Shown here: one piece after another, positions 1 through 64,000 of the stretch
How the letters are laid out: every line of letters starts with the position of its first letter
How positions within the stretch are numbered: position 1 is the first letter of the stretch
NCBI GenBank assembly: GCA_903813345.2
Contig: CAIIXF020000010.1
Span: 3,031,169 to 3,095,168, forward strand
DNA length: 64,000 bases
Source: Owenia fusiformis
Taxonomy: Eukaryota; Annelida; Polychaeta; Sabellida; Oweniidae
Reading direction: 5' to 3'
The notes under the pieces: generated by a model
Database searches by the model: none
Seen by the model: only the letters and a program-made list of their open reading frames with translations
Told to the model about the DNA's origin: nothing
Translations under genes and position numbers: made by a program

Positions 1-1
1 C

Positions 2-181
2 GGTGTGCAAATCCACAAAGGAAAGATGCATAAATCGACGACCAGTTTCAAATACAAAGAATCAAATATTCCTCCCCCTGTATCTCTCCCTCGCTCCTAT
101 GGTTCAAGTCAATGTTTTTGTGGAAGAGTTTTCAAGAATGAACATGGTCTGAAAATCCACCAAGGAAAGATGCATAAGTAG
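2..181 (+). CDS. 3' end of a zinc-finger-like protein (partial, GLKIHQGKMH repeats)
   Basis: An open frame enters from the left edge and stops with TAG at 179-181, giving 59 residues. It holds two related motifs: GVQIHKGKMHK at the start and CFCGRVFKNEHGLKIHQGKMHK at the very end. The second looks like a C2H2 finger (Cys pair, Phe, Leu, two His), but the visible Cys spacing is C-x-C rather than the usual C-x2-C, so metal binding is uncertain. A Pro/Ser-rich linker separates the two motifs. Similar GLKIHQGKM segments occur in invertebrate zinc-finger proteins and at the N-termini of some retroelement proteins, so this may be a host gene or a transposon remnant. A possible poly(A) signal AATAAA lies at 453-458. 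The start and upstream exons are outside the window. Confidence 0.55.
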   Translation, partial: GVQIHKGKMHKSTTSFKYKESNIPPPVSLPRSYGSSQCFCGRVFKNEHGLKIHQGKMHK

Positions 182-1207
182 ATATCTGTGAAACCTGGGC
201 AAAAAACAGATCCTGATTCTAACGATTTAATAGACATGCGTAAATGCACCTAAAATTAGATTAAGAAGCAGGAGGAATACGTTTATTCATTCGTAAATCA
301 TTGTTAGATGGGATCAAACATGTTCATTAATGTCGTAATGTACTTTGAATTGGATAATGACATCAGATCATTGTGCATATATAGCATACTTGTCAAGTTA
401 AAAGCTGCAAAATTCCGGTCTAATTTTTTTGAAAATCCGGCTTGACTTGTATAATAAAGTTTCTAGGATTAATCCAGTTTCAGCTATTAGCAAAAATTAA
501 GTTTAATTCGGGCTGAATTTGAATAAAAACACTTTCCAACTAAACTAAATTAATTTCAAATTTTTCCATTTATTTTTGAAACTGAAGTGTCTGGATGATG
601 CATAATGATTTATTAATAATTAAGTCACTATTACATGACGATATAACTCAAAATGTTGAAATATGATGGATTTTGTCATAGATACCGGCCCGGATTCTTT
701 CATAGTAGAATCAGTAGCTCAATAAATATAATATTCTTTGAGCCTATGAGATCCTACTACAAAACAATCTGGCCAACATCTTTGGATTTTGTGAAAAATA
801 ACAATATTTTCAAGAAATTTTCATGCTTTCTAGAATATTGAGAAGTTGTAGATTATATTACCGTATATTGTGTATATTGTTTTATACTAGTATAACTGAA
901 TATTCATGTAAATGTAAATTTTTTAAATAAGTTGTTCTTATATTCAAGTCAAGTATCTTAGTTGTTCTCTTTATTCATGTATTAATTAGTGTATACTTTC
1001 GAAGATGCATATAAATTGTCCTTTATATCTATTTGTTTACGGTATGTTAATAGTAATTGTACAATTTGTAAATAATTGTAAATTATCACTTGGTCTCTAG
1101 GAAGACCAGTTTTTATACTGATAGAGCTATTCAGAAGAAATATAGTTTTCAAATCAAATCAACTGGTTGTGGCTTAATCTCTTCTGAGAAAATGCACATT
1201 TCAACAA
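182..1207. other. AT-rich intergenic stretch
   Basis: There is no supported gene here. It contains a possible AATAAA signal at 453-458 for the preceding zinc-finger frame, and otherwise AT-rich sequence without recognisable coding. Confidence 0.5.
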
Positions 1208-1746
1208 CACTGCTACCCACCTAGTTACACAGACGTATCGTCAGTGTATCATGGCGAAACTACTTCCGGGACTAGGTTTCGGTAAGATTTTTTATTTCCC
1301 GATTTACACCTACTTATAAGTCACGTTGTGGATAATAATTTGACTCGGAGTTAAGGAAGATAGTCTAGTTTGAGAATGTGTCGATGGTTTTAGGTTTTAT
1401 ATGTTAACGAAGACACAATTCATGTATTTAGTCCCTCGCTTTTGTTACACTGACGTACGACTAATATCAGTGTAATATTGGCAATATTAATGCCGATCGT
1501 CAGTGTAACAAAAGCGAGGGACTAAATATGTGAAATGCGTCTTCGTTAACATACCAAACCTAAAACCACTGACACATTCTCAAACTAGACTATCTCCCAT
1601 AACTTCGAGCCAAATTATAATCCACATCGTGACTTATAAGTACATGTAAATCGAGAAATAAAAATATCTTACCAAATTCAAATCCCGGAAGTAGTTCAGC
1701 CATGATACACTGACGATACGTCTGTGTAACTAGGTGGGTAGCAGTG
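1208..1746. mobile_element. Foldback (long inverted repeat) DNA element, 539 bp
   Basis: The two halves are near reverse complements over almost the full length. The left arm begins CACTGCTACCCACCTAG and the right arm ends in its exact complement at 1746. The fold centre lies near 1470-1490. Both arms share a segment containing CAGTGTAAC and GCGAGGGACT. The 5-bp sequence AACAA occurs directly on both sides (1203-1207 and 1747-1751), consistent with a target-site duplication. No coding capacity is visible. CACTG ends with a 5-bp duplication do not let me name a superfamily. It lies about 950 bp upstream of the MAP1 start codon. Confidence 0.85.
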
Positions 1747-1751
1747 AACAA

Positions 1752-2697
1752 GGGTGTAATTACTTAACATGGCATGGGTTCACTGAGGGCTTTCTGAAAA
1801 ATAACCTCTACGACATGAGCACTATGAGGAATCTCCCAAACTTAGAAATCACATTTTTAAAAAGAGTAAACAGACCATTTTTGTTTTTGTAAATCTATTC
1901 TTATTTCTCAGTTGTCAAAAATTGGACAAATTGAATCTTTTGAATTCTAAAATAAATTAGAAAATTATTTATAACAATGATAATGTAGAATGTGGGTTCT
2001 GAGACTTATTCCAGTGAAACTATCAAACATCAATGCAGATTCACACATAGCAGGGCAATTAAGGTGTGTCCAGCCAATCAGAACACCTTATTTCACATAA
2101 CTGCATTCTGTTATATAACCAATAACACATTTGTTATGTTGTTACACTTGACCATTGCAAAAAGTTTCATCGAAAATATGTTGTTTTAGTGATTTTGTAT
2201 CTTTTAATTGATTTTATAGGAAATATTTTGCCATACAGTGTATGTGAAAAAATTTAAGCCAAAGACTCAATGCATCGTGGCTGCTTCATTCTACTCAGGC
2301 GTTGTTTTCTAAACTTTGCATTCCAGCTGTGCGGTTATGCAAAGGTTTGGAAACAATAAATTCAATGGAATGATTCAACATACAATGCAGTGAGTCCAGG
2401 GCTTATCCTTTATTCAATCCACAGTAGGCACCAACCTCAACTGTTACAGTGCAAGTTATTTTGGATATTATAGATGTCGTCTTTCTTGAGACTGCTGGGA
2501 GTTAACATCCTGTATTTACTGTATGCTATTAAAACGTTTTAGTAACGAAGAATTTGATTGGTGCATTATTACCGGTTCCGTCATTTTTGAACCAATCAAA
2601 TTAAACTTCACAAATCTATGACTCATTCTGCAACAGCTAAGTGAAGACTTTTCAGAAGAAAATTCAGATCATTGCAGGAAAACTCGGATATTACAGT
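1752..2697. other. Region upstream of the MAP1 start codon
   Basis: This gap separates the foldback element from the first MAP1 coding exon. It may contain the promoter, 5'UTR or a non-coding first exon, but I see no clear TATA box, CpG cluster or splice signal that fixes any of these. An in-frame stop (2638-2640) and possible acceptor-like CAG sites lie just before the ATG. Confidence 0.35.
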
Positions 2698-2788
2698 ATG
2701 TCTGCGACTAGATCTACTGTGTTGGTGATCGTAGGTGAAATTTTGTCCCCTCAACACAAGGATTTAGTTTTGGAGCAGTTGACAAAAG
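2698..2788 (+). CDS. MAP1/Futsch-family microtubule-associated protein, coding exon 1
   Basis: The ATG at 2698 opens 30 codons (MSATRSTVLVIVGEI at the start) and one base of codon 31, then a good donor (aaaag|gtgaga). The LVIVGEI segment corresponds to the start of the conserved N-terminal region of MAP1 proteins. The splice phase (1) matches exon 2 at 27670, joining as LTK-G-FKSWD. I chose this ATG because the frame is closed by a stop at 2638-2640. A short N-terminus is also seen in MAP1S. A spliced upstream start using a CAG acceptor between 2677 and 2696 cannot be excluded. Intron 1 is 24.9 kb. Confidence 0.78.
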
Positions 2789-3221
2789 GTGAGACCGTAA
2801 TTTTGCTTCTTTACAAAATCCCAGACAGTTGCCGGTTTTGACATTTGAATCAATAATGTGGATCATATTTTATACAGACTGTAGTTTTGATTGTGATTCA
2901 TGAATTGTTGTGTTGATTTAGCAAGTGTTTTGCCACAATAAAGAGTACATATCGATATTTTGGTATTTGTAGATCATGTATCTAACAATATACTTGATGA
3001 CTATGCTATAGATTCACTTTCCAGTCTAGAGTGACAGTCTAGAAGTTTGACAGAAGGTTACAAACAGAAAGTTAGCTTGACTTCATGCGTAGACTTGTAG
3101 ATGTCCTTATATCATGTCTAGTGCTAAGTTCTGCACACTTAATTTGAAGGCATTTTCGTAAGGCTTTGCTTGCTGGATACTCAAAATATTTCGCTGTAGT
3201 TGTGTATCACGGCGTGTATCA

Positions 3222-3250
3222 CCATGGGCTTTCAACTAGAAAGCCCATGG
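3222..3250. repeat. Perfect 12-bp hairpin
   Basis: CCATGGGCTTTC (3222-3233) is followed by a 5-base loop and its exact complement (3239-3250). Flanking tatcac sequences extend the symmetry imperfectly. It is a short stem-loop in the MAP1 intron with no evident partner element. Confidence 0.7.
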
Positions 3251-3303
3251 TATCACGGAAATTTGAGAATTTATAAAGTTTTACATGTAATTCAGTGCCA
3301 TAG

Positions 3304-3475
3304 CAGGCCCGTAACCAGGCGGGGGGGGGGGGGGGGTTGAGGGCAAAAATTCTTTCACAATTGTGCAGTTTTTCACCATCCTGAGCAATGTTCAAGTGAT
3401 TTTGTCTGCTTTTGGGCCAAATATGTCAAAAGTGAACCCCCTTGGAATTTTTCAAAAATCCTGGCTACAGGCCTG
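3304..3475. mobile_element. MITE with CAGGCCCGTA..CCAGG terminal inverted repeats
   Basis: The left end CAGGCCCGTAACCAGG and the right end CCTGGCTACAGGCCTG are imperfect inverted repeats 172 bp apart. A run of 16 or so G lies just inside the left end. A truncated relative sits at about 39588-39736, sharing the core that reads through ttctcaccatcctgagca-like sequence and ending ctagctacgggcctg. More fragments lie near 21705-21900. No target duplication is clear. Non-coding. Confidence 0.7.
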
Positions 3476-6400
3476 CAAAGTATAAAGTCATAATACCTGA
3501 ACATAGTCCAGTTATCAGCTGTATATTTGTTGCAAATATGTGCACTTTTACCATGTATGAAACAAAACCAACAAACATTTTATGTAGGGGGATATTTGTA
3601 AGAGCCTGTAAGGCAAAGTATAGGGGGGGGCAGTGAGTGGGAGGTGGTTTATACCAAGTATTGCATGTAACTGTTTTTCTAGATTTTAATTATTTTCATA
3701 AGATACATAAAGATTTTTTATCGTACAATATCGTTGCTCATTTTATTATCAAAAATCTATGTGTGTTTGTTGATGAAACTAAAAGTCTCAATAACCTGAG
3801 TTAGGTATTGATTCAGTATTCATTGACATTTTCTTGGCACCACATCACAAATCTTTTCAGGCTACCCTTGATTTCTGTTCTTTTCAATATTGTCATATTT
3901 GTTTACTTTGTAATATATCAAAAATATGGGTCTATGATCTCATTCCTAGATAATGTTTGAATAAATTCAGTTAACTATGGCCGTACTAGATGTCTAATTA
4001 TCATCTTTAAATAGATTTATTTAGATGCCCCTCAGTTATTTCATTGAGTTAGGTGATAGTTTCTATTCTCTATTTTACTTGGCAAGAGACTGGCAAATTT
4101 AGCATTCTTCCAGAAAGATAATTCCTTGTGCAAGCTGCTGTGCTGTTACTATGAAAAGATCACCTTCCCTCTGAGTCATTAACATGCATTCAGAGATTAA
4201 GCGCAATTTCTTCATTAGGATATAATAAAAAATCAATTTAATACTGTGCTGGTATATCAATTATGCTAAATGCTTTATGTTAGGAATATATCATATACTG
4301 TATTAACAGCATTTTGTGATCTTTGTTGTCACCTTATGTTATCAACTATTCGTGTTTTGGTTTTGAGCTACAAGAGGGAGGGAGGGGGGGGGGTCAGGTA
4401 GAGGATCTGTTCATCTCAGATAGGTTGTGAAATAGTCTTAATCTGGGTGTGTAATAGGGGAGGGGGTCATGAGGGTTTTTAGCTAGACAAGCGGTGAAAG
4501 GTAAATATTTCAGTACTATGCAAGGGAAGGGGGGCCTAGCTTGATTCACAAGGTTCATTTGCTCTAACTTTATTCTAATCACCTTAAAAGTTTAAGATGG
4601 GAGGAAGTACCATGTTGGCTTCTTTCAAGTCTGGGAGATTCTAAATCAGGAGTCTGATTAATGAATAGAAGTTTCGACTTGTTTAGAGATACTGAATAAT
4701 CCATTTCTTTCAATGAAACATATTTCCACACTTGCTATGCCCTTCTCTCACAATTTCTCTCTGATCTTGAATCTAGAGTTGCTGATTTTTGGCTATTTTG
4801 TATTAAATTTATTATTGCATATTATCTGTATATATATATACATACCTAACTGAGTTAACTTTGAAAATTCACTATACATGTATATTGTTATTTTTTTTAT
4901 TATTTTAAGCATGCACCATATAATGTTTTATCTGGGAGAAAGAAGTAATCTTTCCACATTAATCTCCACTAATCTTGAGGATGTAAACAATTTTCTAGTC
5001 TAGCATCAAGCCTCTGCTTGTGTTTTGTAACATTTGTTTTAAGTATAACATACCTAAATGGGATGGGGGAGGGATAAGACCTATCCCCCTAAATCTTCAT
5101 ATACAGTATCATGTTTATTGACAAGAACATGTTTTCAGACATCTCAGACACAAAGAATTTTCCATAAATTTTATTGATTTTTATTATTTGGATCATGTTG
5201 TCATTGATATTATAGAATTCATTTTGACATTTGGTGTAATATTTAGCTGACATATGTGCCATTATTCAATGATATATGATCCTATTATAATTCCTTGTAA
5301 TATTCAATAATTTGATTGTCTAATATAATATAATTGAGACTTCTGTCATCCTCTTTTGCTATTGGAAAATATTCACAGAGCTGTTCAGACATCTTTGTTT
5401 TAGTTCGTTAGATAAAGTGGGAGTGGAATTAGGTGGAAAAGGGGGGGGAGGGTCATGTCCAGTCTCTAAATTAATGCTTTTTGTTAGAAACCTTTCTACT
5501 TTTTAAGTTATAATCTCAGTGTATTTGAAAATCATGGCTTTGATGAAGGTTTGATAGATATACCATGGTATTTAGTAGCCTATGGTATATGATATTGCAT
5601 ATTTACTAACAAGGGTTGTATATATCACATATCAGATTTTTTTTATTTCACGTTAAGTGGCTTTTTTGCTGAACTAAGGTCAACAGCATATAAAATATAG
5701 ATATAGGAAAATACCTTGCTTATATTTCGATTATTCGGTCAGGTAGATTTATAAAATGGCCAACATATAATTAAGGTATATGTACTGAAATATTAGATTT
5801 AAAAATTAAGATTTCATTGTATTGTGCTAAAATAAAACATTTGAACGTGGGAACTAAATGTGAATTAGTGTTTTTCTTCACACGGTATATGTATTTAAAG
5901 TTTTATTTACAGACCACTGTGTTAAATAAAAGGGCCAACAAAGTTTATTCTTTGTATTATTGATTTTATCATTTTCTTTAAAAAAAAAAGAAAATAAACA
6001 ACTGTAAAAAAGAGCACCTTTACTTGCCATTATTTAAACGTAAACTTCCAGTTAGGTTTAGAATTGTTTATTCACGTTTTGGGTAGACTATATTTGATTT
6101 TTAAAACTAACTGTGTTTGCAGAACACTAGAGTTAAGTATTATAGTAAGAAAGATTAGATTAGATACAGATTTCAATCTAAATCTTTGAGACCAGATAAA
6201 GTTATGATAAACCAACTAGAAATGAAGCAGTAAAAGTTTGTATGAGCCAGGTCAGGTTGACCTGTTATATCTAATTAATTTTTGATGAAAACATTACAAC
6301 ATTGCGTTAGCTTTTATTAGTCTGGATTCCTAATTAGGAAATTGATATTGTTCAAATAGCTCATGAATAAAATATTGGTGCACTTCAAATACTTTTTGCA

Positions 6401-6746
6401 TTGTGTTTCACACTCTTGTGAAAAATGACTTCCTCTGATTTCTGAAATCAATAGTGAAAATGCTTTGTAAGTTTTATCTTGCTTTCTTGATATTTCTGCA
6501 AAGTGTGGTCATATTTGGAAAATAAAAGGTCAGGATGACCTATGTGTAATTTTGAGCCATGCTGTTATTCTCACATAAAATATTTGATAACAGAATGTCG
6601 TTATAACCTTTAAGTCACTTTCAGTCTACTTAATTACCGATTTCAAGTATAAGACAAATGTTAATTAAATATGTCTAGCAGTGAAAATGTTTGATAGAAT
6701 TATTCAACTTTATGAGATTTGATTTTACTAAGATAAGTATTGGAAA

Positions 6747-6917
6747 ATGGGTACATATTAGGGAGATGGTAGAGGGGTGTATTAAGGTGATGGGGGTATA
6801 ATATGGGGAGTAGGGTGTATTAGAGAGACAGGGGTATATTACTGTATTAGGTAGATGGGAGTGTATTAGGGGAATAGGATTATATTAGGGGGATGGGGAT
6901 GTATTGGGGATAGGCCA
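6747..6917. repeat. Degenerate G-rich minisatellite
   Basis: Irregular repeats of a roughly 20-30 bp unit resembling GTATTAGGGGGATGGGG. Unit length and sequence drift, and there is no reading frame of interest. Confidence 0.55.
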
Positions 6918-7040
6918 GGGGCATTCTGTAGTGAAAAATAACATTTTCCTTAGACTTGGGAAGGGGCAGTGCAATAAACTTTTTTTTTTAATCTTGTCTA
7001 AACAACAAGCTCTGTTTACTCCTTTAATAATCATATTTTT

Positions 7041-8454
7041 ATCGCACTTTGAAAAAGTGCTATATTGTCGTCGTCTTGTGCTGTTGGGCGTGCGGGCGGG
7101 CGGGACATAAACTAAATCTTGTCATCAAATTTCCAGGATAACTGCTTACCTGTTCAACTTGAAATTTTTACAGATGCAAGAGCAGACTAGTACCAAGATC
7201 TGATTAGGTTAAGGGCATGCTGGGTAAACTATGTGGCGGCCATTTTGAATTTTTCAACAAATCTTGTCATCAAAATTCCAGGAAAAACACTTATCCGTTC
7301 AACTTGAAATTTTTACAGATGCAAGAGCAGACTATTGCCAAGATCTGATTAGGTTTTGGGTATGCTGGCTGAATTACATGGTTGCCATTTTGAATTTTTG
7401 AATTTGGCGGCCATTTTGAATTTTTCAACTTGCTCCAAATTGACCAAATTTTTTTTTTAAAAACATCTACAAGTTCTCAGAAGTTCAAATCTGACCTTAG
7501 ATTTCAGATTTGACCTTTCATTTACCTTCAGTGACCTTGAAAAGGTCAAAAAAGTTGATTTTCTAAATTGATATTTTGGATTTAAATTTAGGTCAGCTTA
7601 ATTACAAAACACCTACTGAGGTCTGAAAAAGTGAAATTTTAAAGGTCAAAAGTCAAGGTCATTAAACTAGGTCACAAATGATGTTATCCAAGTTTCTCAA
7701 AGTTTGAGACTACAAATCAATTCTTGTCATCAAAATTCCAAGAAAACGGCTAACCTGTTCAACTTGAAATTTTTACACATGCAATAGCAGACTAGTGCCA
7801 AGATCTGATTAGGTTAAGGGCATGCTGGGTAAACTACGTGGTGGCCATTTTGAATTTTTCAACAAATCTTGTCATCAAAATTCCAGGAAAACCACTTATC
7901 CGTTCAACTTGAAATTTTTACAGATGCAAGAACAGACTATTGCCAAGATCTGATTAGGTTTTGGGTATGCTGGCTGAATTACATGGTGGCCATTTTGAAT
8001 TTTTCAATTTGGCGGCCATTTTGAATTTTTCAACTTGCTCCAAATTGACCAAATTTTTTTTTTAAAAACATCTACAAGTTCACAGAAGTTCAAATCTGAC
8101 CTTAGATTTCAGATATGACCTTCAGTGGCCTTGAAAAGGTCAAAAATTTGATTTTCTAAATTGATATTTTGGATTTAAATTTAGGTCAGCTAATTACAAA
8201 AGACCTACTGAGGTCTGAAAAAGAAAATTTTCAAGGTCGAAGGTCATCAAATTAGGTCACAAACAATGTTATCTAAATTTTCCCAAAGTTCAAGACTACA
8301 AATAAATTCTTGTCATCAAAATTGCAGGAAAACTGCTAACCTTGTCAACTTGAAATGTTTACAGATGGAAGAGCAGACTAGTGCCAAGGTCTGATTAGGT
8401 TTTGGCCATGCTGGGTAAATTGCATGGTGGCCAGTTTGCTCTTCAAAGTGCGAT
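7041..8454. mobile_element. Hairpin-ended array element, family 1
   Basis: The left end is a hairpin (GCACTTT, short loop, AAAGTGC; 7044-7060). The right end is a single inverted copy of the outer stem, CAAAGTGCGAT (8444-8454). After the hairpin come tattgtcgtcgtc and a G/C-rich gggcgggcggg tract. The core is a tandem duplication of a ~585-bp unit (starting about 7117 and 7715) plus a partial third unit (about 8305). Each unit opens with cttgtcatcaaa and includes ggccattttgaatttttcaa and several tgacctt motifs. No protein frame is conserved between units, so it is non-autonomous. No clear target duplication was found. Confidence 0.75.
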
Positions 8455-9231
8455 ATTTATCACTGTGTGTCTTGTTCTTTACTGTTTTGATTCACCTGTA
8501 GTCATAAATAATATGTCCACTTGGGCGCACATACACATAAAACTTAACACAATTTTTTTTGAGTTTGGATGAAGGTGATTAAGAATGCTTTAACGTCTAA
8601 GATGTCTTAAAGTTTCAGTAAAAGAAATTAGCATTTTTGAATTCAACCGTTGAACTTTCTGTTACAGGATCATAGATATGTCTAGCCAGTGAAGAGTTAT
8701 TTTGTATAAACTGATATTGTGCATTAACACTATTGCTTTGAAAATGAAAAAAGTATGTTTAATTGAGCGATTGGCTTCAAAAATATTTTATCTTGAGGTC
8801 ATCATATATTTTATACTTTCACATGGATGTAAATGCAACATGAAAAATACAGTATCTTATTCATGGCTTGTTATGTATCCTCATACTTTAGGTGATCAAT
8901 CATTTTCTCCAAAATGTTATTTTCAAATACATGTAATTGCCATCAGTTTTTGTCAAGAACTTGTGTTAACTGTTTCTCATATGATATTTCCAAGATCATA
9001 TCTCATAATTTTCAAACTGGTCCAAAATTGGCAGCATTCTTCTAATGCTGAAATATTCACTCTTTCAAAGTGTTCTCTCCTTTCTTCCTTGCAATGTTGG
9101 ATATTCTCCCATATTGAGATGGATTACAATGCACATACCATAATATACCCTATTTCAAGAGATCACAGGCTAAATCCTTTATGTTATTTGAAAAACAGAA
9201 AGATTTGCTAAGTATCAAAATGGAAATACAT

Positions 9232-10005
9232 TATCATAGAAATGCCCTGGCTTAACATAGAGATGTCCTGGCTTAACATAGAAATACCCTGGTTTAACAT
9301 GGAGATGCTCTGGCTTAACATAGAAATGCCCTGGCTTAATATGGAGATGCTCTGGCTTAACATAGAAATGCCCTGGCTTAACATGGAGATGCTCTGGCTT
9401 AACATAGAAATGCCCTGGCTTAACATGGAGATGCTCTGGCTTAACATAGAGATGTCCTGGCTTAACATAGAAATGCCCTGGCTTAACATAAAAATGCCCT
9501 GGCTTAACATGGGGATGCTCTGGCTTAACATAGAGATGTCCTGGCTTAACATAGAAATGCCCTGGCTTAACATGGAGATGCTCTGGCTTAACATAGAAAT
9601 GCCCTGGCTTAACATGGAGATGCTCTGGCTTAACATAGAAATGCCCTGGCTTAACATGGAGATGCTCTGGCTTAACATAGAGATGTCCTGGCTTAACATA
9701 GAAATGCCCTGGCTTAACATAGAAATGCCCTGGCTTAACATGGAGATGCTCTGGCTTAACATAGAGATGTCCTGGCTTAACATAGAAATGCCCTGGCTTA
9801 ACATGGAGATGCTCTGGCTTAACATAGAAATGCCCTGGCTTAACATGGAGATGCTCTGGCTTAACATAAAGGTGTCCTGGCTTAACATGGAGATGCTCTG
9901 GCTTAACATTGAGGTGCTCTGGCTTAACATGGAGATGCTCTGGCTTAACATGGAGATGTCCTGACTTTAGTGACTTAACATGGAGATGTCCTGACTTATC
10001 ATGAT
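9232..10005. repeat. 21-bp minisatellite with higher-order structure (~36 copies)
   Basis: Tandem units of the form ctggcttaacatagaaatgc (21 bp including the next base) run for about 770 bp. Three main variants (gaaatgccc, gagatgctc, gagatgtcc) occur in an ordered pattern rather than at random, suggesting duplication of multi-unit blocks. Because 21 is divisible by three and the unit lacks stops in several frames, long reading frames appear on both strands. These are by-products of the repeat, not genes. One irregular unit occurs near 9966. Confidence 0.93.
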
Positions 10006-13000
10006 AAAGTATCAATGGATGATTGTTAGCATCTGAGCTAAATCCACAATGAGGAACAGTTCAAACTACACCATATACAAACTTGTATTTCCACATAAAG
10101 TACATGAACATTGTACTATGCATCCAAAAAGTACCGGTATAGAGCTAAAAACAACTAATTCTACATGTCATGTCAAGATGTTCTGATACGATAACACAAA
10201 GCCTTAAAAGCTCAGGTGTAAAATAAAATCATCAACGGTTATATCTTTTATACCGGCTAATGACCTGACTGTTAATTTGAAGTAGACACAGCATTCAAAC
10301 ACACCATGCCTTGTATCAATTTATTAAAACAAATCTGTGTGGCCATCATTGGGAAAGTACTCCTTTTGTTTGTTGGTTTTTTAAGCTCAAATATTTGTGT
10401 TGCACTTAACATGCATCAAATTTATTTTTACTTTTTGAAATAGATAACAAGTCAACATAGACATGACTCAAAGCTCGGATTTTATCAAAACATGCATATA
10501 TTGTACCATGGTATCAGCCCATATGATGATGTATGGAAAGGTTTACAAGCATTGCAGGGGTGGTTACAGAATACAGATAATTTTCATTCTGAGATTAAGA
10601 CGCTACAATGTATATTTGCCAATATCAAAATCTCAAAAAGAGTAGCTACTAAAAACCAACCTACTCCGTAGTCTTGCATATTACCCTTGTATTATCCTCA
10701 CCCCCTCCCATGAGCTACTTTACATTTAGCCCCTGTATTGACCCCTCCTTGGCCTCCCCATGTACCTTTTCACTCAAAAATGGATGATAGATACTAGATT
10801 CATTCTGATACTCATAGCATCTTTCTGTTCCACTTGAAACATGAAGACATCTCAGGGCTGAGAAGATTTGAGATGACATGGTTTATCATGATGACTAAAT
10901 TAGAGAACAGGGAACAGACTTGATTGAAGACTACAAATAGCTTTATTTGCTTCATGAAACCATGACATCTCATTTCTCTTCAGCCATGAAATGTTTTAAA
11001 TGAAACAGAAAGATGTTTTGAGTATCAGGATGCCTCATTTGTATGTTGGTTGTTGGTCATCCCTTAACTCATCACATCTTTGTGTTCTGCAATCAGCAAT
11101 TTGTTTCTAGAAAGCAACATATGTGTATGATGTCTCACAATGTAATTTGGCTGTAAATTACATCTTGAGCTCTTGCATAGTAAATTCTCGAGATTATTGT
11201 ATCTGGAGGATGTTTCTTATTTAGGCTCACTTCACCATATGGGTTGATATTGTTGCTCCTGCTGGCAATGTTCCCTTGTTAGACATTCCTTGTTACTTTA
11301 AACAATCTTATTCTGACTGTCCCATAATGCAAACCCCTTCAGAGATATCAAGCATGTAAAACACAGGCATTTATAAAAGACCGTAATAACATAGATTAAT
11401 TGATTAGTGGAGACTGAGTAATTTTTCATTCAAAATTCTGATCAATTGTGATAATTCACCAAGGGATTATATTCTTGTGTTCAAGCAGCTGCCTTTTCGC
11501 TCCCTTGAGTGAAGCAAGCGCACCCAGGAATAAAACATTGGGGTGATCATGTATTGAAACACAAATGGATTGAAAAGGATAGAATTTGCCAGGGAATATT
11601 GTTGATTAGATCAAATGTATGTACATGTTTTACTCTTATTTGTACATAATGCCAGAAAACAGACATTTCTATCAAATTCTACTTAAAAGATGGGAGACTG
11701 TCAAAGTGACAAATGATCTTTTAAGCAAGGACATGTTAATGGAACTTCTGGTAGACGTCATCCTGGCACATTTGGCCACACAGCCAACCCTGGGGAGAAT
11801 ATTTTGTTTCTTTCAGTGTTCTAAAATATTTGTTCTTTGTAGTTTATATGTATTTGGTAACTATATAATAGAAGAGAAGGGTGTGGGAGTCATAAGATGT
11901 TATAGAAAACAAATAATGGTCCCTGTGTCCCTGTATTATACATTTTAGTAATAGTCCAGAAATTAAAATTTGAAAACTCCAAAAAACTTGTTGCTCGACT
12001 AACATGGACTCAGAATATGACTAAAAACATAAGACAAGATAGTACAGCATTGTTTTGTCTAACCCAATCTGCAAAATATGTTTTCTTTCCTTATTCAGAT
12101 TTATCAACCATCTCATCTCCAGGATTCTTAGTCTGGAGATTCTGATTGATTGGAAGTAAGATGTGATAATATATAATTGTATCAGACAGATCTGATACAA
12201 AATCTGAAGTTTACCCCCTTCCCAAGCATAATTAATAGTAATGTTTGTGACCTTGTTCTTTATGTTAAGATGGTTAGGCCTTTGAAATATAATGGTTCTT
12301 CCTCTACATTTAATGCTCCACTCTGCTTGGGTTAAGTAGTTATATAGAGGGGTAGAATAACCTCTTTGTTGTTATGATGCTCTAGAAGTATTTGTATCAT
12401 AGCAACAAGGAGAATCCTCTCCAAACAACAAACATATGAAATCAAGGTGTTAAGTCCATTTCCTCAAACACTTTCTCATAGTTGATGTACTAGGCTCTGA
12501 TACTCTGAGGTTCGTATTTGGAAACCGGTGTAAGTCATCGTTCATCAAAAAGGAGACCATGGTTTTCTCGGAATCGTAAGTCAAAATCATACAAAAAGTG
12601 AACACCCGGGAAATTCACTTAAAAATATAAATGTTAGGATGGTTTAGTGATTATTATATTTTGAAAAGCAAGGGTACATACTATTTAGTCAATAACATTG
12701 GTACTATAGGCTAGCATTGAATTATAAACGTAGGTGAATCTCACCTTCAGATTCTTTGCAAAGGACACGCATCAATAAAAGTTGAATTTGCAAGGAATCT
12801 GTATGTAAAAAAGCTTGTATCTACTTTCTCATATATTAATACTAAAATGACATGAAATTATAGATCTTAAAGAGAAAATACTTATTGTTGAGTGAATGAT
12901 TCAGTTTTATCTGAACATTAGTTCACTAACTTGAAATGTTCTGGAAGTACAGTGGCATGTTTCTGCTATTTAGAGCTCCTGTTATCATGCTATTTATACC

Positions 13001-14508
13001 TGCAATTCGTTTACTTCATAGATCAGCCTGTGATAACTAGATTATGACTTAATTGATGATTCAGTCTGCGGGCCGGTATACATGTATGTATCAGCAAAGA
13101 ACAAAGAGCTTAGAAGCATTCATTTGGTTGTTAAATTCTTATGAACAAGAACTATCTATTCTGACTTTGAAAACGAGTCCAAATTGTTCTTGATTGTCCA
13201 TGCATTCCCAATTGGGTTGAAGCAGAATTGGAACTTGTTGTAGAGGTATAGGTTATCCCTGAACTGAATTCTGAACTGTGTGAATCGCATGAGTTACACA
13301 ACATTGTAGGGAGATCAATGCTGTGCTATTGGCTCCAGAATTATGGAGAAGAAACAATGCATGAAAACGTATCCCAGGTACATTATGAGACTTTCTTGAA
13401 GTATGGTATGTTAGAATCAGTGGGTAACAGAGGTGGCTACCCAGAAGCCTGGAGTGATTATTTCAATCTGGACCTCCTGATTCTCTCAGTATGCATTGCA
13501 AAACCAACATATGGTAACTACTCCATAATTCAATTTTGATCAGTTGATCAAAAAATCTATATGATGCACCCTGGTAATGTCATGTGTACGTCCAGACGTG
13601 TAACTAAATTGGAAATGTTTTGCAAGAGAACTCTGAATGAGTCTGGTATTGTGTTCTGTGTCAAGTAATCTGGCTAGACAACAGAAATATTACAATGATA
13701 TTAATGAGGAAATATGAGGTTACATTAGACATTTAAGCTTAATACAATAGCTATAATACATTATACTATATATTCAGTGCTCGTTATCCATTTAGAATTA
13801 TCCTCCTGGAGACAAGGTATTTTTAGCATGATTTTTATGATTTTAATTGTCTTGTTATATTTTGTAATAATTCTTTTCATGTCTGATTGTGTTTCATCTG
13901 GAGTTAATAGGGGAGGGGGGATGGCAAATAACTAAAGGCCTAACAGCCTATTTTGAGTGAGACAAAAAGATGCGATGAGTAACAGAAAATGCACTGACTT
14001 TTTTATGTGTCTTATATATAATGTCTCCTTTCAAATGGTAAGTGTGCTGCATACATCCATCACACCTGCATACATGATAGCGTTTAACTATCTAACAATA
14101 ATAATGATGATAAGAATCATCCTTGTTTATGTTCATGTGAATCTCTTGTTTTTCTTCCTATCATCTGTTGTTATTGATTCATTAATGTTGATTGTATTGT
14201 ACATCTGTTTTGGATAGTTCCTCCTCTCTACTAGGATATTATAGTGAGTAATACAGAGATGCTAAGGTGAATTAATTGTGGTATAAAATCTAAGTCTATC
14301 TATGACCCATCTTGTAGATATTTAGAGTGTACTGATTGCCACTGAAAATTCAGGGTAGATAGTTGTGTATGAAGCTATAAGAGCATTGGATGCTGGAAGT
14401 CAAAGTCCAGTCTCTTTCTACTTGCCCTGATCGGCGAACGAACTAACATACTTAATATATGTGTTTTAACTACAGTATCAGAGTATAATGATTGCCACTG
14501 AAATCTCT

Positions 14509-14931
14509 GGGTAGATCTAAGGGTATTATATGCTGAAACTCCATACCTTCTCCCTGGGTAGATTAAAGGGCATTATATGCTGAAACATCATACCTTCTCC
14601 CTGGGTAGATAGAAGGGTATTATATGCTGAAACATCATACCTTCTCCCTGGGTAGATTAAAGGGCATTATATGCTGAAACATCATACCTTCTCCCTGGGT
14701 AGATAGAAGGGCATTATATGCTGAAACATCATACCTTCTCCCTGGGTAGATAGAAGGGTATTATATGCTGAAACATCATACCTTCTCCCTGGGTAGATTA
14801 AAGGGCATTATATGCTGAAACATCATACCTTCTCCCTGGGTAGATAGAAGGGCATTATATGCTGAAACATCATACCTTCTCCCTGGGTAGATAGAAGGGC
14901 ATTATATACTGGAACAACATACCCCCTCTGG
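14509..14931. repeat. 47-bp tandem repeat, 9 copies
   Basis: Units start gggtagat and end accttctccct, repeating exactly every 47 bp from 14509 to 14885, with the ninth unit degenerating into a C-rich tract. Units differ by a few bases (taaagggc, agaagggt, agaagggc). A diverged partial relative (gggtagatagttgtg) lies near 14353. Non-coding. Confidence 0.93.
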
Positions 14932-17900
14932 CCCTCCCCCCCCCCAGATCTGTCCTGATCTATTAATTTAAATGCTCCCTAAATGCTTTGTTCAATTTCG
15001 TTAAGTCAACATTTAGTTCATCAACTCACTTGGTTGGTTTTATTGATTGTAGATTAATTGCAGACGAGACAATTTCTTGGCCTGTCAAGTCAGACATCAA
15101 AAGTTCATGACTTTATCTGTATGTAATATGCCTTTTGATGTCATTGTTAGATATTGATTATCCTTTCAAAAGAGTTTCTTAAGTTTTTGAGTTGTGACCG
15201 TGAATTTGGATACCCTGCGTGCAGAGTCTAGTTAAACTACAGAAGAAGACGAAGCTCTCTATTAAGAAGTGAAGTCAAACGAATGCAAAGGGTAGAATTT
15301 GGACCGATAGACTGGTGAATCAAATTATCGTTTTCATACTTATCCCCCTCCTCGTTTTCTGTTTCCACATTTCACAGTTTTGAAAACATCATTTTAAATT
15401 GCAGAAAACAAAGCGTGACTTTTGTATATCGATGATATATAACCAAATAAAAATGCTAGCTTCCTTTCCTATTAGATAATATTTTTCTATAATTATTGGC
15501 CCAGATTAGGTGTCTGTATGAATATAAATGTTGTCTGTGACATTGTTTAGTGAATCTACCATGACCTATGATTTTTGATAGATATGACTTTTGGCTCAAA
15601 AGGTTAGATTAATCTTTAGTATTGCTAAAATGAAACTGCAGACCAATCATAAGACCCGTTCTTGTTCATCAGACCCCCTCTTTCCTGCAACTTGAATTGG
15701 AGGGTGTTATGTCACAATTTTTATCCACCCCTCTCCTTCAGCCCCTGGGTCTAGAATGCAGGTTATAGAAAACCTTCTTTATGATAAAAATGATAGGAGC
15801 GAATTTGAAACCTCAAAGCTCCTGGGTCCCTGGCGTTTCTTATAACCCCTGAGAACATTTTCATTTCGATTGATATTATCCCCGTATGGTTTGTAGTTTG
15901 TGACTTTGCGTGAAGACATCCGCTATATTTCTCCCATGAATTCCTCACTTGTAAAGCAATAGTCACACAGGCTGGTTCTTCTGTGATATTCTATGAATTG
16001 TTAATGTTACAAATACACAGGAGTACTGTTTTTACACAGACTTTAGATCAATTATTTACTGGAATTTGAATTGCAATCACGGTGGAATTTTATTTCTGGT
16101 CTTATTAAAAATGTTTTTAAGATATTGCACATGTTCTTAGGGTAGAAAACGCAAGGGAGACGAGCCTAGATGGAAATATTTCTTTTTAATTGATTGAAAC
16201 ATATCGTGGAGAGAGAAGCCTCTATCTTTTCAAATGCATCCTTTTTCAAAGGACTTCATTTATGCTTTTTAGTGGAAAGAAGTGACTACTCTTGGACCAA
16301 TGATGTTGGTCTGAATGTTTCATTGTATAACTGCTTTCTGCATTCTAGTATTTTTCTATTAGATTTTCCAGCCTTTATAGTATAGGAAACTATAAGCCTG
16401 TTGTCTTAAACAGTATTAGACCTTGGAAATTATCTCCCTGGGTATATTTGCAAAAGAAAGCTTCTGTGATAAATCAGTGGTACAATCAGCTAAAAGCTGT
16501 TAATAAATCAAGACGACCTAAGCCGAGCAAGAAGAAACTTGGTGAAAGACTAGAGATGACTCATGAGGGTTCCAACTCATAAGCTTGCTGCTTTATGTAC
16601 CTCTGATTCACCTTACTGCTTCCAAAGTATTGCTGTGGCCTTATTGAGTGAATATTTAAGAGACTAATGTTTTTCAGGGTGATACAATTGCAGGTATGTC
16701 ACCTCTGATGTGGCCCGAAAAAACTTAGTCGGCCCCAAGATTTGGCCCTTTTCAAGTTTAACAGGCCTTGTATTTTAGGGTTTCATAAGGCCTTGTATTT
16801 TGGGATTTTAATAACATTCATTTGCTTCAAAAATTCTAAATTTTCCAAGTGACATTGGGACATTAAATTAAAGCTCAAAATGAGGCAAATTTGGAGACGG
16901 TAGTGTATTGGAGTTCAGTGATTGCCTTTCAGAATGCTACAGTTGTTGAGAATTTGAAAATTTCAATGAAAATAGGCATATTTTTCAAATATAATTCAAA
17001 TTTTCATTTTCCTAATAGAATTGGGACATTAATATTTTACTTGATTTAGAGACACTGTGTGGTTTATGTAGCTGTTATTGCATATTTATTATGTTGTAAT
17101 TTTTCATTTTTCACTTCTACTTTTTATACAAGCCCACCCAGGTATGTGCTTAGAAAACAAAAACATTTTCAAGCCAAATTAATTTTTTTAAATAAGAGTA
17201 TTTTTTATTATATGGATGAGATCAGTGTTGACAAAATGAAAAAAAACTTTTGGCAGTTGTATTAAAAATGGCATATTTCATGTATTTCAGAATTAAAGTT
17301 TCTGCAATAGACACTGCTGTTTTCCAGGGCATGGTATTTCTCATAAATTAATATTACTTTGTCTCCATGGAAATTGAGGTTACCACGGCCTAAGTTTGTC
17401 CTACGTGCTCTACCAATTCTTAGAGAATATTGAACCAACTTTAGATAATATAAAGTTGACCTTATTGTACAATACATGAGAGTTAAGAGAGTATTTAAAA
17501 GAACAAAGTAAAGAAGCATTAAGTTCTACTGCTGAAATATTTGGAATTGTCAAAAATGGAGAAACTATTCAAATTTTTGAAAGAAAGATTGTGAAATACG
17601 CTTAAACATCATATTTTAAGCATAGACTTGTACTATAATGACATATCATTCTGTACTTTTCCAGACAGTCATAGATATAAAGTTATTGAATTTCCGTAAA
17701 ATTATTGAACTCTATATCTGATTGCTCATGTTTGATCAGAAGGAGTTGATTTATCGCAAAGATAGGGCCAGCAATATCAGAGATTGCACTTCGGGTATTG
17801 ATCCCCATCCTAACTATATGCAATGAAAAATTACTGGTGAGATGTCTCAAGAACTATTGCCCTCATTCACTTTTTCACACTTTGAACATGAAATGTAAAT

Positions 17901-18887
17901 CTCCTGGAGTTAAATTGATATAAATCGAATTTGAGTTTTTCAGATGTGAAACAAAATCTGAGGTCAAACATAATAAGTCCAGTTCACTTTTTAGGTATTA
18001 AGAACTACACATATTATACAAAGTAGTTCACCTTTTGCCCTGTTTAGCTTTGACATATGAGGTCAGAATTATCATTGTAAGTTGTCATCTGTTAAAATTT
18101 ATAGTGGTCATTTTAAAAAAAAAAGTTTTTGTCACTATTTCAAGGTACCTATTAAAATTACAAAATAAATGCTTGACCCCTTCGCTCGCTTGTATTGGGT
18201 ACCATTTGCCAAAATTGCAACTAGAGCTCAGTTTGAGAAACTATTTACAGTTGAGCATCTGGTACAAGTCATTACTACCAGTCAGCCAGTCAAAGAGATT
18301 ACAATACATGGAGAACATTTGTCATATAAGATGTAAAACTGAATGTGTTTGATATGAAACAATTATCAACGTGATTGATGCTACTGTAGTTGACTCTAAT
18401 CCTGCTTTAGATAAACTGCCTGTTTGTTGTTCCAAGGCAAATGATTATAATTCAGTTCCCACATTGTTATTCCTGAGTCAAGCCCCTTTGTACCCACCAC
18501 CTCTCAAAGGATATTGCTACAGAAGTATTTGGTATTTGAATTATGGATGTCAAATGATATCATACTTTTTGTAGGTTTTCAGGGGATAAACCAGGAAAAG
18601 CAAATAAATGGAAATGTTACCATTCATATTTAAAGATATGACAAAAATCAGTTGTTAAAAAGTAAATTCCAGTTTTCTGGAATGTTGATTAACTGAACAG
18701 GTGGTTGTTATAAAAATAATAGATTTATACATGTATATTGATGTTATGGGTGTGGTGTGTTGATTATTCAAAAATTGATTGATAATTTAATGCCGGATTA
18801 ATATAATCTCCAACAACTGCACATTCCTTTCCTATGAATCAATCTATTGGGTATTAACAGGGGGGGGGGGGGTACCTGCAAGCTGAT

Positions 18888-19035
18888 GCAGTTAAACCTT
18901 TACATGTTAACACCTCTTTAAGTGAACACCTTGTAATATCTCATCACATTTTTGGGATGTCATTTTCACTTAGTAATGAGAACACCTCTTTACGTGATCA
19001 CTTTAAGCAGGTCTAAATAGTGTTCATTTTAGTAA
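18888..19035. repeat. Diverged copy of a GTGAACACCT-type dispersed repeat
   Basis: Contains repeated aacacctctttaagtgaaca-like segments in both orientations, resembling the better preserved copy at 26332-26492. The ends are unclear. Confidence 0.4.
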
Positions 19036-19405
19036 GTACAATACAGTACTGAAATATATCTTTGAAATCTACTGATATGATTTCATTCAGACTGAATGAA
19101 ATAAAAAAACAAATATGACCTAGCTAATTAAAATTTGAGATAGCATACATTTTGATAAACCTCATGTAATATGTCTTGTTTTGCACTAACCAACAACTAA
19201 ACTCTGCGTATGTACCGACCCAACAAAAGGTTATCACCTCTGTAGAATTTCAGTGAACAGATGAAATATGATGTAAGATAATTCAAATTAGCTATGAAAA
19301 CAGTATAGTACTAGGTACAAGTACACTGTTTGCCAGGTTACAAATGAACCATCACATCACTGATACTCTGAGGCAGATCCTTGTGATTCGCTTGCTAAGG
19401 CTTAG

Positions 19406-19611
19406 CAGTGATCTCCCCAACATTAAAGCAAGTGGGTGTAGCACCCACCTGAGATTTTGAAAAAAGGCTTGCACCCACCTGAAAATCCATTTGCACCCAC
19501 TTGAAAATGAAAAAAATCATGAAAAATTGGCATGTTTTATCAAAGTTTGGTCTGAATTATGAAAATGAGAATTTTGCACCCATCTGAGAAAAAATCCTTG
19601 GCAGATCACTG
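19406..19611. mobile_element. Small MITE-like repeat with CAGTGATCT/AGATCACTG ends
   Basis: The left end CAGTGATCT and right end AGATCACTG are inverse. The interior has repeated gcacccacctgaaaa motifs. A second copy, about 80% similar by eye, lies at 37985-38179 in the same orientation, which shows this is a dispersed family. CAGTG-type ends recall hAT elements, but I found no 8-bp duplication. Confidence 0.65.
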
Positions 19612-20644
19612 ATTATAGGGCATGTTACAATTACATCATTACAGGATGTAATTTAGTTATTACATATGATAATTACATCATTATATAAATGAACTAAGGA
19701 TGCTATAATTTCATGTTGCTTTTCCTTTTGATGTTTTTATTCAAATTTTGTCTCTTGTACTTTGATTATTTCAATCCATTCTTCAACTAAGTATGGTTCT
19801 AGCACAAATCATTGACACTTTCCATGTTCTCTATTATGTTTGTGGAATGAAAAGAATATGATTTTGAATGTCTCGTCATTTGTACCAGTGTTGAAATATT
19901 ACAAAAGTCTGCCAAAGGGTTCAAGCCTAATGGAATGGTTGGTTGATACATCTTGGACCTAGAATATTATGATTGAACGAGGGAACCCAATAATGTGGTT
20001 TATTTCAAAAGAGAAAGCGAATTGTAGAGGGGAGTAAGAAGACTTGAAGCAAGAGCACATATGACATTCACTACATACAAGAATAAGGCAAGAATGTTAT
20101 CTTTGATTGTCTGGCACTCTACTGACCCTGATACAGGACAACTATTCATTTATTAATGAACATACATGACATAACATGTGTGTTATATTGATTCTATTCT
20201 ATAGCTACTCTTGGGTATTTCCTGAGTTCTTATATGAAATATGAATGAATTTTAGCAATCAAATCAAACTACACCCTAAATTCCTTATGCACAATTGTCT
20301 GATATGACAAGACATTTCTGGGCAAATAGGAAATTTCGCTCGCCTCTAGTTAATTAATTTTCCCTTGACTTGTTCAATATCCTGTTTAGCAGACATTATG
20401 TGTAAAAAGAACATTTGATAGACTATATTTACGCCAATTAAGGCTGATTTCGCCAACTTACAATAAGCTAACAATTTGATCCTTGGGCTCTCTCTCAGAG
20501 GGGCAACTCTTGCGAATGGTCTCATCTAACCAGTCTAAATTGGTTTTTGTAGAACATTTTCATTCTATTAAATCCCTCTGATGTAGTTATCGTGTAAACC
20601 CGCCTACGCTGTCATCAGTAATCTTCATAATATGGATTATGTCT

Positions 20645-20653
20645 GCATTACTC
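20645..20653. other. 9-bp target-site duplication (left copy)
   Basis: GCATTACTC lies directly outside the left terminal inverted repeat and is repeated exactly at 25554-25562 outside the right one. Confidence 0.9.
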
Positions 20654-22359
20654 GGTTATAATGAAAACACGCGCTACGCGCTAACGCGCCACGCGCCAAT
20701 GCGCGAATAGAAAATGATCCTTCCCCCACGATGTGTGCGCATGTTTTAAGCGCATGTTTATGATTGGTCTATACCCTTGGCCCAGGGACATGTATAATTA
20801 GGGTTATGACTCCCTGGGAACTTGTCAAAACATTGACACTTCAAAGACTGTATAAATCACCGCTAACCTGTCAATCAGACTTTGATGTGAACTTTGCGGC
20901 CGCAGGAAATAAACAAAGCCTCTCGAAAATTACACTTTTCAAGTTACGATTTCTCTAAAAATATAAGACCAATTAAGATGTTCTTCACACCGTTAAAAAA
21001 CAGAATTCAACTTCAATTTAGGAAATAATTCCAAAACTAAATGAACGTGTACTTTTCTCTGTATTTGACCTGAAAGAACATGAGTAACTTAGAATTAATA
21101 AATATTTACGGCCAATTACCGGACAATGATAAAACACGCTGGTGGTCGGGTTTACATTACTTTTTAAATCGTCTCTTATTTAAAACTTTAATTCCAAATG
21201 AAATACAATCCTGTTTTCAACAATATTCCTGGTAAAATAAAAATAGGTAATGCAATTCACTGGGACTGACGTAATTCAAAACTTTTTAAATCTAAAATCA
21301 AATTGAGAAAAACGAAAGCAAACTTGAAAGGGGGGTTCATAGGGGTCTTGGAAATCCATATACACTATTTTTCACAAGCCCCTCAGTCTTATACCATTTT
21401 CAGCATTTTTCACCCCTTTTACATGTATAACATACAGTGTATGCAATATTTTTCACATCTCCCTATATAGACGGTGAACCAACACGATCCTCAGAGACCC
21501 AGAGGGTGCATGAATGCACCTACTCCCTATAGTACTATATTTTACAAAAAGGTCGGGTAAATAATATATCTGTACGATAATTTTGAAATTACCGTTGAGA
21601 AAAGTTTGGATAATATTCAGAAGGAAATAACATAATGCAAGAATCCACGTAGTACCAAATGTATAATCATACGGCAAATAGGCAGTACACAGCCCCGAAG
21701 CAAGGGGGGTTCGGAGGGTGACTTTGGAATTTTTGAAAAAGTGACCCCCCCCCTGGGAAATCCTGGTTACTGTCCTGGCATATGGCATATAGAGACTACT
21801 ATATAGAGATCTGGATTACCCCCATAAATTTTTCAAATCACCCCCACAACCAGGCCCGTAGCCAGAGGGGGAGCTGGGGGAGCGGAGCTCCCCCTCTGGC
21901 CAGAGATTCTTTCATGATTATTAGCCAAAATTGTGAAAAAGCTTCCCGAATCTCTCCGAAATTAGCTCATCTTGGTGACTGTAAATTGCACAGCTGTATT
22001 CAATGGAGTCTTGTCATATTCGATCAGCCTCAATTTTAAAGTGTATATTTTATTTTCAACGTGATTTCATCGTTTTTTGTCGACTGGTAAGAAAACGCCG
22101 GGCAAATGGCAAGATGGATGACTTTTGACCTGACCTTGACCGATGGTGATCACGTCATCAATATTACCAACATGGCGGTTTCAAAATTTTCTAAAATCGC
22201 TTCAAATAATATTATGTTAATTCCTAGCGAGTAAAGATATCTCTTAGTTTGCTATTTCACAATAAGATAACGAAATGTGTAAGGAATTCGTATTTATCAA
22301 TTAAAACATCACATCGACACTTGGTATTCGTAAACTAGACGATGAAGATAACGACCTCG

Positions 22360-22448
22360 AAAAAAAACAAAAGAGCGAGTACGGGATTCGAACCCGGGCC
22401 TCTAGCGTTTTGTTTGAGAGCGAGAACGAGACGTGCCAGAAGCCCGGC
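22360..22448 (-). repeat. tRNA-derived fragment (B box and T-run), SINE-like
   Basis: On the minus strand the sequence contains GGGTTCGAATCCCGT, a canonical Pol III B box and T-loop with a 4-bp stem, followed by TCTTTTGTTTTTTTT, a possible Pol III terminator. No 5' acceptor half matching the 3' half is found at the expected distance and no clean anticodon arm forms. It is therefore a tRNA pseudogene or SINE head rather than a working tRNA. It lies inside the 4.9-kb TIR element. Confidence 0.45.
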
Positions 22449-22739
22449 TTTTTTGTCAGTCGACCTGTTCAAAGTACATTTAGTAATAATTATCGCTTTT
22501 CAGAACAATTTAGGAAACAATATTTTCTATCTACGTCGATTACAAAGCATCTAAGGTACGTAAATTTATATGAACAACTGAGTCAATAGGGATAAATAGC
22601 CCAACGAGAGTCGGCGGTCTTAAAAAATACTTGGATCTGATGCCAGTCCTGTTATTGATATAGTTCCAGGGCAATTCGAAGAACGTATTAGATGTCCGTG
22701 GTTCAAACTGCCTTTAAATTTTATAATAGGCTTCTTTAA

Positions 22740-24890
22740 TTCTTCAGAATAACAGAAAACGAGGTTTACAAGGCAGTTAAGCAATTAAAGAACAACAAGA
22801 GTTCGGGTTTTAACGGCATTAGCTATGAAATGATTAAAGCGTCATACTCAGTTTTAAATAATGTTATCTGTAAAATGTTTAACATATTACTGAGCAAAAC
22901 AGTTTTCCCTGAAAAATGGAATATTTCATCAATCGTTACGTTATTTAAGAAAGGAACGACGAAAGACCCTGGAAATTACAGAGGTATTTTTATTTCTGAT
23001 TGCTTTGGCAAACTATTTTCAATAATTTTGTATAATAGACTTTACGCCTTTGTACATGACAGAAAAATAATATCGGAAAATCAAGCCGGTTTCACAAAGA
23101 AAGCACGAACAACTGACCACATGTTCATAATACGAACCCTCGTGGATAAATATGTACTAAGTGAAAAAGGGAATATATATATGTGTTTTGTTGATTTGAG
23201 GAAAGCTTTCGATACGGTATGGCATGATGGATTATTTTTGAAACTTTTGCAATCAGGTGTAAACGGTTTATTCTATAAAATGATAAAACATATATATTCA
23301 CAATCAAAAGCAAGAGTCAGACTAGATAATGAGGGTTTATTTACCAATGAATTTGACTGTAACAAGGGAATAAAACAGGGGGACCCCCTAAGTCCTCTTC
23401 TATTTAATATATATATAAATGACATTATTAAAACATTAGATCTCAAAACAGACCCATTATTAAATAATAAGCGAATTGGAAGCCTCCTTTTTGCTGATGA
23501 CTTAGTAATTATCGCATCCTCAAAAGATGAAATGCAAACCAAATTGGACAAATTAGAAAAATACTGTGAAGAATGGCACTTAAATATCAACACTGATAAA
23601 ACCAAAATTATGGTAATGAATAAAAATGGTAGACTTATTGATAATCACTTCTTTATAGGAAATTACAAAATAGAATCTGTTTCACGATACATTTACCTGG
23701 GAATGGAATTAAGCATAAGTGGGTCAATGAGACCTGCAGCCCAGCATATCAAAGACAAAGCTGAAAAGGCAAAATTTAAATTATTAAGTCTAATTTCTAA
23801 TGGTAATATGAAACCATCATTATGCTTAAAACTATTTGATCAACTCATAAAGCCCATATGCCTCTATGGATCTGATATATGGGGTACGGGTATCTTAAAC
23901 TCGAGTAAAATTAAAAAAGACCCACAATGGGCATTAGAAAAGGGATATGATGGAATAACATTTGAATCTCTTCATATATCATTTATGAAATCGATACTCG
24001 GTGTTAACAGAAAGGCCAGTAATGACGCTACACGAGGCGATTTAGGTAGGTTTCCACTATTTATTTCTTTGTTTTATCAACAAATGAAATATCTTAATCA
24101 TATTAACAATAAAGGAACCGACTCGCTTCTACGTGAAGCCCTTGAGGTAAATAAACAACTGACAGATATGAATAAACAATCATGGCTCACGCACATCAAT
24201 GATGTACTTAAATATATTTACAATGGTACTTCACCAAACTATTTAAACTTAAAACCAAGAGAAATTAAGAAATTACTGGAAAATAGATACATACAATTTT
24301 GGGAAACTAAAATAAAATCAAATAATGGTAAATTGAGGTTTTATAAGATAATAAAAGCAAAATGGAACAAGGAACCCTACTTGGATTTAATCAAAAATGA
24401 AATAGACAGAAATAACTTGACAAAGCTAAGAATTAGCGCACATAAATTAGAAATCGAAACAGGTCGTTACACAAAACCAATTACCCCTATTGAAGAAAGA
24501 AAATGTTTAATGTGTAACAAGAAAACCGGTTCAGAATGTCATTACCTATTAGAATGCAATAAGTTAAAAGATGTTCGGTCAAGTTACATGGATAAAATAA
24601 AAAAACACTGTCAAAATTTAGAAAACATGAATAACGTGGAACATAAATTAATGTTTCTATTTAATTCAGAGGGAATAATATTAAATATACTAGCAAAATA
24701 TATATCTAATATTTTTATCGAGAGAGAAAAAAACACGAAATGCATCCAATAAAATCTTGCAATGATCAAGCACCCTTTGATTAGTTAATATACTATATAG
24801 ATAATTAGTTAAGCTTTTTCATTTTTTTCTGTTTAAGCTGTACACTTTGCCCAAATGTGGGATACAAGTATAATAAAGCTCATAATAATA
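22740..24890 (+). mobile_element. 5'-truncated non-LTR retrotransposon (LINE)
   Basis: The element begins abruptly inside the reverse-transcriptase frame, just after an in-frame stop near 22737. It ends after a short 3'UTR with AATAAA (24872-24877) and a short ATA-rich tail. The upstream endonuclease and ORF1 regions are absent, as expected from incomplete reverse transcription. It is nested in the 4.9-kb TIR element. The family was not assigned. Confidence 0.8.
22830..24752 (+). CDS. Reverse transcriptase of a non-LTR retrotransposon
   Basis: This 640-codon frame has no internal stop or frameshift and copies RNA into DNA during target-primed integration. Visible reverse-transcriptase motifs include the region FKKGTTKDPGNYRGI (about 39-53), motif A FVDLRKAFDTV with catalytic Asp (about 120-130), motif B GIKQGDPLSPLLFNIY (about 180-195) and motif C FADD (221-224), the catalytic pair with Phe in place of the commoner Tyr. 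A C-terminal Cys/His cluster lies at 559-576 (C-x2-C, then CH-x4-C). The frame stays open upstream to about 22740 (reading ITENEVYKAVKQLKNNKSSG), so the ATG at 22830 is not the original start. An uninterrupted frame suggests recent insertion, but without the endonuclease the copy is presumably immobile. Confidence 0.9.
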   Translation: MIKASYSVLNNVICKMFNILLSKTVFPEKWNISSIVTLFKKGTTKDPGNYRGIFISDCFGKLFSIILYNRLYAFVHDRKIISENQAGFTKKARTTDHMFIIRTLVDKYVLSEKGNIYMCFVDLRKAFDTVWHDGLFLKLLQSGVNGLFYKMIKHIYSQSKARVRLDNEGLFTNEFDCNKGIKQGDPLSPLLFNIYINDIIKTLDLKTDPLLNNKRIGSLLFADDLVIIASSKDEMQTKLDKLEKYCEEWHLNINTDKTKIMVMNKNGRLIDNHFFIGNYKIESVSRYIYLGMELSISGSMRPAAQHIKDKAEKAKFKLLSLISNGNMKPSLCLKLFDQLIKPICLYGSDIWGTGILNSSKIKKDPQWALEKGYDGITFESLHISFMKSILGVNRKASNDATRGDLGRFPLFISLFYQQMKYLNHINNKGTDSLLREALEVNKQLTDMNKQSWLTHINDVLKYIYNGTSPNYLNLKPREIKKLLENRYIQFWETKIKSNNGKLRFYKIIKAKWNKEPYLDLIKNEIDRNNLTKLRISAHKLEIETGRYTKPITPIEERKCLMCNKKTGSECHYLLECNKLKDVRSSYMDKIKKHCQNLENMNNVEHKLMFLFNSEGIILNILAKYISNIFIEREKNTKCIQ

Positions 24891-25553
24891 TGTTTATTTA
24901 ACTTATACGATGCCATATACGATAAATGTTGCGCCCTCTTATGCGGCCATACACAATAGATTTTCACCCTCCTCTTATACGATAACCCTATACACCCCCC
25001 CATGAAAGCGAAAGAGAGTAACCGGGCACGAAAAGAAAAATGGAAAAATATAAATGCGACGCCTGAATTATCCCACCGTTTGGTAAGTCATGTGAGGTAT
25101 AACTTCAAATACAAAGAGTAAAGATATATAAAACATCCATGACTTGATATTAAGAGGTAACATGCGACAAATAAACATTATATTAAGTCATTAGTCAAGT
25201 AGTCGGGCCCCCGGCTCAGATTTCGAAACGGGATTTTTCTCGCCGATGGATGGACCCAAATAATGCAATGAAATAGGGAGCATATTCGCATATCTGCGAC
25301 CATTCATCTTACAAGTAAGGTGCTACTTTCTATATTCCTTTTAAATCAGATAAAACACACTGACAATCGATAATCTTTGCACAGTTAACGATCAAACATT
25401 GGGCTTCTTCATACTTCTGCTTTCTGATGAGCCACCTAATCTCGTCACTCACTCGATTTTTATACATGTTCCCGGGCCTGTGGGAACGATCATTCTGAAC
25501 AGTGCGTTAGTGCGCTAGCGCGTTAGCGCGTAGCGCGTGTTTTCATTATAACC

Positions 25554-25562
25554 GCATTACTC
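25554..25562. other. 9-bp target-site duplication (right copy)
   Basis: GCATTACTC, identical to 20645-20653, immediately follows the right terminal inverted repeat. Confidence 0.9.
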
Positions 25563-26331
25563 TCTCTTCCACGGTCATCAATACTAATTTGTGCTTAATT
25601 GGCGATAAAGCAAATTGTGAACTCTCGGTCATTGTAGGCTTAGGGTATAGAAAGGGGGGTGGGGTATACGCAGTATGACTGTAAGTGCGTTCTACTTATA
25701 CAGGTCTCATTATACCTAAATCCCATATGATCCCTCCCTCAATGAGATAAAAAATAAAATAAAGCTAGAGTTTATTCTCTTTATATTTATGCTCAGATAG
25801 AGATGTTTCTAAAATGAAATCTATTTGGGTTTATATAATTTACTGAAAAACATATTAAAATTTCATTCTGGCCTAAATTGCTTGAAATCTAAAATTCATC
25901 GTAATACCCACATATTCACATGATGAGAACCTATGAAAATAGTTTATTCAGAAAGTACATTTCATTGCAGTTTGCTGTTAAATACCTGCAGTCTTTCCAT
26001 AACCTCTCCCCCTTCATTCTAAGAATCAGACCTTGTATTGATTTCTCAATTGAACTATGATATATTGCGTCTAAGAATATGTACTCTATAGCTTGATTTT
26101 ATCAAATGCAATATCTGGCGTGTAAAAGGACATCTGACATTATTTAGCTAATAAAACTTCCGAATTGCTTATAATAAGATTAAGTTTAAGTGATCGATTG
26201 TCTATATCAGGTCACTGTGTTCCCTTCCCCAATACTGTGAGCCATCCATCTCTGCCTTAATTTTTCTTAGTAACTTTTTCTGTTATATTAAGCTTTAAGA
26301 TTTTACAAAAATTCAGTGATAATTAGCTAAT

Positions 26332-26492
26332 TACAGATACGCCTGTCTTAGTGAACACCTCTCTAGTGAACACTTGCGTCGAGTGAACACTCATACTCGG
26401 CACATACACCACTGACTTATGTATAAGTTCACCTCTCTGGAGTGAACACCTTCTTTGGCTCCATAGAAGTTCACTATATACAGGTTTTACCA
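26332..26492. mobile_element. Dispersed repeat with GTGAACACCT motifs (MITE-like)
   Basis: Starts acagatacgcctgtcttag and ends tatacaggttttacc, with gtgaacacct and its complement repeated inside. Diverged relatives lie at 18888-19035 and about 46830-46945. Non-coding. The terminal symmetry is only approximate. Confidence 0.5.
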
Positions 26493-27669
26493 TATTAAAA
26501 AATCAAGATTCTGCACTTATGCTACAGCATAGAATAAAAAACAAGATACATGATTAGATAAATAAAGATACATTGTGAATAATATTGTGCCTAAATATGA
26601 AAATAGCCTGAAAGTTTATCCAGCTTTCCAAACTTTGTAACAATCTGTCATGCAATTTATCTGGAAATTCTTTCAAAAGAAAAAAAGTCACGTGCCACGA
26701 TATGACTGCCAAGTCATACCATCCTGAAAAGTTTAGAACAAAGAAGGCTATGTGATATCACACCATTTTTAGACATGATTACGAACATGTGTAATTCCCT
26801 CCATCGATGATAAACTTGACCCGCAACTTCCTGGTAATAGGCCCATAGACATCACTTCCTGTCTGAATGGATCAATGCTAATTGAGATTCTATCCAAATA
26901 GAAAGATCTGGAAACTCAGTCTGTAAGCCTCCTCCATGTAAATGTTACTATTCCTCAAAGTTAGCCAGAGGGACTGCTTACTTATGATTTTCAATTATTT
27001 CATAGGAACGGAAGTAGTTAAGACACTGTAGCTGCATTGAGATCCATATGTAGATCTGACTTAAGACCTGGATAAGGTCACGTGCATTGTCACAAATTGA
27101 TTTTTCAAATTGCATTCTGTCAGATTATTTGGTTTTATAGGCTCAGCCTCATGCTCTAATTTGGTCTGACCTGTTTTGAAACTTTCTATATTCAAATTGT
27201 CTACCAATTATGAGCAACCTGATTGGTTTATATTATGGGATTTATTATACTACTATGAGGCTCAGAGCTTGGTTATTATTGCAGATGAAGCTATCTTTTA
27301 TAAAGCAAAATCAAATTATTGAAAGGGTTTTTATAATACAGGGGATGCCATAATTACAAAATATGTAGGACAATCCAATAAAACATATCCCTGGTGACGG
27401 TATCTCTTTGTATTAATTCACAGGGTTCAAGTCTCAGTCTAATATTATATTTTTGCTGAATAATTATAAACTCATTAATCAATAATTGATACATCGAATG
27501 GCATCAAGTGCATTATTAGACAATGGTTTTCGATGGATTGTTACTTATGATTGTACCAAAATTAGGCTAACATTTTATGTGTGCCAATAACTAAAAATAA
27601 CTTGAAAGGAATCTCATCAAAAAATTAGAATATTCTTAATTACTTATGTATATTTGTTTTTATTTGCAG

Positions 27670-27768
27670 GATTCAAGTCCTGGGATGTTGCAGCTACAGG
27701 GTGTGCCATAAATGAGGAACTCAACAATTTGGTTGCAGAGAACCCCAAAGGAGAACAGGGAGCATGTG
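27670..27768 (+). CDS. MAP1/Futsch-family protein, coding exon 2
   Basis: Flanked by acceptor tatttgcag and donor gtaggt (27769). It supplies residues 31-63 plus one base, beginning FKSWDVAATGCAINEELNNL. This corresponds to the RSWD..NL(D/E)..L segment found in the same small exon of vertebrate MAP1 genes. Phase is 1 at both ends, matching exons 1 and 3 exactly. It lies 24.9 kb from exon 1 and 13.2 kb from exon 3. It is too short to be seen as an isolated reading frame and is identified by homology and phase. Confidence 0.9.
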
Positions 27769-30481
27769 GTAGGTAGATTTCATGAGATAGATAATGCAAA
27801 ATTGCTTTAAATTTTAAAAATCATTTAAAACAATGTTCAGTTAAAAAAAATTCAAAATATGTTCCTTGGCTTGTTTGTTCTGAATTATTTAAACAGTACA
27901 AAATCATGTTCTGTTTTATTTGGCTCTTCAATGTGTTTATGTGTTTATGATGACATACAAGCATTTCCTGGTGTGTTAAAAGTTCACTTCTTGAATTTGT
28001 TTACAAGAATGTGAAAAACTGATACCCATTAGTTTGACTTTGATTCTTTACAAGAAACTATGTACACGACACTGCATGTGTGAGACTGTACATGTATGTA
28101 TATTTGAGACTATATGTAAATGTGAGTAGTTATAATTTATCATAATAAACATGAGATGTACATAAGGGAGTGTATGCCTCAGACAATGTAAGCATTCAAC
28201 AGACCCCAAAAATGTTTTGTGTTAATTTTCTTTTTTCGAGTTGTTCAGAAATTATAATTCTTAGTAATTCTGAGCTTGAATTGAAATATATTGGCCTTTG
28301 GGTATGGTCAAGAAAATGTGTTAGGTCATTTTACTGAAAACTGGTTAATATAGGAAAATACATTAGAGCTTTATTAGAGTCTAAATATAGGACATTGTTA
28401 ATAACTGAAATATATTAAAGGTCATCCTGAAGCAAGATTAATTACATAGGGGAATAAGAAGTAAAGGCCAGTATGATGCCTTACAAAAATTTCAGAAAAC
28501 AATTTCAGTCAAATTCCATTGAGATGTTCCTGTTTGCAATCTACTGTAACTTGAGTTAATTTGATGCTATTTTATGTTGCAGTTTTTTTTTTGATACATT
28601 GCGGCTATTTGATTTGGTTTATTTTCTAATTTGTCAGAATCAGACCATGTTTTATATTGACCACATTCTTGCATTTTTCACTAAATAAAGCTGCATCTTA
28701 TTATTAAAGTGTGTTTGTGAGTTTAACGTTTATTTACTATTACCTTTCTAAATCATTTCAGAAGACTTATTATTAAAGCTGATCAGATAATTTTATACAT
28801 GTATAAATGCCAAAAAACAGACATATAAATAACTGTAAAATTTCTCTTGAATCCAAACCTTTTAATGAGACCTGATTACCTCTTGTGTGTAATAACTAAT
28901 TGTCTACCCCCCCCCCTCCTCATTGTATTTGGGGAAGGGAAATTCATAATAGGATAGGGTGTATGCATGACTAGACACTCTATTGTTATATTGAAACTCT
29001 GGGGTGTTTAGTCTGCCTTGTTAACTCGAAAGAGAATCTGATTAAGCAATGTTTAACAAGATCAGAGAATTCTATAGAGATTTTCAAGTATCCTGAAGGG
29101 ACCCAGTTCCTGTTAAAATTGTCACTTTTGTCTGCCTATTCTGATGAATGGTCTTTTTCTATGATGCTTAGCTTAAATATTCAGGGATAGATGTGGGAAT
29201 ACATATATATTTTGAAAATTTTTAGATTTTTTATCATAAATGTAAAATTTGGGAGAAAATGGACCCCGGACCCTTAAAATAGGCCATTCTACTTAAAAAG
29301 GCCAATTCCTCATAAAAACGTTGAAATCATTATGATAAAATTTTGCAATTTCACAAGACTTTGTAATTTTGGATCTAACGTTTTCCCAATGTCTTTCACT
29401 CAATCTATTTTAACTCAATTAAGTTTTGGAAAATCAGTCTGATCAAATTTGGATTTTTATATAACTTTGAGACCCCGGAATATGTAAACTGTGAATTTGT
29501 ATCTAATTAAGAAAAAACAATGGGAGAACAATACATATTATATACATCTCCTGAAGTAGAAGCCTTATAGTCAGATATTGTAATCTTCATAATATAACAT
29601 AAAAGCTCAACATAACATGATAAGAGCTCAGGTGTCGCCTTTCATTAACATGTCTGTATTTATATATTAATAGAAACTCCATACATTTTTTTCCTCAGGT
29701 TCTGCCACCTGAATGTCACATTAACCCTGTATAATTGCAGAATCCTCTTTTCTCTCCGAGACTGCATCTATAAATATGGGAAGATCATCTATACTTCTTA
29801 TACAAGGAGCTTGATAATTAATGTAATAATTGATGTATCTTGGAGTACTGTTAACCATATTTTTGAGGGTAGTGTAAGACATACCCTAAACCTAAAGGGT
29901 ACTGAATGATAATCACTTTGAAAATTCAGAATCTAGTACATCTAGACTCTTTGAAATCGTAACAGAAAATATTCTATAAACCCAAGTTTTTTCTGTCTTT
30001 ATCTGCGTAGATTCAGTCAAAGATTAACAGTTTTCTTTTGAGACTTGATTACACCCAACATGCATCTGTTTTTCTGTTTCATTGTTTTGAAGAAGTATTT
30101 GCACAAACCTTTGTTGAATATATTGCCATTTTACATGCAGCCATTCTGTTAAAACCAAATTGATTCACTTTGATTTCTTGCTCTCTGTCAGGCCATGTCA
30201 GTCAACAATATATCATAGCGTCATTATTTAAGATTAGACAATTTTGAAATTGCTTGAATAATTTTTATTCAAATAATAACAATTGCTTGAATAATTTTAT
30301 TCAGGTCATTTTAAAATTGCCAAATCTTGCATGGGGTTGACAGTGCTTCATTTGGGAGAATCTAAGAAGGGGTGAATAACAAAAACATTATATTCAGTAG
30401 TATTGATATTTACTCCTACATAGAATGATTAATTCACTATTTCCTGAGTTTGAAGACAAGGATCATGTCAGGCTACATTAT

Positions 30482-32933
30482 TATGTCACCACCAAAAGTG
30501 GTGACATATTGTTATGGTCTCCGTTTTTTTTTATGTCACCACCAAAAGTGGTGACATATTGTTATGGTCTCCGTTTTTTTGCGACGGCGGTTGGTGGTTG
30601 GCGGTTGGTGGTTGGCGTCCGGCGTCTGGCGGTTGGCGTCCGGCGTCTGTAACAATTTCTTACAACTTCCTATAACTTAACAAATACTGTTTAGACTGAC
30701 TTCAATTTTTTTCTAAATCATCAACATGTTCTCAGAAGTTCAAATCTGACTTTAGATTTGACATTTGACCTTCAATGACCTTCTCAAGGTCAAAAAGGTC
30801 TTTTTTCAACTTGCTTCACATTGACTAAATTTTTTTTCAAAATCATCTACATGTTCTCAGAAATTCAAATCTGACTTTAGATTTGACATTTGACCTTCAA
30901 ATCTGACTTTAGATTTGACATTTGACCTTCAATGACCTTCTCAAGGTCAAAAAAGGTCAAAAAGGTCTGTTTTCAACTTGCTTCAAATTGACTAAATTTT
31001 TTTTTTCAAAATCATCTACGTGTTCTCAGAAATTCAAATCTGACTTAAGATTTGACATTTGACCTTCAATGACCTTCTCAAGGTCAAAAAAGGTCAAAAA
31101 GGTCTGTTTTCAACTTGCTTCAAATTGACTAAATTTTTTTTTCAAAATCATCTACATGTTCTCAGAAATTCAAATCTGACTTTATATTTGACATTTGACC
31201 TTCAATGACCTTCTCAAGGTCAAAAAAGGTCAAAAAGGTCTTTTTTCAACTTGCTTCAAATTGACTAAATTTTTTTTTCAAAATCATCTACGTGTTCTCA
31301 GAAATTCAAATCTGACTTTAGATTTGACTTAAGATTTGACATTTGACCTTCAATGACCTTCTCAAAGTCAAAAAAGGTCAAAAAGGTATTTTTTCAACTT
31401 GCTTCAAATTGACTAAATTTTTTTTTCAAAATCATCTACATGTTCTCAGAAATTCAAATCTGACTTTAGATTTGACATTTGACCTTCAATGACCTTCTCA
31501 AGGTCAAAAAAGGTCAAAAAGGTCTTTTTTCAACTTGCTTCAAATTGACTAAATTTTTTTTTCAAAATCATCTACGTGTTCTCAGAAATTCAAATCTGAC
31601 TTAAGATTTGACATTTGACCTTCAATGACCTTCCTCAAGGTCAAAAAAGGTCAAAAAGGTCTGTTTTCAACTTGCTTCAAATTGACTAAAATTTTTTTTC
31701 AAAATCATCTACATGTTCTCAGAAATTCAAATCTGACTTTAGATTTGAGATTTGACATTTGACCTTCAATGACCTTCTCAAAGTCAAAAAAGGTCTTTTT
31801 TCAACTTGCTTCAAATTGACTAAATTTTTTTTCAAAATCATCTACATGTTCTCAGAAATTCAAATCTGACTTTAGATTTGACATTTGACCTTCAATGACC
31901 TTCTCAATGTCAAAAAAGGTCAAAAAGGTATTTTTTCATCTTGCTTCAAATTGACTAAATTTTTTTTCAAAATCATCTACATGTTCTCAGAAATTCAAAT
32001 ATGACTTTAGATTTGACATTTGACCTTCAATGAACTTCTCAAGGTCAAAAAAGGTCAAAAAGGTCTTTTTTCAACTTGCTTCAAATTGACTAATTTTTTT
32101 TTTCAAAATCATATCATCTACATGCTCTCAGAAATTCAAATCTGACTTTAGATTTGACATTTGACCTTTAATGACCTTCTCAAGGTCAAAAAAGGTCAAA
32201 AAGGTCTGTTTTCAACTTGCTTCAAATTGACTAAAAAAATTTTCAAAATCATCTACGTGTTCTCAGAAATTCAAATCTGACTTTAGATTTGACTTAAGAT
32301 TTGACATTTGACCTTCAATGACCTTCTCAAAGTCAAAAAAGGTCTTTTTTCAACTTGCTTCAAATTGACAAAATTTTTTTTTCAAAATCATCTACATGTT
32401 CTCAGAAATTCAAATCTGACTTTAGATTTGGCATTTCACCTTCAATGACCTTCTCAATGTCAAAAAAGGTCAAAAAGGTATTTTTTCATCTTGCTTCAAA
32501 TTGACTAAATCTTTTTTCAAAATCATCTACATGTTCTCAGAAATTCAAATATGACTTTAGATTTGACTTTAGATTTGACATTTGACCTTCAATGACCTTC
32601 TCAAGGTCAAAAAAGGTCAAAAAGGTCTTTTTTCAACTTGCTTCAAATTGACTAAGTTTTTTTTTCAAAATCATCTACATGTTCTCAGATATTCAAATCT
32701 GACTTTAGATTTGACATTTGACCTTTAATGACCTTCTCAAGGTCAAAAAAGGTCAAAATGGTCTGTTTTCAACTTGCTTCAAATTGACCAATTTTTTTTT
32801 TCAAAATCATCTACATCTTTTCAGAAGTTCAAATTTGACTTTACAAGTTCTCAGAAATTCAAATCTGACTTAAGTTTGAACTCATAATATTCTGAGCAAC
32901 TAGGTGGTGACATTTTGTCATGTTAATGCCTTG
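30482..32933. mobile_element. Hairpin-ended array element, family 2, array-bearing copy
   Basis: The left end is a hairpin (GTCACCAC, loop, GTGGTGAC) followed by atattgttatggtctccg. This ~50-bp head is duplicated in tandem. A ggttggcgtccggcgtctg tract follows. The right end is a single stem copy, GGTGGTGACATTTTGTCATG, then TTAATGCCTTG. The core is a ~137-bp tandem array (see separate entry). Three minimal copies elsewhere (47.2, 50.3 and 51.0 kb) share both ends without the array, which fixes the termini. No protein is encoded. Confidence 0.85.
30720..32880. repeat. ~137-bp tandem array (about 15 units) inside family 2 element
   Basis: Each unit carries tctcagaaattcaaatctga, then atttgacatttgaccttcaa, tgaccttctcaaggtcaaaa, cttgcttcaaattgactaaa, a T-run, and aaaatcatctacatgttc. 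Unit length varies (about 125-165 bp) through small internal duplications of the tgactttagatt and aggtcaaaa motifs. The inverted tgacctt/aaggtca pairs could form short hairpins in each unit. Confidence 0.93.
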
Positions 32934-34184
32934 TGCATGCATTTGTCATACCTATTCATTCTGAGAGTGCATTAATCAATATAAATGAACCATACTTTTT
33001 GTGTTATGAGAAAATGTTTATTGAATGGGGTTATGATTCAGGAGATTGATCAGGCAATACCAAACACATTGGCCAAGTGTCCATGTTAAAGGATGCAACA
33101 ATGGAACAGGGGGAACTCAATAATTAAAATAAATAATTAAAGAGTAAAAGTGACATTCTGCACTTAACGTCCCGAGCCAGAGCTTATGAGTTATTATAAA
33201 TGAAGCAAAATCAAACGATTGAAAAGTGTAGTGGTCTGAAAAAGGGTTTTCTGAAACATGCTCAATTCTCAGAATATTTTGTCATATTATTGGTGACACC
33301 CTTGTGTTTCATTGTTGCTGAGGCGTTTGTATCATATTGTTTGTGAGCCAACAGCATCACCTGCCTTCTGCCCGACTAAGCCAATATGCTAAGAGGAGTT
33401 CTAGCAATTATAATAGTAGAAGTCAAAGATGTCATTACGGTCCATACATTTCTTAACTTCATTCAGGTTCTATGTATTATTCAGTAATTTGTATGCAGGG
33501 GAGATAACAGACTGAGGCAGTAAGGCATTGTATGTACAATTAACAAACAGCCAGAACTGCATAAACTGACTTGAAATGAGATGATTCCTGGCTCCTGATT
33601 ATATTCATGGAACATTCTAGTAATATATTGTACAGACCAGTCTTATCTCTGTCATCCCTCATATGTTCCAGGAAAGCCAGGAATTATTGCAAGTATTGTT
33701 ATCAGCCAGATGTCATGTTTTGACTAATAAGACCTGTGAAGAGTGATTTACATGGGTCTCATTTACAGTTTGAAAACTGTTCTCTGTAGACACTATACAG
33801 ATCTGAATCCTCACTCACGTACATGTATGTTTATGGGGTCAAATGCAAGTATTACATATGCCTACCACACCCAAACTGAGACCATGATACCTGAAGCTGA
33901 AGCCTACCTAATTTTCTACTTATTTTTACACCAGCTCCATTTTTGATTCTCAATATCTGATGCAAATATGGATATACTTAAGTATTTCACACATATTATA
34001 TGTTAGAAAGCTGCTTAATATTAAATGATGAATTTTAAGTTGATTATCTAATGAAAATTGAAAAAAAAACTGCCAGATATATAATTTAAAAACACTATCA
34101 CATTCATTTATATTAACTGTATCATTTTAGGGGATTTGCAAGGTAATATACATTAATAAGGAAAAGGTGTTCAATGATAAATAA

Positions 34185-35322
34185 TTATCCCATCGAACGA
34201 AGTTCGGAGGGATATAGGGAACGCCTCCGTCCGTCCGTCCGTACGTACGTACGTACGTACGTACGTCCGTCCGTCCGTACGTACGTCCGTCCGTACGTAC
34301 GTACGGCCGTCCGTCCGGGCAATAACTCAAATACCGTTTGCCCGATTTTATTCATATTTTGTATACATATACCCTATGGGGGTAGAAGTTCTGCTCGAAA
34401 GCCGATTTTCAAAATGGCCGCTTATTTAAAAATGGCGGCCATTTTAGTGCCGATTTTACAGTAATTTAGGTGCAATATGTAAAACTGTAATAGCAATATG
34501 TTTTAAATGTAAAAAAAATTACATAGGACATTAATAAAGCAAGAAATGTAGATATTAAAAAAGCACATGGCAGCCATATTGAAAAATGGCGGCCTTTCTC
34601 GTTATTTTACGATTTTTGCTGTAACTCGAAAAGTAGTGGAGCGATTTTGTTCATATTTGGTATGTGAATACTATAAGCATGGCACACTGTCTAATGATAC
34701 TTTTGGTAGAAGGCGGCCATTTTGAAAAATGGCGGACATTTTGAAAAATGGCCGCCATTTTAACTTATTTTACTAAAACTCGAAAAGTAGTGTGGCGATT
34801 TTGTTCATATTTGGTATGTGAATACGTATAGGCATGGCACACTGTCTAATGACACTTTTGGTAGAGGGCGGTCATTTTTCAAAATGGCCGCCATTTTAAC
34901 GTATTTTACTATAACTCGAAAAGTAGTGGAGCGATTTTGTTCATATTTGGTATGTGAATACTGTAAGCATGGCACACTGTCTAATGACACTTTTGGTAGA
35001 AGGTGGCCATTTTGAAAAATGGCGGACATTTTGAAAAATGGCTGCCATTTTAACCTTTTTTACTATAACTTGAAAAGTAGTGGAGCGATTTTGTTCATAT
35101 TTGGTACGTGAATACGTATAAGCATGGCACACTGTCTAATGACACTTTTGGTAGAAGGCGGACATTTTTCAAAATGGCCACCATTTTAACGTATTTTACT
35201 ATAACTCGAAAAGTAGTAGAGCGATTTTGTTCATATTTGGTATGTGAATATTATAAGCATGGCACACTGTCTAATGACACTTTTGGTAGAAGGTGCCCCT
35301 TTTGAAAAATGTTCGATGGGAT
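34185..35322. mobile_element. Hairpin-ended array element, family 3, copy 1
   Basis: The left end is ATCCCATCGAAC, a short loop and GTTCGGAGGGAT (34187-34213). The right end is a single inverted copy, CGATGGGAT (35314-35322). After the head come (gtcc)n/(gtac)n simple repeats (34228-34318), then ataactcaaata..ttcatatttt. The core has about five 134-155 bp units (34620-35310), each with aactcgaaaagtagtggagc, ttcatatttggta and aatggcggccatttt-type palindromes. Longer and shorter units alternate. The short reading frames in both directions here are products of the repeat. Confidence 0.8.
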
Positions 35323-37984
35323 TCGCTACGCTTTGGCGTTGCCGTTGTTCTGGTTGAAATCAATTTTAAATTTTACTTTGAAATACTGTCACCCTGGGTA
35401 AATAAAAATGATTCATCAAATATTGATTAGTACTTTTCCTCGAAATATGAAGATAGATCTGCAATAAAACAATCACCGTGACATTACCAGAATGACAAAC
35501 TCGTTAAAATAGATTGTGTTAGAAATATTTGGCGCCAGGTAGCTCTTGCATCGAAGCAATGATGAAATCATAACATTTTTGCATTCCTATCCCAAGGGAT
35601 TGTGAATTATTTACCATATGTTGGAATACAAGGTATTACATTCTAAAGTCTGGCGAACTTTACTTCTATTCAGTTATCTTTCATATCAACAGGAAACTGA
35701 GGGAAACGCTAATTCTGTTGCACTTTGGAAAGGATTATTTACGAGCTCTCTACCTGTAGAAGTAGAAGCAATTGAGACAATAGTATTATACCTGATCAAT
35801 ATACTGAATTACTCTTACCAATTAGTAACAATACAAAAACTCTTACTAATTAGGGAGAAAACAGGAAAATAGTGCACTCTCTTTGTCTCTATTGGGGAAG
35901 GGTACATTGCAGTTTAGTGTAAAATGTGTAATGATGGGCAGAGTGCAAAAAATTGTGTATTGGTGAAAAAGTTAGATAGACCCATTTCTGAAAAGCTATA
36001 CCCTGCATGCATAGTGTAGTTACAGACAAAGCTCTCTTTTAAGAAGCAAAGTCGAAAAAATGCAAAGGATAGAAAATTGTATGACCCACCTCTAATCCTC
36101 AAAGCACTATCACAAACACAAGAGAAGTAAAATGTGTAATTTATAGCATGTATTGCTCTTACGAGATTGTATTAGTAGTATTTAGAGGTGCAGCATAACC
36201 CAGACTGAGTTTCATAACATGATCATTTCCCATGCATTATGCCACTTTCTCAACATGATTTTTTCTATATAATTTGAATGAAGTCATATTTATTCTTGCA
36301 TTTCTAAGTAATTTCAAATATGGGCAGTTTGTCTGGTTGTTTTAGTCCATGCTTTTTCACATAATTTTGTATTTTAAAACATAAGCCACCATGACATTTT
36401 GAAAGATATGTAATTCTAGAATATGATGCAAACCAGCAAAGGTACATGTGCACATGTTCCCAAACATATTTTGAAGGTGTATTATTTGTAAGGTTATGAA
36501 GCATGTAGTACAGTTAGGTGCATTACTACAAGAAAACATGTTTGCTATCTCCCTAGTAATGAAGCAGATGAACGATGCATCCACTGGAGGTTTTTAAAAA
36601 GAGGCTTGTATATCGATATACTTGAAAATAAGAAAACGTGTGGCTGAGAAAATGAAAATGTGGTAGCTGAGTAGAAATTAGCTCATATATTGTATTTGAT
36701 TCAGGGTTCAAAACTTACAGTTGTCTAACTGCCAAAGTCAAGACTTTTCACTCTTGGCAATGAACTTAAAAAATAAGTTGCCAAATGGGCAATAGACTGA
36801 ATGCCAATATATCTTAAATTGGGCAATCATGGTTATTTTTATAATCTGTGTATTGTTTTGTTCTGTGCTTCAGACTGTTCAGTAAGATTTCAGGAACTTC
36901 TTGATTGATGAGAAATTTAGTTCACACAAGTGTGGAAGTATTTACCATGGGATTTGTATTTGTTTTTGTTTGAAACATGGTCTAACAGGAAAGAGGTTAA
37001 TTAAGCCAAGCTATATACATGATGTAGGAAATACACTACATATGTGTAACTGACCTTCTTAGACATTTGTTGTGTTCATCGTGATGCAATGATTATATCT
37101 CAGGTTTTCGTCATGAAATTGTGGATGAAGGATTTTGGTGCAACATTTTAGGATTTTTTTTTTAAATTTGGGGATTTTTGACTTTCTGGGGATAAAATCT
37201 TGGAATAATTCATGTTACTGATTTCAGTATAGTGAGAGCCCTGAACATTATTGTTCTATTTTGATTTTAAGCAGACTCTCTGTTATTTATTCCATTCCTT
37301 ATTTCTTGGGAGAGCATGGCATTCCATAATGCCATAACATATTAACATACATATCTGTTGTTTGAGAAGTTCATGCTACCATACAGTGTACTGTTCGACA
37401 GCAAAATTCCCATTTTACCTATATTGACTCAGGAAGTCCTAATTTGGTCAAACTATCCCCAATCTTCATGGTTTTCCAAATTCTTAGATAGGCGCAAATA
37501 TATTTTTATTAGGTGCATATAGATATTTAATTGGGTGCAAGGTGATTTTCAATTTCTAACTCACTATACTAATTTGTTTTCATAGTAAATAGACCAGAAA
37601 TAGAGATTTCATAACCCCACATCATCCTAATATAAAATAAAGCATATAGATGGATTTTTAAATTAACATCAGATTGAGAAAAAATGCTGAGAGATATTTA
37701 GAGCAAGGTTAAAATGTGAAATTAGCATTTTGAAAGCTGGTTTCCCTATTCATATCAATATAGTCTATGAGGTACTTAAAAGAAACACATGGCCCTGCAA
37801 TCTGGAATGTGGAATGTATATTTTCATGACCAAATGTTCAAGGTAAGGGGTGGATCAACAATTTGCCTTTTTGGTAATTGGTTGATGCTAATCTGTAAAA
37901 TATTGTAGTAAGTGATGACTGTAGGGTAGACAGTACACAAATTATTACTAACAATAAAGGTATAAATGGGTAAAGAGTAATATT

Positions 37985-38179
37985 AGTGATCTCCCCAGCA
38001 TTAAAGCATGTGGGCGCAGCACCCACCTGAGATTTTGATAACAGGCTTCCACCCACTTGAAAATCCATTTGCACCCACTTGAAAATGAGGAAAATTGGCA
38101 TATTTTGACCATTTTTGGTTTGAATTGTGAAAATGAGAATTTTGCACCGACTTGAGAAAAAATCCTATGGAGATCACTG
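37985..38179. mobile_element. Second copy of the CAGTGATCT MITE-like repeat
   Basis: Same orientation and layout as 19406-19611: tagtgatctcccc at the left, gcacccacttgaaaa motifs inside and gagatcactg at the right. Divergence by small substitutions and deletions. Confidence 0.65.
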
Positions 38180-39587
38180 AATACATGTATAGTCATAATA
38201 ATAAGGCATGATTGTCAGCTTAAAGGGGAGTGGTTTATGTGTTCATGTTTCTTTATTACCACCTATAAGATTGTGATTGTTTCTTCAAACTAACAATAGA
38301 GGGATCTGAGTCATTCTATTTAGATTATTGGCTGGATGATGGTCACTTGAAATTAGCTTTAGAGGGGAGGGGGTGAAAAATATTATTAAAGTCAGAGGTG
38401 TTCAGAGGTTTTCTGTTATTTGCATCATATATTATGAAATAGATATCTCAGAAAAGTGTCCAAATTATCAACATGTTCTACATTCCTAATTCCCACGTTT
38501 TATATTTTTTCCATATCCTGTCTGATAAGCATTGATGTTAATATCCCAATAGATGATGTCATATTGGCCATGTCACACTGCAGGGTTATATAAAAATATC
38601 ATTGATTTGAATATTTTACCTGCCAGTTGTTGTTTTTTTACCTGCCATCTTCTTCCTTTGATTCTAGTTCCGTTCTCTACTAATATAGGTGTGGACAGTT
38701 GGTTAAAAATTCATGAGGATTGATCAGGAAAGATTAAATCAATTTTCTGAAATTCTAAATACTATACTAAACTGTCAAAATAAAATAGATGAAAAAATTT
38801 CTGACTTTGCAACTTAAGCCATCTCGACAATCAATTTATTAGGTTTTTATAATATTTTCCCTGAAGGGTTAAGTGAATGTCTATATTAGTCTCTCTAAAG
38901 GTGAACTTTCTTGTGGTTTGGGTCACGATGACACCTCTTTGAAAAATGTCTGTCTCATGATTTGATTTTCATTTAAAAGCATTTGTGGATGAGGGTGAGA
39001 CAAATTAGCATATTACACGCTCTAAATTGTGTGTATTGTTAAAAAGAAGGATGTTAAGAATCCCCATGCTAGATGAATGTATATTTGAATATCCCTACAC
39101 TCCGAAAATGAATCTGCAAGAGGGGCTGTTAATAGAATGTATATCTTGGCGCAGAGATAGCATTGCAATTCAGATATTCCGACTTATCGCCTCATTTTAT
39201 TTTCTCTCAGAGTAAGAGCCACATATTTATACTAACATTTCATGCATCATAAAACCTCATAAATAAAGATAGTGTTAACTTAAAAAGTATTAGCTAGTAA
39301 TAGTCTTGCTCCAAGCCCTTCTGACATGTGCCTCATATATGCCTCATTAGCAGATTGCGTAGGGGGGGGGGGGGGGGTTCAGAGACTTAATACAAGACTA
39401 GGCTAGTATTGCATCAATGCTAATCCCAGCCAATTTAGCAAGTAAGCTCTATATCCATGTGATTTTGAGATCGGTCAAGATTGTGAACATTTTACCCACT
39501 TAGAAAAAATGTTGATGTCAGCGAGGTACAGTAGATTGTATACCTACCTCATATCCTTCATCAAAGAACTTCATTTCTGCTCTGGCA

Positions 39588-39736
39588 AAAATTTCTTTCA
39601 AAATCATGCAGTTTCTCACCATTCTGAGCACTGTTCAAGTGATTTTGACCCTTTTTGGGCCAAAATAGTCAAAATTGAACCCCTCTTGGAATTTTTCAAA
39701 AAATGAACCCCCTGGCAAATCCTAGCTACGGGCCTG
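39588..39736. mobile_element. Truncated copy of the CAGGCCCGTA MITE
   Basis: Shares the core of the 3304-3475 element (tttctcaccattctgagca, ttcaagtgattttg, gggccaaa, gaacccc) and ends ctagctacgggcctg. The left terminus is missing or diverged. A 16-G run at about 39362-39377 may be a separate fragment of the same family. Confidence 0.6.
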
Positions 39737-40972
39737 AAGGATGCTACCTCAGTTCATGATACGATATACTCCATATTACGCCTACAACATTCAGACAATG
39801 TTTTACATATCTTAAACAGATCTGACAAGATATGAGCCAGATAATTAGTTGTAAAGAATATGTGTAAAGGATATAATGCTGTGTGATCAGATGAATCTTC
39901 ATTACACAGTCTTTAAGAAAATATGATATGACATGAGGTTGCTTTGACACGCTGAAATAACCGAAATATGACAAACAGCTAGATTAGGTGTAAAAAATGT
40001 ATAAAGGATCTAATTTTGTGAAATCTGAAATTTTATGAGGGATATTGAAGAAATAGAAAAGTAAGTCCGTATCCAGTGATTTTTCTCTCATATTGGTGAG
40101 ATAATATCTAATTATTGACAGTTTCTGAAGTAGTATCTCAGTTGGAGTGCTTATATTTACATGTCAAAGTAGGGATATCATGTTTTCAAGTCCCACGGTT
40201 CTTACAATTTCCTTCTATGTTACATCCAAACATTCAATTCGCCAACTCATGAATCTACCCTGACTCCATATCAGCTAGCCATGGTACCTTTCCTCTGACT
40301 GTGACGGATGAGTTTGCTTGTAAAAGATTCTATCCTCAAAAGGACTTAATGATCTAAAATGGATCTTTCATGGGCTTTTGGGGGGTTTGAAAAAGAAATG
40401 AACTTTAAGGATTGTGGTATTCTGGATAGTATATTATATTATGATTTGTAATTTTGAGAGTTAAAACAACATTTCCATCTTTTCAAGGGTAACTCAATGA
40501 TGTTTGACATTTCCAGCAGTTGCAACACGATGACTCATTATTAGGAGACATAGCCATGATCTCATTCTGTATAATATTTGCATATTGTCTCATTTTAGGA
40601 ATGATGGACATATTCAGTACTATAATTAAGTAGCAAGTCATACTCCTATCACACTATCTTTGACTTGTAGTTGTTCAGTTGTACATGTATGGTTTTGTTT
40701 GTTATGTATATCCACATGCATGTCATCTTTATGAACATATTTTTTCAGTTTCTTTCATAAAATTATGAGCGTTTGATTATTATCAGTCATATTAGGCCTG
40801 GGGAGAACCACCTGCATACAGTCTGGAGACATGATTCAAAGTGACACATAAAACATAATGTGTTTACTATGAGCCATGAGGTCACATCTTCCAGTTCATT
40901 TCAGCAATCAGTATTCATGTTTTGACATTCTTTTCCCATTGAGTAACGTTTTCTTCATTCGTGTACTTGCAG

Positions 40973-43900
40973 GAGAAACGGTGATCCACTATGAGGGCGC
41001 CACCGCAACTTTCGACATCCTCATCAACCCACCAATCGCAGTCGTCAAACAGACCCTCAAGGCCGTTCTTGCAATACCTAGCAACCATCGCCATATTGTT
41101 TTTGCTGGGCATGCATTTACCGGCACTGGAGCCTGGATCTTGCAGGATGATGTTTTTAAGTATGAGGATTTCGTCCAGGCTACCAAAGATGGTCAAGTAC
41201 AAAATAATGTTAAACAAAACGGTGGTTCCATGACGATACAGGCTTTTAAAGAAGGAAATTGGAATACTGAGCACTTTGCTAAAACAGAGATCGGAAAGTC
41301 ACTCAAAGTGACTGTGAATGCAGGAGAGACATTGACTGATTTAAGTGGCGTTCTTCAATTAACCGCTTTCATAGGGGACAGTCTTAACCCTTTGGAGGCC
41401 CAAGAGTTGTTAAAATCATCCCAAGTAGTCGGAAACATTCGCTTTAGTAGACCCACCCTCTATATATTCCCAGGCGCAGAGGGGGACTCCTCTATGTTTG
41501 GAATTAGTGGATTCAATTTGCTAATAGATGGTGGCTACAGCAAGAAATCATCATTTTGGGACTTTACACGTCACATTGATAGAGTCGATGCAATTCTCAT
41601 GACTCACATCGGTGCAGATAATTTATTTGGAATAAGCAGCCTAGTACAGAAGAAAACCACTGAAATTGTCCACCCTGAGATTGGATTTATGTACTTTAAT
41701 GCACCGGAAAAAGCCAAACATTCCCCTAATGGTGATAGCCACCCTGAGAATGGTGGCACAATGAAGCCACCGAGCTTACTCGTGAATCTGGTAGAGGAGG
41801 GCAACAGGATCATTGAAAATCTCTCCGTTCTTGGTCAAGCTCCCCACCCTTGTGTCTCAACAGTTGCTGCAGGTCAAATTGAGCCCATTAATCTCTACCA
41901 TAAAGTCGGCCACGGGTCTCTAGACATGTATATTCTCAATCCTCCCAAAGATAGCAAAGAGATGAAAGATTTTTACCAACAGTGGAACAAGCATGTCAAC
42001 CATTTCGCAGTACAGAAATCCGGTATGCCGCTTCCTAATATGCTCTCCATTTGTGCTCTGTTGGTGTGGCGGCCCTCAGCGAAAGCCGATAAAATCACAA
42101 GGCTTCTGTTCCCTGGTGATGCTCCTCAGAATAGAATATTTGAAGGCCTCGATAAATTGAAGAATCTTAATATACTTCAACATCCCCAATGCTGTGACCT
42201 TGATTTGAGTGGCAAAGCTAAAAAGGTTACTGTCGGGAAACCTGCCAGAGCTCCTGTTACCAAATCAGCGCCAGCTAAACGTCCAAGTCCCGACATTAAG
42301 CCTGAACCCAAACAAAATGGAACAAAGCCGATAGGTAGATCTGCCACCAAGCCTCCACAGAAAATAGCCAAAGATGATCATAATAAGAAGAAAGAGCCAG
42401 GAAAGGAAAAGAAAGATAAAAGCAAGTCGCCAGCATCCACCCCAAGTTCAAGCAGTAAGAGCCCTGTAAAGGAGGTTCCAGATCTTGTTCAAGTCAAAAA
42501 GGAAGTTGTCACTCCAGTAGCAGAACCTGTTCCTGTTGCTGAAATAAAACAAGAGGTGGCAACTCCAAATCCTGAAGATTCACTTATGCCAGTGAATGAT
42601 ATGTCTCCGATTGAGCCTGTTAAATTAGTAGATGCTCCTGCAGAATCCACTCCACTTGAGGTAAACAAAGCTCCTACTCCACCCATTGATGATGTCTCTG
42701 AGCCACTACTCAATATTGCCAATAAAGATCCTAGTCCTGAACCAGAGCCAGCAAGAGAACCAACACCCGAACCACCAAAGGAGCCAAGTCCCCCACCTAA
42801 AGCCCCAAGCCCTGAGCCATTAATTGAAACCACACCTACATTACCACCTGTGGAAGGTCTCCTAGATTTCAGCCAACCTTCACAACAGGAGACAACTTCT
42901 GATGAACAACCCATTGATGCTGCCGAAAGCAATAAAGCACCAGAAGTTGAATCTGCTCCCCAGACATCTAATGAATTCCCTGCAGAAACTGCCAAGTCTG
43001 ATCCTGTTCATATTGATTCTCCTGAACCTCTGCCTGACCCAATAGAGTACCCCCCTGTGTCTCAACAAGAGGAGGTCCCGCTTCTTGAACCCACTAAGGA
43101 TCTTGTAGAGGATCCAGAGAAGGATGTAGATACAACTGAACTAGAGGACAGCCTAGAACCTAAACCACCTGGTGCGAGTATTATGACAGATAGTCTCGAG
43201 CCCCAAGAACAAGATGATGAACCTGTCATGGAGGGCATTAAATCTGTATGTGAAGAGCCCGTTAAACTAATGGAAGGTGTCCCTGTTGAAGCTTGCTATC
43301 AAGAAACAAGAGAAAAGACATATGAGGAAATGGGCATTTATGATGATGATGCTGTTGGAACACAACCAACCATTGAGACCAGTCCTAAAGAACCTGAAGT
43401 AGAAAAGATCCAAGAACAGGCACCTGCTCAGACACTTGAGGACCTTGGTATATATGATAATGATGCTGAAGATGAGCCAGTCAGGGAGGCAAGTCCTAAA
43501 GAACCTGAAATTGCTGAAGAAGCAGAAAGTCAAGAACAGGCCCTGGAATCACCAGAACAGCCACCCGCCCAAACCCTTGAGGACCTTGGTATTTATGATA
43601 AAGAACCTGAAATTGCCCAAGAAGCAGAAACACAAAAACAGGCCATGGAAACACCAGAACAGCCAACTGCCCAAACCCTTGAGGACCTTGGTATCTATGA
43701 AAAAGAACCAGAAACACAAGAACAGGCCCTGGAAGCACCAGAAAAGATTCCTGCCCAAACACTTGAGGACCTTGGTGTTTATGATAAAGATCCTGAAATT
43801 GCCCAAGAAGCAGAAACACAAGAACAGGCCATGGAAGCAGCAGAAAAGGCTCCTGCCCAAACACTTGAGGATCTTGGTGTCTATGATGATGAATCACCAG

Positions 43901-45546
43901 CAGTGTCATCAGAACATGAGCCACCATCTGAGGAATCTGGTGTATATGATAATGAAGCAGACCTTGCTGTTGCTGGCCAGGTCCTCAACCAACTGGTAGA
44001 TGTTGCAAGTGATGTGCCTGCTAATGAGGGGCAACTACAAGAAGAACCTCTGCAGTCAAATCCTGAACCCCAACAACCAGATTTTGATTCCAAATCCAGT
44101 GATAAAAAAGCCCTTGAAGATCTAGGTATCTACGATGATGATGCTGATGTCAAGCCTCAAGCTGATGTTGAACCAATTGTTGAACGTGAAGCAAGTCCAG
44201 CAAGTGAACCACATTCCCCAGATGAAGATCTTACACTAGATGAGCCAGAGCATGATGATCAGCTAGCATTTGAACGGGACTCCATTGAGAAAGAGGTGAT
44301 CAAACGTAACCCAGCTCCACCAACTAGCCAATCCATGGAAGTGAATGGTTCATCTGGATCCACCTCACCTGACGGGGCCCCCTTGTTGGATCTTGGTGCC
44401 CCAACTGCCCCTCAACCTGATGTGATCCAGCCTCCCACTGGGAACCTCCTCGACAACTGGGGTGAGCCCCAAGGCCTACCACCAGCTAACCTGTCTGTCT
44501 CTGATGACTCATCACCATATTCTGATTCTGACTCCCCACCATTGACCGAGCAAGATATTACACCTGATCAACCTAACAATCCATTTGATGTCATAAAGGA
44601 TGGTGATGTCAGTGAGCAGATGCCATCAACAAATCCATTTGTTGGTCTAGAAGAGAAAGTACTCCAACCAGATGTTGTACCCCAGTGTAGCTCTAACCCA
44701 TTTGATGATATTCCCACAGGAGGTTCTTTCCCACAACACAATGGGGCCCAAAATGTAGATGACAACAGCTTTGATCCATTAAAGGAATGGGGTGAACCCA
44801 TGAACCTTCCTGCCCCAACCCCTGGTGCTAATACCACAAAGAAATCCTCTGCCCCTAAGAAAGCAGATCCGAAGAAACCTGCAGGCTCAGCTAAGGCAGC
44901 TGATGCCACCAAGAAGCCTATAAAGAAGGAACCAGGTACTGAACCCAAAACCAAACCTGGTAGAAGATCTGAACCAGTCGCAGCTAGGAAACCTGCTGTC
45001 CCAACAGCCCTAAAGAAAGGCAGAGCCTCAACTCCTGGCAATGATGTTCCAACACCTGCTGCCACCAAGAGAGCTGCCACAGCTAAGCCAGCAGCTACTT
45101 CTGCAAGTAAACCAACACCATCTAAGGCAGCTTCCAAGCGCCCTGCAACTGCCCCAGCTAAATCAGCACCAGCAAAATCCCCCTCCTTGGCTCCAGTAAC
45201 TCCTGTCTACATTGACCTAGCGTATGTTCCATCTCACGGAAACCCAAACCACACAGACCTAGATTTCTTCAGACGTGTTCGTGCCAGGCATTACGTCATC
45301 AGTAGTCTAGAACCCAGCACAAAAACCATGGCAGCCATCTTGGATGCTAAGGCAACTTGGGAAAACAAAGAGCTAGAAGTCACAATAATTCCGACATATG
45401 ATAATGATGCATTGCGTCATTGGATGAGCCTAGAAAAGGACAGATTAAGCGAATTAAAGGTAGATTTAGCGCCATCAGCTAGTCGGTGTACAATACAGCT
45501 ACAAGATCATGAAACCAGTTGCGCCGCCTATAGGCTGGAATTCTAA
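40973..45546 (+). CDS. MAP1/Futsch-family microtubule-associated protein, coding exon 3 (residues 64-1587)
   Basis: One large exon after acceptor ttgcag completes the MAP1 protein (1587 aa when joined to exons 1-2). MAP1 proteins bind and stabilise microtubules and are cleaved into heavy and light chains. Residues to about 485 form the conserved head, including YIFPGAEGDSSMFGISGFN and MTHIGADNLFGI (about 273), a degenerate metallo-beta-lactamase-like fold. A Lys-rich stretch (about 490-560) is followed by a Pro/Glu-rich acidic middle, LEDLG[IV]YD repeats (about 846-1120), a clathrin-box-like LLDLG (1201), three NPF motifs (1266, 1284, 1305) and an Ala/Lys/Pro basic region (1351-1472). The C-terminal light-chain domain (1474-1587) starts PVYIDLAYVPSHGN and ends YRLEF*. 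The frame is open upstream of 40973, but that part is intron. It is shorter than vertebrate MAP1A/B and longer than MAP1S. Confidence 0.95.
43318..44160 (+). repeat. Coding repeat in MAP1: LEDLG[IV]YD units
   Basis: Seven copies of an (L/E)(E)(D/E)(L/M)G(I/V)Y(D/E) motif, plus one weaker SGVYDNEA. Each is embedded in about 30-45 residues rich in Glu, Ala, Gln and Pro (APAQTLEDLGIYDxDPE, IAQEAETQEQAMEAPE). Five central copies are nearly identical, indicating recent tandem expansion. The period is irregular. Confidence 0.9.
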
Positions 45547-46600
45547 ATTCTGACTAGTTTCTTAATGACAGACAATTGCTGTGGCTTCAGTTTTATCTTG
45601 ATGTAATATATCATTTTAAAGCCATGGTATGATGACCCAATAGGGGTGAAAGGACAGGACATGTACAGTAAGTTATAGACCATTAGACAGACAATGTAGG
45701 GATTCCAAAGTAAAGAACAGATTGTTATTTTCAGTGACACGATAAGCATATAGCAATTAGTGTGATTCAAAATACATGAAGCTGATAGTGTGACATAAAA
45801 AGCGTGAAACTGTCGCTGATAGTGTGACAAAATAAGTGTGATACTGCCGTTGTGATTTTAAAACTGAAAACATAGGATGAGAAACAGTGAACTTGAATTC
45901 GGAAGAATAACCCACGAAGCATCGATTAATGTATACCGACACAGGGTAGTGAAACTGTTGTATTATGCAACACGCAAAAAGTCACTACAGATATTGTATC
46001 GATACAATAAATGATACAGAGGAAGTTTATGCAAGTGACTCCCAATCAGATTTGAACTCCAGTCTAACTTGCCCAGTGCTAATGACATTGAAGATGGGGA
46101 CAGTGATCCGGGTGAAACAAATACATTTCGATACGTGTGAATTATAATATATCACCAGTACACTTATATATGATGTATGATAGTGTAACACAGTTCACAG
46201 TTAAGCAGATAATATGGTTTTGTTGAATGAAATAAATTTTTAAGAATGCATGATACGAATGATACACTATAATGTTAGTATTATTAGCAAAGATAATACA
46301 GATGGAATAATTATTTAGTAATTAGCTCATTTTTTACGAGGAGAAACATTGTATCTCGCTACAATGATGGTGTGTTATTAAAGGCATTTGCACAGATATT
46401 TTTAAGTGAGAGTTTTTTTACTTAAGATGAATGATTGAATGTTTGTGAAAATATGGACTGTGACAAAAGACGACTCTGTAGAATGAGATTTGAAGCAAGC
46501 ATGGGGCAGGTGACTAAAATACAGTCACTAAATTTGGGTAACTTCAACAAGCTATTAAATTCAACCTATCGCAAATGTTAAATTAAATTCAATGGTGACT
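45547..46600 (+). other. Probable MAP1 3'UTR
   Basis: Non-coding sequence after the MAP1 stop. Candidate poly(A) signals AATAAA are at 46006-46011 and 46231-46236. Which one is used cannot be told from sequence. A short imperfect direct repeat (gctgatagtgtgacaaaa-like) lies at 45779-45845. Confidence 0.5.
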
Positions 46601-47200
46601 TCTATTTATCCAATATAACATAACTAAAATTTAAATCATCCTGGGTCTAAATTCAACCCAGTGACTTGTATTTACATTTATGTCACTTTTAGGGATCAAG
46701 TCAATATTTCAATGTTAACCGGGTATTTAAAATTGATGTGTTCCGACAGAAATGTTACCCCCTCCCATTAAATGTAAATGTTTATGGGCATATATATTTT
46801 GAACTCATCCCAAATACAGAAACTGTAAACAGTGAAACCTGTAAAGTGGAGCACCTTTGACACCTAAAAAGACTTATAGAAGTTCATTCAATATTAAGCC
46901 AATTGGTCTTGATACTCTTGAAATGACATACAGAGGTGTTTCACTTTGCAAGTTTCTCTGTACGTATATGAATCTGTTTGCTAAGTATTCCTTTTTATGT
47001 TATGTAATGTTATGTCACACTATAGTCCTATATTTAAAACTGCTGAAATGATTTGCTTTATTTAGTGCAATGTGATTGATATTAGAAATTAATTTATCTT
47101 TACAAAAATATAATTAGTGAAGCACTGTCACCGAGATGCTGAAGTTTCAAGTTGATGATACTGTAAACCTAGAAAATCTCCCTCTGTAATTTAGCATTTT

Positions 47201-47309
47201 AATGTCACCACAAGTGTTCCATTTTCGTGATGGAAGTTGGTGTCCAGTGTCTGGCATATAGTGACTGTAACAAATGGCAGGTGGTGACATTTTGCATGTT
47301 AATGCCTTG
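47201..47309 (+). mobile_element. Family 2 hairpin element, minimal copy (109 bp)
   Basis: Starts aatgtcaccac and ends ggtggtgacattttgcatg, taatgccttg, the same ends as the 30.5-kb element. Between them lies only the ttggtgtccagtgtctggca tract and ctgtaacaaatggcag. The head hairpin is partly decayed and there is no tandem array. Confidence 0.75.
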
Positions 47310-47645
47310 TATGATTTTTGGCAACTTTTGGCAAATGACTGAGAAATTGTTGCAAAGGAATACCAAAGCTCAATAATTTGAGTCATTTGTCTAAAGTATA
47401 CTACAGGCAAGTTTGGTCATTCGTTGAGTAAAAATGTGAAATGCTGTATTGGGAGGTTTCACATATTGCTAGGTTTATAGTACAATTGCCTTGTGCATAC
47501 AGCTGCTCTTTAGATACTTTGAAATGATAATCTTAATATTGTCTTTAATAGTTTGATAAAGACCTTGTATGCTTAGCTAGATTCGTAGACTGTAGTTTTG
47601 CAAATTATGAGGAACTATGAAATAACTTCTCGTTATCATCATTAA

Positions 47646-47729
47646 GGTAGACGTACTGGTATCCAGAATGCAAACCTGCATGTTGCATTCTGGAGTTCCA
47701 AGCTTATTATTTGTTCTACTCATACTACC
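47646..47729. mobile_element. 84-bp palindromic element flanked by TTAA
   Basis: GGTAG..CTACC ends lie directly inside TTAA on both sides (47642-47645 and 47730-47733). The interior has ccagaatgcaa paired with ttgcattctgg. The TTAA duplication is typical of piggyBac- and Kolobok-mobilised MITEs, so the source family is inferred only. Confidence 0.6.
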
Positions 47730-50311
47730 TTAACTTCTCATTGGTCGAATCATTATTGGTTGTAAAATTGACGAATATTAAACATTCATGGACATAGATG
47801 TTGCCAGACTCGAAATTTAGAGGAGGCAAAGAAATACCATTTGATATGAATAATAATGAAAAGCTTCCATTAGAATTCAGTTTCGGATAGATTTGAAAAA
47901 AGTCTGCATGAATATTCTGTAAGATTTTGGCATGGAAAATGCCTCCATCTCATCATGCCTTTCTAAATACTTAGCTGTTCTCTTAATATATTGTTATAAT
48001 CTAGGTAACAAACGTAGGCGGTATGATGTCTCTGTATTATCTGCCTATCAATAACCAATTTTTCTATGGTCAGAATCATAATCATTCTTGTTTTGTTTTG
48101 TAGTCAATTTTATTTGACATTTTATGTGCAATTTATATCAAATAATATCACAACATGTGTGTTTTATATATGTGCTTTTTGTTTATTAGCGTTTGTAGTT
48201 ATTTTGTATTTTGCATTTATTTTTGTAAATTATTATACCATACTATATTAGACCCCGAAACCTTTCACATTTTTGGATGAACTGTATGTTATGTTATAAA
48301 ATATATTTAACTCGATTATAATATGAAATTATGTATAGTTTCCAGATGCCAAGAAATCATGACAAAGTCAAATAATTCATCAGTATTAACGTTTATTTTA
48401 TGAATGCTTAGAATGAATATCTAATATATAATAATCGGAAATTATGGATATGTAATTAAATAATCACCTGAATATGAAATTACCACAGTATATGTATCAT
48501 GTTATGTATAGAATTGAATCTAGTAATTTTGATATTATATCATTGAGTAATTTTATTAATTGTTAAGTTTATACAATGGAGTCACAAGCAATACAAAATC
48601 AAAATTATAGGGAAAATCGCTGAAATGAATTGAACAAAAAAGGATTTCAAATGATATATGGATAATGAAACTATTTCAAGAGTTAAGGCTAAATGGTAGC
48701 ATTAACAGTAGCTATTGCCATCATCTGACCTTGGATGATTCTAATTTAGATTCATGCACAGGGTGATCTACAGCTTCATGAAATCCCCTATTCCAATCAT
48801 GTAATTGAGCCATATCCACAATGTTTCTTGAGGCTGTGGACTGCACTGTATAGTTAATACATACTAGAATGGTAATTTGACTACAAATTGAGCTGTGACA
48901 TGTAATTTGTAGGAAATATCGTGTTTTGTTTAATATTTGCTTTAACACATCATATTGTAACTTTGGTTTACAATGATTTATGTAGGGCACTAATTTGACT
49001 TGTAATTCTGTAGTTTACTTTGTAGTATTTAACCCAGTTCAGAAACAATTAGGAACACAATCATGGTAAAAATAGAGGAAACTACAAATCTAGAGGTGTG
49101 TGATCAAGTCAGTGCAATTATGCATTCTCTAATCGAACCATGCTCTTTCTGTTTTTTTAAATAGATAGTTTGTACAGCTGATACACAGGGAGTTAGTCAC
49201 AGTCACCCCCTCCTTTACCCTGTATACAAAGAGGGGCACTCACTGAAAGGTTTTTATGGTGAGATATCTAAGCGGAGATTTCCCTCAAAAATAATGATGA
49301 TTTCTTATTCCACAATTTATAGAAACAAGAAATGTTTATATAATTTCAGTGAGTGCTCACCCATCTTTGTTATATATAAGGAATAAGAGGGGGGGGTGGC
49401 TTACTCCCCATGAGCTGATAAAAGTAATATCTTGTGGTTATTGCATTCTCCAACCCCAGGGCCTCAAGATTCGTAATATACAAGGAGGAACGAGATCTAG
49501 CCCTGTCTTTGGAGAATGGATTGTTGCGCCTATAACTTCATCGAAATAAAAAAAATTTCCAAAATGCAGAATCTAAAACTAAATTGAAGTGTCCACAGTT
49601 TGTGCTTAAATGCATTATTATCGGTATTAGAAATAAATTGAACTTTCTAGAAACTGTCAGAGTGTTGAAGATGGGATGATCTTTCGTTGAGAATCATGTC
49701 ATAATTCCTAATAATTATGAGAAGAATGTGCTTTTATGCTTTTAGATCTGAAATATGAGTTTGCTTTATAAATATGCTTAACCTGCACCATCGATATTTG
49801 CGGCACAACATGTAATTTTAATTAAGATTCGTGACTGTCGAATATCCTTATTAAATAAGGGAAACATTTTACTCTGTGACTTTGCTTGTATTGTAAAAGT
49901 CACATAAAAATCTGAACAGTAAGTTAGGCCATTTGCAATTAAAAAAACAAAATAAATAGACACATGTTTGTCAGACTAGAATTTTCAAATATACAGACAG
50001 TCTTATATACAGCTCCAATACTGATCTGATAAGTCAGTCCTTACAAGGGCCAATAACATATTGTACATGTTTTTGGAGATGTTCATTGGACTGACATGAT
50101 GTACATGTGAATTAAAATTACTGAGTCGCGTTGTGTTCTTGCAAAAGAGCCAGTTGTCTTTTATTATAAATCTGTGCACATTTGTATAGAATGTACGTAC
50201 ATGTAACATGCATGCATGCAGTATACTATAATAAATCTATCAATTCTGCTTAACATAATTTTGCTGTTGTTTACTGGATGAATTTCTGAAGGAGGGCAAA
50301 GAATATAATTT

Positions 50312-50439
50312 TTATGTCACCACCAGTAAGTGGTGACATATTGGTTTAGTCTCCAACTTTTTATCTGGCCAGTGTTCAGGGTCTAGGCCTATAGCGATTT
50401 GTTGAAGAGGTGGTAATGTTTTGTCATGTTAATGCCTTG
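50312..50439 (+). mobile_element. Family 2 hairpin element, minimal copy (128 bp)
   Basis: The intact head hairpin (gtcaccac..gtggtgac) is followed by atattggtttagtctccaac, a short middle and a tail aggtggtaatgttttgtcat, gttaatgccttg. No array. Confidence 0.8.
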
Positions 50440-51018
50440 TCGGATCTGCTTTGATCTCGTTCTAATTAAGAGCAATTCAGAGAATGTTAAAATCATAGTC
50501 ATATATTGGTTAAATATATGACATTCTACTTCACATGAGGCAAAAAGGATTTTGTGAAAATTACCAATACATTAATCCTGTTTTGATCCTAAAATGTTAG
50601 GATGACATCATAATGAATAGATGGCGCAATTTATTGGACTGATGTATGTATGTGATGTCATGGGCAAGAAAGGCATCTTGTTGTTTCAATGTATACTGCA
50701 CACTGCTGCCATCTTTATATGATGGTGCAATATTCAACATTTGGAGGCATTTACAACCCTTGCAAGCGATAATTCCGTGATACTGGGTTTGTTTACATTA
50801 AAAAATAAGTGCCACTGATTGATCACTTGCAAGGGCTGTTTACATTTAGCTATAAAAAAGCAATGCCTGACACAATTTGATGGACGAGTTGCAAACTGAT
50901 GATACCATGAAAATCATTGTGATTTTTCAAAGAATATTAATTCCTAATGATTGGTTAAACATTTTGTGCTGTAGTACCACAGGGCTATTCAACTTTCAAA
51001 TAGGGTATCATGGTAAAA

Positions 51019-51138
51019 CAAGGCATTAACATTCAGTTTCACTACCTGCCATTTGTATCAGATATCGAATCAGCCAAACACCACCCACAAAAAAAGTTGG
51101 AGACTTAAACTTTGTTGGGACTTTTGGTGGTGACATAA
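51019..51138 (-). mobile_element. Family 2 hairpin element, minimal copy, inverted (120 bp)
   Basis: Read on the minus strand it begins ttatgtcaccaccaaaagt, continues aagtctccaactttttt and ends gaatgttaatgccttg. It lies about 580 bp from the 50.3-kb copy in opposite orientation. The second arm of the head hairpin is mutated. Confidence 0.75.
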
Positions 51139-51325
51139 GTTTATGTGTGAAGTGAATTGTGATGTTTCATTAGGTTATAAGGTAAATGAAGGAACTGAGA
51201 ACCATCAAAGAACTAAAACTGGCTGGCAGGACCGTCACTATTGCTTAGGTTGAAATGTCCAAATTGATCATATAAACATTTCTTGTTTCATTAGGAAACT
51301 AGATGATGAACAAAATATCAGTTAC

Positions 51326-52493
51326 CGAATTCCAATCAATTATACTCATTACTTTGGTTAAAATTGAAAAATTTAGATTTTAGAATTGCGAATTCCTGCA
51401 AAGCAGCCATTTTGAATTTTCTGAGGTACAAATCTGAAAAATAATACCATAATTGTGATCTACTCCAAAATTCCTTCAATTTGAGTATTATATAGCCATA
51501 CGTTGAAGGGATCGAAAAATTATTGCGAAATCGTACATTAGACAGCCATTTTGAATTTTACGAGGCTCGAATCAGAAAAAAGATACAATATTTGCAATCT
51601 ACTCTTAATTGCCTTTCATTTGAGTATAATAAAGCTATACTTCAGAAAGATCTAAAAATTAGCGAAAATTTCTGTTTTCCTGACCCCCCATACACGGCCC
51701 CTGGGGGTCAGGATGAAAAACACTGAATATATGTGAAATAGATATATGTTGCGAATATACTACCAAAATTTCAAACAATAATATTAATTACTTTGGTTTA
51801 GAATGAAAAATGTATGATTTTTGCGAAAAAAAAATGTCATTTTTAAAGCAGTGGCCATCTTGAAAAAATCCACTTTGAATTTTCTGAGGTACAAATCTGA
51901 AAAATATTACCATAATTGTGATCTACTCTAAAATTCCTTCAAATTGAGTATTATATAGCCATACTTTGAAGGGATCGAAAAATTATTGCAAAATCGTACA
52001 TTAGACGGCCATTTTGAATTTTACGAGGCTCGAATCAGAAAAAAGATACAATATTTGCAATCTACTCTTAATTGCCTTTCATTTGAGTATAATAAAGCTA
52101 TACTTCAGAAAGATCTAAAAATTAGCGAAAATTTCTGTTTTCCTGACCCCCCATACACGGCCCCTGGGGGTCAGGATGAAAAACACAGAATATATGTGAA
52201 ATAGATAGATGTTGTGAATATACTACCAAAATTTCAAACAATAATATTAATTACTTTGGTTTAGAATGAAAAATTTATGATTTTTGCAAAAAGTTCCGTC
52301 ATTTTTAAAGCGGCGGCCATCTTGAAAAAATTTTTCAATATACATCTTTCCACCAAATATGAAGAAAATCCGTCAACTAATATTTGAGTTATCTTCCGGA
52401 CGGACAGACGGACGGATGGACGGACGGACTGACGCATGGCATACGGATGGACGGCTTCACTATATCCCTACCGAACTTCGTTCGTTGGGATAA
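51326..52493 (-). mobile_element. Hairpin-ended array element, family 3, copy 2
   Basis: Read on the minus strand it starts with hairpin ATCCCAACGAAC, a short loop and GTTCGGTAGGGAT (52464-52491), then a (gtcc)n-like tract and ataactcaaatattagttg..cttcatatttggt, matching the head of the 34-kb copy. The core is different: two ~463-bp direct repeats (about 51414-51876 and 51877-52339) plus a partial unit. The repeated short frames here (51523-51726 and 51986-52204) are identical in most codons only because the DNA is duplicated. The far end is not identifiable, so the left boundary is approximate. Confidence 0.7.
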
Positions 52494-55400
52494 TAAGTAC
52501 TCATTATAACTAGAAATATGATGCTTCCCTTTCCTAATTTTTGTGTGAAATATAAGTTATCAAAAATCTAGATCTGTGGGATAATTCAAGTTAAAAATAT
52601 TGAAATTATTTTTATCTGTTAATTGATAGTTCAAGAAAATATTTTATCTTCCAAACACAAAAATAACAAAACACATTCTTATATTTTAGAAAACATACAT
52701 TCCTTCATATTTATTTGTAAAACATATTATTCCCATTTATATTATAGTACAGGTTTTGAAAAATGAATATAGTACATTTAATTATGTCATGTTTCAAATG
52801 AATGATCTGTTAAAGACATTGTGTAACATATATCATGTTACTTACATAGTGTAACATACACAATTTTAACAAGTATAACATACATCATGTTATATATACC
52901 ATAACATACATAACCAATTTGGTCCCTTTAATCACAATCATAGCCATACCTATAGAAGTTTCTAACTGTCTTACATACAATAATCAGGTAACCAAAGAAG
53001 GACCACAAATGTAACACAAAATAATTACATGTACAATGAACCGTGATCAAAATAGACTACCCCTGCATGAAGCCTTATGTCACCTCTCCCCACTCTGTCT
53101 CTAACACAGGGTCAGGATGTATATTGTAGGGGGAGGGGTGACGAGAGACTTGATGACAGACTGATACCTCTAAATAAAATACTAAAACTTAACGAGAAAA
53201 TATCAGAAAACCAGCTGCATATTTACCACATAAAGGCCACAACAGATAAACTGTCTGTTCAGTAGGATTTTTATCTATTATAAACTTTTTATTCATGGAA
53301 TTCATTAAGACAATTCAGATATACAATATACTCTTTTATAAGTCGCTTTGAAGCACTGATTTTGTTTAAATGATTTGGTAACTGTTTTTTACTCTTTCTC
53401 TATGACAGAGGCATTATAAGCCTTACAAAACAAAATATTAAGGATAACCAAATAGAAATCTTAAACAGATATTTAATTTGTTAAGGGCCCAAAGCCTTTA
53501 AATAATTCTGCTACAATGCCATCTTTATGTATCTACAGACAATATATACACAAGCAGTTCTCACAATAATATGCTGTTTTTGATAGCAAGATTCTCAAAG
53601 CATGTCCAATATCCCTTATGAATTATACAAGGGGGGTCACCCAAAAGACAAATTATGTCCTAACAGATCAAATCAATAAAAAAAAAAAATCAGGAACTAA
53701 ATATCACAATATAGAGTTGACTGAAATATCATGTTTAACATACACTTGTTCCCAACTATTTTTAACATATAACCCTTACTTCCAGAACAAAAATCTAGAG
53801 CATTATTTTCTCATTTTTTCTTGTAATAAGTAGTCTTGTTCAGTAATAAAGGCTAAAGTAAATAAATACATGTACTATGTTTAGCATTCCATAAAACTTT
53901 TCCTCAAAATTTCTGTCAAAACAGATTTATTTTGTGTCTATACATTACATTATTTACCTTAGCCTAAAATCCAAATTTTTGAGAAACATTCCACGTTTTG
54001 TACAAATGTTTTTGAACACCCGCTGAGCTAAACACTTTTAGCCAGTGCCAGTGGCATTCAGATCGTCAGTTTTTACTGTACTAAATTCTACATTTGTGCA
54101 TATTTAGTTGCAATCTTTTAAGTATACCTCCCTCCTTTTTTACAGTATATATACATAGTTTTATATACATTGATATAATCCTTGTGCTTCTAATCTATCA
54201 TCATGAAATTATGATATTTCAAAGCATCTTACAACAAAACTTATTTTTTGCACAATACAACATACTACATTTTCAAAATTTCAGCAGATCTTTTTGTTCA
54301 AAATTTCAAAATTCTTTTATCAGAATCATGTTTACGTTTCATATATATCATAATATATGCTTATATATTGAAAAATATGAATTTGAATAAGGACCCAATT
54401 GGCACACAAAGTGCACCACATCCAGAATGATTAAAGGATGAGACAAAATCAAAATAATACATGGCTAGGCAAAATGTCCTTTACCAGAGATGAAACAATA
54501 AATTTGTTCTAATTTTTGTTCACTGACATTTTTGATACTTTCAGTTTAATTTGTCATAATTCTATTATTTATGAAATGAAACTAGGCTTGATTAAATCAA
54601 TACAACAGACTATGTACTATACGTTATAGTCTATAGCATGTATAGTTTACAAAAGACTGAATAAGTATATTATACCTGTAAATGGAATGTGTTCCTCTCA
54701 TTCTTGGATTTATAAGATTCACAGTACAAAATATATAAAATAAGATTCATAAATATAAATATAATGAGACACCTTGGATAAATATTCCTACAATGCTTAC
54801 TACAGTACTAGAATTGGTTAGTTTTTTAAACATCGTACTTGGCCTACACCCCCAAAATGCAATCTGATTTTCGACGATGTTTCGGTGCCATTTCGGCACC
54901 AAATGGACTAACTAGTCCGGTAGCAAATTTTGGTGTCGAAAGGTTTCGGTGCAGATTTTTTTCGATGCCGAATTATATTGGCTGTGTAACAGTTGTGGCT
55001 ACTGACATGCTCATTCGTGCTTTAGTTTACTAGAAATGTCTACAGGGATTTCATGCATCTGATATCTTATACTTGTAATAAATAAAATTGTATTCATGTG
55101 TATTCCTTCTATACAATCAAACATGCGTTAGAATTACTGGGGGTATTAAAGAGGTCCCCGTGTACTATGTGCTATCCTTTCTGTATCATCAAATCATGGT
55201 ATCAGCAGGACCTAGCACATGGTATGATGGTTTTAGCAGGGGCCAAAAATTCTTAGATATTATCAATGTTTTATGTTATCATACTCTGACATTTATAGAG
55301 TTTACAAATACATCAATTAAATTGTTCTTAGTGAAATTGCCATTTGAATTGAGCAGATTACATTCCAAAATTACAATATAGTGGTAATACAGTGCATTTT

Positions 55401-56327
55401 CAATCAGCATTACAAGCTAGGTGTCTCACAGTATTACTAGATTAACAGTAGCAATGGCATCAAGTGCTCTTACTTACTAAAATTGGACAAATCCATCATA
55501 AATCATTTTTAGAATTTTCCACTCCAACAGTCTTGCATCAAATCTGTTGTCTTTCGGATCATTTTCAAACATAGTTTTAGGAAACAAAGCAAAGTGACAA
55601 AATAGATTTGATGCAAGTCAGACTCAATGTCCAGTGGAGTATGTAGGCCCATTAACAACAGGGGTCCACAGAATGTGAAATGAAATCAAACTTCTTTAGA
55701 TTTTCCAATCAAAATCATGATTTTCAACAATTTAAAAGCTAAGATCAAAACAAGTAACCAAAACCCTTTGCTAAGCAACACATCTATCAAGGATTCTGTA
55801 GAAGCGCCTGCATATATAGTACATGTACTTTCATCTTCATTATCTCCATCAACATCTTGGCCAGAGTTTAAAAATAAGTATGTGTAGCTGCTATTCCAAG
55901 CATATGTTAATCTGCATTCAGCATTCAGTGATATCAGCCATGCATTACTACAGGACTGTGCTTGCCAGGGATTTTAATTTTGTTTCGCCTGCAAATTTTA
56001 TATTTATCATTCATGTAAATGCAATACAGTATATACAGATTATAAAAATATGGATGGTGACTGCTACTGTCATTGTGAGGCTATTGTAACTATACATTTC
56101 CAAATTACTCACATTGACAATAACTCCACTGCATCAAATAGTTCCTATCATATCTAACCACAAGCCAAAGCATATTACCCATTACACTAATTACAATCAA
56201 GCAAAAGCATTATGTTACATTACATGATACACACAAAGCAAGCTACACTAGGGTAACAACTTATATAGGGATTAAACAAGCTAAGCGGAATAACTACGGC
56301 ACAATATCATGCAAGTAGGGCTAAATG

Positions 56328-56405
56328 AAAAATGCTTATCTAGATATACATGCTTATCAAGGTATACATGCTTATCTAGGTATACATGCTTATTTAAGCA
56401 TAAAT
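56328..56405. repeat. Short 20-bp tandem repeat
   Basis: About four imperfect units of tatacatgcttatctaggta. Non-coding, downstream of the minus-strand gene. Confidence 0.75.
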
Positions 56406-56435
56406 GCTTAGTTAAGAAGAAATATCAGCAATCAT

Positions 56436-56441
56436 TTTATT
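56436..56441 (-). terminator. Candidate poly(A) signal of the minus-strand gene
   Basis: AATAAA on the minus strand about 75 bases after the stop codon of the terminal exon ending at 56517. Another AATAAA overlaps that stop codon. Confidence 0.35.
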
Positions 56442-56516
56442 ATGAATCTGCTGCCTGCATTATGTTTCATTTCATAGATATTCCTTTAGGTATTATCTAA
56501 TATCCTACGAATCAGT

Positions 56517-57014
56517 TTATTTTTTTTCTTCATCTTCTTCTTGAACAATGTCCTCTGCTGCATTATCAATGTCCTCATCTTCATCAGCAAGACCATCAGC
56601 ATTCTTTCCCTCCTCATCATTATCGGCCTCACCATTGTCAACATATTCTCCTTTACCATTCTTGTTCATATAATCATTTTGATCATCATTATTTTGGTAA
56701 GCCTCATTGTTATCATCATCATTTTGTTGGACATCACCATTTTGATTGGCCTCTTCATCATCTTGGTTGGCCTCTTCATCATCTTGATTGGGCTCATCAT
56801 CATCTTGGTTGGGCTCTTCATCATCTTGGTTGGGCTCTTCATCATCTTGGTTGGCCTCATCATTATCTTGGTTGGCCTCATCATCATATTGGTTGGGCTC
56901 ACCCTCATCTTGGTTGGCCTCATCATTATTATTTTGGTTAAGCCCATTTTCATTTGGATACGCATTATTAGCAACATCAAAAGCCTTGCCGCCCTGAGGC
57001 TCCAGTTGACCAGT
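56517..57014 (-). CDS. Minus-strand acidic repeat protein, terminal exon D
   Basis: A strong acceptor (attctgcttttag) precedes ACT GGT CAA, and the frame runs 165 codons to TAA. It begins TGQLEPQGGKAFDVANNAYP, then has 7-residue acidic repeats (D-E-[EP/A]-N-Q-D-D type, about eight), and ends in a very acidic tail with VQEEDEEKK. The phase (0) matches the donor of exon A at 61746. It may be the true C-terminus or an alternative one. Long Asp/Glu/Asn/Gln tails of this sort occur in the lumenal part of GOLIM4/GPP130-like Golgi proteins, but composition alone is weak evidence. Confidence 0.65.
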   Translation of the reverse strand, partial: TGQLEPQGGKAFDVANNAYPNENGLNQNNNDEANQDEGEPNQYDDEANQDNDEANQDDEEPNQDDEEPNQDDDEPNQDDEEANQDDEEANQNGDVQQNDDDNNEAYQNNDDQNDYMNKNGKGEYVDNGEADNDEEGKNADGLADEDEDIDNAAEDIVQEEDEEKK

Positions 57015-58662
57015 CTAAAAGCAGAATATTTATGCTAATCCCTTCTACCACATTAACTAAGCATCACGTGCAAACAATATGGTTAAACTTCGAGGTGGTC
57101 ATTTTAGAAATAATGTTCAATATCTTTGTTGATTGATGAAGTACATGACCTTGATTCAACAAAGATCATTATGACTGATTTTTCCATTTATTCTTTTTTG
57201 AATCTCGATTGCATTAAACCACTGAAATGCTGTAACATTTTTTTCTGACCACCTTGAAATTGCAGTGTACAACACAAAAACAACATATAGTAATAACATA
57301 CTGAAACACAAAAACAACATAAATTATAGTAATAACATACTACAACACAAAAACAACATAAATTATAGTAATAACATAGAAAACACAATCAAAAACTAAA
57401 CATTTCATCCTCTGCTACTTTGTAGACAGCATGATGCTATTAAGATTGAAGAACTTTCATGGGTAGTACCCAAGAAATTAAAGTCCCCTCTAAACTATGT
57501 AGAACCTGGCAAGATTGTGACAAAGCATATGGTATGATGGTATAACAAGGGATAATCTCTTGGATACTGGCCATGTTAGTCAATCTCAGATGTCAGCCTT
57601 GAATCTTAGGTGTCAGGCTCGAACCTTAGATGTCAGCCTTGGTTATCACCTCCAGGCTTTCCTGAAACAAAATTTAGCAAGGAGAATAATAGAGGGAATG
57701 ACATCTTAATCAAAAAGATTAATAGTCTTGATTCTTAAATTGTTCAATTGAATCCTCTGCTTAGTGACAAAAAAGTTTGACTAAATTGGAAATTGGCCCA
57801 TGTTAAATAGGAGCTAGATTATAAGGGTTCACAGAGAAAAATTGTTTCTCAAACACATTACGAATATTCCTGTCAATAGTCTTGTTTTCACAATGAAACT
57901 CTGACCAATATTGTAAGGACAATAAGCATTTTAAATCACCATAGATTTGAGACCAGGTTTGTAATATAATTTTGAGAAACAGGCTCCTGCTTAAAACTCA
58001 TCTTCCAGTGGCCGAGTTTCATCCATTTCAGACATAAAGCACCCTGATTAATCAAAAACTTATTTCAAGTTATTTTAAAAACCTGCAAAAATTCCAAGGT
58101 TTCAGTCATTTTCAAGTCCCATCTTTATTCCGGTTGTAAAATATACATTTTATTACAAATACATTTTCATATTGGATACAAAATCTGAATTGACAATTGA
58201 AAAAAAATGAATTTGAAAAATTGACTTCACATTTAAATATATACATGCATTACATGGCACCATCAACTAGACTAAGACATGTTATCCAATTTGATTTTCA
58301 TCTTTTAAATCTAGTATTATAACATACTAAATTGTACAACATTCTTTAAGTCATAAGTAATCATCAAATTGTTCACTATATACAGCATATACCTGGTACA
58401 AACTTCATTCTTTGAAAAGTGCCTCTAATCAAGACCTGCTATCTATGCCAGAACAAACCCTTTGTGTGGACATAGAGATTGGGTCATCTTACTCAATCGC
58501 AAAATCCATTGAGGCGTAGAAAAAGTAACTGCATGTACAGTGTAAAACTCTTAATCACTCAGTCCAAAATGGATAATTAAGTTACAAGGCCATTGTAATT
58601 GGAGAATTTCATAAGATCATGTATTTGACTAAGCCTGAAGTTCTTTTGTATTGAAATCACAA
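57015..58662 (-). other. Probable intron between exons C and D
   Basis: No exon was recognised. A ~40-bp tandem repeat (aacacaaaaacaacataaat-type, three copies) lies at about 57272-57385. Three copies of a 20-bp unit (tcttaggtgtcaggctcgaa-like) lie at about 57585-57645. Confidence 0.5.
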
Positions 58663-58881
58663 TTACCACCATGTCCACTTGTCTTCAGAATCCTTCTCTG
58701 AATCATCATCATTCATAATATGTTCAACATCCTCCATTAAGTTTCTATACTCATCATCATGTTCATTATTTCCTTCAGCATCATTTGTGTCACTAAACTG
58801 ATTGCCTATATCATCTTTGTTATTGTATATACCACCATCATTCACATTTCGATCATTTTCAAAAGTATCGCCCGTTCCTCC
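58663..58881 (-). CDS. Minus-strand acidic protein, candidate exon C
   Basis: After a modest acceptor (caacaacacaaag) the frame reads GGTGDTFENDRNVNDGG and continues 72 codons, rich in Asp, Asn and Glu, to a stop after EDKWTWW. The only GT sites near its end leave phase 2, which does not match exon D (phase 0). It could therefore be an alternative terminal exon. An acceptor 4 bases further in would fit a phase-1 donor inside exon B. The same acidic composition as B and D supports membership of this gene. Confidence 0.5.
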   Translation of the reverse strand, partial: GGTGDTFENDRNVNDGGIYNNKDDIGNQFSDTNDAEGNNEHDDEYRNLMEDVEHIMNDDDSEKDSEDKWTWW

Positions 58882-59088
58882 CTTTGTGTTGTTGGTTTAA
58901 AGTAAATAAAAATGGTGAAAGATTGGGTGATAATAAGTGTTAACAAAATCAGACACAATATAGAATGCAACATATTTTACTATTAATTATAAACACTTTT
59001 ACTAATATAACAAAACATGTTAATATGTGGAGATAATGCTTGACTACATGAATTGTTAATTTTCTTTACTTCCCCCAAATCACAGATT

Positions 59089-59718
59089 TTAAAGATTATA
59101 TTGTCTGTTATTAGTGTCCCTATAGTCAGCCCTGTCATCATAGTCACCTCTGTCATTGCCAGGTCTGCCACCAAAGTCACGCCTGTCACCATAGTCACGT
59201 CTGTCACTGTTGTCATTGTCAGGTCTGTCATCAAAGTCACGTCTGTCACCATAGTCATGTCTGTTATAGTCTGGTTCATTTGGAACGATGTCATTATCAT
59301 ATGCAGCATTATCATCATTATCATCTTCATCATCATCTTCATACTGCCTTTCAATATCATCTTCAAATTCTTTTGCAAGGTCACTGTTAACATATTTATC
59401 CTCCTCATTTTCTTCACTTATATATTCGTTATCATCAATGTTATCATCGTCAACATATTCCTCATACTGCTCACCACCCTTATTTTCATCAAAATCCTTC
59501 CTATCATCAACATTAGCCTTGTTATCATAATACACATGTTCATTACTAATGACACCAACATTACTTCTATCAATTTTAGCTTCATTGTTAACATTTTCAT
59601 TTCTAATATTTTGATAATTTATATTATTATTGCTAGGTTGTAAAGGTTTGTATAAATTGTCACTAGGATGTCCCATGTGATCATCATTTGACCTTGACCT
59701 TATATGACCCACCACTTC
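59089..59718 (-). CDS. Minus-strand acidic/RD-rich protein, exon B
   Basis: The acceptor tcatatttccag is followed in phase 0 by EVVGHIRSRSNDDHMGHPSD. It contains an Asn-rich segment, a strongly acidic middle (EEYVDDDNIDDNEY; YEDDDEDDNDDN) and a C-terminal run of D-Y-G-D-R-R-D-F-type repeats. The frame ends at TAA after NRQYNL, 209 aa. The single plausible internal donor (acagag|gtgact, about 59147) leaves phase 1. The frame is open for 630 bases in AT-rich DNA and joins cleanly to exon A, which supports a real exon. Function unknown. Confidence 0.65.
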   Translation of the reverse strand, partial: EVVGHIRSRSNDDHMGHPSDNLYKPLQPSNNNINYQNIRNENVNNEAKIDRSNVGVISNEHVYYDNKANVDDRKDFDENKGGEQYEEYVDDDNIDDNEYISEENEEDKYVNSDLAKEFEDDIERQYEDDDEDDNDDNAAYDNDIVPNEPDYNRHDYGDRRDFDDRPDNDNSDRRDYGDRRDFGGRPGNDRGDYDDRADYRDTNNRQYNL

Positions 59719-61745
59719 CTGGAAATATGAAGACAGCTACTTATTAACAAAGGTGGATTTTCATTTTAAGTTTATTACAAAGTTAACATAGCTTTGATTT
59801 AGTAAGTTTGCTTTATTTCAGAATTAGTCTACTGCAAAGATTATATTTCTACAAAGACCTTTGAAATTTGTCGATCTTTGACAAGTTATATTACTGTATA
59901 ATCGAGGAGTAATATTATTTTATAATCACCAAGCCCATTTGGATTTCTATTTTATTTCCCATCAAAGATGGACTACTTAATTACCCAAAAATCTCACAAA
60001 TATACTTTATTCATTCACATAATTCATTCAATTTATTGTGCTTTGATTATTTGGTAAAATGTGTAATCCACCCTTGTTAAAAGAGAGATATCTCATGCTT
60101 CTACGACTGTATCATGTACAAGTACGAAAAATTGGAATGACTATATAATAATAGGGAAGTCAACATACATGTACATATGCAACCTTTTACATTGGTCAGT
60201 ATCAAGTGAAGGTAATGTCCATGACCTTTGCATCTATGATGGTGGGTAGTGATTGTTGATTCCGATATTTTTTAGTTTTCATTAAATTAAAATTCAAAGT
60301 ACTTTATAGTTGAAGTTATGCTTTGATATTTGAACCAAATCAGGCTTTTATGACATGGGAACTATAAAATATGATAATTTGTTCATATATTATGTGTTGG
60401 CGCCACAGTTCAACTATATCTTCCACTGCTTAAGGGAAGGTAATTGGTAATGTATGATGCTGTAACAGTCATCTTAGTTTTCAATACATGGAAACTGGAC
60501 ATCTTAGCTCTCCATTATAAACTCACATAAAGTTACCGCATCACTACATATCAGTTATCATCTGTAAAACCAAAATCTCAGTTACCTTCCTTTAAGGGGT
60601 GGAAGATAATGTGAACTGTGGTGCCTACATATGGTATATGAACAAATGATCATACTTCAGAGTTTCCATGTCAGATAAGCCTGATATACTTCAAATATCA
60701 TCAAACCATTATGTCAACTATAAAGTGATTTAATTCAATGAAAAAAAAAATCAAAACCGACACTAACCATCCGCCATCTTAGATGCAAGGGTTACGGCTG
60801 TTACCTTTGCTTGATACTGACCCGTGAAATATATGACATGGTCAATACCACAATAAATTGTGCAAATTAATTTCATTCCAGAGTCATTCTGATTTCCTAT
60901 TCGCACTTGCCATGACATACAAAGATTTCAAATCTTCCAACCAGAAAACATTAACCGCTAGTCTTACTGAGACAACTTCAACCATGATGAAACACATCAT
61001 ATAACTTTATAATTATTGGCAGAAATTTGTTTTTTATCCATATTTTTTATCAATACTGACATTTCAAACCATCTTGCTCAAGCTGTGTCATTGTAATTAC
61101 ATTTTTTGCCACACATGTTTGTCAGATAAATCCAATAGGGAACATATCAAAATATCAATTTACGAGAAAAAACAAAAGGCAAGGGGTAACTTTCATTTGC
61201 CTGGTATTCATCGATTTCAACAAACTCAAGGAAAAAGGGATGACACATCCAAAATAATGTATGGGATGTTCACAGAGAAATGTAACTCATTGAAGAGGCA
61301 AAAATGCCCTATTCATATCAAATGATGTCTTGCCAATTTGCTCTAAAGTCTCAACCTTATGTGATACATGAAATGGACCTACCAAATATATCCAAAGAAT
61401 AAAATATTATTTTTTGATCATGACATCAGTTTATCACCAATTTTTGTCAACTCAAAATGTTCTTAATATTTTGTAAATTGTTAGATTGATATGTTCCAAG
61501 TATGACTGATTCATGAATGAACTGACTTTCTTGCCTTAAGAGCCCATTCAGTAAACATCTAATCTAATTCTACCCATAGTCCTCCACATTCCATATGGAT
61601 GTATCTACCATCAAAGTCTTCCCAAGAATATCATAAGATTGAGAACCACACCCAGAAGACCAGATTCAATTGTCCTGCTGATTTACCAAACTATTCACTT
61701 TACACATATTGTCACCACTACTGACTAGATTCACTACTAACTCAC
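59719..61745 (-). other. Intron between exons A and B
   Basis: Donor gtgagt at 61745 and acceptor at 59719-59720, both phase 0. It contains the 629-bp foldback at 60194-60822. I see no coding sequence in the rest. Confidence 0.65.
60194..60822. mobile_element. Long imperfect foldback element, 629 bp
   Basis: Starts GGTCAGTATCAAGTGAAGGT and ends with the near complement ..ACCTTTGCTTGATACTGACC. Inverted similarity continues through atgcatctaagatgg-like, catgggaact/agtttccatg and cacagttcaa..gtgaactgtg segments to a centre near 60510. The arms have diverged by substitutions and small indels. No direct flanking duplication is evident. It lies in an intron, so the transcript could form a long duplex. 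Confidence 0.75.
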
Positions 61746-63371
61746 TTGATTAATAGCAGGATTGAGGCCACCTTGAGGCTGTTGGTAGGCACCTGGGGCC
61801 ACTGGTTGAATTGGTTGCATCCGGACACGATTACCAGGGACCACATTAGCTTGAGGATATCCAGCATTCTCAGGTGCCAAAGGAGCCTGGGGAAATCCAG
61901 CATTCTCAGGTACAGCAGGAGCTTGGGGGTACCCAGCATTCCCAGGAACAGCAGGAGCTTGGGGATACCCAGCATTCTCAGGAACAGCAGGAGCTTGTTG
62001 ATACCCAGCATTCTCGGGGACAGCAGGAGCCTGAGGGTACCCAGCATTCTCTGGGATAGCAGGAGCCTGAGGGTACCCAGCATTCTCAGGTACAGCAGGA
62101 GCTTGTTGATACCCAGCATTCTCGGGGACAGCAGGAGCCTGAGGGTACCCAGCATTCTCAGGTACAGCAGGAGCTTGGGGATACCCAGCATTCTCAGGAA
62201 CAGCAGGAGCTTGGGGATACCCAGCATTCTCGGGGACAGCAGGAGCTTGGGGATACCCAGCATTCTCGGGGACAGCAGGAGCTTGGGGATACCCAGCATT
62301 CTCAGGGACAGCCGGGGCTTGGGGGTAACCAGCATTCTCAAGAACCACAGGAGCCTGATTGATTCCAGCACTCTCATGGGCCACAGGACCCTGAGGGAAC
62401 CCAGCATTCTCATTTTGAAGAACATCAATGTTATTATTAAGGCCTCTATTTTGATCAAAATCATTGGGGAACTCCTGAGCAGGGATATTATTACTTTCAC
62501 CTTGGTCATTACCCTGGTCCTGGTTTACCACCTGGTGTTGGTTGACTCCATCATTCCGGTTCATGTCTTGGTTTCCATTTAAGCCATTGAGCTCCTGGTC
62601 TTGAATCTTTCCATTTTGCTGAACAGGATCTAACTGGTTTCCTAATTGTGAATCCTGCTGATATCGAAGGTTAGGACTCTGATCTTGGAGTTCCAGATTA
62701 TTGGCTGAATTGTCAAGATTAAGTAGATCTCTCTGGACTGGTTGTACAAGAGGGTTGACCTGATTCAATTCTTGCAATGCTTGATTAGGGGCGTAAGTTT
62801 GCATTTGTGGCTGTTCATTATATATCACTTGACTGTCTTGGTATCTTTGATTCAATGAGTTGATTTGTACTGGTGCTTGCTCATTTTGATATTCTTGATT
62901 TTGTTGAATGGCTTGGTTAGGTGGATTGACTTGCATTGCCATTTCACCATGTTGTCCATTTCCATATACTTGCCCTGCTGGGTTATTCAAAAGAGGTGCA
63001 TTTTTGACTTGGTTCAAATCATATGGATGCTCATTCCCATGCTGGGCCTCAATAGGATGAATACCACCAGGCTGAGCTTGTGCATTTGCTCCAATATGAG
63101 CCTCTTCACCGTAAGGTTTCACAAAACTGTCACGTACATTATCATCAGGAACAGCATTATTTTGATTTACATTTTCAAAACTCTGTCCAGCTCTTATGAA
63201 ATGATCATTGTTGAAAACAGGTTCAGCATTTACATTTCTATCAGCCTTATAAGGAATATTGTTATTGATATAAGGGGCTTGCAATTCTTCATTATGGGCA
63301 TTTCCATTATTGATATAAGGGGCCCTTTGAGGTGGAAGTCCAGCATTGTACAATGGAGCCGCTCCAAAATT
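61746..63371 (-). CDS. Gln/Asn-rich repeat protein, exon A (542 codons)
   Basis: The acceptor catgctaccag at 63372-63373 opens a phase-0 exon reading NFGAAPLYNAGLPPQRAPYI, and it ends AINQ at a consensus donor (caa|gtgagt). The first two thirds are Gln/Asn/Pro-rich without Cys or membrane segments. Sixteen 12-residue units of AGYPQAPAVPEN type follow (about 61840-62412). The units differ in DNA mainly at third codon positions, which supports coding. The protein must begin upstream of 63371, beyond or near the window edge, so signal or membrane segments are not visible. It could be the lumenal stalk of a GOLIM4-like Golgi protein, or a secreted matrix-type protein. I cannot decide. Confidence 0.75.
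61840..62412 (-). repeat. 36-bp coding minisatellite (16 units of 12 residues)
   Basis: Units encode AGYPQAPAVPEN, with edge variants AGFPQGPVAHES, AGINQAPVVLEN and AGYPQANVVPGN. The central copies are identical in protein except for occasional YQQ, AIPEN and VPGN, while codons vary (gtc/gta/gtt, ggg/gga/ggt). Confidence 0.93.
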
Positions 63372-64000
63372 CTGGTAGCATGAAGCAATAATTGAAACAT
63401 AAAGATTATAAACACATTTTCATCCTTTGGTGAAAATCAACACTTAATTTGACCATGTACACTGTAAGACCATACACATTTTAAAGACTAAATCACCTCT
63501 TAAAAGTTCAGAACATCCTATTGTCAAGTAGTCCATAGCCAATTAACGAATTTAAATAATGTACAGTTTCTAAAGTATAACCTATTCCATATATGTTTAA
63601 CCTCATAGGTACCTATTCTCAGTAAGATTTACCCCATAGGCCATATATTCTCTTGATTTTCACCTCATAGGCCATATATTCCCTAAACCGCTATGTGTAA
63701 CCTTATAGGTACCTTACTTCATTCATGAAAGATTCCGAAATTCCATAAGTATTAAACTACTCTATGCTCAACTTTTTACAGTATTTTTGGAGGTCTATCA
63801 AGTTATAAGAAGGTACCTTTAATAGACCCTCACTCTACTTATTCTTGTCCAAGTTTGAACATTTAATACAGACAGTCTGTTCAGTGCCCAGCCCCAGAAA
63901 TCATGTAAAAAAGTACTTGAAAAAACATTGTATAAACATAAATTCAACAGTGTTACTGTTTAGAAAATCAACCAATGTATAACAACCATAACTGGAATTC
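63372..64000 (-). other. Upstream intron of the minus-strand gene
   Basis: No exon recognised up to the right edge. A short repeated motif (cctcataggccatatattc) occurs at about 63598-63715. Confidence 0.45.

Follow-up and report, generated by a model that had tools for sequence, protein, structure and literature searches.

The window, a 64,000-nt stretch of Owenia fusiformis DNA (GCA_903813345.2, contig CAIIXF020000010.1, positions 3,031,169-3,095,168), contains three families of small gene-less elements in seven copies (F1, F2A-F2D, F3A and F3B), and all three families are very probably non-autonomous rolling-circle transposons of the Helitron2/Helentron type. The elements share a plan that opens with a 5' hairpin at the element end; a simple-sequence tract comes next, then a tandem core that may be missing, one inverted arm (ATIR) and a tail (Table 1). 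The assignment agrees with the original prediction and is supported by an end structure that matches the Helitron2 definition in the available part of PMC3627910, as well as by the layout that 11 oyster elements show in the available part of PMC7492417. The hairpins, the single arm and the range of core sizes were all recovered as predicted, while the view that the families lack common sequence was not.

Table 1. Features of the seven element copies. Slashes mark element boundaries; hairpin entries give DNA folding energies and the number of equally good shuffles.
Copy	Feature	Positions	Strand	Remarks
F1	Full element	7041..8474	+	1434 bp; TTTTT/ATCGCACTTTGAA ... ATIR ... TGTCTTG/T; no target duplication
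F1	5' hairpin, GCACTTT-loop-AAAGTGC	7044..7060	+	Folding; 7041-7065, -5.6 kcal/mol, 1/200
F1	GTC / GC-rich simple tract	7067..7105	+	Direct reading; limits approximate
F1	Core	7114..8434	+	Two composite units of ~600 bp, then partial monomer
F1	Family-2-type monomer, copy 1	7421..7563	+	143 bp, 82.8% to family-2 monomer, E 6.9e-38
F1	Family-2-type monomer, copy 2	8026..8146	+	Up to 86.8% over 121 bp, E 1.5e-38
F1	3' inverted arm (ATIR)	8442..8454	+	Exact inverted match to 7041-7053
F1	3' tail	8455..8474	+	Arm-to-end 20 bp
F2A	Full element	30483..32933	+	2451 bp; ATT/ATGTCACCACC ... ATGCCTTG/T
F2A	5' hairpin	30483..30507		-10 kcal/mol, 0/200
F2A	First 50 bp duplicated in tandem	30481..30580	+	TRF period 50, 2.0 copies, 100%
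F2A	GC-rich simple tract	30581..30650	+	TRF rows 30586-30649
F2A	Tandem array	30706..32843	+	~15 monomers of ~136 bp; TRF and sequence matches
F2A	3' inverted arm (ATIR)	32903..32913	+	11-nt exact inverted match
F2A	3' tail	32914..32933	+	20 bp
F2B	Minimal copy, coreless	47202..47309	+	Tail 19 bp
F2C	Minimal copy, coreless	50314..50439	+	Hairpin intact; tail 20 bp
F2C	5' hairpin	50314..50339		-9.3 kcal/mol, 0/200
F2D	Minimal copy, coreless	51019..51136	-	Hairpin and 3' arm decayed; tail ~17 bp
F3A	Full element	34187..35347	+	1161 bp; ATT/ATCCCATCGAAC ... GCCGTTG/T
F3A	5' hairpin	34187..34213	+	-6.6 kcal/mol, 2/200
F3A	TCCG/TACG microsatellite tract	34223..34317	+	TRF (34226-34317)
F3A	Array	34614..35311	+	290-bp period, 2.4 copies (TRF)
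F3A	3' inverted arm (ATIR)	35311..35322	+	12-nt exact
F3A	Tail with short hairpin	35323..35347	+	Arm-to-end 25 bp
F3B	Second family-3 copy	51311..52491	-	3' limit candidate only
F3B	5' hairpin	52491..52464		-7.3 kcal/mol, 0/200
F3B	Array	51407..52331		TRF; unrelated to F3A array
F3B	Candidate decayed 3' end	51311..51339	-	Arm 51339-51329, 3/11 mismatches; tail to TTTTG/T

Element ends and insertion sites

Folding of five copies (F1, F2A, F2C, F3A and F3B) recovered the hairpin at one end in each, with 0-2 of 200 shuffles as good; in F2B and F2D, the alignment shows that the second stem arm has decayed. The opposite end carries a single inverted arm, with exact matches between the ends of 14 nt (F1, counting the T at 7040), 11 nt (F2A) and 12 nt (F3A). 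The GC-rich tract expected after the hairpin stands out in F1, F2A, F3A and F3B, four of the seven copies, and has decayed in the three minimal copies. The 5' hairpin arm is flush with the terminus, whereas the 3' arm, which had been taken as the right end of the elements, is followed by a further 17-25 bp, close to the 20-30 bp given in the available part of PMC3627910. The limits of family 2 are sharp. All four copies agree in their first 10 nt, while the preceding 10 nt have a mean pairwise identity of 0.43; the last 14 nt and the following T are likewise identical in all four, and the next 15 nt drop to 0.28.

Exact inverted repeats of 11-14 nt between the ends of F1, F2A and F3A would also be found in cut-and-paste MITEs; on that view the stem would form short terminal inverted repeats, and the second left arm would be a palindrome by chance. 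We consider this quite improbable. The conserved last 14 nt of family 2 all lie past the right arm, so on that side the inverted repeat stops short of the terminus; in fact, the right arm is internal by the full length of the tail in every delimited copy. In addition, a target-site duplication is absent in all six delimited copies, where the longest flank match is 2-3 nt. The window also contains a symmetric element at 1208-1746, with arms ~90% complementary, CACTGC.../...GCAGTG ends and AACAA on both sides, and this duplication shows that such cut-and-paste-like elements are recognisable here. Symmetric terminal inverted repeats with target duplications, named in advance as the observation that would speak against Helitron2-type elements, were looked for in the window copies and were absent.

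The Helitron2/Helentron assignment is also in line with the insertion sites. TT precedes six of the seven 5' ends (the exception is F2B, with TTTA), compared with a TT share of 11.5% among the dinucleotides in the window, and T follows all six delimited 3' ends, so that T stands on both sides in five of these six copies. Canonical Helitron1-type elements likewise lack a target duplication, but they start with TC, end with CTRR and insert between A and T (PMC4067079), whereas the copies here begin with AT (7/7, given the boundaries used) and end with [C/G]TTG followed by T (6/6 fully delimited copies). A Helitron1 origin is therefore very improbable.

Chance controls and searches

We defined a strict architecture as a T, a hairpin of at least 5 bp, an exact 11-nt inverted arm and a [C/G]TTGT tail, and found it five times in the window, compared with a mean of 0.33 and a maximum of 3 in 200 dinucleotide shuffles; the tail criterion was picked after the elements had been seen. 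The five matches are F1, F2A (two matches, owing to its duplicated hairpin), F3A and one inside an unrelated fold-back at 1205-1731. When the tail criterion was dropped, there were 63 matches, many of them inside arrays; the shuffles averaged 14.98 (maximum 26). A looser scan allowing at most one mismatch gave 13 matches, six of them at F1, F2A or F3A ends, against a mean of 2.98 over 60 shuffles. A separate exact-arm scan gave 15 matches, mostly inside the F3A array, and six in total across 15 shuffles; relaxed to one mismatch, it returned a long list dominated by array-internal matches. That the loci are immobile satellites or tandem repeats lying by chance beside palindromes is hardly credible, because three family-2 copies keep both ends in unrelated flanks with no array at all and the strict count exceeds all 200 shuffles, even though TRF classes most of F2A, F3A and F3B as tandem repeat and F1 is mostly two copies of its ~600-bp unit. 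A 37-bp perfect inverted pair (20653-20689/25518-25554) resembled a further hairpin family, but a reading of its surroundings showed no such architecture.

No Rep/helicase, OTU or endonuclease domain was found by Pfam in nine ORF pieces, hand-picked from the 28 window ORFs of at least 110 aa, one of them searched in part. Rfam returned no match at the gathering score over the whole window, indicating that the arrays contain no hammerhead ribozyme or other curated RNA at that threshold. Exact-pattern scans with the hairpins and array monomers gave no match in IMG/VR or in prokaryote genome contigs, as expected for animal DNA, and these scans are uninformative on other animals. The original prediction had described several parallel lineages as active, provided that its reading held, and nothing in the window supports activity.

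Cores, arrays and shared monomers

The core is dispensable. Family 2 has four copies with the same ends, of which one (F2A) contains ~15 monomers, with 15-16 landmark repeats, and three contain none. The F2A array shows 88% matches by TRF over 30896-32843, and sequence matches start at 30706. The tandem duplication of its first 50 bp, detected by TRF, had been missed in the earlier description and gives this copy two 5' ends and a single 3' end, a pattern that Xiong et al. reported for plant Helitron arrays, as cited in the available part of PMC12628747. Mismatches attributable to CpG decay in the minimal copies (8/15, 2/15 and 3/19) come from gap-rich alignments and are too uneven to build on.

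The composite unit of F1 consists of two 145-bp monomers, a linker, one family-2-type monomer and ~154 bp more. The two units (7114-7717 and 7718-8310) share 553 identities in 613 columns, and the partial monomer at 8310-8434 matches the 145-bp monomer at 107 of 145 positions. Contrary to the earlier statement that the families have no obvious sequence in common, two segments of F1 (7421-7570 and 8026-8146) align with the family-2 array at 73-89%. The 143-bp monomer common to the two shows that they are not unrelated; full match lists indicate that F1 and F2A have only core sequence in common. The monomer occurs about once (143 and 121 bp) per ~600-bp unit of F1 and starts at a TTTTTCAAC box that also closes the 145-bp monomer, a 9-nt match (E 0.57) that is weak alone. 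Short motifs are also common to F1 and family 3: GGCCATTTTGAA occurs five times in F1, five times in F3A and once in F3B, with no other occurrence in the window, and GGCGGCCATTTT occurs three times in F1 and four times in F3A and is absent from F3B. AAGGTCA, which we take to be a nuclear-receptor half-site, is present four times in the 136-bp monomer and six times in the 604-bp unit, counts reached by none of 1,000 shuffles of either. It is conceivable, but unlikely, that the ends serve as interchangeable shells and the arrays as swappable cassettes, with monomers passing from one unrelated rolling-circle element to another at such boxes and the elements scattering ready-made regulatory arrays.

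Family 3, with end sequences ATCCCATCGAAC and ATCCCAACGAAC, is one family with respect to its left end, which is common to F3A and F3B (~73-75% identity over the first 140 bp of F3B), whereas the arrays of the two copies differ. The F3A array may have grown from sequence adjacent to the microsatellite tract of this copy, which is only marginally supported by 36-38 identities against shuffle maxima of 34-35. The 51-52 kb copy F3B had been described as lacking a visible second end. We found a plausible but weak candidate for a decayed 3' end at 51311-51339, one of three with at most three mismatches between 48001 and ~52300, and it is suggestive only.

Relation to known elements and proposed mechanism

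The closest system is Cg_HINE of Crassostrea gigas, which, in the available part of PMC7492417, has nearly the same plan: 5' subTIR, complementary inverted repeat, microsatellite, array, 3' subTIR and tail. Several of its microsatellites are GTCY/GTCC/GTCK, its monomers are mostly 140-180 bp, and it likewise uses TT sites and lacks a target duplication; the comparison is by description and not by sequence. Some Cg_HINE elements share flanks and not arrays, and others are unrelated in every part. As far as that part of the source goes, two points set the present elements apart: their 3' palindrome is weak (F1 and family 2), and F1 and F2A share a monomer under different flanks, whereas each Cg_HINE repeat cluster is consistently tied to one flank pair. 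A single monomer under different ends is, however, not a new phenomenon, since the available part of PMC12628747 already describes one array type as occurring across different Helitron elements in C. gigas. The bivalve Pearl elements CvA, CvE and CvG, named in the available parts of PMC7492417 and PMC11136912, resemble our elements by description, with short arrays of ~160-bp repeats between conserved ends (PMC7492417).

Helitron2 of Bao and Jurka, in the available part of PMC3627910, has its 5' ATIR in a hairpin 0-2 bp from the 5' end and its 3' ATIR ~20-30 bp inside the 3' end, lacks a target duplication and has a T on the 5' side, all as here; the present elements differ in being gene-less and in having a 3' hairpin above shuffles only in F3A. 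The mite HINE-Mo and Drosophila DINE-1 are similarly gene-less, with subterminal inverted repeats, microsatellite or tandem repeats and T-rich, unmodified target sites (PMC4067079). The subTIRs of HINE-Mo lie 2-4 nt (5') and 38-60 bp (3') from the termini (PMC4067079), compared with 0 nt and 17-25 bp in our copies.

Folding of the 3' ends was no better than in shuffles for F1 and F2A (27 and 32 of 200 as good), and including the arm did not rescue it (35, 33, 124 and 86 of 200 for F1, F2A, F2B and F2C). The F3A tail hairpin was matched by 4 of 200 shuffles, or 25 with the arm included. In three of the four elements tested, those whose arms are intact, a duplex between the two ATIRs exceeds the 5' hairpin in stability (-16.9 vs -5.6 kcal/mol in F1, -14.8 vs -10.8 in F2A and -15.7 vs -7.2 in F3A), and it is weaker in the decayed F2C (-8.3 vs -9.9); the duplex energies exclude the cost of bringing the arms together.

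From these features we infer a rolling-circle course in which a Rep/helicase encoded elsewhere would nick the element end at the T/T site and displace a single strand. Start and stop would be marked by the 5' hairpin, with its two stem arms, and by the single 3' arm, respectively. Once exposed, the 3' arm may pair with the 5' arm and replace the 5' hairpin, giving an end-of-replication signal; this switch has been proposed, unproven, in the available part of PMC3627910. Insertion of the strand between two Ts would then leave the target unduplicated. The core would be cargo, whose arrays may expand, contract and be exchanged or captured, and such exchange or capture would explain why F1 and F2A carry the same monomer beneath different ends.

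The three families are additions to a known group of mobile elements, of a kind for which good descriptions exist from oysters, and would otherwise be liable to annotation as unrelated satellites or MITEs. They offer a compact and clear example of an optional array (family 2) and of one monomer lying beneath two unrelated sets of ends, which makes the question of array acquisition testable with the whole genome.

Element ends and insertion sites

All seven copies delimited in the window, which belong to three families, start with a stem arm (an asymmetric terminal inverted repeat, ATIR), and in the five copies folded as DNA this 5' arm lies within a hairpin that only 0-2 of 200 shuffles equalled, in agreement with the original prediction of a short hairpin at one end. 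F2B and F2D retained the first 10 nt, and their second stem arm has decayed. The ends of family 2 are readable because its four copies sit in unrelated flanks. The first 10 nt are the same in 6/6 pairwise comparisons (mean of 0.43 for the preceding 10 nt), as are the last 14 nt and the next T (mean of 0.28 for the subsequent 15 nt), and there are exactly four instances of this 3' 15-mer in the window, one for each copy; because the copies were partly found via these ends, the search itself somewhat favours such perfect agreement. The conserved 3' end extends beyond the right arm; therefore, the inverted arm is internal to the element. Its distance from the 3' end is 20 bp in F2A, 19 bp in F2B, 20 bp in F2C, ~17 bp in the decayed F2D, 20 bp in F1 and 25 bp in F3A. 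Thus, the single inverted arm expected at the other end is present, but it lies 17-25 bp inside the 3' end and is not terminal. The 3' tails end in GTCTTG in F1 and GCCGTTG in F3A, each followed by T. For F3B, an arm at 51339-51329 with 3/11 mismatches, one of three such between 48001 and ~52300 and the one just past the F3B array, precedes a tail ending in TTTTG and then T, which is suggestive of a candidate 3' end.

TT precedes the 5' end in 6/7 copies, with F2B (TTTA) as the exception, and T follows the 3' end in 6/6 delimited copies, although this T could be part of the element. Near the boundaries, the flanks match over at most 3 nt in F2B and at most 2 nt in the other five copies; therefore, there is no sign of target duplication at the boundaries of the six delimited copies, which fits the predicted T/T insertion without duplication in all of these but F2B. 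By contrast, a palindromic fold-back at 1208-1746 has symmetric ends (CACTGC.../...GCAGTG) with AACAA on either flank and ~90% complementary arms (1289-1455/1498-1664 and 1208-1293/1661-1746), and is likely a cut-and-paste MITE that duplicated 5 bp of its target.

We scanned for arms that follow a T, form a hairpin of 5 bp or more and have an exact inverted 11-nt partner at a distance of 50-3500 bp together with a (C/G)TTGT tail, the tail criterion having been introduced after the elements had been seen, and obtained five matches (F1, F2A twice, F3A and one within the fold-back) versus a mean of 0.33 and a maximum of 3 in 200 dinucleotide shuffles. Without the tail criterion, the window gave 63 matches versus a shuffle mean of 14.98 and maximum of 26.

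Element copies and protein-coding features in the window (64 kb, 34.8% G+C)
Feature	Position	Strand	Description
F1	7041-8474	+	family 1
F2A	30483-32933	+	family 2, ~15-monomer array
F2B	47202-47309	+	family 2 minimal copy, 108 bp, array absent
F2C	50314-50439	+	family 2 minimal copy, 126 bp, array absent
F2D	51136-51019	-	family 2 minimal copy, 118 bp, array absent
F3A	34187-35347	+	family 3
F3B	start 52491	-	family 3
MAP1B-type protein ORF	40873-45546		Pfam MBL_MAP1B, E 2.1e-85
Reverse transcriptase ORF	22740-24752		670-aa open frame, Pfam RVT_1, E 2.9e-36

With these two protein-coding features, the window resembles animal DNA. The reverse transcriptase frame is perhaps part of a fairly young non-LTR element. 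A perfect 37-bp inverted pair with GCGC-rich tracts lies at 20653-20689 and 25518-25554 (4.8 kb spacing). A 21-bp repeat of ~35 copies (9231-9967) leaves three frames open throughout (250-281 codons), and a 560-aa minus-strand ORF (61737-63419) carries the 12-aa repeat PAVPENAGYPQA, its sole Pfam match being formin FH1, under the cut-off. Two dispersed repeat pairs, 3342-3458/39584-39702 and 19407-19615/37985-38183, are 86.6% and 83.7% identical.

Arrays and their combination with ends

The three families had been described as unrelated, which is incorrect for families 1 and 2, as F1 matches the family 2 monomer at 7421-7563 (143 bp, just over one period; 82.8%, E 6.9e-38) and at 8026-8146 (up to 86.8%); in each case the orientation with respect to the hairpin is that seen in family 2. 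All F1-F2A matches listed fall within 7421-7570 and 8026-8146; therefore, the ends have no BLAST-detectable sharing. F1 itself consists of a composite unit of ~600 bp present twice (553 of 613 alignment columns identical) plus one incomplete monomer. F2A and family 3 gave no match at E 0.01 or better. The motif GGCCATTTTGAA occurs five times in F1, five times in F3A, once in F3B and nowhere else in the window; GGCGGCCATTTT occurs three times in F1 and four times in F3A only (7242-8036 and 34411-35187), and ATGGCGGC four times, in F3A only. The GGCGGCCATTTT/ATGGCGGC motif resembles a YY1 site. AAGGTCA, a nuclear-receptor half-site, is dense in the arrays at 30706-32843 and 7114-8434, with 51 occurrences in F2A, 10 in F1, none in the remaining copies and 15 elsewhere in the window, the repeats of one array not being independent.

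F3A and F3B have roughly the first 140 bp in common (73-75%) but not their arrays. Together with the monomer shared by families 1 and 2, this indicates that ends and arrays are variously combined. PMC7492417, on the oyster Cg_HINEs, describes a group 2 with related flanks and unrelated arrays and regards the association between a repeat cluster and a single flank pair as consistent, and PMC12628747, on the same oyster, reports the same arrays in different Helitron elements, so array sharing is not new in kind.

As predicted, the core ranges from none to ~15 units. Because the minimal copies F2B, F2C and F2D possess both ends but lack any array, the array is probably dispensable for movement, unless all three lost it later. 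The first 50 bp of F2A are present twice and are 100% identical. This resembles plant Helitrons with multiple 5' ends and one 3' end, which PMC12628747, citing earlier work, attributes to aberrant rolling-circle replication; a simple duplication could also account for the repeat.

Possible pairing of the ends and classification

In stability, the arm:arm duplex exceeds the 5' hairpin in F1 (-16.9 versus -5.6 kcal/mol), F2A (-14.8 versus -10.8) and F3A (-15.7 versus -7.2) and falls below it in the decayed F2C, the fourth copy tested (-8.3 versus -9.9), in a comparison that takes no account of what it costs to juxtapose the arms. The stabler duplexes fit a suggestion in PMC3627910 that the two ATIRs pair, whereby the 5' hairpin would be undone and the end of replication marked.

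The 5' hairpin, internal 3' arm, TT sites and absence of target duplication give good support to the predicted assignment of the three families to non-autonomous elements of the Helitron2/Helentron type. No Rep/helicase gene was found among the 9 ORFs scanned with Pfam, out of 28 with a length of 110 aa or more, as anticipated. The claim that the lineages are active is unsupported, as the minimal copies have diverged from F2A and the window contains no near-identical pair of copies. The plan is common to the oyster Cg_HINEs. The 17-25 bp 3' spacing falls short of the 38-60 bp that PMC4067079 gives for the mite HINE-Mo families, and the 3' hairpin of the Helitron2 plan does not stand out from shuffles in F1 or F2A and does so only moderately in F3A. 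The literature consulted also included PMC11136912, PMC8268682 and PMC5139131. The families are new members of an already known kind of element.
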